Assembly (NCBI RefSeq): GCF_004001325.1 | Contig: NZ_AP018722.1 | Coordinates: 1,302,001 to 1,366,000, forward strand | DNA: 64,000 nt | Origin: Thiomicrorhabdus aquaedulcis | GTDB lineage: Bacteria; Pseudomonadota; Gammaproteobacteria; Thiomicrospirales; Thiomicrospiraceae | Direction: 5' to 3' | Shown: positions 1 to 64,000 of the stretch, piece by piece | Position numbering within the stretch: position 1 is the first letter of the stretch | How the letters are laid out: each line of letters begins with the position of its first letter | Notes under the pieces: model-generated | The model's input: the letters and a program-made list of their open reading frames with translations, nothing else | What the model was told of the DNA's origin: nothing | The model's database searches: none | Made by a program: the position numbers and the translations under genes

Positions 1-230
1 AGGACTTAAGCATTGCTAAAATTCACTTTACCTTGATTGGCCACAATGGCGATGATCCAGAAGTGCAAGACGTAGTGCAAGCGCTTGAAAAAGCCAAAGG
101 CTTTTTTAGATCAGAATTAGGAACCAAGTTACGCTTAAGAATTGTTCCAGACGTGCGGTTTTATTACGATGAAGTGCCTGAGCATGCGCAGTATATGGAA
201 GCCTTAATTCAAAAAGCGTTGAACTCGTAA
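1..230 (+). CDS. rbfA: Ribosome-binding factor A, 3' part (cut by window edge)
   Basis: The open frame is already running at the window edge (first full codon at position 3) and ends at TAA 228-230, so only the C-terminal ~75 residues are present. The piece reads DLSIAKIHFTLIG, then a helix and KLRLRIVPDVRFYYDE, which is the KH-like C-terminal half of RbfA. RbfA binds the 30S subunit and helps mature 16S rRNA, mainly in the cold. The ATG at 33 is internal and not the real start. The truB start codon follows the stop directly, as in the usual rbfA-truB arrangement, which supports the call. Confidence 0.92.
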   Translation, partial: DLSIAKIHFTLIGHNGDDPEVQDVVQALEKAKGFFRSELGTKLRLRIVPDVRFYYDEVPEHAQYMEALIQKALNS

Positions 231-1139
231 ATGGTGCAATTTAAACACCCTCCAAAGCAGAATGTTCATGGCATAGTTTTACTTAACAAGCCAGTGGGCG
301 TTTCGTCTAACGGAATTTTACAAAAAGTCATGCGAGTGTTTAACGCCAAAAAAGGCGGACACACCGGTGCTCTCGATCCATTTGCCACTGGATTGTTGCC
401 TATTTGTTTAGGCGAGGCCACTAAAGTTTCGGGATTGTTGCTCGAATCGGACAAACGTTACACCGCTACCTTAAAATTGGGCGAGCAAAGCAGCACCGGC
501 GACACCGAAGGTGAGATTATTAAACGTGATGCGGTTCCGGTTTTATCACGCGAAATAATTGAAGCCGTTTTTGCTCAATTTACAGGCGATATTCAGCAAA
601 TCCCCCCCATGTATTCGGCTCTAAAACACCAAGGAAAACCCCTTTATTATTACGCGCGTCAAGGCATAGAGATAGAACGGCCTGCTCGAGATATTACTAT
701 CAAGCAATTAAATTTAATACGTTTTGAAGAAAACAACATTGTGTTTGATGTATTGTGCACCAAGGGCACTTATGTGCGTACATTAGGTGAGGATTTGGCT
801 AAGGGGCTGGGCACGGTCGGGCATTTAATTGCCTTGCATCGTACTCAAACCGGCAGTTTAATAGGCGACGACATGTTATCGCTAGAGCAAATTGAACAGC
901 AAAAACTTGATTGTGTTAAGCCATTAGACATAGCACTTGAGCATTTACAACGAATTGATTTAACGTCGGAAGAAATGGACTTAATTCGTCACGGTCAAAT
1001 GCTTGCCAAACCTAAGCCTCACACCGAATTGGTGCGTTTATACCACGCCAATGTATGCATTGCTGTGGGAGAATGGCACCTTGAAAAAGGCTTACTTAAG
1101 CCCAAAAGGGTATTTAATTTAGAGGAATCTGGTGTATGA
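231..1139 (+). CDS. truB: tRNA pseudouridine-55 synthase TruB
   Basis: This 302-residue protein has the TruB catalytic motif GGHTGALDPFATG, with the nucleophilic aspartate near residue 49, and the downstream PPMYSALKHQGKPLYYYAR and KGTYVRTLGEDL motifs. The family converts U55 in the T-loop of elongator tRNAs to pseudouridine. The C-terminal ~60 residues form the PUA-like RNA-binding part. The ATG abuts the rbfA stop codon, and the TGA overlaps the next gene's start as ATGA, indicating translational coupling. The length is normal for the family and nothing is missing. Confidence 0.96.
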   Translation: MVQFKHPPKQNVHGIVLLNKPVGVSSNGILQKVMRVFNAKKGGHTGALDPFATGLLPICLGEATKVSGLLLESDKRYTATLKLGEQSSTGDTEGEIIKRDAVPVLSREIIEAVFAQFTGDIQQIPPMYSALKHQGKPLYYYARQGIEIERPARDITIKQLNLIRFEENNIVFDVLCTKGTYVRTLGEDLAKGLGTVGHLIALHRTQTGSLIGDDMLSLEQIEQQKLDCVKPLDIALEHLQRIDLTSEEMDLIRHGQMLAKPKPHTELVRLYHANVCIAVGEWHLEKGLLKPKRVFNLEESGV

Positions 1140-1996
1140 GCGAGCAAAAAATGCGCTTTGAACAAGCCGACGGCATTTTAGATTTACGCGATGAGATTGC
1201 CTACCAAACTGCACATCTTCTGGGCGCGACTTGGTTAAGTTGGGACGATTTACCCGAAAGTTTAGCCATGTTGCCCGCGGCACCTGCACAATTTTTTTTA
1301 GTGGGTTCTAAAGCACAAATAGACGCCGCAAGTATTTTTTTAGACTTAAAAGAATATCAAGTTACCGGTTCATTAGTGGTTGAGTTAGACCAATCAATGG
1401 CATTATGGGACGCGCAATTACCAGGCCTGGTGGTTTCTGGAAACGATTCAAAAGTCTTGTGGTCACCCAACGAGCTTGTGGTTAGATGGTTGAGCAAATT
1501 AGAGTTTGATCCTAAAGCCTTAAAACCCAGACCACTGGCACTCGATTTGGGCTGCGGTGCTGGGCGTGACGCCGTTTTTTTAGCACAAAAGGGTTTTGTC
1601 GTCGACGCTATTGACAGTGAGGCACGCACCTTAAAACGAGCCAAGCAATTGGCTGCACGCAGTCGTACGCAAGTGCGCTTTAAATGTTGCGATTTAAAAA
1701 ATACCGAGTGCTTCCCCGACCAAATGTACGATGTGATTTTAATGGTGCGCTATTTAAATAGAGATTTATTTGACGCCATCAAACAACACGTTAAACCCGG
1801 CGGTTATGTGTTAATTCATACCTTTAGTGAAGGCGTTGAAGAGTTTAAATCTCCCAAAAATCCTAACTTTATTTTGCAACACGGTGAATTACGTCAAATT
1901 TTTGCTGGTTTTACCATCTTGGTAGATAATACAACTTATCTAAACGATGGCCGTCCCATGAATGCGTTTATTGCGCAAAAGCCACTTATTGAATAA
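1136..1996 (+). CDS. Class I SAM-dependent methyltransferase with rhodanese-like N-terminal region
   Basis: The protein has 286 residues. The SAM-binding motif I, LDLGCGAGRDAVFLA, lies near residue 136. It is followed by the acidic loop (VDAIDSEA) and a DVILMVRYLNRDLF motif, which together define a Rossmann-type class I methyltransferase. The first ~110 residues resemble the degenerate rhodanese-like domain found in some gammaproteobacterial proteins of this kind; I see no obvious active-site cysteine loop. The substrate is unknown. Its start overlaps the truB stop by 4 nt, so it is probably co-translated with truB. One CCAGGCCTGG palindrome lies at 1421-1430, coding Pro-Gly-Leu. A MITE starts 12 bp after the stop codon. 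Confidence 0.8.
   Translation: MSEQKMRFEQADGILDLRDEIAYQTAHLLGATWLSWDDLPESLAMLPAAPAQFFLVGSKAQIDAASIFLDLKEYQVTGSLVVELDQSMALWDAQLPGLVVSGNDSKVLWSPNELVVRWLSKLEFDPKALKPRPLALDLGCGAGRDAVFLAQKGFVVDAIDSEARTLKRAKQLAARSRTQVRFKCCDLKNTECFPDQMYDVILMVRYLNRDLFDAIKQHVKPGGYVLIHTFSEGVEEFKSPKNPNFILQHGELRQIFAGFTILVDNTTYLNDGRPMNAFIAQKPLIE
1421..1430. repeat. Iterated palindrome CCAGGCCTGG (in methyltransferase gene)
   Basis: Exact decamer, read in frame as Pro-Gly-Leu. One of 24 exact copies in the window. Confidence 0.9.
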
Positions 1997-2007
1997 AACA
2001 ACGTCCT

Positions 2008-2166
2008 GAGACCTTTGCACGAGTGGGGTGCGAGAAAAAAATGAGGAAAAATTTGCCTGATTGAGGCGGGAAACGCAGTGAATAGCTGGCTATTAACAAG
2101 TTTTCCAACGAAAAGCAGGAAAGTTTTAACCATTTTTGGCCGTACATCCACTCGTGCAAAGGTCTC
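2008..2166. mobile_element. MITE, complete copy 1 (159 bp)
   Basis: The element begins GAGACCTTTGCACGAGTG and ends with the exact reverse complement, an 18-bp perfect terminal inverted repeat. It is flanked by GTCCT at 2003-2007 and again at 2167-2171, a 5-bp target-site duplication. No transposase is encoded, so it is a non-autonomous element needing an enzyme from elsewhere in the genome. The end sequence looks IS5-superfamily-like, but that is from memory and unverified. It shares most of its length with the copy at 30359-30542 but lacks about 25 bp in the centre. Confidence 0.9.
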
Positions 2167-2221
2167 GTCCTGTAACATCGCCTTTAAAATTAACCATTCA
2201 ATCTATGTTAGGAGACCCAAA

Positions 2222-2713
2222 ATGTTATCAATGAATCCCAAAGAGTTATTTAACTTTTTTCAGCAACACGCTATTTGTGAGTCACTCACCTTTCCTGAGG
2301 TTGAACGTCTGATGGCGTATTTGCAAGAAAAATCCTACGCCGCCGGTGAAATCATTTCGGATGCGGGTGAAGTAAGTGAAGCGCTGGGCTACGTTATTAA
2401 TGGCAAAGTACAGTTCTCTAGTTTTGATGGTCAAGATGCCGCCATTGTGGGCAAGCAAGATGAAGGGAGCTTAGTGGGTGAAATGTCATTTTTTGACCGA
2501 AAGCCCCGTAATTTGCGCATGGAAGCGTCTAAAAAAGGGGTTTTAATGTTTATATTAACCCGTGCTATGTACGACCGTATTAAAGTAGAAGAGCCGTTTA
2601 TAGCCGTTAATATTTTAGAAAACGCCATTGTCAGCTTGGATAATTTAGTGCGTCATATGGGTGACGATATTTCAGCCTTAGGTCATTACATGCAAGGTTT
2701 TGGCAAACATTAA
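2222..2713 (+). CDS. Stand-alone cyclic-nucleotide-binding-domain protein
   Basis: The product has 163 residues. A cNMP-binding beta-barrel fold is suggested by YAAGEIISDAGEVSEALGYVINGKVQ near residues 38-65 and the phosphate-binding-cassette-like SLVGEMSFFDRKPRNLRMEA near residues 88-110. The final ~40 residues are helical and show no DNA-binding helix-turn-helix, so this is not a full Crp/Fnr regulator. The frame extends upstream into the MITE, but the start chosen is ATG 2222, preceded by TTAGGAGA. The element inserted about 55 bp upstream, so it may have displaced or supplied promoter sequence. The function is unknown beyond probable nucleotide or ligand sensing. Confidence 0.75.
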   Translation: MLSMNPKELFNFFQQHAICESLTFPEVERLMAYLQEKSYAAGEIISDAGEVSEALGYVINGKVQFSSFDGQDAAIVGKQDEGSLVGEMSFFDRKPRNLRMEASKKGVLMFILTRAMYDRIKVEEPFIAVNILENAIVSLDNLVRHMGDDISALGHYMQGFGKH

Positions 2714-2766
2714 GCGTACTTTGCTCTTACAAATGCACCCTAAACATATTTATGTGTTTAAAGCGC

Positions 2767-2794
2767 TTGATTTTCGGTTATAAAACCGTAAAAT
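2767..2794 (+). promoter_or_regulatory. Candidate sigma-70 promoter for rpsO
   Basis: TTGATT (2767-2772) and TAAAAT (2789-2794) are separated by 16 bp and lie about 70 bp upstream of the rpsO start. The call rests on consensus match only. Confidence 0.55.
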
Positions 2795-2865
2795 GCGCAC
2801 ATTAACTTCTATCATCGGTTGTGGAAGTTACTTTTATTAAAACCGATCCAATGGAGAAACCCGCT

Positions 2866-3132
2866 ATGTTTAACGCTGAAGTAAAAGCAAACATCGTTGC
2901 AGAATACGCGACATCAGAAGGTGATACAGGTTCACCAGAAGTTCAAATCGCACTTATGACGCACCGTATTAAGTACTTAACTGAGCACTTCAAGACTCAC
3001 AAACAAGATAACCATTCACGTACTGGTTTATTACGTTTGGTAAGTCGTCGTCGTAAACTTTTGGATTACATCCATAAAAAAGATGGTCAAAGATATTTGA
3101 GCATCATTCAGCGTTTAGGATTACGTAAGTAA
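2866..3132 (+). CDS. rpsO: 30S ribosomal protein S15
   Basis: The 88-residue protein carries the S15 signatures [25 protein letters not shown] and [20 protein letters not shown]15 binds the central domain of 16S rRNA early in 30S assembly. The frame is open from 2821, but ATG 2866 gives the standard S15 length and follows a GGAGAAA ribosome-binding site. The gene sits between its own promoter and a strong terminator, just before pnp, the classical rpsO-pnp order. Confidence 0.96.
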
Positions 3133-3144
3133 TTTGTTCGTTGT

Positions 3145-3172
3145 TAAAAAACCCCGCTTGCGGGGTTTTTTT
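3145..3172 (+). terminator. Rho-independent terminator after rpsO
   Basis: AAAACCCCGC and GCGGGGTTTT form a tight GC-rich hairpin with a short TT loop region, ending in a run of seven T, 13 bp after the rpsO stop. Confidence 0.9.
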
Positions 3173-3250
3173 ATGCCTAAAATTTAACGCTAAAAAGCCC
3201 GATACAGCACATTAATAACGAGTAAAATGACTCACTATTTATTTATCCGC

Positions 3251-3338
3251 TTACTGCAAACCCATTGAGCCTGAATCCCTAATATCGCCAAACCGCTTTT
3301 TGCGTTCGTGCGACATTAGGGATTCAGGTTTTCAGTAG
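3251..3338 (+). promoter_or_regulatory. pnp leader stem-loop (possible RNase III site)
   Basis: CCTGAATCCCTAAT (3270-3283) is exactly complementary to ATTAGGGATTCAGG (3315-3328). An outer stem, TACTG-AAA (from 3252) with TTTTCAGTA (to 3337), is interrupted by a one-sided bulge. In E. coli a long pnp leader hairpin is cut by RNase III so that PNPase can repress its own mRNA. This structure sits in the same place, about 35 nt before the start codon. The role here is inferred. Confidence 0.65.
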
Positions 3339-3372
3339 CGACGTTTTACCTTACTAAACCAAAGGACATTTC

Positions 3373-5463
3373 ATGGCTAAGATTACCCAAACATTTCAAT
3401 ATGGCAAACACCACGTTACTTTAGAAACCGGCGAAATCGCCCGTCAAGCCGACGGTGCCGTGATGATTGGCATGGGCGACACCCGAGTATTAGTAACGGT
3501 TGTGGCCGCTAAAACCGCCAGTCCCGGACAAGATTTTTTTCCTTTAACGGTTAATTACCAAGAAAAAGCTTACGCCGCAGGGCGTATTCCAGGCGGATTT
3601 TTAAAGCGCGAAGGCCGTCCTTCTGAAAAAGAAACCTTAACCTCGCGTTTAATTGACCGTCCAATTCGCCCATTGTTTCCAAAAGGGTTTTTAAACGAAG
3701 TTCAAGTTATTGCGACCGTAGTTGCACTTGACCCCGAAGTAGGCACCGAAGTGGCGGCCATGTTGGGAACGTCCGCCGCCTTGGCGATTTCGGGCGTGCC
3801 TTTTAACGGTCCATTGGGTGCGGCGATTGTTGGGTACGTTAACAATGAATACGTGTTGAATCCTAGTCAAGAAGTGCTAAAAACCTCGGCGTTAGAGTTG
3901 AGTGTGGCCGGTACAAAAGATGCGGTATTAATGGTTGAATCGCAAGCCGCAGAACTGCCCGAAGCCGTGATGTTAGGTGCGGTTATGTTTGGGCATTTGC
4001 AAATGCAAGTGGCGATCCAAGCTATTGCCGAATTTGCACAAAAAGCGGGCAAACCTGTTTGGGATTGGCAAGCTCCGGCTGAAAATACCGCTTTAAAAGA
4101 GGCCGTATTTGGTTTAATTCGTTCAGACGTTGAAGCTGCCTATTCGATCGCCGATAAAATGGATCGTTACAGCGCATTAGATGCCGCCAAAACCAAGGCA
4201 TTAGAAAGTCTGGCGTTATCAGACACCAATCCAGCTGGTTTTGGTGAAAAAGACATTGATGGCATGTTTGGTAAATTACAAAAAAATATTGTGCGTGGCC
4301 GCATTATTAAAGGCGAGCCGCGTATTGACGGGCGTGATGTACAAACCGTGCGTCAAATCACGTGTCAGGTGGGTGTATTGCCAAAAGTACACGGTTCAGC
4401 CCTGTTTACCCGTGGCGAAACGCAAGCATTGGTCGTGACCACTTTAGGCACCGAGCGTGATGCCAAAATTGTGGACGATTTAACCGGCTCTTACCACGAT
4501 CGTTTTATGTTGCATTACAATTTTCCGCCGTTTTCGGTCGGTGAGTGCGGACGCGTTGGCAGTCCAGGACGTCGTGAAATTGGTCATGGTATGTTGGCGC
4601 GTCGTGGTGTGGCGGCATTATTGCCCAGTGTGACCGAGTTTCCGTACACCATTCGCGTGGTGTCAGAAATTACCGAATCAAACGGTTCAAGCTCTATGGC
4701 CTCGGTGTGCGGTACGTCTATGGCGTTAATGCACGCTGGTGTGCCTATTGCCGCGCCCATTGCAGGGATTGCCATGGGACTGATTAAAGAGGACAGCGGT
4801 TTTGCGGTGTTGTCTGACATTTTAGGCGACGAAGATCATTTGGGTGACATGGATTTTAAAGTCGCAGGAACCCAGCAAGGGATTACCGCTTTGCAAATGG
4901 ACATTAAAATCACCGGTATAACCGAAGAGATTATGAGCATTGCATTGCATCAAGCGCAAGCTGGGCGTTTGCATATTTTAGAAGAGATGGCCAAGGTCAT
5001 TAGTGTGTCTAATAGCGACGTCGCCGGCACCGCACCGCGCTTTTTCTTAGTAAAAGTAAAACCTGAAAAAGTCCGTGAAATCATTGGTAAAGGCGGGGCA
5101 ACCATTCGCGCTTTAACCGAAGAGACCGGATGCACTATCGAAATTGACGACGAAGGCAACGTTAAAATTGCGGCCGTAGACGACGAATCGGCCAATCGCG
5201 CCAAAGCGCGTATTGCCGAAATTACTGCCGAACCCGAAATTGGCAAAACCTACGATGCCGTGGTTAAAAAGATTGTTGAGTTTGGGGCGTTTGTGGCGTA
5301 CATGCCTGGTCGTGAAGGCTTGGTGCACGTATCGCAGATCTCAAACGAGCGTGTTGAAAACGTTGAAGATTATTTAAAAGAAGGTCAAGAAATTCGCGTT
5401 AAGCTAACCGACATAGATAAGCAAGGTCGCGTTAAGTTGTCAATTACGGCGGTAGAAGCTTAA
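3373..5463 (+). CDS. pnp: Polyribonucleotide nucleotidyltransferase (PNPase)
   Basis: The 696-residue protein has the full PNPase architecture: a first RNase PH domain (about 1-210), an all-alpha linker, a second RNase PH domain (about 310-540), a KH domain ([20 protein letters not shown], about 560-610) and an S1 domain (about 620-690). The catalytic aspartates lie in [16 protein letters not shown]. PNPase degrades RNA from the 3' end by phosphorolysis and is part of the degradosome in relatives. AAAGGACA precedes the start. It contains none of the CCAGGCCTGG palindromes despite its length. Confidence 0.98.
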
Positions 5464-5489
5464 TTTTTAACGCCGTTTTTATGTGAAGC

Positions 5490-5515
5490 AAAGGCCATGA
5501 AAGTGGCCTTTTTTG
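5490..5515 (+). terminator. Terminator after pnp
   Basis: AAGGCCA and TGGCCTT flank a small loop and are followed by T6. Confidence 0.75.
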
Positions 5516-5602
5516 TCATCAAAATAACCTTAAACCTTTGCATGCGTTTATGCCCTTGTGCGTAGACCGTAAAGTGTCTTTTGAATTGGAAAATAAAATA
5601 TT

Positions 5603-8517
5603 ATGTCAACAGCGCATTCCGCCTTTAAATACCTTGGCCAACACGCCATAGAGAGCTTAAATTTAACCGTAGAGCATTATCAGCATAACGTCACCGGTGC
5701 GACGCATTATCACTTGGCCGCTGAAGATGGCCAAAATGTGTTTTTAGTGGCCCTTAGAACCGTGCCCATGGACTCAACCGGTGTAGCGCACATTTTAGAA
5801 CACACTACTTTATGTGGCAGTGAAAAATATCCGGTGCGCGATCCGTTTTTTATGATGATTCGTCGCTCTCTTAACACCTTTATGAATGCCTTTACTTCAA
5901 GCGATTGGACCGCGTATCCGTTTGCAACCGAAAACCGTAAAGATTTTCAGAATTTATTGCAAGTCTATATGGATGCGGTGTTTTTTCCGTTACTTGACCC
6001 GTTAGATTTTGCCCAAGAAGGCCATCGGTTTGAGTTTGAAGAGATGGAAAATCCCAATTCACCTTTAACTTACAAAGGCGTGGTGTTTAATGAGATGAAA
6101 GGGGCGATGAGCTCACCCGTTTCTACGCTTTGGGAGGTGCTGAGTCGTGAACTTTACCCCACCAACACCTATCATTACAACAGCGGTGGCGAGCCAGAAG
6201 AGATTCCTAAGTTAACCCATCAGCAGTTGGTTGAGTTTCATCAAAATCATTACCATCCGTCAAACTCGGTGTTTATGACCTACGGTGATATTTCGGCACT
6301 TGAGCATCAAACGCAATTTGAAACCTTGGCGCTGCATCGCTTTACCGAATCGGTTGAGCAAGTGCACGTTGGCTTAGAACAGCGTTTTAGTACGCCCAAA
6401 GTAATCGAAGAAGCCTATGCGCTGGATGAAGAAGATATTGAGGGCAAAACTCACATTGTTTTGGGGTGGTTATTAGGTCAAAACCAAGATCCGTTAGAGG
6501 TGTTAAAAGGCCATTTATTGGGTGCGGTATTATTGGACAACAGTAATTCACCCTTACGTAAAGTACTAGAAGAGTGCGACTTAGCCGCCGCACCGTCGCC
6601 GTTGTGCGGATTTGAAGAGTCTAATAAAGAGATGGCGTTTGTCGTAGGGGTAGAAGGTTCAGAACCCGAACACGCCCAGGCAATTGAGCAGCTTATTTTA
6701 GACACGCTTGAACAAATCGCCCGCGATGGGGTTGAGCAACACCAGGTGGAAGCGATGTTGCACCAATTAGAGTTGTCACAACGTGAGGTAGGCGGCGACA
6801 GTTACCCTTATGGCCTGGGGTTAATTTTGCACGCTCTGCCTGGGGCGTTGCACGACGGCGATCCTATTGCTTTATTGGATACCGATAAAGCCTTGCTGGC
6901 GTTAGAGAGTCAAATTAAAGACCCTAATTTTATACCAGGCCTGGTCAAGTCTTGGTTGCTAGATAATCCACATCGCGTGCGCTTAACCCTAAAGCCCGAC
7001 ACCGAATTGTCGGCGCAAAAAGCCCAACACGAAAAGACACGTTAGCCGCTATACAAAACGCGTTAACCGTGTCGCAAAAGCAAGCGATTGTTGAGCAAGC
7101 GTTGGCGTTGCAAAGTCGCCAAGCTCAGGTAGATGATCCGGATATTTTGCCCGAAGTCACCAAAGATGATATTCCCGTTGATATTGCTAATTTAACATTA
7201 CCGGTTATGGCATTGGGGCAAATGCCAGTGAGTACCTATCAATGTGGCACCAATGGGTTAGTGTATGAGCAATTAATTTTAGAATTGCCAGCCTTAACGC
7301 CACGTGAACAGATGTTAATGCCGTTGTTTAACAGTTGCTTAACCGAAGTGGGCAGTGGCGGGCGCGACTATTTAGAGACGCAATCGTACCAGGCCTCGGT
7401 CACAGGCGGATTATCGGCGCGTTCGGCAATTCACTCTAAGTTAAATGCACCTGACGACTGTCACAGTCATTTTATTGTTTCGGGTAAAGCGTTAAATCGC
7501 AACCACCAACCGTTGGCCAGCCTAATAAAAGAGACCTTGTTTGATGCACGTTTTGACGAACACGCTCGCTTAAAAGATTTGGTGGGACAAATTCGCTCGT
7601 CTATTGACCACGGCATAACAGGCAACGGCCACGGTTTAGCCATGATGGCGGCGGTGCAAAACTTTACGCCCACCGCACAATGGCAGTTTCAGCGTTCGGG
7701 ATTTGCCGGTATTCAAGCCATAAAAGAACTGGATAAAACCCTTAAGAAAAAAGCCCATTTAGAACAGTTTGCCGAGGATTTAAGCACCATTGCGCAAAAG
7801 CTCTGTCAAGCACCCAAACAAGCCTTGTTAATCAGTGACGAAGCCGGTTTGCCACAGGCTATGGCTGGTCTTAAAAGTGAATGGTCTGCAATGAGTAATG
7901 TGGCGGCTACCAGCTTGTTTAGCTTACACGCTGATAAAACTCCTATTCACCAGGCCTGGGTAACCAGCACTCAAGTTAATTTTTGTGCATTAGCCTATCC
8001 TGCCGTTATGGCCGACCACGCCGATGCACCCAAGTTGGCGGTGTTAGGTGCGTGTTTGCGTAATGGTTTCTTGCATTCCGCCATTCGAGAAAAAGGCGGC
8101 GCGTACGGCGGCGGCGCCAGCTACAACAGTGAAGCAAGCGCCTTTGTATTTTATTCGTATCGTGACCCGCGCTTATTAGAAACCTACGATGACTTTAATC
8201 TTGCCCAGGCCTGGTTAATGAGCAATGAGGCCACACAAGCCAAAGTGGACGAGGCGATTTTAAACGTCATCAGCGCCATGGACAAACCTGGCTCACCGGC
8301 GGGCGAGGCTAAAAAAGCCTTTTATCAAACGTTATATGGCCGCACGCACGCGGTGCGTATGGCGTATCGTCAGGGCGTTATTTCAACTACGGTGGACGAG
8401 TTACGCACCGTGGCCGAGCGTTATTTAAGCGCTAATAATGCCTCGCGTGTGGTGCTTACCAATAAAGGCAATGCCCAAAAATTGGTTGATTTTGGTTTTG
8501 AAACCCAAATTTTGTAA
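5603..8517 (+). CDS. PreP-type M16C presequence/peptide metalloprotease, split by an apparent -1 nt frameshift
   Basis: Two adjacent frames, 5603-7045 and GTG 7069-8517, are the two halves of one insulinase-family M16C protease of about 971 residues. The inverted zinc motif is HILEHTTLCGS (near residue 55), followed by the PVRDPFFMM and SDWTAYPF regions. The second half contains the substrate-binding REKGGAYGGGA. The frames join if one A is added to the A4 run at 7032-7035, giving HEKDTLAAIQNALTVSQKQ, as expected for the family. The enzyme degrades unfolded peptides; homologues are organellar PreP or free bacterial zinc proteases. Three exact palindromes lie inside it. If the lesion is real, the gene is a pseudogene. 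Confidence 0.85.
6935..6944. repeat. Iterated palindrome CCAGGCCTGG (PreP gene, Pro-Gly-Leu frame)
   Basis: Exact decamer, coding I-P-G-L-V. Confidence 0.9.
7950..7959. repeat. Iterated palindrome CCAGGCCTGG (PreP gene, Gln-Ala-Trp frame)
   Basis: Exact decamer, coding H-Q-A-W-V. Confidence 0.9.
8205..8214. repeat. Iterated palindrome CCAGGCCTGG (PreP gene, Gln-Ala-Trp frame)
   Basis: Exact decamer, coding A-Q-A-W-L. It lies 255 bp after the previous copy in the same gene. Confidence 0.9.
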
Positions 8518-8525
8518 GCGATTGA

Positions 8526-8542
8526 CACTGTTCAAAGGTCTC
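8526..8542. mobile_element. Possible solo MITE end (degenerate)
   Basis: CACTGTTCAAAGGTCTC matches the MITE right end CACTCGTGCAAAGGTCTC with one deletion and one substitution. No left end is visible. It lies 9 bp after the protease stop codon. Confidence 0.4.
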
Positions 8543-8560
8543 AATTGCCATAAAAAATGG

Positions 8561-8711
8561 TATTATGCACACACTTTTTTTGTTGACCTGTACCGTTGTG
8601 CAGGTCCTGTTTTGGACATACTAAGTAGCTGGAACCCAAAACAGTATTGTTGGCAGCATCGGTAAGACCTACCGCATGTTGACTTACTTCAGGCAAACCC
8701 AGCTCCTGAAG
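8561..8711 (+). promoter_or_regulatory. aceE promoter -10 and structured leader
   Basis: TATTAT (8561-8566) is a candidate -10 without a convincing -35. The following leader holds three separate hairpins: GACCTG/CAGGTC (8585-8606), CTGTTTTGG/CCAAAACAG (8607-8644) and CTTCAGG/CCTGAAG (8687-8711). The last lies about 32 nt before the aceE start. The pairings are visible directly; a regulatory role for the pyruvate dehydrogenase operon is inferred. Confidence 0.45.
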
Positions 8712-8743
8712 ATCATTGACCCCAACCCATGAGGTAACTTTAT

Positions 8744-11404
8744 ATGAGCGGACAGTTTATTGACCAAGATCCACAAGGCACGCAAGAGTGGATCGATGCG
8801 TTAGAGGCCGTTGTTGATTTTGAAGGCTCCGAAAAAGCCGAACACATTATTGCCAGTTTGATTGAAAAAGCCCGTTTGCACGGCGTTGACATTCCTTACT
8901 CGGCCAATACACCGTACATCAACACCATTGCATTAGAAGATCAAGCGCACTATCCGGGTGATCTTAAAATGGAACAGCAAATTCGGGCTTTATTGCGTTG
9001 GAATGCTATGGCGATGGTGGTACGCGCCAATAAATCAACCAGCGTGGGCGGTCATATCGCCTCTTACGCCTCAAGCTGTACCTTATATGAAGTGGGGATG
9101 AACCATTTCTTTAAAGGCCCTAAACATGAATTGGGTGCCGATATGGTGTTTTTTCAGGGTCATACCGCGCCTGGTATGTACTCACGTGCCTATTTAGAAG
9201 GTCGTTTACCGGTTGAAAAACTGCGCAACTTCCGCCAAGAAGTAAACGGCGAAGGCTTGTCTTCGTACCCGCACCCTTGGTTAATGCCCGATTTTTGGCA
9301 ATTTCCGACTGTGTCCATGGGATTAGGACCGTTAATGGCTATTTACCAAGCGCGTTTTATGAAATACATGCACGCACGCGGTCTAAAAACCACCGAAGGG
9401 CGTAAAGTCTGGGCGTTTTTAGGCGACGGTGAGATGGATGAACCCGAATCACGCGGTGCATTGCAAGTAGCCAAACGCGAAAAACTCGACAATCTTATTT
9501 TTGTGGTCAACTGCAACTTGCAGCGTTTAGACGGTCCAGTGCGCGGTAATGGCAAAATTATTCAAGAGCTTGAAGGCGTGTTTAGAGGTGCCGGCTGGCG
9601 TGTAATTAAAGTGCTTTGGGGCACAGGTTGGGATCGTCTGTTGCAAAAAGACAAAACCGGCAAGCTCATCGAACTGATGGGCGAAGTGGTGGACGGCGAA
9701 TACCAAGGTTACAAAGCCAAAGACGGCGCGTACGTGCGTAAACATTTCTTTGGAAAATACCCAGAAACCCTTGCGTTAGTCGAAGACATGACCGACGCTG
9801 AGATTTTTCATTTATCGCGTGGCGGACACTCACCACGCAAAATGTACGCCGCTTACAAAGAAGCGGTTGAAACCAAAGGTCAGCCCGTTGTTATTTTAGC
9901 GCACACCGTTAAAGGCTACGGCATGGGCGAATACGGTGAAGCCGCCAACACCTCACATCAACAGAAAAAACTCGATATTCACGGTCTAAAGCATTTCCGC
10001 GACCGTTTTAGCGTGCCTATCTCTAATGCCGAATTAGAAAATGACGTGCCGTTTTACCGTCCAGAAGAAGACTCGGACATGATGGCGTACATTAAAGACC
10101 GTCGTGCCGCGTTGGGTGGCGACATTCCGTCACGCGTGGACGTGGCCGAAGCCTTGCCTATTCCCGATTTAGCCACCTTTAAAATGCTCACCGACGGCAC
10201 GGGCGACCGTGAAATGTCAACCACCATGGCGTTTGTGCGTATTATCTCTATTTTATTGCGCGACAAAACCATTGGGCCACGTGTTGTGCCTATTATTCCT
10301 GACGAGGCGCGCACCTTTGGTATGGAAGGTTTGTTCCGTCAAGTCGGTATTTACGATCCAGCTGGTCAGTTATATGAGCCAATGGATCAAGACCAACTCA
10401 TGTGGTACAAAGAGTCGGCCACCGGTCAAGTGCTTGAAGAAGGCATTAACGAAGCCGGTGCGATGTCCTCGTGGATTTCGGCCGCGACCGCTTACGCCAA
10501 CTACGGTGTGGCGATGGTGCCGTTTTACATTTATTACTCGATGTTTGGTTTTCAGCGTATTGGCGACTTGGCTTGGGCGGCGGGCGATTCACGTGCGCGT
10601 GGCTTCTTGTTAGGGGCTACCGCAGGGCGCACCACACTTGAAGGCGAAGGCTTACAACACCAAGACGGTCACAACTTAATCATGTTTGACGCCGTGCCCA
10701 ACTGCATGAGCTACGACCCAACGTTTGCCTACGAAATGGCGGTCATTATTCGTGACGGTTTAGACCGCATGATGGCCAAAAAACAAGACGTGTTTTATTA
10801 CATCACCTCTATGAACGAAAACTACAGCCACCCCGCCATGCCAGAAGGCGCGGAAGAGGGCATTATTAAAGGGATTTATTCGTTTAAAAAATCCACGTCA
10901 ACCGCCACTGCACGCGTGCAGTTGATGGGTTCGGGCACTATTTTTGGCGAGGTGATTAAAGCCGCGCACATGCTTGAAACAGACTGGAACGTGGCCGCCG
11001 ATATTTGGGCCGCACCGAGCTTTAACCTATTGCGCCGTGATGGGATTGAAGTCACTCGTTGGAACATGTTAAACCCAACCGAAACACCAAAAGTACCTTA
11101 TGTCACCCAAGTGTTGTCAGCCGTAGAAGGGCCATTTGTGGCCGCCACCGACTATATGCGCGACTACCCCAACCGTATTCGTGAATACGTGCCAGGGGCG
11201 TTTCATATTTTAGGAACCGACGGTTTTGGACGTTCAGACACGCGTGCCCAGTTGCGTAATTTCTTTGAAGTGGACAGCTACCATGTCGTAGTCGCCGCCT
11301 TAAAAGCACTTGCAGACGAAGGCAAAGTGGACGTGTCTTTGGTTACAAAAGCCATTAATCAATATGGTTTGAGTGGACAAAGAGCGTTTCCATTGCACGT
11401 CTAA
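8744..11404 (+). CDS. aceE: Pyruvate dehydrogenase E1 component (homodimeric type)
   Basis: The 886-residue protein matches the single-chain E1 of gammaproteobacterial pyruvate dehydrogenase. The thiamine diphosphate/Mg motif is GDGEMDEPESRGAL followed about 30 residues later by NCNLQRLDGPVRGNGKI. Other hallmarks are GGHIASYASSCTLYEVG near residue 102 and EGEGLQHQDGHN. E1 decarboxylates pyruvate and acetylates the E2 lipoyl group. GAGGTAAC lies upstream of the ATG. It is first in an aceE-aceF-lpdA cluster. No CCAGGCCTGG copy occurs in its 2.6 kb. Confidence 0.98.
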   Translation: MSGQFIDQDPQGTQEWIDALEAVVDFEGSEKAEHIIASLIEKARLHGVDIPYSANTPYINTIALEDQAHYPGDLKMEQQIRALLRWNAMAMVVRANKSTSVGGHIASYASSCTLYEVGMNHFFKGPKHELGADMVFFQGHTAPGMYSRAYLEGRLPVEKLRNFRQEVNGEGLSSYPHPWLMPDFWQFPTVSMGLGPLMAIYQARFMKYMHARGLKTTEGRKVWAFLGDGEMDEPESRGALQVAKREKLDNLIFVVNCNLQRLDGPVRGNGKIIQELEGVFRGAGWRVIKVLWGTGWDRLLQKDKTGKLIELMGEVVDGEYQGYKAKDGAYVRKHFFGKYPETLALVEDMTDAEIFHLSRGGHSPRKMYAAYKEAVETKGQPVVILAHTVKGYGMGEYGEAANTSHQQKKLDIHGLKHFRDRFSVPISNAELENDVPFYRPEEDSDMMAYIKDRRAALGGDIPSRVDVAEALPIPDLATFKMLTDGTGDREMSTTMAFVRIISILLRDKTIGPRVVPIIPDEARTFGMEGLFRQVGIYDPAGQLYEPMDQDQLMWYKESATGQVLEEGINEAGAMSSWISAATAYANYGVAMVPFYIYYSMFGFQRIGDLAWAAGDSRARGFLLGATAGRTTLEGEGLQHQDGHNLIMFDAVPNCMSYDPTFAYEMAVIIRDGLDRMMAKKQDVFYYITSMNENYSHPAMPEGAEEGIIKGIYSFKKSTSTATARVQLMGSGTIFGEVIKAAHMLETDWNVAADIWAAPSFNLLRRDGIEVTRWNMLNPTETPKVPYVTQVLSAVEGPFVAATDYMRDYPNRIREYVPGAFHILGTDGFGRSDTRAQLRNFFEVDSYHVVVAALKALADEGKVDVSLVTKAINQYGLSGQRAFPLHV

Positions 11405-11562
11405 TATATGAGCCGCCTATCGCTAAAGTAGCAATTGTAAACTTTGCATAAGCGGCCTTAACGCAATGGGCTTGAACAGACAACACTTTTTATACCCAAA
11501 CCCAGTCAAGAATACGATGAGTCTTTTATTGGGTTTGCAGGTAAAGACAAAGGAATACGATC

Positions 11563-12908
11563 ATGGCAACAATACAATTTAGCATTCCCGACATCGGGGA
11601 TTTTGACACCGTCGAAGTCATAGAGGTGTTGGTTAAAAACGGTGACACGGTAAAAATGGACGACTCTTTAATGACCTTAGAGTCGGACAAAGCGACCATG
11701 GAAATTCCGTGTCCGGTTAACGGAGTTATCAGTAATTTAAAAATCGTTTTAGGTGATAAGGTAAAACAAGGCACCTATGTGTGCGACATTGAAGTAAACG
11801 ACGCGGCGCAAACAACCCAAACAACACCGCAGGTGTCTGCGCCCGTTGCAGCCGTAACAGCAACGGCTGCGCCAGTTGCCCCTGTTGCGGCTGTGCAAGC
11901 CGCCGCGCCTTCTGCTCCGGCGGTCTTACCAGGCCTGGTCAATGACTCAAAACCCATTAACAAACAATCCATGGGCGCGCAGTTTCATGCTTCGCCCTCG
12001 GTGCGAATTTTTGCCCGCACTTTAGGCACCGATTTAACCCACGTTAAGGGTTCTGGGCCAAAAGGCCGTATTCAAAAAATGACGTTGAAGCCTTTGTTAA
12101 ATCGGTTATGCAAGGTTCGGTAAATCCGACTGGTCAGGCCGGTCAAACTGGGCAACCCGCCAACAGTGGTATGGGCATTCCGCCTATGCCACAAATTGAT
12201 TTTAGTCAGTTTGGTGCAACCGAAACCGTTGAGCTTGGACGCATTAAGAAAATATCGGGCAAGCATTTGCACACCAGTTGGCTTAATGTGCCACACGTCA
12301 CTCAGTTTGACGAATGCGACATTACGCAAATGGATCAGTTTAGAGTGGACATGAAAGCCACCGCCGAAAAACAAGGCGTTAAACTTACCCCATTGGTGTT
12401 TGTCATGAAAGCCGTGGTTAAGGCTTTGCAAGATTTCCCGCATTTTAATGCCTCTTTGTCGGCTGACGGCCAAGCGTTAATTAAAAAATCCTATTACAAC
12501 ATTGGCATTGCGGTTGATACGCCCAACGGATTAATGGTTCCGGTAGTAAAAGACGTCGATAAAAAAGGCATTTATGAGCTATCACGCGATTTAATGGCCA
12601 TTTCGGCCAAAGCGCGTGACGGTAAACTTAGCCCAGCCGATATGTCGGGCGGCACGTTTACCATTTCAAGTTTGGGTGGGATTGGCGGCACGCAGTTTAC
12701 CCCCATTGTTAACGTTCCAGAAGTGGCGATTATGGGTTTGTCTAAAGCTAAAATGCAGCCTGTTTGGAACGGCACAACCTTTGAACCTAAACTGATTATG
12801 CCTTTTAGTGTGTCATACGATCACCGCGTGATTGATGGCGCAGAAGGGGTTCGCTTTACCACCAGCGTCGGCCAATATTTAACCGATATACGTCAATTGC
12901 TACTGTAA
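11563..12908 (+). CDS. aceF: Dihydrolipoamide acetyltransferase (E2), split by an apparent -1 nt frameshift
   Basis: The two frames 11563-12123 and 12108-12908 give one 448-residue E2 if one A is added to the A6 run at 12074-12079, restoring the end of the E3-binding domain. Domain order: one lipoyl domain (lipoyl Lys in ESDKATMEI, near residue 44), an Ala/Pro-rich linker, the peripheral-subunit-binding domain (SPSVRIFARTLGTDL..GSGPKGRIQK), and the catalytic domain with the active-site DHRVIDGAEG close to the C-terminus. It transfers acetyl groups to CoA. Having a single lipoyl domain is a common variant. As an essential core-metabolism gene, true loss is unlikely. Confidence 0.9.
11929..11938. 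repeat. Iterated palindrome CCAGGCCTGG (aceF)
   Basis: Exact decamer in the linker region, coding L-P-G-L-V. Confidence 0.9.
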
Positions 12909-12922
12909 TTGGGAGAGATTTA

Positions 12923-14716
12923 ATGAGCAGTATAGTAGACATTCACGTCCCAGATATTGGCGACTTTGCCCAAGTAGAAGTCATTGAAGTGTTGGTTAAA
13001 GCCGGCGATGAAGTGATTCAAGACGACTCCATGCTTACGTTGGAATCGGACAAAGCCACCATGGAAATACCCGCACCGCACGCCGGAAAAGTGGTTGAAA
13101 TGTACGTGTCCATTGGCGACAAAGTCGCGCAAGGCACCTTAATTGGCAAAATGGAAATTGCTAATATTCAATCGGTCAGTGCTAACGTAGAAGTCAGTGT
13201 GGGGTCAACGCCCACTGCGGCCTCTGCAACACAAGGGACAGTAGAGCAAACAGCTGCGGCATCCACCGCATTATCGGCAGATGATTTACCAGATGCCGAT
13301 GTGCAATGCGAGTTATTGGTGTTAGGTTCAGGGCCCGGTGGTTACACGGCAGCATTTCGTGCAGCCGATTTAGGTAAAAACGTGGTGATGGTTGAACGTT
13401 TTGAACAGATTGGTGGCGTGTGTCTAAACGTGGGTTGCATTCCCTCTAAAGCGTTACTGCACATGTCGGTGATATTAAACGAAACCAAAGAGATGGGCGC
13501 GCACGGCATTACTTTTGCCGAGCCGCAGATTGATATTGATAAAATCAGAGCGTTTAAAGACGGCGTGATTAACAAGCTAACCAGCGGTTTATCAGGCCTG
13601 GCCAAAGCGCGTAAGGTTCAAGTGGTAACGGGTTACGGTAAGTTTACCTCGGCCAATACCGTAAGCGTTACCGCCGCCGACGGCTCGGTTAAAACCATTG
13701 CCTTTGAAAAAGCCATTATTGCGGCCGGTTCACGCGTGGTTAAACTGCCGTTTATTCCGCACGACGACCCACGCGTCATGGATTCGACCGGTGCCTTGGC
13801 GTTAGAAGAGATTCCTAAGCGTTTATTAGTGATTGGTGGGGGCATTATTGGGCTAGAAATGGCACAAGTGTACGATGCATTGGGTTCAAAAATCACCGTG
13901 GTCGAGCTAGGAGATACGATTATTCCGGGTGCTGACAAAGACATTAGCAAGCCGTTGCTTAAAAAGATTCAAAAGAAATACGAAAACATCTTTTTAAAAT
14001 CCAAAGTGACGAATGTAGAAGCAACCGATGCAGGCCTGGTGGTTACGTTTGAGGGCAAAAATTGCCCAGCAACCGACACCTTTGACCGTGTATTGGTGGC
14101 GGTAGGTCGCGCAGCCAATGGCAAATTGATTGACGCAGACAAAGCCGGCGTAGCCGTTAACGACTGGGGCTTTATTGAAGTAAATGAGCGCCAAGAAACC
14201 AATGTGGGTCATATTTATGCGATTGGTGATGTGGTTGGTCAGCCTATGTTGGCACACAAAGCGGTGCACGAAGGTAAAGTAGCCGCCGAGGTTATATGCG
14301 GTTTGCCCAGCGCCTTTACGCCGATGAGTATCCCGTCGGTGGCTTACACCGATCCAGAAGTCGCTTGGGCGGGTAAAACCGAAGAGCAACTTAAAGCCGA
14401 AGGCATTGAGTATGAAAAGGGCGCGTTTCCTTGGGCAGCGTCAGGGCGTAGCTTAAGTTTAGGCCGTGATGAAGGTTTAACCAAAGCGATGTTTTGTGCG
14501 CAAACCCATCGTTTGCTCGGGTGCGGGATTGTTGGCCCTAACGCCGGTGAACTGATTGCCGAGGCAATGTTGGCGATTGAAATGGGCGCAGACATGCAAG
14601 ATTTGGCACTGACCATTCACCCTCACCCAACGTTGTCCGAAACCCTAGGGTTTGCGGCGGAGATGGCCGAAGGCACAATTACCGATTTAATGCCGCCTAA
14701 GAAGAAAAAACATTAA
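12923..14716 (+). CDS. lpdA: Dihydrolipoamide dehydrogenase (E3) with N-terminal lipoyl domain
   Basis: The 597-residue protein is longer than a plain E3 (~475). Residues 1-80 form a complete lipoyl domain (ESDKATMEIPAP), followed by an Ala/Thr-rich linker and then the flavoprotein. In the flavoprotein the FAD motif is LLVLGSGPGGYTAAFRAADLG, the redox-active disulfide is GGVCLNVGCIPSKALLH, the NAD motif is LLVIGGGIIGLEMA, and the C-terminal His-Glu pair is in TIHPHPTLSETLG. E3 reoxidises dihydrolipoamide using NAD+. The lipoyl fusion is known in several proteobacteria. The gene starts 14 bp after aceF with GGGAGAG upstream. Two near-copies of the palindrome (13592, 14030) code S-G-L-A and A-G-L-V. 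Confidence 0.97.
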   Translation: MSSIVDIHVPDIGDFAQVEVIEVLVKAGDEVIQDDSMLTLESDKATMEIPAPHAGKVVEMYVSIGDKVAQGTLIGKMEIANIQSVSANVEVSVGSTPTAASATQGTVEQTAAASTALSADDLPDADVQCELLVLGSGPGGYTAAFRAADLGKNVVMVERFEQIGGVCLNVGCIPSKALLHMSVILNETKEMGAHGITFAEPQIDIDKIRAFKDGVINKLTSGLSGLAKARKVQVVTGYGKFTSANTVSVTAADGSVKTIAFEKAIIAAGSRVVKLPFIPHDDPRVMDSTGALALEEIPKRLLVIGGGIIGLEMAQVYDALGSKITVVELGDTIIPGADKDISKPLLKKIQKKYENIFLKSKVTNVEATDAGLVVTFEGKNCPATDTFDRVLVAVGRAANGKLIDADKAGVAVNDWGFIEVNERQETNVGHIYAIGDVVGQPMLAHKAVHEGKVAAEVICGLPSAFTPMSIPSVAYTDPEVAWAGKTEEQLKAEGIEYEKGAFPWAASGRSLSLGRDEGLTKAMFCAQTHRLLGCGIVGPNAGELIAEAMLAIEMGADMQDLALTIHPHPTLSETLGFAAEMAEGTITDLMPPKKKKH

Positions 14717-14734
14717 ATTAAATCAAATCAAATC

Positions 14735-14768
14735 AAATTAAATCGACCAGGCCTGGTAGATTTAATTT
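14735..14768. repeat. Extended palindrome around CCAGGCCTGG, between convergent genes
   Basis: The decamer at 14747-14756 is the centre of a 34-bp palindrome with one mismatched pair (G745/A758). Arms read AAATTAAATC outward. AAATC-type direct repeats sit just upstream. Confidence 0.85.
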
Positions 14769-14780
14769 AAACTCTTTATT

Positions 14781-14806
14781 AAAACCCGTGCAAACGGGTT
14801 TTTTTT
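14781..14806 (+). terminator. Terminator after lpdA, between convergent genes
   Basis: AAACCCG and CGGGTTT enclose a 6-nt loop, followed by a run of T (8 in total). The A-run on the other side could let it work in both directions. Confidence 0.85.
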
Positions 14807-14816
14807 CGTGCAAAAG

Positions 14817-16316
14817 TTACTGTATGACAAAGCCGCAATCTTGTTGGGCGGCGTGTTTTGCAAATGCAAAGTCTGCTTCAAATTCAGCGTAAATGGTGTA
14901 CAGTGGCGCGCCTTTTTTAAGGCTGTCCCCCAGTTTTTTATGCAGTTTAACCCCCGCACCTTGATCCATAGGCGCACCCGCTAGGCGTGCGATGTGGGCA
15001 ATCACAAAATTATTAATGGCACTCACCACACCTTTACGCGGAGCTAGCACGGTAAAACTCAAATTACCTAATGTTAACAAGCTATGGTTACGACCTTGAG
15101 CATCCAAAATAGCGTTAAATTTTTCTAACGCTCGACCCGACTCTAAAATATCGCGTGCCATGTAATACCCTTGGCCGGCACGTACTTTGGCATCAAATTC
15201 AATAATTCTGCCCGCCAGTTGTAAGGCTTTTTCTTGTAAATGTTTAGACGCTTCTGGGTCATTTTTTAGTACCAATAAAACATCTTGCGCTTCTAAAACC
15301 GGGCCCACGCCTGCGCCAATGGGTTGTTGTCCATCGGTAATCATCACCTCTAAATGCAAGCCCATATTATCGCCTACGTATTCAAATAACTTGCGTAGTT
15401 TCATGGCCTTAGCGTAGCTGTGCACTTTAGCCGTAGGGCCCACAGGAATATCAATAATTAAATGAGTAATGCCGGCGGCGACTTTTTTAGACAAAATAGA
15501 CGCCACCATTTGACCCGGAGAGTCCATCGAGAGTGGGCGCTCTACTGCAATTAAAATATCGTCTACCGGAGCAAGCTTGGCTGTGCCGCCCCACACCAAA
15601 CAGCCACCGTGTTGTTTTACAATTCGTTGTAAGCTGACAATGTCCAATTCTACCTTGGCAAACACCTCCATAGTGTCGGCCGAACCCGCCGGCGATGTAA
15701 TGGCGCGGCTGGAGGTTTTAGGCATTAACAAACCGTAACTGGCCACTATTGGCATCACAATTAAACTGGTTCGATTGCCGGGAATTCCCCCAATGCAATG
15801 CTTGTCACATACCATTCCACCGTCCCAATGAATCGTATCGCCGGTATTGACCATAGCTTGCGTTAGATACAAGACTTCTTCACGTTCCATATCCGATTCG
15901 GCGCAACCAACCAAATACGCAGTAATTTCAATTTTAGAGTAGCGATTATGATTAATGTCTTGAATAATTTCAAAGTACTCTGGATAGCTTAAGCGGTCAC
16001 CCGAAATTTTACGGTGCACATACGACAGCGATTTAGGCTGAGTAGCATGACGAACTTTAACCAATGCACCTTCTGGCTGACCCAATTGGGCAAAGACCTG
16101 CTCGCTTAAACCAATTTGATCAAGAGCCGTAATTTTTTCATCGTCAACCACATTAAGAACAGCCACTACGGGCTGAGTTTCGCCGTTTAAATAAATCTCT
16201 ATTTTATTCAGTGCTTGAAACCCTTGGCTTTGATAAATTTCACAATTACGATGTAAGTACGCGACGTTTTCGCGGTATGTGTCAATGGCAATGCGGCGTA
16301 ACTTTAAAGTATCCAT
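14817..16316 (-). CDS. Putative thymidine phosphorylase / AMP phosphorylase family protein
   Basis: The 499-residue protein belongs to the DeoA-like class. It shows the ~80-residue N-terminal extension of the archaeal-type AMP phosphorylases, then KTSSRAITSPAGSADTMEVFAKV and GGCLVWGGTAKLAPVDDILIAVERPL. These match the nucleoside-phosphorylase phosphate and pyrimidine regions. Proteins of this branch are annotated either as putative thymidine phosphorylases or as AMP phosphorylases; the sequence does not settle the substrate. The frame is open to 16361, but ATG 16316 is preceded by GGGA at suitable spacing. It converges on lpdA and diverges from the thiamine operon. Confidence 0.8.
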   Translation of the reverse strand: MDTLKLRRIAIDTYRENVAYLHRNCEIYQSQGFQALNKIEIYLNGETQPVVAVLNVVDDEKITALDQIGLSEQVFAQLGQPEGALVKVRHATQPKSLSYVHRKISGDRLSYPEYFEIIQDINHNRYSKIEITAYLVGCAESDMEREEVLYLTQAMVNTGDTIHWDGGMVCDKHCIGGIPGNRTSLIVMPIVASYGLLMPKTSSRAITSPAGSADTMEVFAKVELDIVSLQRIVKQHGGCLVWGGTAKLAPVDDILIAVERPLSMDSPGQMVASILSKKVAAGITHLIIDIPVGPTAKVHSYAKAMKLRKLFEYVGDNMGLHLEVMITDGQQPIGAGVGPVLEAQDVLLVLKNDPEASKHLQEKALQLAGRIIEFDAKVRAGQGYYMARDILESGRALEKFNAILDAQGRNHSLLTLGNLSFTVLAPRKGVVSAINNFVIAHIARLAGAPMDQGAGVKLHKKLGDSLKKGAPLYTIYAEFEADFAFAKHAAQQDCGFVIQ

Positions 16317-16406
16317 TATTTTCCCAGTGTGCTTAATGCATAAGATGCAAAGTAAAATCATACTGTTAAAGCAAAAAACATCACTTGATTTAAACGAATA
16401 ATGTGT

Positions 16407-16424
16407 TTAACCAGGCCTGGTTAA
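16407..16424. repeat. Extended palindrome TTAACCAGGCCTGGTTAA upstream of thiC
   Basis: A perfect 18-bp palindrome around the decamer 16411-16420. It lies in the divergent promoter region, 10 bp upstream of the candidate thiC -35. Confidence 0.9.
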
Positions 16425-16434
16425 CGTGCAAAAT

Positions 16435-16462
16435 TTGCAAATTTTGTTGTTCAGGTTATAAT
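16435..16462 (+). promoter_or_regulatory. Promoter of the thiamine operon
   Basis: TTGCAA (16435-16440) and a perfect TATAAT (16457-16462) are spaced by 16 bp. They are placed so that the transcript would begin just before the riboswitch. Confidence 0.75.
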
Positions 16463-16478
16463 CAGCATTCGTTTTTTG

Positions 16479-16552
16479 TCGGAGTGCCTTTAGGCTGAGA
16501 TCGCGCAAGCGGGATCCGTAGAACCTGATCTGGTTAGTACCAGCGAAGGGAA
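16479..16552 (+). ncRNA. TPP riboswitch (thi box)
   Basis: The conserved aptamer elements are present in order: GGAGTGCC..GGCTGAGA, then GAACCTGATCTGGTTAGTACCAG and GCGAAGGGA. These form the pyrimidine- and pyrophosphate-binding arms of the thiamine pyrophosphate aptamer. It precedes thiC, its commonest target, and is expected to switch the operon off when TPP is abundant. Confidence 0.95.
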
Positions 16553-16591
16553 CAATTGAATTTAAGTTGGTTTTTTTAGCCAACTTCTCCC

Positions 16592-16664
16592 AAAAAACCC
16601 CGCCACTTGGCCGTTAAACGCATTTATATTGAATGGGTTAACGGCAAGGTGAGCGGGGTTTTTT
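16592..16664 (+). terminator. Strong riboswitch-associated terminator before thiC
   Basis: AAAAAACCCCGC (16592-16603) pairs perfectly with GCGGGGTTTTTT (16653-16664). Pairing continues inward through CACTT/AGGTG-type and GCCGTTAA/TTAACGGC segments, for about 25 bp in total. A small hairpin, AGTTGG/CCAACT, precedes it (16564-16585). It sits between the aptamer and thiC, so control by transcription termination is likely. The mutually exclusive antiterminator fold was not worked out. Confidence 0.85.
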
Positions 16665-16733
16665 GCTCAGTTTTCTACACATGTCTTTAGAGCTTCGCCT
16701 ACTTTTATATTTAATGTTTAAAAGGGCCAAGCC

Positions 16734-18684
<1,951 letters not shown>

Positions 18685-18685
<1 letters not shown>

Positions 18686-19836
18686 TGATGGCCAATCTTA
18701 ACCAAAAGAGTAAGCCAAACATTGCCATTTTAGGCGCAGGCCTGGTCGGACGAATGTTGGCGGTAAGTTTAGCCAAAGACGTTGACCAGGCCTGCGATAT
18801 TACGTTATACGACCAAGACGATGGTCACGCCACGCAAAGTGCGGGTTGGTTGGCGGCGGCGATGTTATCACCCGCAGCTGAATCAGCCGATGCGTCGATT
18901 GACATTATGCACATGGGCGAACGCGCTTTGCGCTTGTGGCCAGAGTTTTTGGCGCAACTGAGCACGCCGGTGTTTTTTCAGCAACAAGGCAGTTTGGTGT
19001 TGGCGTTTGAGCAAGACATGGGCGATTTACAACAGTTTAAAACGCGCTTAAAAAGCACCGATTACACGTTGGTAAACGCCCAAGATATTTTAGAGCTAGA
19101 GCCCGGCATTAACCGCCGTTTTAGCCACGGAGTGTTTTTACCCAACGAAGGCCAGTTGGACAATCGCGGGCTGCTGCTGGCGCTTAAAACCGAGTTGGTG
19201 TCGCTGGGGGTAACTTGGCACACCCAACAAACCATCGCATTAACCGCAACGGGTTATAGTGCAAATCACACCCCGCTGCCACAGTTCGACTGGGTGTTTG
19301 ATTGCCGGGGTTTGGGGGCAAAGCCATTAAACGCCGTGCCAGCGTCAATGAGCGGCATTGCCAAAGCTCATTGTGAATTACGGGGGGTTCGCGGCGAGGT
19401 GATTCGTTTGCACGCGCCGCAGGTGCATTTAACCAGGCCTGTTCGTTTAATGCATCCGCGTTATCCGTTGTATATCGCTCCCAAGCCCAATGGGGTGTTT
19501 GTGGTGGGTGCCACGCAGTTAGAATCACAAGACCTACGCTTGCCCACAGTGCGTTCGGCGTTGGAGTTGTTGTCGGCTTGTTTTAGCGTGCACAGCGGAT
19601 TTGCCGAGGCCGAAATTTTAAGCATGGACGCCGGTCTTAGACCGACTTATGTGAATAACGAACCGCGTATTGTGGTGCAAAATCGCACCGTGAGTGTGAA
19701 CGGATTGTACCGTCACGGCTATTTATTAGCGCCACTGATGGTGCAAGCTTGCAAGCAGATTGTGCAAGGCATTCAAGATGATTCTTTACGGGATTTGTTG
19801 CAGTTTACGGAGTTTAGCTATGCACGTTTTGGTTAA
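18685..19836 (+). CDS. thiO: Glycine oxidase ThiO
   Basis: The 383-residue flavoprotein has an N-terminal dinucleotide-binding motif (IAILGAGLVGRMLAVSLA) and the DAO-family C-terminal substrate region (DAGLRPTYVNNEPRIV..GHGYLLAP-like). ThiO oxidises glycine to the imine used for the thiazole half of thiamine. Its ATG overlaps the thiC stop (TAATG); a second ATG follows immediately at 18688. Its 3' end overlaps thiS by 17 bp. Three near-copies of the palindrome occur here (18736, 18786, 19433), in three different reading frames. ThiH is not needed when ThiO is present, which fits the operon. Confidence 0.9.
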
Positions 19837-20017
19837 TAATCAACCGGTTGAGTTGGGGTGTGACACTCAATTATCCGTCGCGCTGACGCACTACGGCGCA
19901 CAGCCTCCGTACGCTATTTTATTAAACGATCGTTTTTTACCGCAATCCGAACACGCGCACACTCAGCTTACGCAGGGCGATCGAATTGATGTAATTTGCG
20001 CCATTCAAGGAGGTTAA
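19820..20017 (+). CDS. thiS: Sulfur carrier protein ThiS
   Basis: The 65-residue ubiquitin-like protein ends in Gly-Gly (CAIQGG), the tail that is thiocarboxylated to donate sulfur for thiazole formation. The frame is open from 19760, but ATG 19820 gives the normal ThiS length and begins [12 protein letters not shown]. It overlaps the end of thiO and precedes thiG. Confidence 0.93.
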
Positions 20018-20024
20018 TAACCTA

Positions 20025-20876
20025 ATGACATTGACCGCACATAAACAAACCGCAATCAACGCACATACAGAGTTAAACACAGCCAACGAGGACGGCTTGG
20101 ATATTTACGGCACCTTGTTAAGCAGTCGTTTATTTATAGGCAGTGCGTTGTATCCTTCGCCGCAGATTATGCAGCAAGCCATTGTGGCCTCAGGCGCACA
20201 GGTGGTGACGCTTTCGCTGAGTCGTCAAAACCCGGCCGCCAGCGGTGGTCAGGCGTTTTGGGACATTATTAAAGCGTTGGGATTGCATTTACTGCCCAAT
20301 ACCGCCGGCTGCCATTCGGTAAACGAAGCGGTGACCATGGCGCAGATGAGTCGCGAACTGTTTAAAACCGATTGGATTAAATTAGAGTTGGTGGGTGACG
20401 ATTATAATTTGCAACCCGACCCGATTGATCTGGTAAAAGCCACCGAGGTTTTGCTAAAAGACGGTTTTAAAGTCTTGCCCTATTGCACCGACGATTTGGT
20501 GATTGCGCGGCATTTGGTGGAGCTTGGGTGCAAAGTTTTGATGCCGTGGGGTTCGCCCATTGGAACCGGCAAAGGTTTGCTTAACCCTTATGCGTTACAA
20601 GCGATTCGCGATCGATTTCCGCAGATTACCTTAATTGTCGATTCGGGGATTGGCCTGCCGTCGCACGCCTGTCAAGCACTTGAAATGGGGTTGGACGCGG
20701 TGTTACTCAATACCGCCGTGGCGCACGCTAAAGAGCCGGTCAGAATGGCGACCTCGTTTGCGCAAGCGGTTAAATCGGGGCGTAACGGATATTTAGCGGG
20801 CCCTATGGCGCAACGTAATACCGCCAGTCCGAGTACGCCTACCTTGGGTTCGCCTTTTTGGCATCATGAGGTTTAA
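20025..20876 (+). CDS. thiG: Thiazole synthase ThiG
   Basis: The 283-residue TIM-barrel protein has the Schiff-base lysine in [18 protein letters not shown] (near residue 118) and the phosphate-binding end [31 protein letters not shown]. It condenses ThiS-thiocarboxylate, dehydroglycine and deoxyxylulose phosphate. A strong AAGGAGG sits upstream, inside the last codons of thiS. The first ~25 residues are an extra, poorly conserved leader relative to E. coli. It closes the operon; no thiE, thiF or thiD is in the window. Confidence 0.95.
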
Positions 20877-20916
20877 GGTTACGGTTACGGTTACGTTTAA
20901 GGCTGTGTTTACAGCC
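20877..20916. other. Short tandem repeat and hairpin between convergent genes
   Basis: GGTTAC is repeated three times (from 20877), followed by GGCTGT/ACAGCC (20901-20916) and T6. The hairpin may terminate thiG transcription and overlaps the end of the convergent regulator gene. Confidence 0.5.
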
Positions 20917-21781
20917 CCTGTTTTTTCATGTCCAACACTTCGCCCTTGCCATTACCATTGTGATTGTTGACGCAGTTGTAAAGCTCAAGTTTTGAATTAA
21001 CATTGTATTTATTAAAAATGTTTTTTACATGGGTTTTAACGGTATTAAGACTAACGCACAGTTCGTTGGCAATTTGCGGGTAGGGCGTGCCAGACAACAC
21101 CCATTTAATGACCTTTTGTTCGGTTTGCGTGAGTTCTGGTGTATCGGTATTGACGCAGATACACTTTGAATAAAAAGCATCGTTTTGCTCATCGTACAAG
21201 GGTCTAAAAATAAGCTGTAACATGGCTGTAATTTTGTATAAATTAACTAAATTTGGCGTGTGATTGTGTTGATAAATATAGACAACGCAGCCAAATTTTT
21301 GTTCGGCAAAACTAAAAATAGGAAACGCCACCGCGCTTTCAAAACCCATTGAGGCCTCAAGTTCTTGGCATTGAGCGCGTGGTATGTCGCCGTCAAAAAA
21401 GTCTTCTAACGAACTTAATATAAAATGCCCTTTATGATTATTTAACTTTAAACCGTGAAGACGAATAAAGTTTTTTAAACTAAAGTGTTTTGGCTTAGCG
21501 TTGATTTTACGTAGATTTTTTAACAGTTGTCTTTCTTGATCTAACACAAACTCAAAGTGCAATTGATGATGGTGATTTAAACAAATAATGGCAAGTTTGC
21601 ACCCAGTGACTTGTTCTATAAAGGGCACTTCTTGGTGCAATAATGCCTCTAAGCTGTGGCCGTTAATTAGGCAGGATTGAATATGAACCACTTTTTGCAA
21701 AAAGACCGCATCGTCTTCAATGTCGGGTTCAGACCAAGTATTTTTTATGGGTTGTAAGGTAGTCTGGTTTGCCTGTTGCAT
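20909..21781 (-). CDS. LuxR-family transcriptional regulator with GAF-like sensor region
   Basis: The 290-residue protein has a C-terminal LuxR/NarL helix-turn-helix (TQTEQKVIKWVLSGTPYPQIANELCVSLNTVKTHVKNIFNKYNV, about residues 220-265). The ~180-residue N-terminal domain looks GAF-like (GFESAVAFPIFSFAEQKFGCVVYIY), with no receiver aspartate pocket. It is therefore probably a ligand-sensing regulator rather than a two-component response regulator. The frame opens at a TTG at 21808, but ATG 21781, with AAAGGTG upstream, is the better start. Its target is unknown; it stands alone beside a long AT-rich intergenic region. Confidence 0.75.
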   Translation of the reverse strand: MQQANQTTLQPIKNTWSEPDIEDDAVFLQKVVHIQSCLINGHSLEALLHQEVPFIEQVTGCKLAIICLNHHHQLHFEFVLDQERQLLKNLRKINAKPKHFSLKNFIRLHGLKLNNHKGHFILSSLEDFFDGDIPRAQCQELEASMGFESAVAFPIFSFAEQKFGCVVYIYQHNHTPNLVNLYKITAMLQLIFRPLYDEQNDAFYSKCICVNTDTPELTQTEQKVIKWVLSGTPYPQIANELCVSLNTVKTHVKNIFNKYNVNSKLELYNCVNNHNGNGKGEVLDMKKQGL

Positions 21782-22336
21782 GACGTGTACACCTTTTTTT
21801 TCTAGCAAAAATCTGCATTAAAAAGTATTAATGTTTTTAAATAATAGTAGCTAATAAAGGGTGAGAGCGTATCACCTTAAAGGGTGATTTCAGGGTAAAA
21901 AACTATATTTTTTTAAATAAATTAGCGAAGTAACAACGAAAATGAACCAATTGGTTAAGTAAATAATTATATTAATTTACGTACTAATGTGCAGAAATAA
22001 CTATTTTTAAAATTTATTTTTTACCAGTTAGAACCCATTTAAGTTGTACAAGATAAGTACAATTAAGGTGGAGATTTAAGGCTTTTTTGAGGGTTTTTTG
22101 CGCTAAGATGAGCCATTTTTTATAAAATTTTTTTATAACGATGGTTGATTTTTGTAGTTTTTAAATGGCTTTAATACTATTATACTAACACAGTTAATTC
22201 GTATTATTCAATTTATTCGTTTAAAAAATAGATACGCACATACCTATGTTAGGTATAAGCACATGCGCTTAAAAATTATAAATGGGGTAATGAGAACGAC
22301 GCATTGGCGTTAAAGCGGGTTAGTGGTTAAAGCGCA
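21782..22336. other. AT-rich intergenic region, 555 bp, no gene seen
   Basis: No credible ORF on either strand. Visible structures are ATCACC-TTAAA-GGTGAT (about 21869-21886), TTGTAC-7 nt-GTACAA (22044-22062) and the palindrome CCAATTGG (about 21949). It must hold the minus-strand promoter of the LuxR-type regulator. A small RNA cannot be excluded. Confidence 0.6.
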
Positions 22337-22984
22337 TCAGCTTTTGGGCGTGATTTGCACCAACACGCCAAACTGCGGGTGGTCAATGTAATGCAGTTCG
22401 CCAGGTTTTATTTTTCGGGCATCTTTTAAATTAAAACGCCAATGAGTTGGTAAGAGGTTGGCCGAAATTTTTTGATGGCGTGCAAAATCATCGCGTATGC
22501 GAGTGGGAATAATTTTATCTAACGTTAAATCAACGGCTACATGGGCAAAGCGAGTTTTGTACAGTTTAACCGTGCCGTTTAATTGCGAGCCAGTTTGCGC
22601 TGGTGCGTTAATGATTACACTGGGGCTTTTAGACGAGTTGCCTGCAGTTTGTGACCAGGCCTGGTGAAACAGAATTTTATACCCTTGTGAACCGCTCATT
22701 TTACTGACCACTTGGGTAAGGTTTTTGGGTGCTTGACCAATGCCTAATGGCGCACTGCCGATTTGCGAGAGCGACACACTGTTTTGAGTAGAAGGCTGTT
22801 CAACGTCGGCTGGCCAAACTTCTTCAGTCCAGGCTTTTTGAGTGTAGTTTTCAAACACAATCACTTCAATGTTGTAGTTTTCGGCCGCGTGCGCTGGGTT
22901 AAAGACCGTTAAAGTGAGTAGACTTATTAAGCCTACAAACACCCATCTTGGCATGGCAAACGTGGGAGTGGTAATGTTGTTCAT
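22337..22984 (-). CDS. csiV: CsiV-family periplasmic protein
   Basis: The 215-residue precursor has a signal peptide (hydrophobic 14-28, cleavage likely after NPAHA) and then YNIEVIVFENYTQKAWTEEVWP. This opening, with the C-terminal ELHYIDHPQFGVLVQI, is typical of the CsiV family (peptidoglycan-binding, first studied in Vibrio cholerae). It lies 32 bp downstream of mfd on the same strand, the conserved gammaproteobacterial neighbourhood. It carries one iterated palindrome at 22655. Confidence 0.8.
   Translation of the reverse strand: MNNITTPTFAMPRWVFVGLISLLTLTVFNPAHAAENYNIEVIVFENYTQKAWTEEVWPADVEQPSTQNSVSLSQIGSAPLGIGQAPKNLTQVVSKMSGSQGYKILFHQAWSQTAGNSSKSPSVIINAPAQTGSQLNGTVKLYKTRFAHVAVDLTLDKIIPTRIRDDFARHQKISANLLPTHWRFNLKDARKIKPGELHYIDHPQFGVLVQITPKS
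22655..22664. repeat. Iterated palindrome CCAGGCCTGG (csiV)
   Basis: Exact decamer. Read on the minus strand it codes H-Q-A-W-S. Confidence 0.9.
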
Positions 22985-23016
22985 AATAGTCAGCCTTTAA
23001 GGGTCTTTAAGGGTTT

Positions 23017-26000
23017 TTAATTCTGTTTAATGCTACGTAAGGTGTAATCAATTGCCGCCATACGGTGTTCTAGGGTGGGCATTGTATCTAAAAATTTTAA
23101 TTCTGTTTGCCCTTTAAGCTGGTATTGCTTGGGTTGTGATTGAATGAGTTTAATGAGTTTAACCGGGTCAATGTCGGGTTGGCTGTTAAATTGAAAACGA
23201 ATCATCGCCTCTGAAGCGTCGAGTTTAATAATGCCCATGGGTTCAATTTGCAATTTAATGTGCGTGACCGCCAGCAGGTTTTTAACCTGTTGTGGCAACA
23301 AACCAAAGCGGTCAATCATTTCAACTTCAAGCTCACGCAGTGCGTGCGTACTGCTGGCGCTGGCTAAGCGTTTGTAAAACACCAAACGGCTGTGCACGTC
23401 GGGCAGGTAATCTTCTGGAATAAGCGCAGGAATACCCAGATCCACTTCAGAGCCGGTGTGTAACGCCCGATTAAACTCGGGTTGCTTGCCGGATTTTAAC
23501 GTTTTAACAGCGCGTTCTAACAGTTCGCTGTACAGAGTAAAGCCAATTTCTTGAATTTGTCCCGACTGGCCATCGCCCAGCAGTTCGCCTGCACCCCTAA
23601 TTTCTAAATCGTGACTGGCCAGCATAAAACCCGCCCCCAAGGTGTCGTGTTTGGCAATGGCCGTAAGGCGTTTTTCGGCGTCTTTGCTGAGCATGGCTTT
23701 GCCGGCGGTAAATAAATAGGCGTAAGCACGATGGTGTGAGCGTCCGACGCGACCGCGCAGTTGGTGCAGTTGCGCCAAACCAAATTTATCGGCACGGTGA
23801 ATTAAAATGGTGTTGGCAGTGGGAATGTCAATGCCGGTTTCGATAATGGTGGTGCACACCAAAATATTGTAGCGACGGTGGTAAAACGCTTCCATTACGT
23901 CTTCGAGTTCGCGCTCGTTCATTTGACCGTGCGCAAAGGTGACTTTAGCCTCGGGAATAAGCGCTTGAATGTGCTCGACCATCTGCTCAATTTTATTGAC
24001 TTGGTTAAACAAAATATACACCTGACCACCGCGCCTAATTTCACGCAAAGAGGCTTCACGCGCCACGTCGTCGTTCCATTCTTGCACAAAGGTTTGCACC
24101 GCCAAACGTTTGGCCGGTGCGGTAGAGATAATGGATAAATCGCGCAGGTCGTTCATGGCCATGTTTAAGGTTCGCGGAATGGGCGTGGCGGTCATGGTGA
24201 GCACGTCTACTTCGGCGCGCATTTTTTTAAGCTGCTCTTTTTGTCTTACGCCAAAACGGTGTTCTTCGTCAATGATAATAAGGCCAAGATTTTGGTATTG
24301 CACCTCTTTTTGAATCAGCTTGTGGGTGCCGATAATAATATCGACTTGCCCAGCTTTTAGCGCCTCAAGGGTAACTTTTTGCTCTTTGGCCGATTGAAAA
24401 CGTGACAGGGCTTCGATGCGAATCGGCCAATCTGAAAATCGGTTTCTAAAGTTTTCTAAATGCTGTTGCGCCAATAATGTGGTGGGCACCAAAATGGCGA
24501 CTTGTTTGCCATCGTACGCGGCCATAAAGGCGGCACGCATGGCCACTTCGGTTTTACCAAAGCCCACGTCGCCGCAAATGAGTCGGTCCATGGGTTTGTC
24601 GCTGCGCATGTCCAAATACACCGCTTCGATGGCTTGCTGTTGGTCGGGAGTTTCTTCAAACGGAAAGCTGGCGCAAAAGCGTAAGTATGCGTCTTGCGGT
24701 GTTTTAAAAGAGTAACCAGGCCTGGCGGCACGCTGGGCGTAAATATCGAGCAGCTCGGCGGCCACATCAAAGACTTTTTCGGCGGCTTTGCGTTTGGCTT
24801 TTTCCCACTTGTCAGTGCCCAGCTTGTGCAGTGGCGCGCTTTCTGGGGTGGCACCGGTGTAGCGACTGATAAAATGCAACGAGGTAACGGGCACGTATAA
24901 TTTGGCTTGGCCGGCGTATTCAATGGTTAAAAACTCACGCAGTTCGCCACGAATGTCCAAGGTTTGCAAGCCTAAATAGCGTCCAACTCCGTGGTCTATG
25001 TGGACAATGGGGCTGCCAATGTCCAGCTCAATAAGGTTGCTGACCGCGCTGTCAAAGTCGTTGTGCTTGCGTTTGCGACGACGCTTTTGCACCACGGTTT
25101 GGCCAAAAATTTGCGTTTCGGATATTACGCATACGTCGTCTGAGTACATAGACTCTTCAAGCGGGCTGACCACAATGCAGGTGTGGGGGGCGTTGAGCGC
25201 GGCAGGCCAATCGTTGACAATTTGCGGAATAATGTGTTTGAGGGTGCGTTCGGTGCTGAGTTTGCCCAGTAATCCCAGCAAGGTTTCGCGTCGTCCAGTG
25301 CTTTCGGCGCTGTAAATGATTTTGCTGGGGTGCGCGTCCAAAAAGGCGTTGAGCTTGCTCAGTGGGTAATCGCTTTGCGATTGCACCGTTAGGTCGGGCA
25401 AGGTTTTGGTGTTAAACGCTGTGGTGGTTTTGTCGCCTATTTGCGGTTCTAACGTGATGCGATGGTAGGGTTTAAGCGCGGTTAAAAACTCGGTTTTAGA
25501 CAAAATAAGTTGGTCGGGTTTGAGCAGCGGAAAGTCGGGGTTGTGTTGGCCAATTTGATAGCGTTCTTGAAAGTCGTGGTGAATCTTGTCCAAACTGGCT
25601 TCGAGCTCGCCAAAATCAAAAAAGGTGCTGTTGGCGGGCAGATAGCTAAACAGAGGCGTTAATTGAGTGTGAAACAGCGGTAAATAATACTCCAGTCCAC
25701 CGACCATTTGCGCCTGACTCACGTCTTGGTATATTTGCGCTTTGCGTGCCTCGTCGCCAAAGTAATCTCTAAACTTTTGTTTAAATAAATCAATGCCTTG
25801 CTGGGTAAAGTTAAATTCACGTGCGGGTAACAGCTCAATATTGGCGATGGTTTCAATCGACAGTTGACTTTCTGGATTAAAACTGCGAATGCTTTCGACT
25901 TCTTCGTCAAATAAATCAATACGATAGGGCAGCTTGCTGCCCATGGGGTAGAGGTCAATAATGGAGCCGCGTATCGCAAATTCGCCGTGTTCCATTACCT

Positions 26001-26478
26001 GACCAACCCGTTGGTAACTGCTGGCTTCTAGCTGGCTGGCAAACGATTCGAGCGCTAGAGTGTCGCCGGTTTTAAGCACAAAACTAAATTGCTGAATATA
26101 GCTGTGCGGTACGACGTTTTGCAGTAAAGTGGCGACCGGCAAAATCAAAATGCCTTTGACCAGGCCTGGTAACTGATACAACGTTTTTAAACGCTCAGAA
26201 ATAATATCTTGATGCGGCGAAAACTGATCGTAGGGCAAAGTTTCCCATTCGGGAAAGCTGATAATAGGGGTGGCTTGATGGTTAAAAAACTGCAAGGTTT
26301 CGACCAGTTGATTAGCACTTTGACTGTCTTTGGTTAACACAATGACCAGGCCTGGTGAATGTGCGGCGGTTTGGCTGATAACGAGTGCGCTTTCGGACGC
26401 GTTGAGCGCCCCCCAATAAGAGCGATTGCCACGAAGGACGATGGCTTGGTCAAATAAAACAGAGTGCAGTTTTTTCAT
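23017..26478 (-). CDS. mfd: Transcription-repair coupling factor Mfd
   Basis: The 1153-residue protein is full length. The N-terminal UvrB-like module covers roughly residues 1-350, then the RNA-polymerase-interacting domain (VHIDHGVGRYLGLQ, about 490-560). The translocase has Walker A GDVGFGKTEVAMRAAF and the DEEH box IIDEEHRFGV. The TRG motif region and the C-terminal TRCF domain complete it. Mfd removes stalled RNA polymerase at lesions and recruits UvrA. Three exact palindromes lie in it (24716, 26160, 26346). It diverges from the gene to its right across a long inverted repeat. Confidence 0.97.
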   Translation of the reverse strand: MKKLHSVLFDQAIVLRGNRSYWGALNASESALVISQTAAHSPGLVIVLTKDSQSANQLVETLQFFNHQATPIISFPEWETLPYDQFSPHQDIISERLKTLYQLPGLVKGILILPVATLLQNVVPHSYIQQFSFVLKTGDTLALESFASQLEASSYQRVGQVMEHGEFAIRGSIIDLYPMGSKLPYRIDLFDEEVESIRSFNPESQLSIETIANIELLPAREFNFTQQGIDLFKQKFRDYFGDEARKAQIYQDVSQAQMVGGLEYYLPLFHTQLTPLFSYLPANSTFFDFGELEASLDKIHHDFQERYQIGQHNPDFPLLKPDQLILSKTEFLTALKPYHRITLEPQIGDKTTTAFNTKTLPDLTVQSQSDYPLSKLNAFLDAHPSKIIYSAESTGRRETLLGLLGKLSTERTLKHIIPQIVNDWPAALNAPHTCIVVSPLEESMYSDDVCVISETQIFGQTVVQKRRRKRKHNDFDSAVSNLIELDIGSPIVHIDHGVGRYLGLQTLDIRGELREFLTIEYAGQAKLYVPVTSLHFISRYTGATPESAPLHKLGTDKWEKAKRKAAEKVFDVAAELLDIYAQRAARPGYSFKTPQDAYLRFCASFPFEETPDQQQAIEAVYLDMRSDKPMDRLICGDVGFGKTEVAMRAAFMAAYDGKQVAILVPTTLLAQQHLENFRNRFSDWPIRIEALSRFQSAKEQKVTLEALKAGQVDIIIGTHKLIQKEVQYQNLGLIIIDEEHRFGVRQKEQLKKMRAEVDVLTMTATPIPRTLNMAMNDLRDLSIISTAPAKRLAVQTFVQEWNDDVAREASLREIRRGGQVYILFNQVNKIEQMVEHIQALIPEAKVTFAHGQMNERELEDVMEAFYHRRYNILVCTTIIETGIDIPTANTILIHRADKFGLAQLHQLRGRVGRSHHRAYAYLFTAGKAMLSKDAEKRLTAIAKHDTLGAGFMLASHDLEIRGAGELLGDGQSGQIQEIGFTLYSELLERAVKTLKSGKQPEFNRALHTGSEVDLGIPALIPEDYLPDVHSRLVFYKRLASASSTHALRELEVEMIDRFGLLPQQVKNLLAVTHIKLQIEPMGIIKLDASEAMIRFQFNSQPDIDPVKLIKLIQSQPKQYQLKGQTELKFLDTMPTLEHRMAAIDYTLRSIKQN
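24716..24725. repeat. Iterated palindrome CCAGGCCTGG (mfd)
   Basis: Exact decamer in the third reading frame, coding A-R-P-G-Y. It is the only exact copy used that way. Confidence 0.9.
26160..26169. repeat. Iterated palindrome CCAGGCCTGG (mfd)
   Basis: Exact decamer, coding L-P-G-L-V. Confidence 0.9.
26346..26355. repeat. Iterated palindrome CCAGGCCTGG (mfd)
   Basis: Exact decamer, coding S-P-G-L-V. It is 186 bp from the previous copy. Confidence 0.9.
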
Positions 26479-26519
26479 TACGGAAACAAGATTCTTTAAA
26501 AAATTAAGTGCCGATATTC

Positions 26520-26686
26520 TAACCCGAATGTTTGATGAATTTGTGCCTAGATTGCGCAGTAGCTTGATTCCACAAGGTCATTTTAGAAGAAGCGTCGTAT
26601 CCACGATTACGACCGACTGAGAAAATTGGCCTTGTGGAATCAAGGGGCAAGTAGGGTTGGTGCAAATTTGTGAAATATTCGGGTTA
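26520..26686. repeat. 167-bp long imperfect inverted repeat (MITE-like hairpin)
   Basis: The outer ends TAACCCGAAT and ATTCGGGTTA are complementary, continuing inward through TTT..AATTTG/CAAATT..AAA. A second strong stem is CTTGATTCCACAAGG (from about 26562) with CCTTGTGGAATCAAG. A third is GTCGTA/TACGAC around the apex (about 26593-26612). The whole block could fold into a single hairpin. It shares no ends with the GAGACC MITE. It lies between divergent genes, so it could act in their expression or be a mobile-element relic. Confidence 0.75.
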
Positions 26687-26748
26687 AACTACTGAACGCT
26701 AAAAGTTATTTTTTAATGGCGATTATTCGTCTTCTTTTAAGAGGTTTT

Positions 26749-28023
26749 ATGGGCAAAAATTGGGCTTTTACATGGGTTCAAACCATGGCACATCACCGAT
26801 TAGCGCTGTTTGCGGGCTTTGGTTTATTAAGTTTTGGCCTACTCTTGGGCTGGCTTTGGTTAGACAAGGCGGCTTTGCAAGTCGTTTACCCAGACTTGAG
26901 TTGGCTGTTTTTAAGCATCGTTTTGATGAGCGTTGCAGTAGGTTGGTTTGCCGATTCGGTTAAAACCGGTTTTTTGCAAGCGGGGCTAAGTGGCTTTATT
27001 GTTATGCTTACATTGGGCGCGCTGGGCTGGTTGGGGTTTGAAATTAGTGCCCAGGCGTTATTGGGTTTGGTGGTGGTAATCAGTTTGCTGACCAGTAATT
27101 TAATTCATCTTATGTTAAGTGTATTGCGCGAAATGGCGCGCGGGGTGTTTCAGTTTGATGCGTTGGCTGAAGCATTAAACAGCAATAATGTGCCTATTTT
27201 CTTGTCCAACAGCACCACCGCATTGGGCTTTGCCTTTGCGGCATGGTTTGACAGCAGTTTGCACGATTTGGCTTGGATGGTCGCGGTGGGGGCATTATTA
27301 AGTTATTTAACGGTCATCAGTTGGTTGCCATTAATTTTACTGTCGTGGTTACTTGAGTTTAGGGTGGGGTCTACAAGCGATCGTCATGGCTTTGGTTTTA
27401 TAGCGCAATGGTTGATTAAACGTCCAAAGATAACTCAAAAAACAGTGGTTTTAAGTGCGCTTGCCAGCGTTGGTTTACTGGTTTACGTGGCTTTAACGCA
27501 ACGCCTTGTATTGGATGCGTTGTGGATGACGGGGATTTTTTTTGGTGTGTTTTTAGGGCTGTTTTGGTTTTTTTGGCGTCGCTTTGCTTTAGCGTTGTTA
27601 AATGTTTATTTAAACTTAATCGCTTTGCTGTTCACGCTGGTGATTTATCAGTCTTGGATAACGGTGGGCAATGAGGCACTTTTTTTAACACTGTTATTTA
27701 TTCCAATGGGTTTGATTGTGGATGACGGAATTCACTTTTTTACCCGTTACGTGCGGGCTAAAAACCGTTTTTTAAACGACACACCTGCGGCCGTAAAGTA
27801 CGCGATGGCCAGCGTAGCCCGGCCAATTTGGATGAGTTCGGTTGTTTTGTTTGCCGGTTTGAGTGTGTTATTGCTTAGTAATAATGGCTTGATGGTGAGT
27901 GCCAGTGCGGTGACCTTAGTGGCAATTGTTATTTCGACTGTTTTTATTCTTGGCGTGTTACCAGCGCTGTTAATAAACGGCAAAATCGGGGCTTTTATTA
28001 AAAATACTAATGAAGAGCCATAA
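26749..28023 (+). CDS. RND/MMPL-like multi-pass membrane protein lacking periplasmic porter domains
   Basis: The 424-residue protein is almost all membrane: about twelve hydrophobic segments arranged as two similar halves. Each half recalls the sterol-sensing/RND core (SNSTTALGFAFAAWFDSS in half one, PMGLIVDDGIHFFTRYVRAKNRF in half two). The DD in the second half sits where RND pumps carry proton-relay acidic residues. The large periplasmic loops of true RND or MMPL exporters are missing. The frame opens at 26716, but ATG 26749 follows AAGAGG and is preferred. It appears monocistronic. Substrate unknown. Confidence 0.65.
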   Translation: MGKNWAFTWVQTMAHHRLALFAGFGLLSFGLLLGWLWLDKAALQVVYPDLSWLFLSIVLMSVAVGWFADSVKTGFLQAGLSGFIVMLTLGALGWLGFEISAQALLGLVVVISLLTSNLIHLMLSVLREMARGVFQFDALAEALNSNNVPIFLSNSTTALGFAFAAWFDSSLHDLAWMVAVGALLSYLTVISWLPLILLSWLLEFRVGSTSDRHGFGFIAQWLIKRPKITQKTVVLSALASVGLLVYVALTQRLVLDALWMTGIFFGVFLGLFWFFWRRFALALLNVYLNLIALLFTLVIYQSWITVGNEALFLTLLFIPMGLIVDDGIHFFTRYVRAKNRFLNDTPAAVKYAMASVARPIWMSSVVLFAGLSVLLLSNNGLMVSASAVTLVAIVISTVFILGVLPALLINGKIGAFIKNTNEEP

Positions 28024-28048
28024 CGTATTCATAAATTTGATTTTTAAT

Positions 28049-28126
28049 TAGGCGCTCAATGTTTGATGATACCGCGTCTAAAATAATTTGTTCTAGGCGC
28101 AAATCACTGTAAAGCGGTTGCGCCTA
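28049..28126. promoter_or_regulatory. Candidate operator/leader stem upstream of the sulfide:quinone oxidoreductase
   Basis: TAGGCGCAA (28094-28102) and TTGCGCCTA (28118-28126) form a perfect 9-bp inverted repeat with a 15-bp spacer. A third, direct TAGGCGC is at 28049-28055. TAAAAT at 28079-28084 is a candidate -10, which would place the inverted repeat at the start of the transcript. It could be a repressor site or an mRNA hairpin near the ribosome-binding site. Confidence 0.5.
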
Positions 28127-28147
28127 ACACCTAAAAAAGGAAAAAAT

Positions 28148-29464
28148 ATGTCAACAGTTGTTATTGTAGGTTCTAGCACCGGTGGTTTGCCCATGGCGTA
28201 TGATATTCGTAAGCACCTTGATAAGGGGCATACGGTAAAAGTGGTTAACGCCGTTGAAGAATTTAGTTTTGTGCCGTCTAACCCTTGGGTTGCGGTCGGC
28301 TGGCGTAAGGCCGAAGACATTTCGTTTAAGCTAGAGCCGTATTTAACGCGAAAAGGCATTGAGTTTTATCACCAAACGTGTGTTGGGTTAGACCCAAATG
28401 CCAATAAAATTACGTTGGATGACGGTCGAGAGCTTGAATACGACTACCTTATTTTAGCCACGGGCCCCGCGTTGGCGTTTGATGAAATTGAAGGCTTTGG
28501 CCCTAAAAGTCATGGCGGCCACACAGTTTCGGTGTGCACAACCCCGCATTCGGTTGAAGCCTATGATGAATGGGAAGATTTTTGCAAAGAGCCAGGCCCG
28601 ATTGTAGTAGGCGCGGTGCAGGGCGCATCGTGCTTTGGTCCAGCGTATGAGTTTGCCATGATTATGGAAACCGATTTGCGTAAACGCAAATTACGCAGCC
28701 AAGTGCCCATTACATTTGTTACCGCTGAGCCATACATTGGGCATTTAGGCTTGGGTGGCGTGGGCGACTCTAAAGGCTTAATGGAATCAGAAATGCGCGC
28801 CCGCCACATTAATTGGATTTGCAACGCCAAAGTCACCAAAATTGAAGATGGCATGATGTTTGTTGACGAATACAGTAATCGGGGTGAGGTGATTGATCAA
28901 CATCAACTGCCGTTTAAATACTCGATGATGTTGCCGGCCTTTAAAGGCAGTAAATTTTTACAACAAATGGTTGATGCTGACCCAGCCAAAGCCGGCGGTG
29001 CATTGGTAAACCCGCGTGGTTTTGTAAAAGTGGATCAATTTAGCCGTAACCCAACGTATCATAATATTTATGCCTTGGGCGTGGGCATTGCCATTCCTCC
29101 GGTTGACACCACGTGCCCTGTGCCCTGCGGAACGCCTAAAACCGGCTTGATGATTGAGTCGATGGTGACGGCCATTTGCCATAACATAGAAGCTAATTTG
29201 CAAGGCAAAGAGCCGTGCGAAGAGCCTACTTGGAACACAGTATGTTTAGCCGACATGGGCGATTCGGGTGCAGCATTTGTGGCGTTGCCACAAATTCCAC
29301 CGCGTAATTTAACCTGGGCTAAAAAAGGCAAATGGGTGCATTTGGCTAAAATCGCGTTTGAAAAATACTTTATTCGCAACATGAAAGCCGGTAACTCTGA
29401 ACCTATTTACCAAAAGTACATTATGAAAATGCTGGGCATTAGTCGCTTAAAATCCGAAAAATAA
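28148..29464 (+). CDS. Sulfide:quinone oxidoreductase family flavoprotein
   Basis: The 438-residue protein opens with a FAD-binding motif (VVIVGSSTGGLPMAYDIRK) and has the second flavin motif region LILATGPALAFDEI. Cysteines in SVCTTPHS (C130), GASCFGP (C152) and TTCPVPCGTP (C313/C317) fit the three redox cysteines of SQR enzymes. The YHNIYALGVGIAIPP segment matches the C-terminal FAD contact. SQRs oxidise sulfide at the membrane and reduce quinone, which suits a sulfur-oxidising lifestyle. The C-terminal amphipathic region (KYFIRNMKAGN) could anchor it. The SQR type cannot be fixed by eye. The start is ATG 28148 after AAAGGA, not the upstream TTG. Confidence 0.82.
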   Translation: MSTVVIVGSSTGGLPMAYDIRKHLDKGHTVKVVNAVEEFSFVPSNPWVAVGWRKAEDISFKLEPYLTRKGIEFYHQTCVGLDPNANKITLDDGRELEYDYLILATGPALAFDEIEGFGPKSHGGHTVSVCTTPHSVEAYDEWEDFCKEPGPIVVGAVQGASCFGPAYEFAMIMETDLRKRKLRSQVPITFVTAEPYIGHLGLGGVGDSKGLMESEMRARHINWICNAKVTKIEDGMMFVDEYSNRGEVIDQHQLPFKYSMMLPAFKGSKFLQQMVDADPAKAGGALVNPRGFVKVDQFSRNPTYHNIYALGVGIAIPPVDTTCPVPCGTPKTGLMIESMVTAICHNIEANLQGKEPCEEPTWNTVCLADMGDSGAAFVALPQIPPRNLTWAKKGKWVHLAKIAFEKYFIRNMKAGNSEPIYQKYIMKMLGISRLKSEK

Positions 29465-29526
29465 ACCGTTTACCGCATTAAACGCGGTTAATATCATTTC
29501 TTGAGATGAATAGATGTACCACCGTT

Positions 29527-29567
29527 AAAACGCCCTTTTGGTCATGGCACTAAAAGGGCGTTTTTTT
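29527..29567 (+). terminator. Terminator after the sulfide:quinone oxidoreductase gene
   Basis: AAAACGCCCTTTT and AAAAGGGCGTTTT form a 13-bp perfect stem with a 12-nt loop and trailing T. Confidence 0.92.
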
Positions 29568-29613
29568 ATGGCATTTTTAAACTATTTTTTCGTTACTTTT
29601 AGCCACGCCCCCT

Positions 29614-29619
29614 TATAAT
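29614..29619 (+). promoter_or_regulatory. TATAAT -10 box 7 bp before a start codon
   Basis: TATAAT at 29614-29619 is followed by 7 bp and then the ATG at 29627. Transcription would begin at or next to the A of the start codon. No Shine-Dalgarno sequence is visible. No good -35 is seen. Confidence 0.5.
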
Positions 29620-29626
29620 ACCGCGC

Positions 29627-30283
29627 ATGAGTATTTCCCTTTCATTACATTATTTAGATTTATTAGGTACGGTGGTGTTTGCCATTACCGGACTGCTCGC
29701 GGCCAGCCGTAAACAACTCGATTTGTTTGGTGCTATTGTTATTGCCATGGTTACAGCGATTGGTGGTGGAACGCTGCGTGATATTATTTTAGACCAACCT
29801 GTGTTTTGGATAAGCCAGCCCATGTATATTTATGTGATTGTGCTGTCGGCCTTATTTATGTTTTTTTACGCACGTTTTAAACCGGCGCCCATGCGTTTAT
29901 TGTTATTATTAGACGCTTTGGGATTGGCCGTTTTTACCGTAATAGGCGCTCAAAAAGCGATGGCATTAGGATTAAGCGACCCTATTGTTATCATGACAGG
30001 TATTATGACGGGCGTGGCCGGCGGAGTCATTAGAGATGTTTTGGTGGGCGAAGTTCCGCTGATACTTCGTAAAGAGATTTACGCCACCGCCTCTTTTTTA
30101 GGTGCCAGTGTGTTTGTATTGGTAAACGATTACGCTCACCAAACTGAATGGGCTATTGGTTTAGCCATGTTAGTGGTGTTTGGCTTACGCATGATGGCTA
30201 TTTTACGCGATTACAGTTTGCCTGTTTTTAGCCCTGTAGTGACGCCCACGCAAAAAAAACATACAGATTCGTCTAAAAAATAA
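29627..30283 (+). CDS. TRIC-type / UPF0126 membrane channel protein
   Basis: The 218-residue protein has seven hydrophobic segments in two repeats. The repeats carry the paired signatures AIGGGTLRDIILDQPVFW and GVAGGVIRDVLVGEVPLI, diagnostic of the UPF0126/trimeric intracellular cation channel family. Bacterial members have been described as cation or glycine-linked channels; the role here is unknown. It appears monocistronic, possibly with a leaderless mRNA. A MITE cluster follows 15 bp after its stop. Confidence 0.88.
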   Translation: MSISLSLHYLDLLGTVVFAITGLLAASRKQLDLFGAIVIAMVTAIGGGTLRDIILDQPVFWISQPMYIYVIVLSALFMFFYARFKPAPMRLLLLLDALGLAVFTVIGAQKAMALGLSDPIVIMTGIMTGVAGGVIRDVLVGEVPLILRKEIYATASFLGASVFVLVNDYAHQTEWAIGLAMLVVFGLRMMAILRDYSLPVFSPVVTPTQKKHTDSSKK

Positions 30284-30298
30284 CTTAACAATTTTATT

Positions 30299-30358
30299 GA
30301 GATACCTATGCACGAGTGATGTGCAACAAAACTAATTGAATCCTAACCATTTTTATTT
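30299..30358. mobile_element. Degenerate MITE remnant adjoining MITE copy 2
   Basis: GAGATACCTATGCACGAGTG resembles the MITE left end (two inserted bases, one substitution). CTAACCATTTTTA near its right side resembles the element's right interior. The fresh copy at 30359 begins directly after it, as if inserted into an older, internally deleted copy. Confidence 0.5.
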
Positions 30359-30542
30359 GAGACCTTTGCACGAGTGGGGTACGAGAAAAAAATGAAGAAA
30401 AATTTACCTGGTTGAGGCGGGAAACGCAGTGAATAGCTGGCTATTCACAAGTGACCGCCCAACGGAAGTACCTTTGGGGTGCAACGAAAAGCAGGAAAAA
30501 TTTAACCATTTTTAGCCGTACATCCACTCGTGCAAAGGTCTC
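30359..30542. mobile_element. MITE, complete copy 2 (184 bp)
   Basis: It has the same 18-bp terminal inverted repeat as the 2008-2166 copy. TATTT flanks both ends (30354-30358 and 30543-30547), a 5-bp target duplication. It contains about 25 bp of central sequence (GTGACCGCCCAACGGAAG region) missing from copy 1. No coding capacity. Confidence 0.9.
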
Positions 30543-30627
30543 TATTTGTGCGTTAACACCTAAAAAAGTTTCATCCTGGCTTAAAGCCTTACTTTGATTG
30601 TTTTGATAACTGGAACCCAGACCCCTT

Positions 30628-31878
30628 ATGTTTAAACTGCCCTACGAACTTTTATTAGGTTTGCGCTACACCAAGGCCAAACGCAGAAACGGATTTATTT
30701 CGTTTATCTCATTTTCATCCATGATTGGCATTGCTTTAGGCATTACCGCGTTAATAACCGTATTGTCGATTATGAACGGCTTTCAAGAAGAGTTGCGTGA
30801 ACGAATTTTGGGCATGACATCACACATTACAGTGACTGAAAGCAACGAACGTTTGCAAAATTGGAACGCGTTATACAACAAAGTAATTAATCAGCCCCAT
30901 GTATTGGGTGCCGCACCCAACATCATGGAACAAGGCATGCTTACCAATAACAACCAGGTAAAAGGTGCGGCCATTCGCGGAATATTACCCGAGTTTGAAG
31001 GGCAGGTTGCCGACATTCAAAGCAAAATGGTTTATGGCAGCCTCAACGACTTAACCGCCAACGGTTTTAACATTATTTTAGGTGGGCAATTGGCCAAAAG
31101 TTTGGGCGTAACCGTGGGCGATAAAATCACCCTTATTGCGCCCCAAGGCAGCGTGTCGCCCGTGGGCGTTGTACCCCGCATTAAACGTTTTACCGTAGTG
31201 GGTTTATTTGAAGCGGGCATGCACGAGTACGACAGCGGCTTGGCTATTATTCATATTGATGATGCCCAAAAAGTCTTTAAATACAATGATTCCTATGGCG
31301 CACTACAGCTTAAATTAGACGATTTATTTCTAGTCGGTCAAGTGCGTAAAAAGATTGCCGAGCAAATGGACGATGGGTATTTATTAAGAGATTGGACGCA
31401 ACAACACGTCAACTTTTTTAAAGCCATTGAAATGGAAAAACGCATGATGTTTATTGTGTTAGCACTGATTATTATGGTGGCCGCGTTTAACATTGTTTCT
31501 ACCATGGTCATGGTGGTAACCGACAAACAAAGTGACATTGCTGTACTGAGAACCATTGGTGCGACCCCTAACAGCATTATGCTTATTTTTATAATTCAGG
31601 GTTTAGTGATTGGTATATTAGGCTCCGTCATGGGTCTTATAGGTGGGATTAGTTTGGCCAGTAACATTGATGTTATTGTGCCGTTTGTAGAAGGGTTGTT
31701 GGGCATTCAATTTTTCCCACCCGACATTTATTACATTAGCCAAGTGCCCTCAAAACTTGACTGGAACGATGTATGGTCTATTACCATGATTGCCTTTATT
31801 TTAACTTTGTTGGCAACCTTGTACCCTGCGCGCAAAGCCGCTAAAACCCAACCTGCGGAGGCGTTACGTTATGAGTGA
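30628..31878 (+). CDS. lolC: Lipoprotein-releasing ABC transporter permease (LolC/LolE family)
   Basis: The 416-residue protein has one N-terminal membrane segment (FISFSSMIGIALGITALITVLSIMNGF), a ~220-residue periplasmic MacB-like domain, and three C-terminal membrane segments with the FtsX core (VSTMVMVVTDKQSDIAVLRTIGATPNSIM). It extracts lipoproteins from the inner membrane for LolA. Only one LolC/E-type gene is present before lolD and no lolE follows. The system may therefore use a homodimeric permease (LolF type) or have lolE elsewhere. The 3' end overlaps lolD by 8 bp. Confidence 0.92.
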   Translation: MFKLPYELLLGLRYTKAKRRNGFISFISFSSMIGIALGITALITVLSIMNGFQEELRERILGMTSHITVTESNERLQNWNALYNKVINQPHVLGAAPNIMEQGMLTNNNQVKGAAIRGILPEFEGQVADIQSKMVYGSLNDLTANGFNIILGGQLAKSLGVTVGDKITLIAPQGSVSPVGVVPRIKRFTVVGLFEAGMHEYDSGLAIIHIDDAQKVFKYNDSYGALQLKLDDLFLVGQVRKKIAEQMDDGYLLRDWTQQHVNFFKAIEMEKRMMFIVLALIIMVAAFNIVSTMVMVVTDKQSDIAVLRTIGATPNSIMLIFIIQGLVIGILGSVMGLIGGISLASNIDVIVPFVEGLLGIQFFPPDIYYISQVPSKLDWNDVWSITMIAFILTLLATLYPARKAAKTQPAEALRYE

Positions 31879-32566
31879 TTTTATTAAAAGCAATTTAGTC
31901 CTAAAAGCCACTAACTTAAGCAAAGTGTATCAAGAAGCCAGTTTGTCTACGGCCGTGTTTGCTAGCTTAAATTTAGACGTGCAAGAAGGCGAAAAACTCG
32001 CCATTATTGGTAGCTCAGGTTCGGGTAAAAGCACCTTACTGCATTTATTGGCCGGTTTAGACCAACCAAGCTCGGGTGACGTGCAATTAATGGGGCAAGC
32101 GTTTTCAGGTTTAAATGAGGTAAAACGCGGTCGTTTACGCAACCAATATATGGGGTTTGTGTATCAGTTTCATTATTTATTGCCAGAGCTTACAGCACTC
32201 GAAAATGTCATGATGCCGCTCAGAATTCGTCGTGACTCGGCCAGCCAAGCACAAAAGCAGTCCCAAGTGTTGTTGCAACGCGTGGGATTAGGCCACCGCT
32301 TACACCACAAACCCAGTGAGCTGTCGGGAGGCGAACGCCAACGCGTTGCTATGGCTCGGGCATTAATTACTCAACCCAAGTGCATCTTGGCCGATGAGCC
32401 GACAGGAAACTTAGATTATCATTCGGCTGAGCAAGTCTTTAACTTAATGTTAGAACTCAATCAAGAGTTTGGCACCGCGTTACTGATTGTGACCCATGAT
32501 TTAAGTTTGGCGGCCAAAATGGATCGCCAACTCATCTTGCGCGATGGCTCGTTACACACGCAATAA
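31871..32566 (+). CDS. lolD: Lipoprotein-releasing system ATP-binding protein LolD
   Basis: The 231-residue ABC ATPase has Walker A GSSGSGKST, signature LSGGERQRVAMARALI and Walker B CILADEPTGNLD. The LPELTALENVMMPL segment is typical of the LolD/MacB subfamily. It powers lipoprotein release with the preceding permease, and its start overlaps lolC. Confidence 0.95.
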   Translation: MSDFIKSNLVLKATNLSKVYQEASLSTAVFASLNLDVQEGEKLAIIGSSGSGKSTLLHLLAGLDQPSSGDVQLMGQAFSGLNEVKRGRLRNQYMGFVYQFHYLLPELTALENVMMPLRIRRDSASQAQKQSQVLLQRVGLGHRLHHKPSELSGGERQRVAMARALITQPKCILADEPTGNLDYHSAEQVFNLMLELNQEFGTALLIVTHDLSLAAKMDRQLILRDGSLHTQ

Positions 32567-32583
32567 CGGCTTATTTTAATTTG

Positions 32584-32595
32584 ACCAGGCCTGGT
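32584..32595. repeat. Iterated palindrome ACCAGGCCTGGT (intergenic, first of a pair)
   Basis: 12-bp perfect palindrome, 18 bp after the lolD stop. Confidence 0.9.
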
Positions 32596-32604
32596 GATTG
32601 CGTT

Positions 32605-32620
32605 TAACCAGGCCTGGTTA
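32605..32620. repeat. Iterated palindrome TAACCAGGCCTGGTTA (intergenic, second of a pair)
   Basis: 16-bp perfect palindrome, 9 bp after the previous one. This is the only close pair in the window. Confidence 0.9.
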
Positions 32621-32672
32621 TCTGTTTTAGTCTCTGTTTTTAATCAAATTTGTTGTAATCTGGATTTTTTAT

Positions 32673-34598
32673 ATGCTGTCTTTGCAAGGTTTAAGTGTTC
32701 GTGCGGGTCTAAAGTCGCTGTTTCAAGGGGTGAATTTAAACATTCATCCAGGGCAAAAAGTGGGGTTAATTGGCCAAAACGGCACGGGCAAAACCACGTT
32801 GTTTAAGGTCATTTTAGGCGAGGCGTCGCTTGACGCTGGACACATTGGCATTCCAGCTAATTGGTTAATTGGTTATGTGGCGCAAGAGGTTCATCAAAAA
32901 GAGGTTAACGCACTGGATTACGTAATGCACGGAGACAGTGTCTATGCGCAAGTTCAAGATCAACTTAAGGTGGCCGAACAAACTCATAATGAGGCCTTAT
33001 TGGTCGAGTCGTATGACACTTTGGATAAAATTTCAGGCTATGAAGTGCCTCAAAAGGCTCAGCAACTATTGTATGGTTTGGGTTTTGTTGAAGACGATTT
33101 TTGCAAACAAATCAACGAGTTTTCGGGTGGCTGGCAAGTACGATTAAAGTTAGCGCGTGCCTTAATGCAACGTGCCGATTTACTCTTATTGGATGAACCC
33201 ACTAACCATTTGGACATTGAAGCCGTCGCCTGGCTTGAGCAATGGTTAAAAGGGTTTTTGGGTGCGGTATTAGTGATTTCACACGACCGCGATTTTTTAG
33301 ATCAAGTGGTGCAGGGCATTGCTCACATTCACGATCAAAAAATTACTTTTTACTCGGGAAATTTTGCCTCGTTTGAACGTCAACGCAACGAGCAAATAAT
33401 GCAGCAACACGCGCTGCACGACAAGCAAAAGCAACAAATGCAGCATTTAAAAAGTTTTATTGAACGTTTTAAAGCCAAAGCCAGTAAAGCCAAACAAGCC
33501 CAAAGTAGGGTAAAAGCCTTAGAACGCATGGAAGAAGTGGCCGCTGTGCAAGCGTCTAATCCGTTTCAATTTCACTTTTTTGAACCTTTGCATCAACCCG
33601 ATCCTATGATGAGTATTCAAAAAGTCAGCTTTGGTTATGATGAAAAATTGCTCTTAAATAAAGTCGATTTGGTATTGCGCGCCGGCGACCGTATTGGGCT
33701 GGTTGGCGTAAACGGCTCAGGTAAAACATCGCTTATTAAAGTGATTGTGGGTGATTTAGTTCCGCAAGCAGGCTTAGTGCAAACCAGTCATGGGGTTAAA
33801 TTTGGGTACTTTGCTCAACACCAACTGGATTCTTTGCACTTAGAGCAAAGCCCATTGCAGCATTTATTGTCTATGCCAGAAGCGCCTTCGGATCAGCAAG
33901 CACGCGACTTTTTGGGCGGTTTTGGGTTTACAAATGAGCAGTGCTTGGCCAGTATTAAACACGCTTCGGGAGGTGAAAAAGCCCGTTTGGCGTTAGCATT
34001 AATCGTGTTTCAAAAACCCAATTTAATCATTTTAGATGAGCCTACTAACCATTTAGACATGGAAACCCGCGATGCCTTAGACATGGCGTTGCAAGATTTT
34101 ACCGGAGCGTTAATTTTAGTCACCCATGATAAGCATTTGCTGGCCAGTATTGCCGACCAATTTTGGTGGGTGCACGAAGGTCAAGTGACGCTGTATAACG
34201 GTGATTTAGAGTCGTATTTGCAAGCGCGATTGCGATTAATTAAACAAAAACAAAATGAACAAAAAGCCACTCGACCCGATATTGCACCCTCTAAAAAGCA
34301 GTTACGCCAAGTTAATGCCCACGCCCGTAAACAGATTGATGCGGCGTTAAAGCCATTAAAGCTGACCATTGGTAAGCTTGAAAAACAACTTGATTTGGCT
34401 CAGGCACAATTAAACCAAGTGCACACACAAATGGAAGACGTGAGTTTGTATGAAGCACACAATAAAGCCCTGCTTACCGAATGTTTAATGGTGCAAGCGC
34501 GTGCCGAAAAAGAGATTGAAGCGTGTGAAATTCAATGGTTAGAACTGCAAGAAACGTTAGAAATAGAACAGGCCAAGGCAGAAGAGCAGTTTGTTTAG
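32673..34598 (+). CDS. ABC-F family ATPase (YheS-like)
   Basis: The 641-residue protein has two ABC modules and no membrane segments. Module one: GQNGTGKTT, FSGGWQVRLKLARAL, LLLLDEPTNHLD. Module two: GVNGSGKTS, ASGGEKARLALALI, LIILDEPTNHLD. The inter-domain linker (KAKASKAKQAQSRVKALERME) and the charged coiled-coil C-terminus are ABC-F traits. ABC-F proteins act on the ribosome and are not transporters. Length and C-terminal extension favour the YheS subgroup over EttA or Uup; the exact role is not established here. A paired palindrome lies in its upstream region. Confidence 0.88.
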   Translation: MLSLQGLSVRAGLKSLFQGVNLNIHPGQKVGLIGQNGTGKTTLFKVILGEASLDAGHIGIPANWLIGYVAQEVHQKEVNALDYVMHGDSVYAQVQDQLKVAEQTHNEALLVESYDTLDKISGYEVPQKAQQLLYGLGFVEDDFCKQINEFSGGWQVRLKLARALMQRADLLLLDEPTNHLDIEAVAWLEQWLKGFLGAVLVISHDRDFLDQVVQGIAHIHDQKITFYSGNFASFERQRNEQIMQQHALHDKQKQQMQHLKSFIERFKAKASKAKQAQSRVKALERMEEVAAVQASNPFQFHFFEPLHQPDPMMSIQKVSFGYDEKLLLNKVDLVLRAGDRIGLVGVNGSGKTSLIKVIVGDLVPQAGLVQTSHGVKFGYFAQHQLDSLHLEQSPLQHLLSMPEAPSDQQARDFLGGFGFTNEQCLASIKHASGGEKARLALALIVFQKPNLIILDEPTNHLDMETRDALDMALQDFTGALILVTHDKHLLASIADQFWWVHEGQVTLYNGDLESYLQARLRLIKQKQNEQKATRPDIAPSKKQLRQVNAHARKQIDAALKPLKLTIGKLEKQLDLAQAQLNQVHTQMEDVSLYEAHNKALLTECLMVQARAEKEIEACEIQWLELQETLEIEQAKAEEQFV

Positions 34599-34697
34599 AA
34601 TGAATTAAGATTGATTTATAGATTGATTTAAGTTAACTGAATAACTAAACATCTCAACATCTAAGCAAACTGCATTTTACATCAAGGTATCTCTGTT

Positions 34698-34745
34698 AAA
34701 CGGCTCGTTTTTACTCATCATGCAGGGCATAAAAACAAACCGTTT
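34698..34745. terminator. Imperfect hairpin between convergent ABC-F and fabI genes
   Basis: AAACGG (34698) with CCGTTT (to 34745), and GTTTTTA with TAAAAAC inside, separated by 3-nt internal loops. It could serve as a terminator on either strand. Confidence 0.5.
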
Positions 34746-34760
34746 AGGGCGTTACCCGTC

Positions 34761-35540
34761 TTAGTTAGACGCGGTAATGTTGTAACCACCGTCCACATAC
34801 GTGATTTCGCCAGTAATACCCGAGGCCAAATCTGAGCATAAAAACGCGGCGGTATTGCCCACTTCTTCGATGCTCACATTACGTCTTAACGGCGTAGCAG
34901 CCGCGGCTTTATCCAGCATACTTCTAAAATCTTTAATGCCCGATGCGGCTAAGGTTCTAATAGGCCCGGCCGACACAGCGTTAACACGAATGCCATCTTG
35001 CCCTAAATCGGCGGCTAAATAACGTACCGTGGCTTCTAATGACGCTTTGGCAATGCCCATGACGTTGTAATTAGGCACCGCGCGTTCTGCACCTAAGTAA
35101 GAGATGGTTAATACCGCGCCGTTTTTGGCTTTAAGCATTTCATAAGCGGCTTTGGTGCACGCGGTTAGGCTGTATGCGCTAATGTCGTGCGCTAGGCTAA
35201 AACCACTGCGGGTTGACGCGTCAATCATGCGGCCTTCTAGTTCGGCGCGCGGAGCAAAGGCCACAGAGTGTACCAAAATATCTAAACCATCTGACCAGGC
35301 CTGGGCAAGTTGATTAAAAGTGTCGGTGATTTGTTCGTCACTGCCTACGTCTAATGGCAAAACCACTTTAGCGCCTAATTCTTCAGCAATCGCTTCAACG
35401 CGACTTTTTAACTTATCGTTTTGATAAGTTAAGGCGATTTCGGCTCCTTGAGCGTGCATCTGTTTAGCGATGCCGTAAGCGATGGATTTGTTGTTTGCGA
35501 CACCAATAATTAAGGCTTTTTTGCCGGCTAAGAATCCCAT
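34761..35540 (-). CDS. fabI: Enoyl-[acyl-carrier-protein] reductase FabI (NADH type)
   Basis: The 259-residue SDR-fold protein begins [25 protein letters not shown]. It carries the FabI catalytic pair in [20 protein letters not shown], with the Tyr-(6)-Lys spacing, and the C-terminal GGYNITA. It catalyses the last step of each fatty-acid elongation cycle. One exact palindrome lies at 35295, coding A-Q-A-W-S. The ATG is preceded by AAGGAAGAA. Monocistronic on the minus strand. Confidence 0.96.
35295..35304. repeat. Iterated palindrome CCAGGCCTGG (fabI)
   Basis: Exact decamer. Minus-strand reading is A-Q-A-W-S. Confidence 0.9.
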
Positions 35541-35648
35541 GTTTTCTTCCTTTATTTATTCATTCGGTATTTTGATTGCGTAGCTAAGCGGCAAGATGCA
35601 CGAACCAGCATTGCAGGCATTACGGCATTATAACGTTAAATTATTCGC

Positions 35649-35654
35649 TATAAT
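35649..35654 (+). promoter_or_regulatory. Candidate -10 box for the ABC importer operon
   Basis: TATAAT within TTCGCTATAATGAGC, resembling the sequences before gyrA and dnaB. No clear -35. Confidence 0.5.
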
Positions 35655-35689
35655 GAGCCTTCTTTATAATTTACTAAGGTGTTGACGTG

Positions 35690-37996
35690 ATGCAATCACT
35701 CAATAAGAGTTTATTTGGTAGGCTTTTAAATAGGGGCTTTATTGGGCGCGTTTTGTTGTCGTGCGGACTTTTAAGTGTGGCGATTCAGTCGCCGGTGTTG
35801 GCCAATACGCCTTGGAACAGTCCTTATAGCCATGACCAAATCGCGTCCAAAACCTTATTTAGCTCGTTTGATCAATCGCCCAAACACCTCGATCCGGTGG
35901 TATCTTACAGCTCAAATGAGTGGAGTATTTTAGGGCAAATTTATGAACCACCGTTGCAATACCACTATTTAAAACGACCTTACACCTTAGAGCCGTTAAC
36001 CTTGCGCGAGATGCCAAAAGTGCGTTATTTGGACAAAGACGCTCAACCGGTTGACGCGCAGTTTGAAGCCATTGCGTATTCTGAATACACGTTTAGTCTT
36101 AAACCCGGGGTTTTGTACCAGCCGCATCCGGCGTTTGCACAAGATGCACAGGGTGAGGCGTTGTATTTTAATTTAGATCCAGCCACGCTTAACAGCCTAA
36201 ACAACCTAAACGATTTACAGCAGGGCGCACAGCGCCAACTGCGAAGCGATGATTATGTGTATGCCATTAAACGCATGGCGTTGCGCCAAAATCATTCGCC
36301 TATTTTAGATTCCATGACTCAGTATATTGTTGGCCTAGAGGAATTTTCTAAGTCGGTTACCGCGCTGTACCAAACCCAATTAGACATTCAAAAACAGCAC
36401 GCTGGCGAGGGCGAGTCACTTGGGGCTAAAGTCAGTTATTTTGACTTAAATAAGCATTCCATAAGTGGCGTGCAAGCCATTGATTCGCATAGTTTTAAAA
36501 TCACCATTAAAGGCAAGTACCCGCAATTTTTGTATTGGTTGAGCATGAACTTTTTCGCCCCCATTCCTTGGGAAGTTGACCGATTTTACAAACAACCAGG
36601 CCTGGTTAAAAAGAACATTACTTTAGACACCTCACCAGTGGGTACAGGGCCGTATCAGTTGGTTGAAAACAATCCTAATAAGCAGATGCGGCTGTTAAAA
36701 AATCCTAATTATCGTGCCGATTTTTACCCCGTTGATGGCTTGCCTTCTGACGCTAATCCTAACTTATTGGCCGATGCCGGCAAGCCCATTCCGTTTATTG
36801 ATGAGGTGATTTACTCGCTCGAAAAAGAGAGCGTGCCTTTGTGGAATAAGTTTTTGCAAGGCTATTACGATGCCTCAGGCTTAAGTTCGGACAGTTTTGA
36901 TCAAGCCATCAGTGTGTCCAGCTCTGGGTCGATGAGTTTAACGCCCGAAATGGCTGAAAAAGGCATTCAATTTTTAAACGTGATTCAACCTTCAACTCTT
37001 TATTTTGGCTTTAACATGGCCGATGAACAGGTGGGTGGGTATTCTCCACAACAACAAAAGCTACGTCAAGCTATTAGCATTGCGCTTAATTTTGAAGAGT
37101 ATATTTCTATTTTCATGAACGGCCGTGGCGTGGCCGCGCAGAGTCCTATTCCTCCAGGAATCTTTGGCTTTAACGAGGGGCAAGCCGGTATTAATCCGTG
37201 GGTTTACGATTGGCTTGAACAACGCCCACAACGTAAGTCGATTGACGTGGCCAAAGCCTTGTTGGCCGAAGCGGGCTATCCCAATGGCCGTTTGCCCAAT
37301 GGTGAGCCGCTGGTCTTGCATTACGATACCGCAGCCACTGGGCCAGACAGTCAATCTTTGCTAAATTGGTATCGCAAACAGTTTGCCGCATTGGGCATTC
37401 AATTGGTTATTCGCGCCACGAATTACAATCGTTTTCAAGATAAGGTACGTGGGGCTAAAGTACAAATGTTTTCATGGGGTTGGAACGCTGACTACCCCGA
37501 CCCTGAAAACTTTTTATTTTTATTGGCGGGCAAAAATGCCGCTATTAACACCAACGGTGCGGGCATAAACAGCAGTAATTATGACAACCCCAAATTTAAC
37601 GCGTTGTTTGCACAAGTTCAAAACATGGACAATACCCCTGAACGCCAGGCATTGATTGATAAGATGGTGCACATCGCACAGCAAGATTCGCCTTGGGCAT
37701 GGGGATACCACCCGCAGTCTTTGGCACTGTATCATTCTTGGTACCACAATGTTTGGGCTAATCCATTGGCCAACAATACGCTTAAATACAAGCGAATAGA
37801 GCCTGAGCAACGCAAGGTTTTACAAAATGAGTGGAATCAAGTGGTTACCTGGCCATTTTGGTTGTTGCTGTTGGTCATTATTGGGGCTATTTATCCGTTA
37901 CGCAAAGCGTATGTTAAGCGGCAAAATGCAACGTTACTTTTGGCATCTCCGTTGGCGATAAACACGGTTGCAACGTCTACTTCGAGTAAGGACTAA
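35690..37996 (+). CDS. ABC transporter substrate-binding protein, family 5, with C-terminal membrane anchor
   Basis: The 768-residue precursor has a signal peptide (hydrophobic ~20-36, likely cut after PVLA). Family 5 features follow (LDPVVSYSSNEWSILGQIYEPPL; QKLRQAISIALNFEEYISIF; MFSWGWNADYPDPENFLFLL). It is much longer than OppA (~540). It ends in a single hydrophobic segment (WPFWLLLLVIIGAIY) followed by basic residues, so the mature protein is probably anchored by its C-terminus, which is unusual for this class. It binds peptides or related oligomers for the importer. GTG 35687 is an alternative start, one codon earlier. One exact palindrome at 36596. Confidence 0.85.
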   Translation: MQSLNKSLFGRLLNRGFIGRVLLSCGLLSVAIQSPVLANTPWNSPYSHDQIASKTLFSSFDQSPKHLDPVVSYSSNEWSILGQIYEPPLQYHYLKRPYTLEPLTLREMPKVRYLDKDAQPVDAQFEAIAYSEYTFSLKPGVLYQPHPAFAQDAQGEALYFNLDPATLNSLNNLNDLQQGAQRQLRSDDYVYAIKRMALRQNHSPILDSMTQYIVGLEEFSKSVTALYQTQLDIQKQHAGEGESLGAKVSYFDLNKHSISGVQAIDSHSFKITIKGKYPQFLYWLSMNFFAPIPWEVDRFYKQPGLVKKNITLDTSPVGTGPYQLVENNPNKQMRLLKNPNYRADFYPVDGLPSDANPNLLADAGKPIPFIDEVIYSLEKESVPLWNKFLQGYYDASGLSSDSFDQAISVSSSGSMSLTPEMAEKGIQFLNVIQPSTLYFGFNMADEQVGGYSPQQQKLRQAISIALNFEEYISIFMNGRGVAAQSPIPPGIFGFNEGQAGINPWVYDWLEQRPQRKSIDVAKALLAEAGYPNGRLPNGEPLVLHYDTAATGPDSQSLLNWYRKQFAALGIQLVIRATNYNRFQDKVRGAKVQMFSWGWNADYPDPENFLFLLAGKNAAINTNGAGINSSNYDNPKFNALFAQVQNMDNTPERQALIDKMVHIAQQDSPWAWGYHPQSLALYHSWYHNVWANPLANNTLKYKRIEPEQRKVLQNEWNQVVTWPFWLLLLVIIGAIYPLRKAYVKRQNATLLLASPLAINTVATSTSSKD
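36596..36605. repeat. Iterated palindrome CCAGGCCTGG (substrate-binding gene)
   Basis: Exact decamer, coding Q-P-G-L-V. Confidence 0.9.
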
Positions 37997-37999
37997 ATT

Positions 38000-38977
38000 A
38001 TGTTTGCGTATATTGTTAGACGAATACTCATGGCCATTCCCATTTTAATTGGGGTCAATTTTATTACTTTTTCGCTGTTTTTTATGGTCAATACCCCCGA
38101 TGATATGGCGCGCTCGCAATTGGGTGCAAAACAAACTACACCCGAAATGATACAGGCCTGGAAAGTGGATCACGGTTATGACAAACCGCTGTTTGTTAAC
38201 ACCGATGCAGAGGGTTTACACATTTTGAGTGAAACGCTGTTTGTACAACAGTCGCTTAAGTTATTTGTGTTTGATTTTGGACAATCAGACGCTGGACGGC
38301 AGATTTCGGCGGATATTTACGAACGCATGTGGCCGAGCCTATCGATTGCACTGCCCACTTTTTTTATTGGCTTAATCACAACCATTGCCCTGGCTTTACT
38401 GATTGTGTTGTTTAGGGGCACGGTACTGGATACTGCGGCCATGGTGGTGGCCGTGGCAATTATGTCTATTTCGGGTCTGTTTTACATTATTGCTGGCCAA
38501 GTATTATTCAGTAAAATATGGCATTGGGTACCCATTTCAGGGTATGAAAACGGCTGGGATGGCGTTAAATTTTTAATTTTACCGGTATTAATTGGCGTGT
38601 TTGCCGGGCTGGGTGCCGGCGTGCGCTGGTATCGCAGTATCTTTTTGGAAGAAATTAATAAAGAGTACATTCGTACTGCGCGCGCTAAAGGATTGTCTGA
38701 AATAAAAGTGCTGTTTTCACACGTTTTACAAAATGGTTTATTGCCTATTTTAACCGGTGTGGTGGTGGTCATTCCAAGCCTGTTTATGGGCAGTTTAATC
38801 ATGGAATCGTTTTTTGGTATACCAGGCCTGGGCAGTTACACCATTGATGCCATTAACGCCCAAGACTTTTCCATTGTAAAAGCCATGGTGTTTTTGGGTT
38901 CGGTGCTTTACATTGTGGGGCTTATTTTGACCGATATTTCATACACTTTTTTTGATCCCCGCGTCAAATTGACCTAA
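38000..38977 (+). CDS. Peptide-type ABC transporter permease, OppB/DppB family
   Basis: The 325-residue protein has six membrane segments, the N-terminal MFAYIVRRILMAIPILIGV and a long periplasmic first loop. The cytoplasmic coupling motif is EEINKEYIRTARAKGLSEIKVLFSHVLQNGLLPI (EAA loop). It begins 3 bp after the binding-protein stop. One exact palindrome at 38822 (I-P-G-L-G) and a near-copy at 38152 (I-Q-A-W-K). The partner permease follows. Confidence 0.9.
   Translation: MFAYIVRRILMAIPILIGVNFITFSLFFMVNTPDDMARSQLGAKQTTPEMIQAWKVDHGYDKPLFVNTDAEGLHILSETLFVQQSLKLFVFDFGQSDAGRQISADIYERMWPSLSIALPTFFIGLITTIALALLIVLFRGTVLDTAAMVVAVAIMSISGLFYIIAGQVLFSKIWHWVPISGYENGWDGVKFLILPVLIGVFAGLGAGVRWYRSIFLEEINKEYIRTARAKGLSEIKVLFSHVLQNGLLPILTGVVVVIPSLFMGSLIMESFFGIPGLGSYTIDAINAQDFSIVKAMVFLGSVLYIVGLILTDISYTFFDPRVKLT
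38822..38831. repeat. Iterated palindrome CCAGGCCTGG (OppB-type gene)
   Basis: Exact decamer, coding I-P-G-L-G. Confidence 0.9.
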
Positions 38978-39016
38978 TCAAAATCGTTACAAAATCGTTA
39001 GCATAGGATGGTAAAC

Positions 39017-40450
39017 ATGACTGTTGTTTTTTTATGGACCGATATCATGGTCTGGAGTTTGGTCTTTATCATTGTTTTGGCCATTAAATCCGCCAGACAA
39101 TCTATGCACACCCGCCAACAATGGCGGCGTGTTTTTGCCTCTCCCATCGCCATGAGTTCGACGATAATTTTGATGTTTTACCTGACGTTTGCATTATTGG
39201 ATTCAGTGCATTTAAAACAAACAGTTTCTACTCATGCAACCCAAGCAGACAGTTCATCAGCAAGTACAAACACCGCTTTGCCATCCACCATCAATCAATC
39301 GGTGTATAGCCTATTAGATTTAGGGTTAATGCACTTAATTGAACAACAAGAACGCACCTATTCGGCGCCATTTGCGCTAACCGAATACAGCAGTTCTTTG
39401 GTGTACGACGCGCAAGGTCAAGTACAGCAACGTTACGTACCATTGCAATACGCGGGGCAACATTTACTCTTACCAACACACGAGACAGCGCATGACATTA
39501 CCCAGCAGCAAATAGCCCGCGATGTACTCATAAAAAGCGCGCAGGCCTTAGGTGGTGCGATGCTGTTTATGTTGGTGGTCTTGAGTTTGTATACCCTGCG
39601 TTATAAGCACGTAAATAAGGCAACAGACACGATTAAGTTGCCGCTTAGAGCGGCTTATATCACGGTGTTTGTGGTAATAAGCTTGCTAACAATCGCTTAT
39701 TATTTAAGCCACTTTTATCACGTGCTGGGCACCGATAAAGTGGGGGCTGATGTCCTGTATAAATCGTTAAAAAGCATTCGCACTGGCGTCTTAATTGGTG
39801 TGCTAACCACCTTGGTTATGTTGCCGTTAGCGTTAATTTTGGGCATAAGTGCCGGTTATTTTAAAGGCTGGGTAGACGATGTGATTCAGTACCTTTACAC
39901 CACGTTAAATTCGATTCCTGGAGTATTATTGATTGCAGCGGCGGTGTTGGTTATGCAAGTCATGATGAGCAATCACCCCGAGTGGTTTACCAGCACCGAA
40001 GAACGCGCCGACATGAGGTTGTTGTTTTTAATTTTTATTTTAGGGGTGACAAGTTGGACTGGCTTATGCCGTTTATTGCGCGCCGAAACCTTAAAAATAA
40101 GTCAAATTGAATATGTGAGTGCGGCCAAAGCGTTTGGCGTAGGGCCGTTTGGCATTATAAAACGTCACATTATGCCCAATTTAATGCACTTGGTACTGAT
40201 TGCATTGGTACTTGATTTTAGTGGCTTGGTGCTCGCCGAGGCGGTGTTGTCGTATGTGGGCGTTGGGGTTGACCCCACCATGCACAGTTGGGGCAATATG
40301 ATTAACCAAGCGCGTTTAGAAATGGCGCGTGAGCCTATGGTTTGGTGGTCGCTGTTTTCGGCGTTCTTTTTTATGTTTATTTTGGTGCTGGCGGCAAATT
40401 TATTTTCAGATCGCGTGCAAACCGTCTTAGATCCGCGTGGTCAAAAATAG
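39017..40450 (+). CDS. Peptide-type ABC transporter permease, OppC family, with long N-terminal extension
   Basis: The 477-residue protein has a normal OppC core in its C-terminal ~280 residues (VLGTDKVGADVLYKSLKSIRTG; EYVSAAKAFGVGPFGIIKRHIMPNLMHLVLI). Ahead of it lie about 200 extra residues with three further hydrophobic segments and a Ser/Thr/Gln-rich loop. ATG 39017 has AGGATGG at good spacing; the earlier ATG 39008 has no usable ribosome-binding site. The extension, together with the anchored binding protein, suggests a distinct importer subtype. Confidence 0.85.
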   Translation: MTVVFLWTDIMVWSLVFIIVLAIKSARQSMHTRQQWRRVFASPIAMSSTIILMFYLTFALLDSVHLKQTVSTHATQADSSSASTNTALPSTINQSVYSLLDLGLMHLIEQQERTYSAPFALTEYSSSLVYDAQGQVQQRYVPLQYAGQHLLLPTHETAHDITQQQIARDVLIKSAQALGGAMLFMLVVLSLYTLRYKHVNKATDTIKLPLRAAYITVFVVISLLTIAYYLSHFYHVLGTDKVGADVLYKSLKSIRTGVLIGVLTTLVMLPLALILGISAGYFKGWVDDVIQYLYTTLNSIPGVLLIAAAVLVMQVMMSNHPEWFTSTEERADMRLLFLIFILGVTSWTGLCRLLRAETLKISQIEYVSAAKAFGVGPFGIIKRHIMPNLMHLVLIALVLDFSGLVLAEAVLSYVGVGVDPTMHSWGNMINQARLEMAREPMVWWSLFSAFFFMFILVLAANLFSDRVQTVLDPRGQK

Positions 40451-40459
40451 GAAGTTGGT

Positions 40460-42118
40460 ATGAGTGAATTACCCTTGTTAACGGCGTTACCGGTGCTGTG
40501 CGTTAAAAATTTACAAATATTTGCCGGCAACACTGTGTTAGTTAATCGGCTTAACTTTGACATTAAGCCAGGCGAAATTTTCGCTTTAGTAGGCGAATCC
40601 GGCAGCGGAAAGTCATTAACTTCATTGGCTATTATGCGTTTGTTACCGCCCGCTTTAAGCGTATCCGCTGATTGGGTTAAGTTGCATCAAGATGATTTAT
40701 TTGCCTTGCCCGAATATAAAATGCAGGCGGTGCGCGGTCGTAAAGTGGCCATGATTTTTCAAGAGCCTATGACCTCGCTTAACCCTGTTATGAAAGTGGG
40801 TGAACAAGTTGCCGAGGTACTTCGGGTGCATCTTAAACTGTCAAGCAAAGCGGCACGCGCGCAAGTGGTGAGTTTGTTTGAAGAGGTGGGCATTCCCAAC
40901 CCCAGTGAGCGTTACGATTGGTATGCACATCAATTGTCTGGTGGGCAAAAGCAGCGGGTGATGATTGCCATGGCACTCGCGTGTGAACCCGATTTATTGA
41001 TTGCCGACGAACCGACTACTGCGCTGGATGTGACCATTCAAGCGCAAGTATTGGATTTACTCAAGCAGATTCGCGACAAGCGCGGCTTGGCCATCTTGTT
41101 TATTACCCACGACATGGGCGTGGTAAGCGAAATGGCCGATACGGTTGCCGTAATGCGCCAGGGTGAAATTGTTGAAATGGCCGAAAAAAACCAATTTTTT
41201 AACGCCCCGCAACATCCCTACACGCAAAAATTACTGCAAGACGCTGTTCCTAAAAAGCAGTTTAGGGTAATCAACGATGGGCACACCGTCTTAAAACTGC
41301 ACGATTTAAAAGTGCACTTTCCCATTAAAAAAGGCCTGTTTCAGCGCACTGTGGGTTACGTTAAAGCGGTCGATGGTGTGTGTTTAGAGATTAAAAAAGG
41401 CCAAACATTGGCGCTGGTGGGCGAGTCGGGCAGCGGCAAAAGCACCATTGGACAGGCCATTTTAAAATTAGTGCATACCACCGACGGGGCGGTGTTTTTT
41501 AACGCACACGACTCGAATGGGACAGACAGTGGTGTCAATTTAAGTCAATTGTCCGAAAAACAGATGAAGCCGTTTCGTAAAAAAGTCCAAGTGATTTTTC
41601 AAGATCCTTTTTCGGCCTTAAATCCGCGCATGACCATTCAAGAAATTATTAGAGAAGGCATGGTGAGCTTAAAAGTAGGCCCACAAAACCGCGCATGGCA
41701 AGACCAACGCATTGAAGCACTTTTGGCGCAAGTGGGGCTGTTGAGTGAGCATAAAACCCGTTACCCACACGAATTTTCGGGCGGACAGCGCCAACGCATT
41801 GGCATTGCCAGGGCGTTGGCGGTAGAGCCAGAATTAATTATTTGCGACGAGCCCACCAGCGCACTGGACGTTACCGTGCGGGCGCAAGTATTGGATTTGT
41901 TAGAAGATTTGCAAAAAGAGTACGGTATGTCGTATCTGTTTATCACCCATGACCTGTCTATTATTCCGGGCATTGCCCACCACGTGGCGGTGATGCAGCA
42001 GGGTAAAATTGTTGAACAAGGCTCGGTACAAAGCGTTCTGCAAAACCCCCAACATCCTTACACTAAGGCATTGTTAAGTTCTGCACCCAAGTTGATTCAG
42101 CAGACTTTGCTCACATAA
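40460..42118 (+). CDS. Fused peptide-type ABC transporter ATPase (OppD-OppF type)
   Basis: The 552-residue protein holds two ABC ATPases in one chain. Each has Walker A GESGSGKS, signature [16 protein letters not shown] or [16 protein letters not shown], and Walker B with [14 protein letters not shown] or [14 protein letters not shown]. Oligopeptide-transport C-terminal motifs ([20 protein letters not shown]) follow each. It energises the two preceding permeases. AGGAAG precedes the ATG. Last gene of the four-gene operon; an extended palindrome lies 52 bp downstream. Confidence 0.93.
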
Positions 42119-42123
42119 TGTGA

Positions 42124-42153
42124 TGTTAATGAGTGTTAATGGGTGTTAATGGG
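42124..42153. repeat. Tandem repeat, three 10-bp units
   Basis: TGTTAATGAG followed by two copies of TGTTAATGGG, just after the importer operon. Confidence 0.75.
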
Positions 42154-42170
42154 TGTAAAGCGCTTTAAAC

Positions 42171-42194
42171 ACGTTGACCAGGCCTGGTCAACGT
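42171..42194. repeat. Extended 24-bp perfect palindrome around CCAGGCCTGG, between convergent operons
   Basis: The decamer (42178-42187) is extended perfectly by ACGTTGA on the left and its complement on the right. A short T-rich stretch follows, so it may terminate transcription. Confidence 0.9.
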
Positions 42195-42197
42195 TCT

Positions 42198-42238
42198 TTC
42201 TTAATTAGTTTTCTTAATTAGTTTTTCTTAATTAATTA
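42198..42238. repeat. Tandem CTTAATTAG repeats
   Basis: Three near-identical units containing TTCTTAATTA at about 12-13 bp spacing, running to the end of the yciK gene. Confidence 0.7.
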
Positions 42239-42937
42239 CAGTCGATTCAATAGAGCACTCTTTGGTTGGCTTACAGCGGCCTTTTCGTCCAGTAAATCGT
42301 TTAACAGTTCTTTGGCTAACGCCTGTGGGCTGGGTAGGTCATTGGGGTTTTCACCCGGAAACAATCGGCCGCGAGCGGCGGTAGCAAACGCGGGCAAATT
42401 GGCCAAATAGACGCCTAAATTGCTGTGGGTCTGTTCGGCGGCGACGGTGCGGCACAACTGTTCTAATCCGGCTTTGGCCACGCCGTAAGCACCGTAAAAG
42501 GCGGGGTGTTGCTTGGGTAAACGGTCCAAAATACCCACCAATTGACCATTAGGCGCTTGGGTGAGTAACGATAAGGTTTGCTGAATGATATGAAAATTAG
42601 CGTTTAAATTGGTGTGCAGCACCTCATACCATTGACTGTAATCAAACTGGGCAATAGGCGTAAACGCCGGCATAATTGCGGCGTTTAAAATAACGCCGTC
42701 TAAATGCGTGTAATACTCAGTTAACGTCGTTCGCAACTCTTTGTAGTGCTCAATGTTGGCACCCAATAAATCCAATGGGTAGAGCGTTACTTGGTCTGAA
42801 TCAAGTTGATCGCACAGGTCATACAGTTTTTCGAGTTCTTTATCAATCAAAATGACGTGATGACCGCGAGCAATCAGCTCGGTGGCAAACGCTTTACCCA
42901 ATCCGCTGGCCGCGCCCGTGATTAAATAGGTTTTCAT
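42236..42937 (-). CDS. yciK: SDR-family oxidoreductase, YciK-like
   Basis: The 233-residue protein has the SDR cofactor motif YLITGAASGLGKAFA, the NAG-like LDGVILNAA and the catalytic YGAYGVAKAG. Its position directly after the ubiG and phosphatase genes is the conserved gammaproteobacterial order for yciK. The substrate is unknown. The frame is open to 43033, but ATG 42937 overlaps the upstream gene's stop (ATGA) and has AAAGGAAA before it. Confidence 0.8.
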   Translation of the reverse strand: MKTYLITGAASGLGKAFATELIARGHHVILIDKELEKLYDLCDQLDSDQVTLYPLDLLGANIEHYKELRTTLTEYYTHLDGVILNAAIMPAFTPIAQFDYSQWYEVLHTNLNANFHIIQQTLSLLTQAPNGQLVGILDRLPKQHPAFYGAYGVAKAGLEQLCRTVAAEQTHSNLGVYLANLPAFATAARGRLFPGENPNDLPSPQALAKELLNDLLDEKAAVSQPKSALLNRL

Positions 42938-43626
42938 AACATTTCCTTTAAATTGGAATGGGGTGATGTTGTTAAGGTTGTTAAAAATTCGGTCAGTTCG
43001 TAAGGTGTGCCAAAGTGGTAGTCGGCTTGCCAATCTTGGGCGGTAGAATCTTCTGGAATATAGCCAAATAACGCGGCCGCAGTGCGCATGCCGGCGTTAA
43101 CGCCCGCTTTAATGTCACGCGGATGATCGCCAATGTACAAGCAATGTTGTGGCTCTACTTGGCACTGTTGCGCCGCTAACCACAAGGGTTCTGGGTGTGG
43201 CTTGCGCACCGCTAAAGTGTCGCCGCTGACAATGCTGTGTGGCGTACTGGGAAAGTTAAAATGGGTTAATAATTCAGCGGTAAGCCAGCCGGGTTTGTTG
43301 GTGACAATACCCCACGGAATGGCATTATTGGCCAACGCTTGCAGGCCGGCTTCTAGCGACGGAAAAAGCTGAGTGTGGCGCGCAATATTGTCAAAGTAAA
43401 TTTTTAAAAAGTGCGTGCGACGCGCTTGCAGTTCGTCACCGCTTAAATCGGGAAACGCGAGTTGAGTCATGGCCAAACCGCCTTGCGACACCACTTTACG
43501 AATGTCTTGATAACGTAACGGTGGTTGTGAAAATTCTTGGCAAGTTTTATTAAGGGCGTAGGCAAAATCGTACGAGGTGTCTAATAGCGTACCGTCTAAA
43601 TCAAATAAAATGCATTGAATGCTCAT
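42934..43626 (-). CDS. HAD-family phosphatase (Gph / MupP type)
   Basis: The 230-residue HAD hydrolase has motif I FDLDGTLLDTS, motif II region VTNKPGW and motif III GDHPRDIKAG. Between ubiG and yciK, relatives are annotated as phosphoglycolate phosphatase, and the Pseudomonas version at this locus was shown to be MupP, an N-acetylmuramate-6-phosphate phosphatase. Sequence alone cannot choose between them. The start is ATG 43626 with AAGG upstream; the longer frame start at 43674 lacks one. Translationally coupled to yciK. Confidence 0.85.
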   Translation of the reverse strand: MSIQCILFDLDGTLLDTSYDFAYALNKTCQEFSQPPLRYQDIRKVVSQGGLAMTQLAFPDLSGDELQARRTHFLKIYFDNIARHTQLFPSLEAGLQALANNAIPWGIVTNKPGWLTAELLTHFNFPSTPHSIVSGDTLAVRKPHPEPLWLAAQQCQVEPQHCLYIGDHPRDIKAGVNAGMRTAAALFGYIPEDSTAQDWQADYHFGTPYELTEFLTTLTTSPHSNLKEML

Positions 43627-43696
43627 GAAAAAACCTTGCTTGAAAAAAAGTGTAGGGATAAAAACTAAAACCAACTAAAGCCAAAACTTTATAGCG

Positions 43697-44413
43697 TTAA
43701 AGGCCTTTTTGATAGGCTAATAAATAGTTCACGTCCAAATTATCAGACAATCCATAACGATTAAGCAACGGATTAAACTCAATGCCGGCGCTGTCGCGCA
43801 AGTACAGTCCGGCCTCGCGGGCCATGGCATCCAGTTCGGCTGGGGTAATAAATTTTTGATGCGTATGCGTACCTTTAGGCACCAAGTTTAATACGTGTTC
43901 GGCGGCGACAATGGCCAATAAATACGATTTGTAATTGCGGTTTAAGGTCGAAAAAAACACCCAACCGCCCGGTTTAACCAATTGAGCGGCTGCGCGAATA
44001 ATCGACGCGGGGTCAGGAACGTGCTCTAACATTTCCATGCACGTTACCAAGTCAAAGCGGCTCGGGTGTTGTTGGGCAAAGTCTTCGGCGGCCACCAATT
44101 GGTAATCCACTTTAATACCCGAATCTAAGCCGTGTAACTTGGCGATGGTTAACACCTCTTTGGCCAAGTCTATGCCGGTAACGGCCGCACCCGCACGCGC
44201 AAGGGCTTCGGACAAAATACCACCGCCACAACCAATATCCAACGCTTGCATGTCTTTAAGTGTGCCATGCTTTTCTATAAACGCCAATCTGTGCGGGTTG
44301 ATTTTGTGTAGCGCACCAAACTCACCTTCAAGGTCCCACCAAGTGTTGGACAGACGATTAAAATTGTCTAGCTCGCCGGCGTCGGCATTGGTGTGAGAGG
44401 CTGCGATGGTCAT
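43697..44413 (-). CDS. ubiG: Ubiquinone biosynthesis O-methyltransferase UbiG
   Basis: The 238-residue class I methyltransferase has WWDLEGEFGALHKINPHRL near the N-terminus, a UbiG hallmark, and motif I ALDIGCGGGILSEALARAG. It performs both O-methylations in ubiquinone synthesis. It is first of a three-gene minus-strand group. Confidence 0.95.
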   Translation of the reverse strand: MTIAASHTNADAGELDNFNRLSNTWWDLEGEFGALHKINPHRLAFIEKHGTLKDMQALDIGCGGGILSEALARAGAAVTGIDLAKEVLTIAKLHGLDSGIKVDYQLVAAEDFAQQHPSRFDLVTCMEMLEHVPDPASIIRAAAQLVKPGGWVFFSTLNRNYKSYLLAIVAAEHVLNLVPKGTHTHQKFITPAELDAMAREAGLYLRDSAGIEFNPLLNRYGLSDNLDVNYLLAYQKGL

Positions 44414-44502
44414 ATGATTACTCGATTAAAGGCGTTATAGAAGGCGGGCAGTAAAATTAGCCCAAAATTATACCTAAATATGCATGGCGTTTAGAGCTTT
44501 AA

Positions 44503-44520
44503 TTGACCAGGCCTGGTCAA
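44503..44520. repeat. Extended palindrome TTGACCAGGCCTGGTCAA between divergent ubiG and gyrA
   Basis: Perfect 18-bp palindrome with the decamer at 44507-44516. Confidence 0.9.
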
Positions 44521-44668
44521 CTTAAAATATAGATTTGTCCAAAAAACGCCGTATTAAGCGATTTGAGCGGTTTTATTTTGGTCGGCGTTAGGGGGACGAG
44601 GAATTTTTTATTTTAGCTTAAAGACCGTTATTTGCTTATTAAACCCTAATTTTGGCTATAAATTTCGC

Positions 44669-44674
44669 TATAAT
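44669..44674 (+). promoter_or_regulatory. Candidate -10 box for gyrA
   Basis: TATAAT within TTCGCTATAATAAGCGG, about 38 bp upstream of the start. No clear -35; it may be an extended -10 type. Confidence 0.5.
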
Positions 44675-44712
44675 AAGCGGTTTAGAAATTTACCACTAAG
44701 ATTGGATGATCG

Positions 44713-47352
44713 ATGTCAGTATTTGCACGTGAAATTATTCCTATTGCTCTCGAAGATGAGATGGAGCAATCCTACCTAAGTTATGCCATGAGCGTAATTG
44801 TAGGACGAGCACTTCCAGATGTAAGAGACGGTTTAAAGCCGGTACACCGTCGCGTTTTATACGCCATGAGTGTGTTGGGCAACGACTTTAATAAACCGTA
44901 CAAAAAATCGGCACGTATTGTCGGGGATGTTATTGGTAAGTATCACCCGCATGGTGATACGGCCGTGTACGACACGATTGTTCGTATGGCGCAGCCGTTT
45001 AGTTTGCGTTATATGCTGGTAGACGGACAAGGTAACTTTGGTTCGGTAGACGGCGATTCGCCCGCCGCCATGCGTTATACCGAAATTAGAATGTCTAAAA
45101 TGGCGCACCAATTGCTGGCCGATTTGGACAAAGAAACCGTTAATTTTTCAGAAAACTACGATGGTTCAGAACACGAACCCAATGTGTTGCCCACACGTAT
45201 TCCCAATTTACTGGTAAACGGCTCGTCGGGGATTGCCGTGGGTATGGCCACCAATATTCCGCCTCACAACATCACCGAAACGGTCAACGCCTGTTTAGCC
45301 TTTATTGAAAACCCCAATATGGACGTGGCTCAGTTAATGGAATACATTCCAGGGCCTGATTTTCCAACCTACGGCATCATCAATGGCACATCAGGCATTC
45401 GCGAGGCGTATGAAACCGGTCGTGGTCGCGTTAAAATTCGCGCTAGAACTGGGGTAGAAACTGATAAGTCGGGCAAGTCGCAAATTATTGTTCACGAACT
45501 GCCCTATCAGGTCAACAAGGCACGTTTAATTGAGCGCATTGCCGAGTTGGTTAAAGAGAAAAAAATTGAAGGCATTACCGGTCTACGCGACGAGTCGGAT
45601 AAAGACGGTATGCGCATTGTGATTGAACTGCGTCGCAATGAAGTCCCAGAAGTGATTATTAATAATTTGTACAAACAAACGTCCATGCAAACGGTGTTTG
45701 GCGTAAACATGGTGGCGTTAATTGAAGGCCAGCCTAAGCTGCTTAATTTAAAACAAATTATTGAGGCGTTTATTAAACACCGCCGCGAAGTAGTAACCCG
45801 CCGCACTATTTACGACTTACGCAAAGCCCGTGAAAAAGCCCATACTTTAGAAGGCTTGGCCGTGGCACTCAATAACATCGATGAGATGATTGAGCTTATT
45901 AAAGCCTCACCCAGTCCAGCGGTGGCCAAAGAGCGCATGTTAGAGCGCAACTGGCCGCTAGGGCGCGTGATTGATTTATTAGAGCGCGTTGAACTTAAAG
46001 ACGTGCGCCCCGAAGACCTGCCCGAAGGCTTTGGCGCCAAAGACGATATTTACAAACTGTCGCCCAATCAGGCGCAGGCTATTTTAGAGATGCGTCTGCA
46101 CCGTTTAACCGGGCTAGAACAAGATAAAATCATTGAAGAATACCGTGGTTTAATTGCCAAAATTGCCGAGTTTTTAGAAATTTTGCGCAACCCAGACCGT
46201 TTAACCGAAGTAGTCAAAGCCGAGTTGGTTGAGGTGATTGAAACCTTTGGCGACGTTCGCCGTACCGAAATTGACCATTCGTATCAAGATTTGGACGCCG
46301 AAGATTTAATTGCAGTAGAAGACCGCATTGTGACCTTGTCTAACGATGGCTACATTAAAACGCAGCCGTTAAGCGATTACCGCGCGCAAAAACGTGGCGG
46401 GCGTGGCAAATCGGCCACCGCCATGAAAGAAGAAGACGAAGTAGGTCAGCTGTTTGTGGCCAGCACGCACGACATGCTGCTGTGTTTTTCAAACAAAGGT
46501 AAGCTTTATTGGCAAAAAACTTGGCAGTTGCCATTGGCCAGTCGTGGCAGTCGCGGTAAACCTATCATTAACGTGTTTCCATTAGAAGACGGCGAGCACA
46601 TTACCTCGGTACTGCCGGTAAACGAGTTTGACGAACAACGCGTGGTCTTTATGGCCACTCGTGATTCGATTGTAAAACGTGTGGCCTTAAGCGATTTTTC
46701 TCGCCCACGCGCCAACGGCATTATTGCGGTTGACCTGTCGGACGACGATGAATTGGTGGGCACGGCGTTAACCGATGGCCAGCAAGAAATTATGCTGTTT
46801 AGCAATATTGGTAAAGCCATTCGTTTTAAAGAGAGTGACGTACGCATTATGGGACGCACCGCGCGTGGTGTGCGCGGCATGAAGTTAAGCGACGGCGCTA
46901 AGGTGATTAGCATGCAAGTGGCTAAACCCGATACCTTAATCTTAACCGCGACCGAACACGGCTTTGGTAAGTGCACCCCGGTGGACGACTATTCGACCAT
47001 CAATCGTGGTGGGCAAGGGGTTATCTCGATTAAAACCACCGAGCGCAATGGCCAAGTGGTCGCGGCCGTGTCGGTCAACGCCAATCAAGAAATGGTGCTT
47101 ATCACCAATAAAGGTACTTTGGTACGCACTCGCGTCTCCGAAGTTTCGGTGGTCGGGCGCAACACCCAGGGCGTTAAACTGATTAATGTCACCAAAGGCG
47201 AGCAAGTGGTTGGTTTGGCGGTGGTCGATCTTGAACAAGACGACGATAGTTTGACGGATGATGTGGCAGACAATTTGGTTGACGGTTTGCCCGAAAACCT
47301 AAGCGATGCGCAAGACGCCTTGCCACAAGCCGACAACACACCAGAGTCTTAA
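44713..47352 (+). CDS. gyrA: DNA gyrase subunit A
   Basis: The 879-residue protein has the quinolone-resistance region [17 protein letters not shown], with Thr at E. coli position 83 and Asp at 87. The active-site tyrosine is in [11 protein letters not shown] (near residue 122). The C-terminal beta-pinwheel carries the GyrA box QKRGGRGK, which separates it from ParC, and the tail is acidic. Gyrase introduces negative supercoils. No iterated palindrome lies in its 2.6 kb, but a 32-bp palindromic copy follows 18 bp after the stop. Confidence 0.98.
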
Positions 47353-47370
47353 CGACAGGTTTAACGCAAT

Positions 47371-47402
47371 ACAATAAATGACCAGGCCTGGTCATTTATT
47401 GT
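47371..47402 (+). terminator. 32-bp perfect palindrome built on CCAGGCCTGG, probable gyrA terminator
   Basis: The decamer at 47382-47391 is flanked by perfectly complementary 11-bp arms (ACAATAAATGA on the left) and followed by T-rich DNA (GTTTTACCTTTT). It can form a stable hairpin and is the longest perfect extension seen. Confidence 0.75.
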
Positions 47403-47451
47403 TTTACCTTTTAGATTATTTGAAAGAAATCTTTGCTAAGGAAAATCCTCC

Positions 47452-48546
47452 ATGACAAGAGCGTATAATTTTAGTGCCGGTCCGGCCATGTTGCCCGAAC
47501 CCGTAATGCAGCAAGCGGCCGCCGAGTTTTTAAACTGGCAAAACACCGGTATGTCGGTAATGGAAATGAGTCATCGCTCAAAAGAATACATGGCGTTGGC
47601 GCATAAAATGGAAGCCGATTTACGTCAAGTAATGGCCATTCCGAGTAACTACAAAGTATTGTTTTTACACGGTGGCGCGTCCATGCAGTTTTCGGCCATT
47701 CCGTTAAATTTAACCCAACCTGGCGACACAGTTGATTATTTAAACACCGGCGTGTGGTCAACCAAAGCCATTGTTGAGGCGCGACGTTTTGTGCACGTAA
47801 ACGTGGTTACCGGCGGTGAGCTTGATAATCCTGTGACCATCGCCGACCCGGTAGAATGGCACTTTAGTGAAAATGCTAAATACATTCATATTTGCGTGAA
47901 CGAAACCATTACTGGTTTAGAGATGCAAACCAGCCATTTAGAGGCTGTTTTTGCCCAAGGCAAACCGGTGATTGCCGACATGTCGTCTAATATTATGTGC
48001 CGTGAAATCGACGTAAGTCGTTACGCCATGATTTACGCGGGCGCGCAAAAGAACATTGGTCCGGCCGGAATGGCCATTGCGATTGTTCGCGAAGACCTTT
48101 TGGGTTATGCCCGTGACGACACGCCTACATTATTAAACTGGCAGGTTTACGCAAATAATGAGTCGATGTTTAACACGCCGTCTACTTACTCTTGGTACTT
48201 AGCAGGCCTGGTGTTTGAATGGTTGCAATCGATTGGTGGCGTGGCGCAAATGGCTAAAATTAATGAACGTAAAGCCACTTTGTTGTACAACTATTTAGAC
48301 CAATCCAGCTTTTACCACAACCCCATTCACCCCGCACAACGCTCGTGGATGAATGTGACTTTTACGCTTAAAAACCCAGCGTTAGAGACGGACTTTTTAA
48401 GCCAAGCCAAAGCCGCAGGCCTTCTCAGTTTAAAAGGTCATAAAGCGTTTGGCGGAATGCGTGCCAGCATTTATAACGCCATGCCCGAAGCCGGTGTGGT
48501 GGCGTTAATTGCATTTTTAGAACAATTTGCGGCACAAAACGCTTAA
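47452..48546 (+). CDS. serC: Phosphoserine aminotransferase
   Basis: The 364-residue PLP enzyme starts YNFSAGPAMLPEPVMQQA, with the PLP lysine in YAGAQKNIGPAG (near residue 199). It converts 3-phosphohydroxypyruvate to phosphoserine and also acts in pyridoxal synthesis. It opens the serC-pheA-hisC-tyrA-aroA-cmk-rpsA cluster. A near-copy of the palindrome at 48202 codes A-G-L-V. Confidence 0.97.
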   Translation: MTRAYNFSAGPAMLPEPVMQQAAAEFLNWQNTGMSVMEMSHRSKEYMALAHKMEADLRQVMAIPSNYKVLFLHGGASMQFSAIPLNLTQPGDTVDYLNTGVWSTKAIVEARRFVHVNVVTGGELDNPVTIADPVEWHFSENAKYIHICVNETITGLEMQTSHLEAVFAQGKPVIADMSSNIMCREIDVSRYAMIYAGAQKNIGPAGMAIAIVREDLLGYARDDTPTLLNWQVYANNESMFNTPSTYSWYLAGLVFEWLQSIGGVAQMAKINERKATLLYNYLDQSSFYHNPIHPAQRSWMNVTFTLKNPALETDFLSQAKAAGLLSLKGHKAFGGMRASIYNAMPEAGVVALIAFLEQFAAQNA

Positions 48547-48617
48547 TTGCCTAATCGCCTAACGCTACGGGCGCGGTTAAATTATTATTAAAAATCAACA
48601 CTCAAAATAGGCCAGAG

Positions 48618-49709
48618 ATGACAACAGAACAAGCGCAGTTGACTGAGATTCGCAATCAAATTGATGCAATCGATCAGCAAATTCAAGAACTGATTGGTCA
48701 ACGTGCGGCGTGTGCGCAAAAAGTCGCTGACATTAAAACCCAAGGGGGCAATGTCAGCGCGGTTTTTTATCGCCCAGAGCGCGAAGCGCAAGTGTTGCGA
48801 GCGGTTAAAGCGCGCAACACCAGTTTGTTGCCGGACAATGAAATGGCCAAATTATTTCGTGAAATCATGTCGGCCTGTTTGGCACTCGAACACCCCATTA
48901 CTGTGGCGTATTTAGGGCCAGAGGGCAGTTATTCGCACGCCAGCGTGATCAAGCAGTTTGGTTCCTCGGCGCATCCTATGGCGGTCTCCACCATTGAAGA
49001 GGTGTTTAGCGTTGTTGAAAAAGGCGAAGCCAATTACGGCATGGTGCCGGTCGAAAACTCCAGTGAAGGTGTGGTTAAAACCACCCAAAACCAATTGGTG
49101 CGCACACCTTTAACGGTGTCTGGTGAAGTCGAATTGGCGATTCACCATTGTTTGCTGTCCAACGCGCAAGAACCCGATGCGATTAAAAAAGTGGTCGCGC
49201 ATCAGCAAGCTTTGGGGCAGTGCGAACAGTGGCTTAAAAACAACTTACCGTGGGCTGAGGTTCTGGCGGTAAACTCCAATGCGTTGGCGGCCAAAATGGC
49301 GCAAGCTGATCAAAGTTTGGCGGCGCTTGCCTCTAAGCAAGCGGCTCAACTCTATAACTTGCGCATTGTAGAGTCGGACATTGAAGATCAGCGCGACAAC
49401 ACCACTAAGTTTTGGGTGATTGGTCGAGAGATGACGCACCCCAGTGGCGAAGACAAAACCGCCTTAATTGTGTCGATTCAAAACAAGGCGGGTGCCTTGT
49501 TGGATATTTTGGCGTGCTTTGGTGATCGTAACATCAGCATGACGCGCATTGTGTCGCAACCCACTCACAATAAAGCTTGGGATTACCAGTTTTTTATTGA
49601 TGTGTTAGGGCACAAAGACGACGCCAATGTAAAGCAAGCCTTACACGATGTGGCGAATAAAGCCGCTTATTTTAAGTTGATTGGTTCGTTTCCGGTGTCG
49701 CCTTTGTAA
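48618..49709 (+). CDS. pheA: Bifunctional chorismate mutase / prephenate dehydratase (P-protein)
   Basis: The 363-residue protein has an AroQ chorismate mutase domain (about 1-90: LTEIRNQIDAIDQQIQELI), a prephenate dehydratase domain (about 95-275: VAYLGPEGSYSHAS; NNTTKFWVIG-like DNTTKFW), and a C-terminal ACT domain with ESRP-like region replaced by RIVSQPTHNKAWDYQFFID. It makes phenylpyruvate and is expected to be feedback-inhibited by phenylalanine through the ACT domain. Confidence 0.95.
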   Translation: MTTEQAQLTEIRNQIDAIDQQIQELIGQRAACAQKVADIKTQGGNVSAVFYRPEREAQVLRAVKARNTSLLPDNEMAKLFREIMSACLALEHPITVAYLGPEGSYSHASVIKQFGSSAHPMAVSTIEEVFSVVEKGEANYGMVPVENSSEGVVKTTQNQLVRTPLTVSGEVELAIHHCLLSNAQEPDAIKKVVAHQQALGQCEQWLKNNLPWAEVLAVNSNALAAKMAQADQSLAALASKQAAQLYNLRIVESDIEDQRDNTTKFWVIGREMTHPSGEDKTALIVSIQNKAGALLDILACFGDRNISMTRIVSQPTHNKAWDYQFFIDVLGHKDDANVKQALHDVANKAAYFKLIGSFPVSPL

Positions 49710-49772
49710 AGTGTCGATGTAAGTTTACGATTTAAACGAACGTTAAAGAATTATTAAAGAGTCCCAATTTCG

Positions 49773-50948
49773 ATGTCGCAGCCAGCACCATTAGTACACT
49801 CAACAGCTTCAACACCCACCGCGTTAACGTCCTCTTTTAAAGAGGTGGTTTTGCCGCAAATTTTGGGAATTCATCCCTATGTTCCGGGCAAACCCATTAG
49901 CGAATTACAACGCGAGCTGGGGTTAACACGCATCACCAAATTAGCCTCTAACGAAAACCCATTGGGCGCAAGCCCCAAGGTATTAGAGGCTATTCACCAA
50001 GCCTTGGTGGACATTGCGCGTTATCCCGATGGCAGTGCTTATGAGTTAAAAACCGAATTGGCTCATTTTCTAAAGTGTCAAACCAATCAATTGGTGATTG
50101 GCAATGGTTCAAACGAACTGCTTGAACTGGTGGCACGTGCCTTTGCGGGGCCGGGTGATGAAATTGTTTACTCGCAATACGCGTTTGCCGTATACCCAAT
50201 TTCGGCGCAAGTAGTTGGGGCTACGGGGGTCGAGGTAACGGCCAAAAATTGGGGGCACGATTTAGACGCTATGGCCAACGCCATTACCGCTAAAACCAAA
50301 GTGGTGTATTTGGCCAATCCCAATAACCCAACCGGTACATTGTTTAATCGCCAGGCCTGGGAGGCTTTTATAAGCCGTGTTCCCGCGCACGTGATTGTGG
50401 TATTGGACGAGGCTTACGTTGAATACGCCCAAGCGGCGGTTAACGCACAAGACTATTTAAACGGTATGGCTTATATAAACGCCCATCCTAATGTATTGGT
50501 GTCGCGCACTTTTTCTAAAGCGTACGGCTTGGCCTCATTGCGCGTGGGTTACATGGCGGGCACGCCAGAGATAATTGGCTATTTAAACCAGTTACGTGCA
50601 CCGTTTAACATTAATCAGTTGGCGCAAGTCGCCGCCGTAGCGGCGCTAAAAGACGCTGAATTTGTGCAAAAAGGGGTGGCGCTTAACCAGCAGGGCATGC
50701 AGCAAATCATCACCGCTCTAAACGAGTTAAACATTGAGTCGATTGCCTCGGTAGCCAATTTTTTATGCATAAACCTAGGTGAGAAGGCGGCAAAAATCAA
50801 TCAAATGCTCTTACAAAAAGGGGTGATTGTTCGCCCGGTGGCCAATTACGGTTTAACGCAATTTTTACGCGTCTCGATTGGTACACACGCAGAAAATGCC
50901 CATTTTATTGAGGCGTTGCGCGCCAGCTTGCAGGAGCAACAGGCGTGA
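49773..50948 (+). CDS. hisC: Histidinol-phosphate / aromatic aminotransferase, HisC family
   Basis: The 391-residue class I/II aminotransferase has LASNENPLGASPKVLEAI, LDEAYVEYA and the PLP lysine in SRTFSKAYGLASLRVGY. In this aromatic cluster the enzyme may act on phenylpyruvate and hydroxyphenylpyruvate as well as, or instead of, histidinol phosphate. An exact palindrome at 50351 codes R-Q-A-W-E. The stop overlaps tyrA by 4 bp (GTGA). Confidence 0.9.
   Translation: MSQPAPLVHSTASTPTALTSSFKEVVLPQILGIHPYVPGKPISELQRELGLTRITKLASNENPLGASPKVLEAIHQALVDIARYPDGSAYELKTELAHFLKCQTNQLVIGNGSNELLELVARAFAGPGDEIVYSQYAFAVYPISAQVVGATGVEVTAKNWGHDLDAMANAITAKTKVVYLANPNNPTGTLFNRQAWEAFISRVPAHVIVVLDEAYVEYAQAAVNAQDYLNGMAYINAHPNVLVSRTFSKAYGLASLRVGYMAGTPEIIGYLNQLRAPFNINQLAQVAAVAALKDAEFVQKGVALNQQGMQQIITALNELNIESIASVANFLCINLGEKAAKINQMLLQKGVIVRPVANYGLTQFLRVSIGTHAENAHFIEALRASLQEQQA
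50351..50360. repeat. Iterated palindrome CCAGGCCTGG (hisC)
   Basis: Exact decamer, coding R-Q-A-W-E. Confidence 0.9.
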
Positions 50949-51814
50949 AAAATCTGCATAAAATCACCATTATTGGCGTGGGTCTGATTGGCGGCTCGTT
51001 TGCTTTGGGGTTAAAAAAGTTAGGCTTAATTGATGAAATTGTCGGTTACGGACACAATGCCGATAACCTACAATTGGCGGTTGATTTAAACGTCATTGAC
51101 TCTTTTAGCACCGACATTAAAACGGCGGTAGAAAACAGCGATTTAATTATGCTGAGCGTGCCTTTAGGGGTGATGCAAACTGTGTTGCGTGACATGCAGC
51201 CATTTTTAAAAGCCGACGCCATTATTACCGATGCTGGCAGTGCAAAAATGAGCGTGGTCGAGGCGGTGCAAGCCGTGTTTGGTGAACTGCCCAGTACATT
51301 TGTACCCGGTCATCCTATTGCCGGCAAAGAGCAATCGGGTGTGGCAGCCGCCTGTGAAGACTTGTTTAAAGCGCATCGGGTTATCTTAACGCCAACGGTA
51401 AACACCGATGCGGCGGCACTGCAAACAGTGCAATCCCTATGGCAAGCATTGGGGGCTAATGTGCAAACAATGACTCCGGCGTATCACGATGAAGTCTTGG
51501 CTGCCACCAGTCACCTGCCGCACTTATTGGCCTTTGCCTTAGTGGATTTATTAAATGAGCATGATGAACTTGGTAATGTGTTTCAGTACACCGCCGGAGG
51601 GTTTAGAGACTTTACCCGTATTGCCTCCAGTGACGCGACAATGTGGCGTGACATTGCCTTGTACAATAGCGACGCCATCAGTAAATGGCTTAAACACTAT
51701 CAAAATGCCATTGGCCACTTAATTGAATTGGTTGACGCTAAAGATGGTCCTGCATTGCACCATCTGTTTTCTGAGGCCAAAGCCGCGCGTGATGAACATA
51801 TTGTTAAAAAATAA
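50945..51814 (+). CDS. tyrA: Prephenate/arogenate dehydrogenase TyrA
   Basis: The 289-residue protein begins with an NAD(P)-binding motif (ITIIGVGLIGGSFALGLKK). It contains the TyrA motifs DAGSAKMSVVEAV, PGHPIAGKEQSG and ATSHLPHLLAFALV. It starts with GTG overlapping the hisC stop. It makes hydroxyphenylpyruvate (or tyrosine from arogenate). No fused ACT domain. Confidence 0.93.
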   Translation: MKNLHKITIIGVGLIGGSFALGLKKLGLIDEIVGYGHNADNLQLAVDLNVIDSFSTDIKTAVENSDLIMLSVPLGVMQTVLRDMQPFLKADAIITDAGSAKMSVVEAVQAVFGELPSTFVPGHPIAGKEQSGVAAACEDLFKAHRVILTPTVNTDAAALQTVQSLWQALGANVQTMTPAYHDEVLAATSHLPHLLAFALVDLLNEHDELGNVFQYTAGGFRDFTRIASSDATMWRDIALYNSDAISKWLKHYQNAIGHLIELVDAKDGPALHHLFSEAKAARDEHIVKK

Positions 51815-51868
51815 AATTTAATATCCTACTTAATACCCTACTTAAAAAACAAACTTAAAGAAAATACT

Positions 51869-53215
51869 ATGGCAAATGTAAAGTTTAAAGTTCAACCCGG
51901 TGGCGTCATTACAGGTCGTATTCGAGTGCCTGGCGACAAGTCAATTTCACATCGCAGTATTATGTTAGGCGCGATTGCAGAAGGCACTACGCATGTTACA
52001 GGGTTCTTAGAAGGTGAAGACAGCTTGGCCACTCTTAAGGCTTTTCAGGCGATGGGCGTGCGCATTGAAGGACCGCAGGATGGACGCGTAGCGATTGAAG
52101 GCGTTGGATTAAAAGGGCTTAAAAAACCGCTGCACCCCTTAGACATGGGAAACTCTGGCACCGCCATGCGCTTAATGGCCGGAATTTTGGCTGGTCAAGA
52201 CTTTGAGTGTGAGTTAATTGGCGATGCGTCGCTCTCCAAACGCCCGATGAAACGCGTCACCGAACCCTTAAATTTAATGGGTGCCAATATTGAAACGGCA
52301 CCTGGGGGCTTTCCTCCATTAAAAATAAAAGGCACCGGAACAAGTTCGCTCAAAGCAATTGACTACACCTTGCCCATGGCCAGTGCACAGGTTAAGTCTT
52401 GTGTGTTGCTGGCCGGTCTGTACGCGCAAGGCACAACGTGCACAACCGAACCAGCACCCACTCGTGACCATACCGAACGCATGCTGAATGGTTTTGGTTA
52501 TCCGGTACACAGCACTAAACTAGACAGCCAACGCACTCAGGCGTGCTTGCAAGGCGGCGGGCGATTAACGGCGCGTCCTATTGATGTGCCGTCGGACATC
52601 TCATCGGCGGCGTTTTTTATGGCCGCCGCCGCGGTATCCAAAGGCTCTAATTTGGTCATTGAGCACGTTGGCATGAACCCAACACGAGTAGGCATTGTCG
52701 AAATTTTAAAATTAATGGGTGCCGACATTACGCTTGAAAACCCGCATGAAGTCGGCGGCGAACCCGTTGCAGACATTCATGTACGCTATGCACCCCTTAA
52801 AGGCATTGCCATTCCAGAAGCGTTGGTGGCGTTAGCGATTGATGAGTTTCCAGTGTTGTTTGTGGTCGCGGCCACAGCACAAGGTCAAACGGTGTTAACC
52901 GGTGCAGAAGAGCTGCGCGTAAAAGAGTCGGATCGCATTCAAGTCATGGCCGATGCGCTGCACACCGTTGGTATTGATGCTGTACCCACCGAAGACGGCA
53001 TGGTGATTAATGGTGGCGTGCAAACGGCTCAAAAGGGGACTATTTTAAGTCACCACGATCATAGAATCTCTATGGCCATGACCATCGCGGGTTTAAATGC
53101 GGTGGCTGAGCTAACCATTGACGATTGCGCCAATGTAAACACCTCGTTTCCAACGTTTATTAAGTTAATTAATCAGGTCGGCATGCAGGTAGACGTTATT
53201 AAGGGCGATTTATAA
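51869..53215 (+). CDS. aroA: 3-phosphoshikimate 1-carboxyvinyltransferase (EPSP synthase)
   Basis: The 448-residue enzyme has GDKSISHRSIMLGAIAEG, MGNSGTAMRLMAGILAGQ, the catalytic ALAIDEFPVLFV and ELRVKESDRI. Motif details around MGNSGTAMRLMAG are nearer the class found in Bacillus and Pseudomonas than E. coli AroA. It makes EPSP in the shikimate pathway. The stop overlaps the cmk start (TAATG). Confidence 0.96.
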   Translation: MANVKFKVQPGGVITGRIRVPGDKSISHRSIMLGAIAEGTTHVTGFLEGEDSLATLKAFQAMGVRIEGPQDGRVAIEGVGLKGLKKPLHPLDMGNSGTAMRLMAGILAGQDFECELIGDASLSKRPMKRVTEPLNLMGANIETAPGGFPPLKIKGTGTSSLKAIDYTLPMASAQVKSCVLLAGLYAQGTTCTTEPAPTRDHTERMLNGFGYPVHSTKLDSQRTQACLQGGGRLTARPIDVPSDISSAAFFMAAAAVSKGSNLVIEHVGMNPTRVGIVEILKLMGADITLENPHEVGGEPVADIHVRYAPLKGIAIPEALVALAIDEFPVLFVVAATAQGQTVLTGAEELRVKESDRIQVMADALHTVGIDAVPTEDGMVINGGVQTAQKGTILSHHDHRISMAMTIAGLNAVAELTIDDCANVNTSFPTFIKLINQVGMQVDVIKGDL

Positions 53216-53916
53216 TGTCTTTGTTTAATGCACATTCCAATGAGTCTAACCCCATCATCCCCGTCGTTACCATTGATGGCCCCAGTGGGGTCGGCAAGGG
53301 AACCTTGGCGCAGTATTTAACCTGCAAAACCGGTTTTCATTTATTAGACAGTGGAGCTATTTATCGCGCTTTAGCGTATGGCGCAGTGCAAAATAGTTTA
53401 GACGGCACAAATCTACCAGGCCTGGTCAATTTGGCGTTAAATTTACCGGTTGAATTTATGTCCACCAGTATTTTATACAACGGCGTCGATGTCACTGCAT
53501 CGGTTCGCACAGAAGAAGTGGCTGCGGTAGCCTCAACGCTCGCCGCAATCCCCGAAGTTCGCAGTGCGTTATTAGCGCGTCAAAAAGCCTTTGCACAAGC
53601 CCCAGGGCTAATTGCAGATGGTCGTGACATGGGTACAGTCGTGTTTCCAGACGCACCCGTAAAACTGTATTTAACCGCTTCGGCCGAAATTAGAGCACAA
53701 AGACGCGTTAATCAGTTGAAAAACCAAGGACTTAATGCTAATATTCGCAAAATAACTCAAGACATCCAAGAACGCGATGAACGCGATTCAAATCGTGTTG
53801 CAGCGCCTCTTAAACCAGCCCAAGACGCAGTGGTTCTAGATACTACGCACTTAAGCATCGAAGACGTTTGCCAGCAGGCTATGTCCTTGTTGTGGCAAAA
53901 AGGTTTAATAAAATAA
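53215..53916 (+). CDS. cmk: Cytidylate kinase
   Basis: The 233-residue P-loop kinase has PVVTIDGPSGVGKGTLAQYL, the CMP-binding LLDSGAIYRALA and the DGRDMGTVVFPDA motif. It phosphorylates CMP and dCMP. The gene order aroA-cmk-rpsA is the ancestral one. An exact palindrome at 53416 codes L-P-G-L-V. Confidence 0.96.
   Translation: MSLFNAHSNESNPIIPVVTIDGPSGVGKGTLAQYLTCKTGFHLLDSGAIYRALAYGAVQNSLDGTNLPGLVNLALNLPVEFMSTSILYNGVDVTASVRTEEVAAVASTLAAIPEVRSALLARQKAFAQAPGLIADGRDMGTVVFPDAPVKLYLTASAEIRAQRRVNQLKNQGLNANIRKITQDIQERDERDSNRVAAPLKPAQDAVVLDTTHLSIEDVCQQAMSLLWQKGLIK
53416..53425. repeat. Iterated palindrome CCAGGCCTGG (cmk)
   Basis: Exact decamer, coding L-P-G-L-V. It is the last copy for 8 kb. Confidence 0.9.
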
Positions 53917-54066
53917 GTTTTAAAGCCAGCCTTATACAAGCCAAACTTTAAAACTTAGGTAGATGTGAGTTAACTTTCAACAGCGGTATCTGTAATAACT
54001 TGGTAATAACTTTTTCGTTAATACTTCTTTTGTTTTACACCCCACTGTATTGATTGACGTTTTTTG

Positions 54067-54183
54067 AATCCCTGGTTTCTATTGTAGAAACTGGGGATTT
54101 TATTTTAGTTGGCCATTGGGAGGCCAACCTTAATTAATTGACCCGACTGCTGTTTAATACTCCCATTTGAGATTAGCAGTCGG
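54067..54183 (+). promoter_or_regulatory. Structured rpsA leader, three hairpins
   Basis: Hairpin one: a 14-bp stem (AATCCC..TTTCT with AGAAA..GGGATT, 54067-54099, two G-U pairs) followed by a T-rich stretch. Hairpin two: GTTGGCC-ATTGGGA-GGCCAAC (54108-54128), with GGGA in the loop. Hairpin three: CCGACTGCT/AGCAGTCGG (54143-54183). The rpsA start lacks a strong Shine-Dalgarno. E. coli rpsA has a similar three-hairpin leader, used for autogenous control by S1. Confidence 0.6.
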
Positions 54184-54207
54184 CTTGAACTATTGGTAAT
54201 GTTATCC

Positions 54208-55869
54208 ATGAGTGAATTATCTTTCGCGGAATTATTTGAAGAGTCCTTACAACAAGGTCGTTACAACACCGGTTCTTTAATTATTGGTACGGTTGTTGGT
54301 ATTGATAAAGAAACCGTTTTAGTTGATGCAGGTATGAAATCTGAATCAGCCATCCCTAAGTCTCAGTTCCTAAACGCAAACGGTCAGTTAGAAGTAGCTG
54401 TTGGCGATGAAGTCGAAGTTTATCTAGAAATGCTAGAAGATGGATCGGGTGAAACTCGTCTGTCTCGTGAAAAAGCAAAACGTGCTAAAACTTGGGATCG
54501 TCTTGAAGCCGCTATGGAAAACAGCGAAGTCGTTATCGGCTTGGTTACTGGCAAAGTTAAGGGTGGTCTAACGGTTGATGTTGAAGGCGTGCGTGGTTTC
54601 TTACCAGGCTCACTTGTGGATATTCGTCCAATCCGCGACTTTGGCTTCCTAGAAGGCAAAGAAGTTGAAATGAAATTAGTTAAACTTGATCGTAAACGCA
54701 ACAACGTGGTGGTTTCACGTCGTGCCGTTATCGAACAAGAAAGCTCTGCAGAGCGTGAAGCTATTCTTGCCAACATGGAAGAAGGTTCAGTGCTTAAAGG
54801 TATCGTTAAGAACCTAACTGACTATGGCGCATTCATTGATTTGGGTGGTGTTGATGGTCTATTGCACATTACTGACATGGCATGGCGTCGTGTTAATCAC
54901 CCATCTGAAATCGTGCAAGTGGGCGATGAGATTGACGTTAAAGTTCTTAAGTTTGACAAAGAACGTAACCGTGTTTCTCTTGGTCTTAAGCAGCTTGATG
55001 AAGATCCATGGGCAGACATGGTTGCTCGTTACCCAATGGGTTCTGAAGCCGTTGGTAAAGTGGCTAACATCACCGATTACGGCGCATTTATCGAAATCGA
55101 AGATGGTATTGAAGGGTTGGTTCACACGTCAGAATTGGATTGGACTAACCGCAACATTCACCCGTCTAAAGTGGTTCACCTTGGACAAGAAGTACGCGTG
55201 AAGATTCTTGATGTAGATCAAGAACGTCGTCGTATCTCTTTGTCAATCAAGCAGTGCACTGTTAATCCGTGGGAAGGCTTCTCAGCCACTCACGCGAAAG
55301 GCGATAAAATCTCTGGAAACATCAAGTCAATTACTGACTTCGGTATTTTCATTGGTTTAGACGGCGGGATTGATGGTTTGGTTCATTTAACAGACATTTC
55401 TTGGAATCAACCTGGTGAAGAAGCGATTCGTGACTTCAAAAAAGGCGATGAACTAGAAACAGTTATTCTATCAATCGATCCTGATCGCGAGCGCATCTCT
55501 TTAGGTCTTAAGCAGTTAGAGCAAGACCCATTTGGTCAGTTTGTAGCTGAAAACGGTAAAGGCAGCATTGTTGAAGGGATTGTAAAATCTGTTGATGACA
55601 AAGGTGCTGTGATTGATTTAGGTCCTGAAGTTGAAGGTTACTTACGCGCATCAGAATTACTAGAAGACACGCGTGATGCTTCAAGCATTCTAAAAGAAGG
55701 CGATAAAGTATCTGCCAAAATCACCAACATTGACCGCAAAAACCGTTCAGTTTCTTTGTCTGTAAAAGCGAAAGAAGCTCAAGAAGAAGCGCAAGCCATT
55801 AAAGGTTACACGGATCAAACACCTGTTGCCGGAACTACTTTTGGTGATCTGTTCAAGGATAAGATGTAA
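54208..55869 (+). CDS. rpsA: 30S ribosomal protein S1
   Basis: The 553-residue protein consists of six S1 (OB-fold) repeats. The central ones are nearly periodic: [78 protein letters not shown]1 recruits mRNA to the 30S subunit. The start [14 protein letters not shown] aligns with E. coli S1; the earlier in-frame TTG 54193 and ATG 54199 are less likely. Codon use is visibly more optimised than in its neighbours, and no iterated palindrome is present. Confidence 0.97.
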
Positions 55870-55888
55870 TCTGAAGAGTTCTTTTTAG

Positions 55889-55951
55889 CGCCTTTTTAAA
55901 AAGGGCGTTTATCAAGTCTTTTGTGGCTCAACATTCGTTGAGCCATTCTTT
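55889..55951 (+). terminator. Two hairpins after rpsA
   Basis: GCCTTTTT/AAAAAGGGC (55890-55906), then GGCTCAA-CATTCG-TTGAGCC (55925-55944) followed by ATTCTTT. Confidence 0.6.
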
Positions 55952-56009
55952 GGTCTTAAGTTCAATATTTGAAGACTCTCTTTGTAAGAGATAAAAAGAG
56001 CAATATCAA

Positions 56010-56315
56010 ATGACCAAGTCAGAATTAATTGAACTCATTGCAAGAAAACAGACTCAGTTTACACAAAAGGATGTTGAAATTGCCGTGAATCAAATTGTAG
56101 ATGCGATGATTGATAGCTTGTCTAAAGGTGAACGAATTGAAATTCGTGGCTTTGGCAGCTTCAGTCTTCATCATCGAAAAGCTAGAGTGGGCCGCAATCC
56201 TAAAACAGGTGAAACGGTAACCCTTTCTGATAAACGTGTTCCGCACTTTAAGCCTGGAAAGTCTTTAAGAGAGCGAGTTGATGCATCTAAAGAAAGTACT
56301 GACATTCTAGTTTGA
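56010..56315 (+). CDS. ihfB: Integration host factor subunit beta
   Basis: The 101-residue HU/IHF-family protein has [14 protein letters not shown] at the start, the beta-ribbon arm with [10 protein letters not shown] (intercalating proline) and [16 protein letters not shown] bends DNA as a heterodimer with IhfA. It follows rpsA, the conserved order. A strong terminator follows. Confidence 0.94.
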
Positions 56316-56316
56316 A

Positions 56317-56350
56317 TAAAAAAGAGGGGCTACTTTGGTAGCCCCTTTTT
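56317..56350 (+). terminator. Terminator after ihfB
   Basis: GGGGCTAC and GTAGCCCC enclose a TTTG loop, with an A-rich 5' side and T5. Confidence 0.92.
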
Positions 56351-56397
56351 GTTTATTGCTCTATAATTCTTGTTTTACCATAAACAAAGAGCAATCT

Positions 56398-56730
56398 ATG
56401 CTTAAGTTACTCTCTCTTATTGTCACGCTGGTAGTTTTGGCGCTAGGCATTTCTCTTGGTGTATTAAATGCGACACCTGTTGAATTAAATCTTTTTTTAA
56501 TAAAGCCTACTTTGCCATTAAGTTTAGTACTAACTCTTTTCTTTATTGCTGGTTTTCTTTTAGGCGCGTTAATTATTTCTATGCAAATTATTCGCATTAA
56601 ATGGCATTTGCGCAAACAAATTAAATTAAATCAAAAACAAGCCGATGAAATTATTCAGCTTAAAAAGTTTAATCTTGAATCACAAGCAGAATTAAAAAAA
56701 CCAGCTAACAGTATGATTAATTTGAAATAA
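56398..56730 (+). CDS. lapA: LapA-domain membrane protein (YciS family)
   Basis: The 110-residue protein has two membrane segments (LLSLIVTLVVLALGISLGVL and LPLSLVLTLFFIAGFLLGALI), the motif NATPVELNLFLI between them, and a charged cytoplasmic C-terminal tail. In E. coli LapA works with LapB in controlling LPS synthesis. The start is ATG 56398; the longer frame from 56335 runs through the ihfB terminator. The stop codon abuts a MITE fragment, and no lapB follows. Confidence 0.85.
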   Translation: MLKLLSLIVTLVVLALGISLGVLNATPVELNLFLIKPTLPLSLVLTLFFIAGFLLGALIISMQIIRIKWHLRKQIKLNQKQADEIIQLKKFNLESQAELKKPANSMINLK

Positions 56731-56784
56731 AAGCAGGAAAATTTTAACCATTTTTGGCCGCACATCCACTCGTGCAAAGGTCTC
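56729..56784. mobile_element. MITE right-end fragment (56 bp)
   Basis: From AAAAGCAGG to GGTCTC this matches the right third of the complete copies at 2008 and 30359, with small differences, including the full 18-bp right terminal repeat. The left end and target duplication are missing. It begins at the last bases of the lapA stop codon. Confidence 0.88.
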
Positions 56785-56857
56785 TATTACACTAAACATT
56801 ACCTTTATCTTTTTTTGACACAACCCCAAACACTAAACCAATTACTTAGAGATTTTT

Positions 56858-57583
56858 ATGAACTCCCACGCCGTCCATCCTGTATCCAATATAGCTGACC
56901 CAAAAGTCTTGGTCGCTCTTGATTTTGCCGAGGCTCAGCCTGCACTAGATTTTGTAAAGACCTTAGACCCGAGCTTATGCCGTTTAAAAGTAGGGAAGGA
57001 GTTATTTGCGGTCGCTGGACCAGAGTTGGTTAGAGCTTTAGTAGCCTTAAAATTTGATGTCTTTTTAGATCTTAAATACCATGACATTCCCAATACCGTT
57101 GCCAAAGCAATTCAAGCTGCCGCGCGCATGGGGGTTTGGATGGTTAATGTTCACGCGTTAGGTGGGCGAAAAATGATGCAGGCCGCACACGACGCTTTAC
57201 TTGAGTTTGAGAACAAACCTTTACTGATTGCCGTAACAGTCTTAACCAGTATGGAGCAGGACGATTTAAATGAAATAGGGTTAGTGGGCACCCCTGAGAA
57301 CATCGTAATACGTTTAGCGCAATTGGCTAAAGACTCGGGCATGGACGGTGTAGTGTGCTCGGCACAAGAAGCTGGTGTATTACGTTCAGCTTTAGGCAGT
57401 GACTTTTGCCTGGTAACACCTGGGATTCGACCAGAGGGCAGTGCTAGTAATGACCAAAAACGAATTATGACTCCCAAACAGGCCATACTGGCTGGTTCGA
57501 GTTATTTAGTAATTGGCCGCCCCATTACACATTCTCATGACCCTGTACAAACCTTACGTGAAATTAACCAATCAATTTGTTGA
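56858..57583 (+). CDS. pyrF: Orotidine 5'-phosphate decarboxylase
   Basis: The 241-residue TIM-barrel enzyme has VALDFAE, the catalytic [14 protein letters not shown] (Lys-x-x-Asp network, near residues 70-83) and the C-terminal [22 protein letters not shown] and [11 protein letters not shown] motifs. It makes UMP. In many gammaproteobacteria it lies directly after lapA-lapB; here lapB is absent. Confidence 0.97.
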
Positions 57584-57619
57584 TGGCTTATAACTTAAAG
57601 TATAAATAATTGATTAGGC

Positions 57620-57648
57620 TTGTATAAATAGCTTTTTTTCATTATAAT
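57620..57648 (+). promoter_or_regulatory. Promoter of the rpsF operon
   Basis: TTGTAT (57620-57625), a 17-bp spacer and TATAAT (57643-57648). Confidence 0.7.
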
Positions 57649-57654
57649 TCGCCG

Positions 57655-57713
57655 CTTTCAAGTGTAGTGCTTGAATTTCCTTGTTTCACTTTACGTCAAT
57701 ACGTAATAGGAAA
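57655..57713 (+). promoter_or_regulatory. Structured rpsF leader
   Basis: A first hairpin, TTCAAG/CTTGAA, is followed by a second stem TTTCCT/AGGAAA (57676-57713) enclosing TACGT-CAAT-ACGTA. S6:S18 autoregulatory leaders are known in front of rpsF in many bacteria. I did not confirm the consensus CCG motif, so the function is open. Confidence 0.4.
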
Positions 57714-57742
57714 CTGTTTTATCATCCATAAGGAGATATTGA

Positions 57743-58144
57743 ATGCGTCATTATGAAGTCGTATTTCTAGTGCACCCTGATCAAAGTGAGCAGGTTACTG
57801 CCATGTTAGAGCGTTACCGCGCTCTTATCGAACAGTCTGGTGGTCAGATTCACCGTTTAGAAGATTGGGGTCGCCGTCAATTGGCTTACCTAATTAACAA
57901 GGTTCACAAAGCCCATTATATTTTAATGAACATCGAATGCTCACAAGCGGCGTTAGATGAGTTAGAAAATGCATTCTATTATAACGATGCCGTTTTACGT
58001 AGCATGGTTACCAGAACTAAAGAAGCGGTAGTTGCTCCTTCTATTATGGCTGGCAAGAAAGAAGAGCGTTCTGACAAGCGTCGTGATACCCGCGAATCTT
58101 ATGACAACCGCGATTCTCGCGAACCTCGTGATTTTAAGGAGTAA
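57743..58144 (+). CDS. rpsF: 30S ribosomal protein S6
   Basis: The 133-residue protein starts [18 protein letters not shown] and contains [25 protein letters not shown]. The last ~30 residues are a charged tail alternating Arg, Asp and Glu. S6 binds 16S rRNA together with S18. A perfect AAGGAG precedes the ATG. It leads rpsF-rpsR-(DUF2232)-rplI. Confidence 0.96.
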
Positions 58145-58147
58145 GAA

Positions 58148-58374
58148 ATGGCTAGAAGTTTCGGAAGAAAAAATTCTGTCGTTTTACTGCAGACGACGTA
58201 AAAGAAATTGATTACAAAGACCTAGATACCTTGAAAGCGTATATTACCGAAACCGGTAAAATTGTACCAAGTCGTATTACAGGTACTAGTGCTAAGTATC
58301 AGCGTCAATTAGCAACTGCAATCAAACGTGCGCGTTACATTGCATTGTTGCCATATACTGATCAACATAAATAA
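58148..58374 (+). CDS. rpsR: 30S ribosomal protein S18, with an apparent -1 nt frameshift
   Basis: The ATG-initiated frame reads MARSFGRK and then runs into an early stop. Adding one A to the A6 run at 58168-58173 gives [23 protein letters not shown] and continues to LPYTDQHK, a complete 75-residue S18. S18 is essential and has no other copy in the window, so a real null allele is very unlikely. It starts 3 bp after rpsF. Lesions of the same kind occur in five other genes. Confidence 0.92.
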
Positions 58375-58414
58375 TTGATTGTTTTGTCGTTACACTGGGT
58401 TTAACAGGGGCTGC

Positions 58415-59295
58415 ATGCAGGGAATCGCTAGTTTTGCAATGAAAGGTCGTTATCAGGCCTTAGTTTCAGTCTTATTGTTTTCTGTTATCAGTGTGTGGAT
58501 TGCGCCATTTGGAATTTTAGTCGGCGCAATCATTGCTTTAATCACGCTAAGAGTTGGCGTGGTTGAAGGAATACAAGCTCTGGCTTGGGGTGTGATTAGC
58601 CATTTATTTTTAACCGTAATGTTGTCGGGTAGTTATTGGCCTGGCTTTATTTCGGTTATGGAGTATATGTTGCCGGTATGGGTGCTTAGTTTGGTTTTAC
58701 GACAAACAAACTCTCTTGCGTCAACGCTCCAGGTGGCCATGATTATGTCTGGAATTGGTGTTTTGGGATTCTATTTATTGATCTCAAACCCACAAGATTG
58801 GTGGTTAGAGCTGTTTAGCCAACATGTGTTACCCATTTTAGATGCGTCTAAAGTGGTTTACGAGGCAGAATCCGTTAAGATTTTTGCAGGTATGGTAACC
58901 ATGTTATTGGCTGTGTTTGCTGTAGTGCTTTGGTACTCGATAGTACTTATTGCACGTTACTGGCAAAGCTCGCTCTACCATCCAGGGCAATTTAAAATTG
59001 ATTTTTATCAATTAAGACTGCCCAAAAGCACCGCTTATGCTGCTATTGTTTTAGCTTTGTTAGCAGTGGTGTTTGAGTTTAGGATCGTTATAGATCTTTC
59101 CACGATTGTTATGGTTGGTTTGATGTTTCAAGGCTTAGCTATTGCGCATCAAACCTTGGCTGTTAAAAAATGCACACCGCATGGTTAGTCGTTTTGTATT
59201 TACTGTTACTGGTGTTTCCACAAGCAATGTTGATGTTAGCAACTATTGGTCTAATCGACATGTGGGTTGATTTTAGAAGCCGATGGGAAAAATAG
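58415..59295 (+). CDS. DUF2232-family membrane protein, with an apparent -1 nt frameshift
   Basis: The main frame from ATG 58415 (AGGGG upstream) has about eight membrane segments and stops at 59188. Adding one A to the A6 run at 59165-59170 continues into MHTAWLVVLYLLLLVFPQAMLMLATIGLIDMWVDFRSRWEK. This gives a 293-residue protein whose last hydrophobic segments resemble the usual DUF2232 ending. Such proteins commonly sit between rpsR and rplI in gammaproteobacteria. Function unknown. The start could also be ATG 58439. Confidence 0.75.
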
Positions 59296-59315
59296 ACAAT
59301 ATAGAGGTTTAAGCC

Positions 59316-59762
59316 ATGAATGTTATTCTGCTTGAAAAAGTATCAAATCTTGGTGGATTAGGCGACCAAGTATCAGTAAAGTCGGGTTATGCTCGTAACT
59401 TTTTGATTCCGCAAGGAAAAGCTAAGTCTGCAACTAAAGATAATTTAGCCGCATTTGAAGCTATGCGTGTTGAGTTAGAAAAAGCGGCCGCAGCTGAATT
59501 GGCTGTTGCGCAAGGTGTTTACGAAAATCTAAACGGTCAAGTAGTAACTATTGAAGCCTCTTCAGGTGACGAAGGTAAATTATTTGGTTCGGTTGGAACG
59601 CAAGACATTGCAGATGCATTAAAAGCCGCTGGTTTTGATGTGGCTCGTCGTGATGTACGTATGCCTGAGGGTGTTCTGCGTCATGTAGGAACATATGAAA
59701 TTGACGTTCAATTACACACAGATGTAATTGCTTCAATTACAGTTGACGTTAAAGCGGCTTAA
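59316..59762 (+). CDS. rplI: 50S ribosomal protein L9
   Basis: The 148-residue protein opens [36 protein letters not shown], the L9 N-terminal rRNA-binding domain, followed by the long connecting helix (59-residue region around [17 protein letters not shown]) and the C-terminal domain. It has a strong terminator downstream. Confidence 0.97.
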
Positions 59763-59795
59763 TAAAATTTGTTTTAATTAAGCAGTTTTAAACTT

Positions 59796-59836
59796 AAAAA
59801 CAGAGTGCATTCTTCGATTGCCTCTGTTTTTTTTTG
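59796..59836 (+). terminator. Terminator after rplI
   Basis: AAAAACAGAG and CTCTGTTTTT with a 16-nt loop and a T9 run. Confidence 0.9.
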
Positions 59837-59928
59837 CTTAAATTTTATTAAAAATTTATTGCTTCATTAATTGCTTCTTGATGGACGTGGTTAAGACTCT
59901 AAACCCATTCTTACTATCCTACCTTTGC

Positions 59929-59934
59929 TATAAT
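59929..59934 (+). promoter_or_regulatory. Candidate -10 box for dnaB
   Basis: TATAAT within TTTGCTATAATAACGCC. No clear -35. It resembles the boxes before gyrA and the ABC importer. Confidence 0.5.
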
Positions 59935-59973
59935 AACGCCCTTGCTTGTTAAACGGTTTTAAAGCGTTGTCCT

Positions 59974-61425
59974 ATGAATAAAAATACGTCCAAAAACACT
60001 CATAATTCTGACACTTTATTTAAAGTGCCGCCTCATTCTATTGAGGCTGAACAATCTGTTTTAAGCGGTTTAATGCTGTCTAATGAATCGTTTGATGATG
60101 TTGCCGCGGTGGTTAACACAACGGACTTTTACACCAAACAGCATCAGGCAATTTTTTCGACCATTAATGAATTAAGTCGCAATAATAAGCCGTTTGATTT
60201 GGTAGCTGTCGTGGATTATTTGGGCTCGGTTGGACAAATTGAACTCGCTGGTGACCGAGATTATTTAGTGCAATTGCTCAAAAATACTCCGGGTGCGGCC
60301 AATATTTTGTATTACGCACAAATAGTTCGTGATAAATCTATTTTGCGAGGCTTAATTCAGGCGTCTAATGAAGTGGCTGAAACCGCTTATTTTCCGCAAG
60401 GTAAAGACATTCGAGATGTGCTTGATATTGCTGAGTCTAAAATTATGGCGATTGCCGAACACGGCGAAGGCAAAGAACGTCAATACAAAACCATGGACAT
60501 GTTGTTAGAGTCGGCCATTAATAAAATAGATGAGTTATTTAACACAGAAGGCTCTATTACTGGTCAAGAAACTCATTTAACTAAATTTGATGAAGTGACT
60601 GCTGGGTTGCAAAAAGCCGATTTAATTATTGTGGCTGGCCGCCCATCGATGGGAAAAACCACCTTTTCGATGAACTTAGCTGAAAATATTGCCACTAAAA
60701 ACGACGCTGCTGTGGCCGTTTTTAGTATGGAGATGCCGGGTGAATCCTTGGCAATGCGTATGATTAGTTCTATTGGACGGATTGACGCTGGTCGAATGCG
60801 TACAGGTAAATTACAGCAAGACGATTGGCCTAAGTTAAATAAGGCCATTAATATTTTATCCAAAGCTAAGGTGTACATTGACGATACGCCCTCTTTAATG
60901 ATCACTGAGTTAAGAGCCCGTGCGCGCAGAATTGATAAAGACGTTAGGGTGTTGCAGCGAAAAGAGGCTCTAGCCGCGGGCATTGAAAAACCCGAAACTA
61001 AAGAAATAGGTTTAGGTTTAATTGTGGTTGATTACATTCAATTAATGCGTGGCTCAGCCAACGCCGAAAACCGTGTAAACGAAATTTCTGAGATTTCGCG
61101 CGGTTTAAAAGCCTTGGCTAAAGAGTTGAATGTACCCATTATTGCTTTGTCCCAGCTAAACCGTAGTTTAGAGCAACGCCCTAATAAACGTCCAATCATG
61201 TCCGATTTACGTGAGTCTGGTGCCATTGAGCAAGATGCGGATTTGATTATTTTCATCTACCGCGACGAGGTCTATAACAAAGAAAGTGAAGATAAAGGCA
61301 CCGCTGAAATTATTATAGGTAAACATCGTAACGGTGCGCTGGACATGGTACGACTTACCTTTATTGGTGAATACACTCGTTTTGACAATCATTCTGGTTA
61401 CGATGTGCCAGAAAGTCATTATTGA
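59974..61425 (+). CDS. dnaB: Replicative DNA helicase DnaB
   Basis: The 483-residue protein has the DnaB N-terminal helical domain (PPHSIEAEQSVLSGLM) and a RecA-type core with Walker A AGRPSMGKTTFSMNLAEN, Walker B LIVVDYIQLMRG and SQLNRSLEQRPNKRPIMSDLRESGAIEQDAD. No intein interrupts it. It unwinds DNA at the fork. The gene order rplI-dnaB-alr is the classical one. Confidence 0.97.
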   Translation: MNKNTSKNTHNSDTLFKVPPHSIEAEQSVLSGLMLSNESFDDVAAVVNTTDFYTKQHQAIFSTINELSRNNKPFDLVAVVDYLGSVGQIELAGDRDYLVQLLKNTPGAANILYYAQIVRDKSILRGLIQASNEVAETAYFPQGKDIRDVLDIAESKIMAIAEHGEGKERQYKTMDMLLESAINKIDELFNTEGSITGQETHLTKFDEVTAGLQKADLIIVAGRPSMGKTTFSMNLAENIATKNDAAVAVFSMEMPGESLAMRMISSIGRIDAGRMRTGKLQQDDWPKLNKAINILSKAKVYIDDTPSLMITELRARARRIDKDVRVLQRKEALAAGIEKPETKEIGLGLIVVDYIQLMRGSANAENRVNEISEISRGLKALAKELNVPIIALSQLNRSLEQRPNKRPIMSDLRESGAIEQDADLIIFIYRDEVYNKESEDKGTAEIIIGKHRNGALDMVRLTFIGEYTRFDNHSGYDVPESHY

Positions 61426-61431
61426 ACAGCA

Positions 61432-61459
61432 CATGATTGACCAGGCCTGGTCAATCATG
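61432..61459 (+). repeat. 28-bp perfect palindrome built on CCAGGCCTGG, after dnaB
   Basis: The decamer at 61441-61450 has perfectly complementary 9-bp arms (CATGATTGA on the left). It lies 6 bp after the dnaB stop. No T-run follows, so terminator function is less clear than after gyrA. Confidence 0.9.
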
Positions 61460-61497
61460 AATGTATTTAACGCAGTCTTAATTTATATGGAATTTTA

Positions 61498-62574
61498 ATG
61501 ACATACCGTCCTGCCAAGGCGCTAATTGATTGTTCAGCCCTTAAACATAATTTAGCGCTGATTAAATCACTGGCACCTCATAGCAAAGTATTGGCTGTTA
61601 TTAAAGCCAATGGCTATGGCCATGGCATGCATAGAGTTGCACAGCAATTGGTTAAAGCCGATGGTTTTGGGGTAGCCTCGATGGATGAGGCCATTTATTT
61701 GCGCCAACAAGGGTTTTTACACCGTATTTTACTGTTAGAAGGCGTTTTTTCTGAAGCTGAACTGCACTTAGCCGCTCAGCATCGTATTGATGTGGTTGTG
61801 CACGCTTCTCACCAATTACATTGGTTGCTGGACAATACTTTCGAAAACACCATTAATGTTTGGATTAAAGTTGACACTGGCATGCACCGTTTAGGGTTTT
61901 TGCCCGATGAAGTCCCCAATGTACTGTCTAAACTGCAACCCTTGGTCAAGCGTTACCCTATTCATGTAATGACGCATTTGGCCAGTGCTGACGAGGACAG
62001 TTTGCAGGCTCAACAGTTTACACAGCAGCAATTAAGCTGTTTTGCCAGCTTGTTTAATCACTTGAACTACCCTAAAAGTGTCGTTAATTCTGCGGGCGTT
62101 CAAAAGCTTGTCCAAGCTCAGTTTGACTGGATTCGTCCTGGAATATTATTGTACGGTGCGGGCAATTTACAACAGCTGGATGCGCGCGCGGTCATGACTT
62201 TATCCTCTGAAATTATAGCGTTAAAGTGGATCAGCGCAGGTGAGTCGGTAGGGTATGGTAATGCCTGGACGGCTCAAAACACTACTTTAGTGGGTGTGGT
62301 TGCAATGGGTTATGGTGACGGTTATCCACGTCATGCACCAAGTGGTACACCTTTATGGATTAAAGGACAAAGGGTAGCATTAATTGGTCGTGTTTCTATG
62401 GACATGATTATGATTGACCTAACAACAATGGCCGAGCACGTTGCTTTGGGTGATGTGGTTGAGTGCTGGGGTAAGAATGTGTCGGTAGACGAAGTAGCGC
62501 GCTATGCCGGAACCATAGGCTATGAATTGCTGTGCGGTGTTACTCAGCGTGTGCCTATGATTGAGATACATTAA
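61498..62574 (+). CDS. alr: Alanine racemase
   Basis: The 358-residue PLP enzyme has the cofactor lysine in VLAVIKANGYGHGMHR (near residue 36) and the second-domain catalytic tyrosine in VGYGNAW. SMDMIMIDLT and GYELLCGVTQRVP close the fold. It supplies D-alanine for peptidoglycan. Confidence 0.96.
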   Translation: MTYRPAKALIDCSALKHNLALIKSLAPHSKVLAVIKANGYGHGMHRVAQQLVKADGFGVASMDEAIYLRQQGFLHRILLLEGVFSEAELHLAAQHRIDVVVHASHQLHWLLDNTFENTINVWIKVDTGMHRLGFLPDEVPNVLSKLQPLVKRYPIHVMTHLASADEDSLQAQQFTQQQLSCFASLFNHLNYPKSVVNSAGVQKLVQAQFDWIRPGILLYGAGNLQQLDARAVMTLSSEIIALKWISAGESVGYGNAWTAQNTTLVGVVAMGYGDGYPRHAPSGTPLWIKGQRVALIGRVSMDMIMIDLTTMAEHVALGDVVECWGKNVSVDEVARYAGTIGYELLCGVTQRVPMIEIH

Positions 62575-62577
62575 CCC

Positions 62578-63231
62578 ATGATTAATAACGAAAAAAAACA
62601 AATTCTGATTGAGTCTGTTAAAACAGAGTTTGACGGTTTCTTTAAACTTTGTCGCCTGCGTTTTAAGCATTCGCTCTACAAAGGCAATTGGTCTGCGCCC
62701 ATAGAGCGCGAAGTTTTTTGTCGCGGAGAAGCCGTTGTGGTGTTGCTGTATGATTCACGCCGTCAGCAGGTGGTTTTGGTAGAGCAATGTCGACCTGGCG
62801 CTGTTTTGCATCGTTGTGCATTGCCTGAATCCAAAACTAACATAGGCACAGCTATTAATCACGTAATTGAATTAGACCAGGCCTGGTTACTTGAGCCTGT
62901 GGCCGGCATGATTGATGCTGGAGAAACCCCCGAACAAGCGGGCATACGCGAAGTGCAGGAAGAAGCGGGGATTACGGTAGACACGTTAGAATATATCTGC
63001 CAACTCTATCCCAGCCCAGGTGGGTGTGATGAGATGCTTTACCTTTATGCGGCTGACATAGACTCGAGCCAGTTGCCCAAGTTTGCTGGCTTAGCAAATC
63101 ATGTAGAGGACATTAAAGTGGTTACCCTGTCTTATGGTGAGGCCAAACAGGCTTTACGTGAGGCACGTTTTAACGTAGCAACTACCTTTATTGCCCTGCA
63201 ATGGCTTTTCTTTCAAAGAGAATCACAATGA
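62578..63231 (+). CDS. NUDIX hydrolase, ADP-ribose pyrophosphatase type
   Basis: The 217-residue protein contains the Nudix box GMIDAGETPEQAGIREVQEEAG (about residues 116-137), preceded by VVLVEQCRPGAV and followed by YPSPGGCDEMLYLYAAD. This layout is typical of NudF-like ADP-ribose pyrophosphatases. It starts 3 bp after alr, so it is co-transcribed with it. An exact palindrome at 62877 codes D-Q-A-W-L. The substrate is assigned by similarity only. Confidence 0.87.
   Translation: MINNEKKQILIESVKTEFDGFFKLCRLRFKHSLYKGNWSAPIEREVFCRGEAVVVLLYDSRRQQVVLVEQCRPGAVLHRCALPESKTNIGTAINHVIELDQAWLLEPVAGMIDAGETPEQAGIREVQEEAGITVDTLEYICQLYPSPGGCDEMLYLYAADIDSSQLPKFAGLANHVEDIKVVTLSYGEAKQALREARFNVATTFIALQWLFFQRESQ
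62877..62886. repeat. Iterated palindrome CCAGGCCTGG (NUDIX gene)
   Basis: Exact decamer, coding D-Q-A-W-L. Confidence 0.9.
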
Positions 63232-63420
63232 AACCCTTGCACTAGCGCAACGGTTTCATGAATTAAAAATTGCAATTTAAAACGATAAATGACCGCTAAC
63301 AACGACTTATTAGTTCTTTTAGCTCTTTTAGCCCATTTATCCATTTGCTCATTTTGTAACCAAAAGCCTTAAATTATTAATAATTTTTGCCCAATAACCC
63401 ATACGTTTAAAGGTTTTATT

Positions 63421-63848
63421 ATGTTTTGTTTGTTTAAGAATACCCATATTCACCCCAAAATTAATCCATATGTGGTGGCTTTAAGTCTATTGGGTGTGTT
63501 GTTTTGGATGCACTTTACGTTTATAGAAAAATCGTTAATTCAAAAATAATCACAGGCGAAGCCGTCATCGTTGATTTAGTGTTTGGTCTGCCATTAGTTC
63601 TGTCCTTAGCCGTAGTGGTCTATGCGATGATTTATTGGAGCATAAAAGTAGCGTTTATTTACTTATTACCGCAAGCCATGGTGCAGTTGCAAGAGGCATC
63701 TACATTGGTGGATAGCCCTACAGATGAACATGAAATCAGCACCCTTGAAGCGCAACACGGCCAAGCGTATTGGCAAAAACATACGTTAAACACCGATGCT
63801 GCGTTAAATTCCACGCCGCTAAAAACGCCCAATAACCCAACTTCCTAA
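63421..63848 (+). CDS. Small membrane protein of unknown function, with an apparent -1 nt frameshift
   Basis: The ATG frame MFCLFKNTHIHPKINPYVVALSLL stops at 63547-63549. Adding one A to the A5 run at 63542-63546 joins it to IITGEAVIVDLVFGLPLVLSLAVVVYAMIYW, giving about 142 residues with three hydrophobic segments and a hydrophilic tail. I do not recognise the family. The downstream frame's upstream Met is probably not a real start. It precedes a MATE transporter gene closely, so the two could be co-transcribed. Confidence 0.55.
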
Positions 63849-63861
63849 TGTTAAATACATA

Positions 63862-64000
63862 ATGTTAAACACATCCTTGAGCAGATTAAACATTGCGGCT
63901 TTAACCCACGAAACACGTTTGTTAATGAAGTTGGCGTTTCCCATTTTCTTAGCCCAACTTGCACTCACCGGCTTGGGGGTAATTGACACTATTATGTCGG
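63862..64000 (+). CDS. MATE-family multidrug/Na+ antiporter, 5' part (cut by window edge)
   Basis: The 46 visible residues, MLNTSLSRLN..THETRLLMKLAFPIFLAQLALTGLGVIDTIM, match the first cytoplasmic helix and membrane segment of NorM-type MATE exporters (E-x-K-L-A-x-P-I, then Q and the G-x-x-D-T-x-M motif). The frame continues beyond the window. MATE proteins export cationic compounds using Na+ or H+ gradients. Confidence 0.82.
   Translation, partial: MLNTSLSRLNIAALTHETRLLMKLAFPIFLAQLALTGLGVIDTIMS

Follow-up and report, generated by a model that had tools for sequence, protein, structure and literature searches.

A palindromic word with clade-specific dialects, probably a DNA uptake sequence, in sulfur-oxidising Gammaproteobacteria

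A short palindromic word, CCAGGCCTGG, recurs throughout the genome of a bacterium of the Thiomicrorhabdus/Hydrogenovibrio/Thiomicrospira group. From comparative analysis, we consider it probable that this word serves the Thiomicrorhabdus-Hydrogenovibrio-Thiomicrospira family as a DNA uptake sequence of the DUS/USS type. Of the two analogies offered by an earlier, sequence-only reading, that with uptake sequences is well supported by the dialects, the terminator habit, the inverted pairs of one relative, the substitution origin and the conservation of the copies; that with HIP1 fits in palindromic form and tolerance at the word ends. We further incline, with less assurance, to the view that this is a third, independently evolved uptake system, found in sulfur-oxidising Gammaproteobacteria, whose receptor would read two-fold-symmetric double-stranded DNA and whose history would include repeated dialect switches within one genus, losses in several lineages, half-site shortening and, in one clade, the breaking of symmetry to give an oriented word. 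On our best reading, the two-fold-symmetric word would be unusual among DUS-type systems.

Passages of PMC7811141 describe strong sequence-specific uptake for two families, the Pasteurellaceae and Neisseriaceae, which live mainly on respiratory and other mucosa, and this habitat is part of the explanations offered for its evolution. If sulfur oxidisers were an independent case, the trait would be uncoupled from life on a host, and gene exchange would be expected to meet a barrier between their species. The within-family series would allow receptor-word co-evolution to be traced and drive to be tested against selection, while the symmetry broken in one clade would make the origin of oriented uptake words observable in action.

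Copy number in the window and the genome

The window (the whole analysed stretch of 64,000 nt) contains 24 copies of CCAGGCCTGG, each at the start given by the sequence-only reading, against a mean of 0.05 in 100 dinucleotide shuffles (largest 1) and a second-order Markov expectation of 0.055. With seven sites that bear only the core, CAGGCCTG, the core count reaches 31; these seven had also been noticed and are real, but their cores start one base further right than then reported. On the same Markov model, ACCAGGCCTGGT is seen 17 times where 0.006 are expected. In the whole 2.54-Mb genome (G000) the 10-mer is found 856 times, against 0 for its reversed control, and the core 1,106 times, against 1, or about one core per 2.3 kb, so that the proposed over-representation extends genome-wide, far above expectation. 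Copies are sparse in a 20-kb stretch of the second contig that has conjugation genes. As the sequence-only reading had also stated, we found no published description of the word in the open-access literature among the matches listed; the 18-mer TTGACCAGGCCTGGTCAA gave 0 matches to a virus collection that is uninformative on host phages.

The sites in the window are listed below, with strand given as "." for all. Per-site conservation entries derive from an unfiltered orthologue comparison with some paralogue double counts; the totals given later derive from a filtered version.

1421..1430, CCAGGCCTGG, in ORF 1136-1996; exact core kept in G015, G025, G027
6935..6944, CCAGGCCTGG, in ORF 5603-7045 (M16-type peptidase)
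7950..7959, CCAGGCCTGG, in ORF 7069-8517; exact core kept in G015, G025
8205..8214, CCAGGCCTGG, in ORF 7069-8517
11929..11938, CCAGGCCTGG, in ORF 11563-12123
13593..13600, CAGGCCTG core, in lipoamide dehydrogenase ORF 12923-14716
14031..14038, CAGGCCTG core, in lipoamide dehydrogenase ORF 12923-14716
14747..14756, CCAGGCCTGG, convergent-gene spacer (terminator position)
16411..16420, CCAGGCCTGG, divergent-gene spacer, upstream of TPP riboswitch
17035..17044, CCAGGCCTGG, in ORF 16859-18685
18737..18744, CAGGCCTG core, in ORF 18685-19836
18787..18794, CAGGCCTG core, in ORF 18685-19836
19434..19441, CAGGCCTG core, in ORF 18685-19836
22655..22664, CCAGGCCTGG, in ORF 22337-22984 (-)
24716..24725, CCAGGCCTGG, in mfd ORF 23017-26478 (-)
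26160..26169, CCAGGCCTGG, in mfd ORF 23017-26478 (-)
26346..26355, CCAGGCCTGG, in mfd ORF 23017-26478 (-); exact core at orthologous codons of G027
32585..32594, CCAGGCCTGG, intergenic; next copy, at 32608, lies 23 bp away
32608..32617, CCAGGCCTGG, intergenic
35295..35304, CCAGGCCTGG, in ORF 34761-35540 (-) (enoyl reductase-like)
36596..36605, CCAGGCCTGG, in ORF 35687-37996; exact core kept in G009, G016
38153..38160, CAGGCCTG core, in ORF 38000-38977
38822..38831, CCAGGCCTGG, in ORF 38000-38977; exact core kept in G009, G016
42178..42187, CCAGGCCTGG, convergent-gene spacer, within AACGTTGACCAGGCCTGGTCAACGTT (long terminator-like palindrome)
44507..44516, CCAGGCCTGG, divergent-gene spacer, upstream of gyrA
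47382..47391, CCAGGCCTGG, immediately downstream of gyrA, within extended palindrome
48203..48210, CAGGCCTG core, ORF 47452-48546; exact core kept in G016, G021, G027, G030, not in G009/G015
50351..50360, CCAGGCCTGG, in ORF 49773-50948
53416..53425, CCAGGCCTGG, in ORF 53215-53916; exact core kept in G016, G021, G027
61441..61450, CCAGGCCTGG, downstream of dnaB, within CATGATTGACCAGGCCTGGTCAATCATG
62877..62886, CCAGGCCTGG, in ORF 62578-63231; exact core kept in G021, G030

Dialects of the word across the family

Among 37 genomes of the family, the core is abundant in 18 (236-1,173 copies) and rare in the remaining 19 (3-74), of which two or three have a changed word. The clade-specific dialects comprise ACCAGGCCTGGT, AGCAGGCCTGCT, AACAGGCCTGTT, TTACCGGCCGGTAA and the asymmetric AAAAACTCAACAGGCCGGGTA, and the family has six word states along with wordless species. 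In one dialect each half-site is apparently one base shorter (ACCAGGCCTGGT to ACCGGCCGGT), and the core of G023, CCGGCCGG, contains no adenine. Dialects per genome broadly match the gyrA tree, where the ACC form occupies genera g1, g3 and g6 and is mixed in g5, and the AGC, AAC, mixed and asymmetric forms sit together in one clade. Among cultured environmental species, Thiomicrorhabdus arctica DSM 13458 has the ACC dialect and T. cannonii HH3 the asymmetric word. This tree includes 35 of the 37 family genomes, omitting G006, whose gyrA is split into two pieces, and G034, where it is partial; of its 40 rows, L019, L020, L022 and L024 take their word state from one locus of ~18-23 kb each and L021 has none assigned. 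Among its 38 sites, the asymmetric word of G020 includes 5 inverted pairs arranged tail to tail, where 0.7 neighbour pairs would be expected; these pairs are terminator-like, and most of them have outward T-tracts.

In passages of PMC4390886, Elhai (2015) proposed a DNA methyltransferase and repair system behind HIP1 of cyanobacteria, and a comparable system might make or use the present word. Like HIP1 as described there, the word has an 8-bp GC-rich palindrome with alternative words in relatives and end mismatches tolerated (PMC4390886), and it is a highly iterated palindrome except in the G020 dialect. However, the C5 methyltransferase (PF00145) is found in 4/17 word-bearing versus 4/8 wordless genomes, and PF01555 (N6/N4) in 4/17 (a fifth falls below the cut-off) versus 3/8; 10 of the 17 word-bearing genomes match neither. 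Because word presence does not track these enzymes, the HIP1-type reading is disfavoured; the comparison covers these two families, within which no methyltransferase pattern matching the word emerged. The adenine-free core of G023 and the asymmetric, inverted-pair word of G020 also speak against such a mechanism, which we regard as unlikely, if the foremost of the alternatives. In its enrichment at gene ends (see below) the sulfur-bacterial word may also differ from HIP1.

Origin and conservation of the copies

The exact core is present at same-residue orthologous codons in 29 of 39 cases in same-word relatives, as against 16.6% for a window control, and in 0 of 19 in wordless relatives; in the class of other genomes (G020, G004, G023, PiscCG07) only PiscCG07 keeps it, giving 1 of 18. 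Orthologous codons at the sites align ungapped in 70/71 same-word comparisons. The copies arose by substitution and are maintained at orthologous codons beyond background, and the positional conservation between relatives that the sequence-only reading had named as informative is thereby observed.

Hundreds of near-identical copies might also be the debris of a short transposing or inserted element of REP or MITE type. Against this, the common sequence of the palindromic dialects stops within ~12 bp of the centre, the orthologous codons are ungapped, and the window also has a MITE-like family of quite another appearance. The copies have only a ~16-24 bp motif in common, rather than the long shared flanks that the sequence-only reading would have taken as the mark of one transposing element. 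This explanation is already disfavoured and is the least probable of those weighed here.

Location, spacing and flanks

Of 198 sites located, 68 are intergenic in DNA that is 12.9% non-coding (2.7-fold enrichment) and 130 lie within genes; site density is 1.87/kb in convergent versus 0.68/kb in divergent spacers. Palindrome arms of at least 8 occur at 34% of intergenic versus 8% of coding sites. The non-coding preference expected of uptake sequences is seen, and the longer palindrome arms there and the inverted pairs of G020 point to a putative use in terminators. An intrinsic terminator signal that spread would produce the intergenic and convergent enrichment and the long intergenic arms, but the 130 sites inside genes and the conservation of coding sites argue against this as the main role, which is already disfavoured and extremely unlikely.

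Known Chi sites are oriented, non-palindromic octamers recognised by RecBCD. If RecBCD or AddAB recognised the word as a Chi-like hotspot of recombination, an over-represented 8-bp core at the density found here would be in keeping; the word, however, is palindromic, enriched at gene ends and in intergenic DNA, densest between convergent genes, and rare in many relatives, and we judge this possibility very unlikely.

The spacing of DUS/USS copies has been described as somewhat regular. That of the sulfur-bacterial word is, in contrast, random: no regularity was found in G000 (the first 100 sites give a CV of 1.07; variance/mean 0.92 per 20 kb), although spacing more even than random is a descriptive, not a defining, property of uptake sequences. 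A chromosome-organising or nucleoid-associated homodimer acting at ~1,000 sites, as a replication, segregation or recombination signal, could account for the two-fold symmetry and for a core stricter than its flanks, features that resemble the site of a dimeric DNA-binding protein, and for the 20-kb stretch with few copies on the second contig. Random spacing, gene-end enrichment and an asymmetric dialect with inverted pairs count against it, and an essential chromosome protein would not usually be expected to have sites that are nearly absent from several relatives and change dialect fast; we hold it to be improbable.

The core is strict and the outer bases looser, with one-off variants tolerated at the word ends. 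An A-tract lies ~6-8 bases beyond the core in G000 (where A reaches 40-44% at positions -7 and -6), in its sister clades, in the AAC clade, in G008, G023 and G033 and on one side of G020; it is absent in G035 and G036. Left-right asymmetry of A content per site showed no clear excess over shuffles in 7 sets of the palindromic dialects. The USS has its AT-rich flank on one side; here, in those palindromic dialects that have an A-tract, it stands on both sides.

A predicted uptake function

Both the hundreds to thousands of copies and the clade-specific dialects typical of uptake sequences are present. Passages of PMC3630211 describe the same for the Neisseriaceae DUS, with dialects that follow phylogeny, copies inside genes and in terminators, and inverted pairs. 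The words are unrelated, ours being mostly a single self-complementary one in another family and class, with no ComP_DUS match above cut-off. Inverted DUS/USS pairs occur in terminators, and in the passages of PMC1852404 concerned their palindromes form only as pairs, not as one self-complementary word; a title cited in that paper mentions palindromic Haemophilus uptake sequences in terminators. The Pasteurellaceae USS, as portrayed in parts of PMC1626085 and PMC7811141, shares the strict core, AT-rich flanks, excess of perfect over single-mismatch copies and substitution origin, and has subclade types including a shortened word in H. ducreyi (part of PMC1852404); its word is unrelated and non-palindromic. 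Conservation, dialects and strong consensus alone cannot tell uptake from other sequence-specific selection.

ComEC (PF03772) is encoded in 24/25 genomes, and N_methyl pilin N-terminal signals occur in 22/22; the competence machinery is present but not discriminating. Because ComEC has a long open frame (849-948 aa) in 7/8 wordless genomes, competence genes do not predict the word. ComP is the neisserial receptor; according to portions of PMC12616744, the Pasteurellaceae are predicted to use another minor pilin, with ComN as the USS receptor candidate. Our ComP_DUS (PF16732) and GspH profile searches of 25 genomes identified no receptor gene: the known receptor family had 0/25 above cut-off, and GspH matched 3/25, every one wordless.

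We infer that word-bearing double-stranded DNA is bound at the cell surface by a receptor, for which a type IV (minor) pilin belonging to the competence machinery is the likeliest candidate; it would need the strict core (CAGGCCTG here) and accept looser outer bases, with flanking A-tracts assisting in most dialects. DNA of kin would be preferentially taken up and then recombined, and through repeated biased uptake and recombination new copies would rise and old ones stay. Copies would be best tolerated between genes, where they may also serve in terminator hairpins. Drift in receptor specificity would lead to genome-wide drift of the word and so to dialects, and where uptake bias was lost the word would decay.

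A strong consensus, with perfect copies outnumbering singly mismatched ones, is reported for USS/DUS in parts of PMC1626085. Depletion of the near-miss CGGGCCTG, considered as a sign of drive, was dropped, at 0.38 of expectation in word-bearing and 0.37 in wordless genomes. Perfect copies prevail in our genomes: G000 has 198 perfect versus 115 single-mismatch cores, the latter at chance level (135 expected), and 15 word-bearing genomes have 654 versus 600 (616.5 expected). Wordless genomes show 214 near-misses against 292 expected, and by that ratio some near-miss excess persists in the word-bearing ones.

Recurrence and anatomy of the palindromic word

The 24 copies of the palindromic 10-mer CCAGGCCTGG noted in the window by the sequence-only reading are all present at their positions, shuffled sequence yielding 0.05; the 8-bp core of this word, CAGGCCTG, occurs there 31 times, and the 12-mer ACCAGGCCTGGT 17 times against 0.006 expected under a second-order Markov model. 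The genome-wide count which that reading had proposed found the 10-mer 856 times and the core 1,106 times in Thiomicrorhabdus aquaedulcis (G000; 2,537,035 bases in two contigs), versus 0 and 1, respectively, for the reversed words; hence, it is the genome, and not the window, that the word characterises.

We examined its anatomy in a 464-kb sample of this genome (the window and twenty further stretches), which contains 198 cores where 5.5 would be expected. In the same sample, single-mismatch versions of the core (12 forms) total 115, with 135 expected. Across the word-bearing genomes near-misses likewise number 600 (616.5 expected) beside 654 perfect cores, and in the wordless genomes, where the core is rare, the baseline is lower (214 seen, 292 expected). 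Relative to that baseline the word-bearing set shows some excess, chiefly of TAGGCCTG; therefore, decayed copies are present, but few. In the T. aquaedulcis sample the outer positions vary, with ACCAGGCCTGGT (the ACC form) accounting for 115 sites and the one-sided forms AGC, GCC, CCC, AAC and TCC for 19, 15, 11, 6 and 3, respectively. The flanks there are symmetric (A in 44% at -7, 40% at -6 and 82% at -2; T in 67% at -4; C in 86% at -1). The two outer halves seem to vary independently of each other, which suggests that double-stranded DNA is read by a protein rather than that a perfect hairpin is needed.

Conservation and placement of the sites

Using orthologous protein alignments (identity at least 50%, one claim per target region), we found the exact core retained at 30 of 70 aligned sites in relatives sharing the outer bases of T. 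aquaedulcis, and at 29 of the 39 sites that encode identical residues; of 8-base control windows over identical residues in these genes, 16.6% match exactly (binomial P = 3e-15, indicative only, as the comparisons are not phylogenetically independent). Relatives with other outer bases retain it at 11 of 43 sites (7 of 19 with identical residues) and wordless relatives at none of 65 (0 of 19), an alignment gap falling at the site in one same-word and five wordless comparisons. On these comparisons, the copies look to have been born by substitution and maintained.

With genes taken as mechanical ORF calls of 90 codons or more, 130 of the 198 sites are intragenic and 68 intergenic, the non-coding share of the sample being only 12.9%. 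Density is highest in convergent spacers (16 in 8,563 bp) and lowest in divergent ones (9 in 13,139 bp); intragenic sites divide among the reading frames as 58, 55 and 17, the rarest being the frame that requires an AGG codon. Palindrome arms of at least 8 mark 34% of intergenic versus 8% of coding sites. Regular spacing was not found among the first 100 sites (CV 1.07, i.e., random). One 20-kb stretch of contig C2, the only one concerned, has 2 cores versus a mean of 8.5 per chromosomal 20-kb stretch, and encodes the conjugation proteins TraF, TraG and TraH.

Locus L099 (G000:C1:2250001-2270000), a region of carboxysome and RuBisCO genes that also carries a Mutator-family transposase, has one core in 20 kb and is possibly a younger acquisition. 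Among named genomes scanned by gyrA, those of Thiomicrorhabdus, Hydrogenovibrio and Thiomicrospira came nearest. The earlier guess of a sulfur oxidiser fits; RuBisCO and the carboxysome protein CsoS2 are also encoded on one sampled stretch. In the window, the word copy at 16411 is followed after 49 bp by a TPP riboswitch (16470-16568; Rfam RF00059, 77 bits).

Dialects among relatives

Whole-genome core counts are bimodal in 37 genomes of the family (G000-G036): 236-1,173 in 18 and 3-74 in 19, and many wordless genomes share a genus with word-bearing ones. In 21 genomes from other families of the class, cores number 0-222 and reversed-word controls 0-91. Among the 19 core-poor genomes, G020 and G023 have a changed word, and probably G004 does as well. 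Samples of about 60-100 kb per relative (only 20 kb for G002 and G022) recovered the form ACCAGGCCTGGT also in G009, G010, G015, G016, G021, G027, G030, G033 and G036; G008 uses AGCAGGCCTGCT, G005 and G018 weakly prefer AACAGGCCTGTT, and G025 and G035 have mixed outer bases. In G023 the word is ACCGGCCGGT, extended as TTACCGGCCGGTAA, with 45 copies of CCGGCCGG and none of CAGGCCTG in 100 kb. In the samples of G003, G011, G013, G014, G019, G024, G026 and G031 cores numbered 0-2, and no dialect word occurred more than once.

The word of G020, AAAAACTCAACAGGCCGGGTA, is oriented, and G004, the sister of G020, carries similar copies; in G020, AACAGGCCGG occurs 38 times in 122.5 kb. Five neighbouring pairs lie within 60 bp (0.7 expected by chance), all tail-to-tail and mostly with outward T-tracts, forming terminator-like hairpins. 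The same paired habit is described for the uptake sequences of Neisseriaceae (DUS) and Pasteurellaceae (USS) in passages of PMC1852404 and PMC3630211.

In T. aquaedulcis and its sister clades, as well as in the AAC clade, G008, G033, G023 and on the left side of G020, an A-tract lies about 6-8 bases beyond the core; it is absent from the flanks of G035 and G036, the latter having T at those positions. The core-adjacent A moves from -2 to -1 in G023. When the forms are placed on the gyrA tree, genera g1, g3 and g6 have ACC, and g5 has it in mixture; the AGC, AAC, mixed and asymmetric forms fall within one clade. G023 clusters with wordless genomes, other wordless species being placed elsewhere. 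As several forks are weakly supported, the number of dialect switches and losses is not firm.

Candidate function

By analogy, the word is probably a DNA uptake sequence. It matches the DUS/USS profile as set out in passages of PMC1626085, PMC3630211, PMC7811141 and PMC1852404 in its strict core, its flanking A-tracts (seen in most dialects), clade-following dialects, terminator habit, inverted pairs when oriented, and apparent substitution origin and maintenance. Most of the remaining probability goes to a chromosome-binding role or one like that of HIP1, the highly iterated palindrome of cyanobacteria; the HIP1 model calls for methyltransferases, but the C5 and N6/N4 methyltransferase families track neither word nor dialect. 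As for uptake, competence genes are present: ComEC was found in 24 of 25 genomes, and all 22 of 22 examined for pilin-type N-terminal signals have them. These genes fail to discriminate word-bearing from wordless species, and searches of 25 genomes with the GspH and ComP_DUS families named no receptor. ComEC was not detected in the wordless G031, and its frame is short in G020 (594 aa versus 834-957 in the other 23 genomes).

The sequence-only reading knew of no description of the word; in the open-access literature, no description is among the matches listed when these genera are combined with palindromes or with uptake sequences, those listed for the string CCAGGCCTGG are papers on other matters, and ACCAGGCCTGGT is absent from the literature searched.

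Other repeats

Another dispersed repeat, which resembles a MITE or REPIN, lies in the window at 2011-2163, 30362-30539 and 56769. Its ends, GAGACCTTTGCACGAG and CTCGTGCAAAGGTCTC, are inverted and mostly separated by about 140-175 bp; a further 400 kb of T. aquaedulcis hold 21 more end copies, and the repeat is common in G016, with few copies in G030 and G010. In 97 kb of G013 (L201-L205) the words GGGCGTTAAACA and ACCACTCAACGG recur nine and eight times, respectively, in what we take to be a likeness to integron attC arrays. Several wordless relatives (L012, L025, L026 and L220) show an enrichment of runs of at least 8 C, which are possibly phase-variable tracts.
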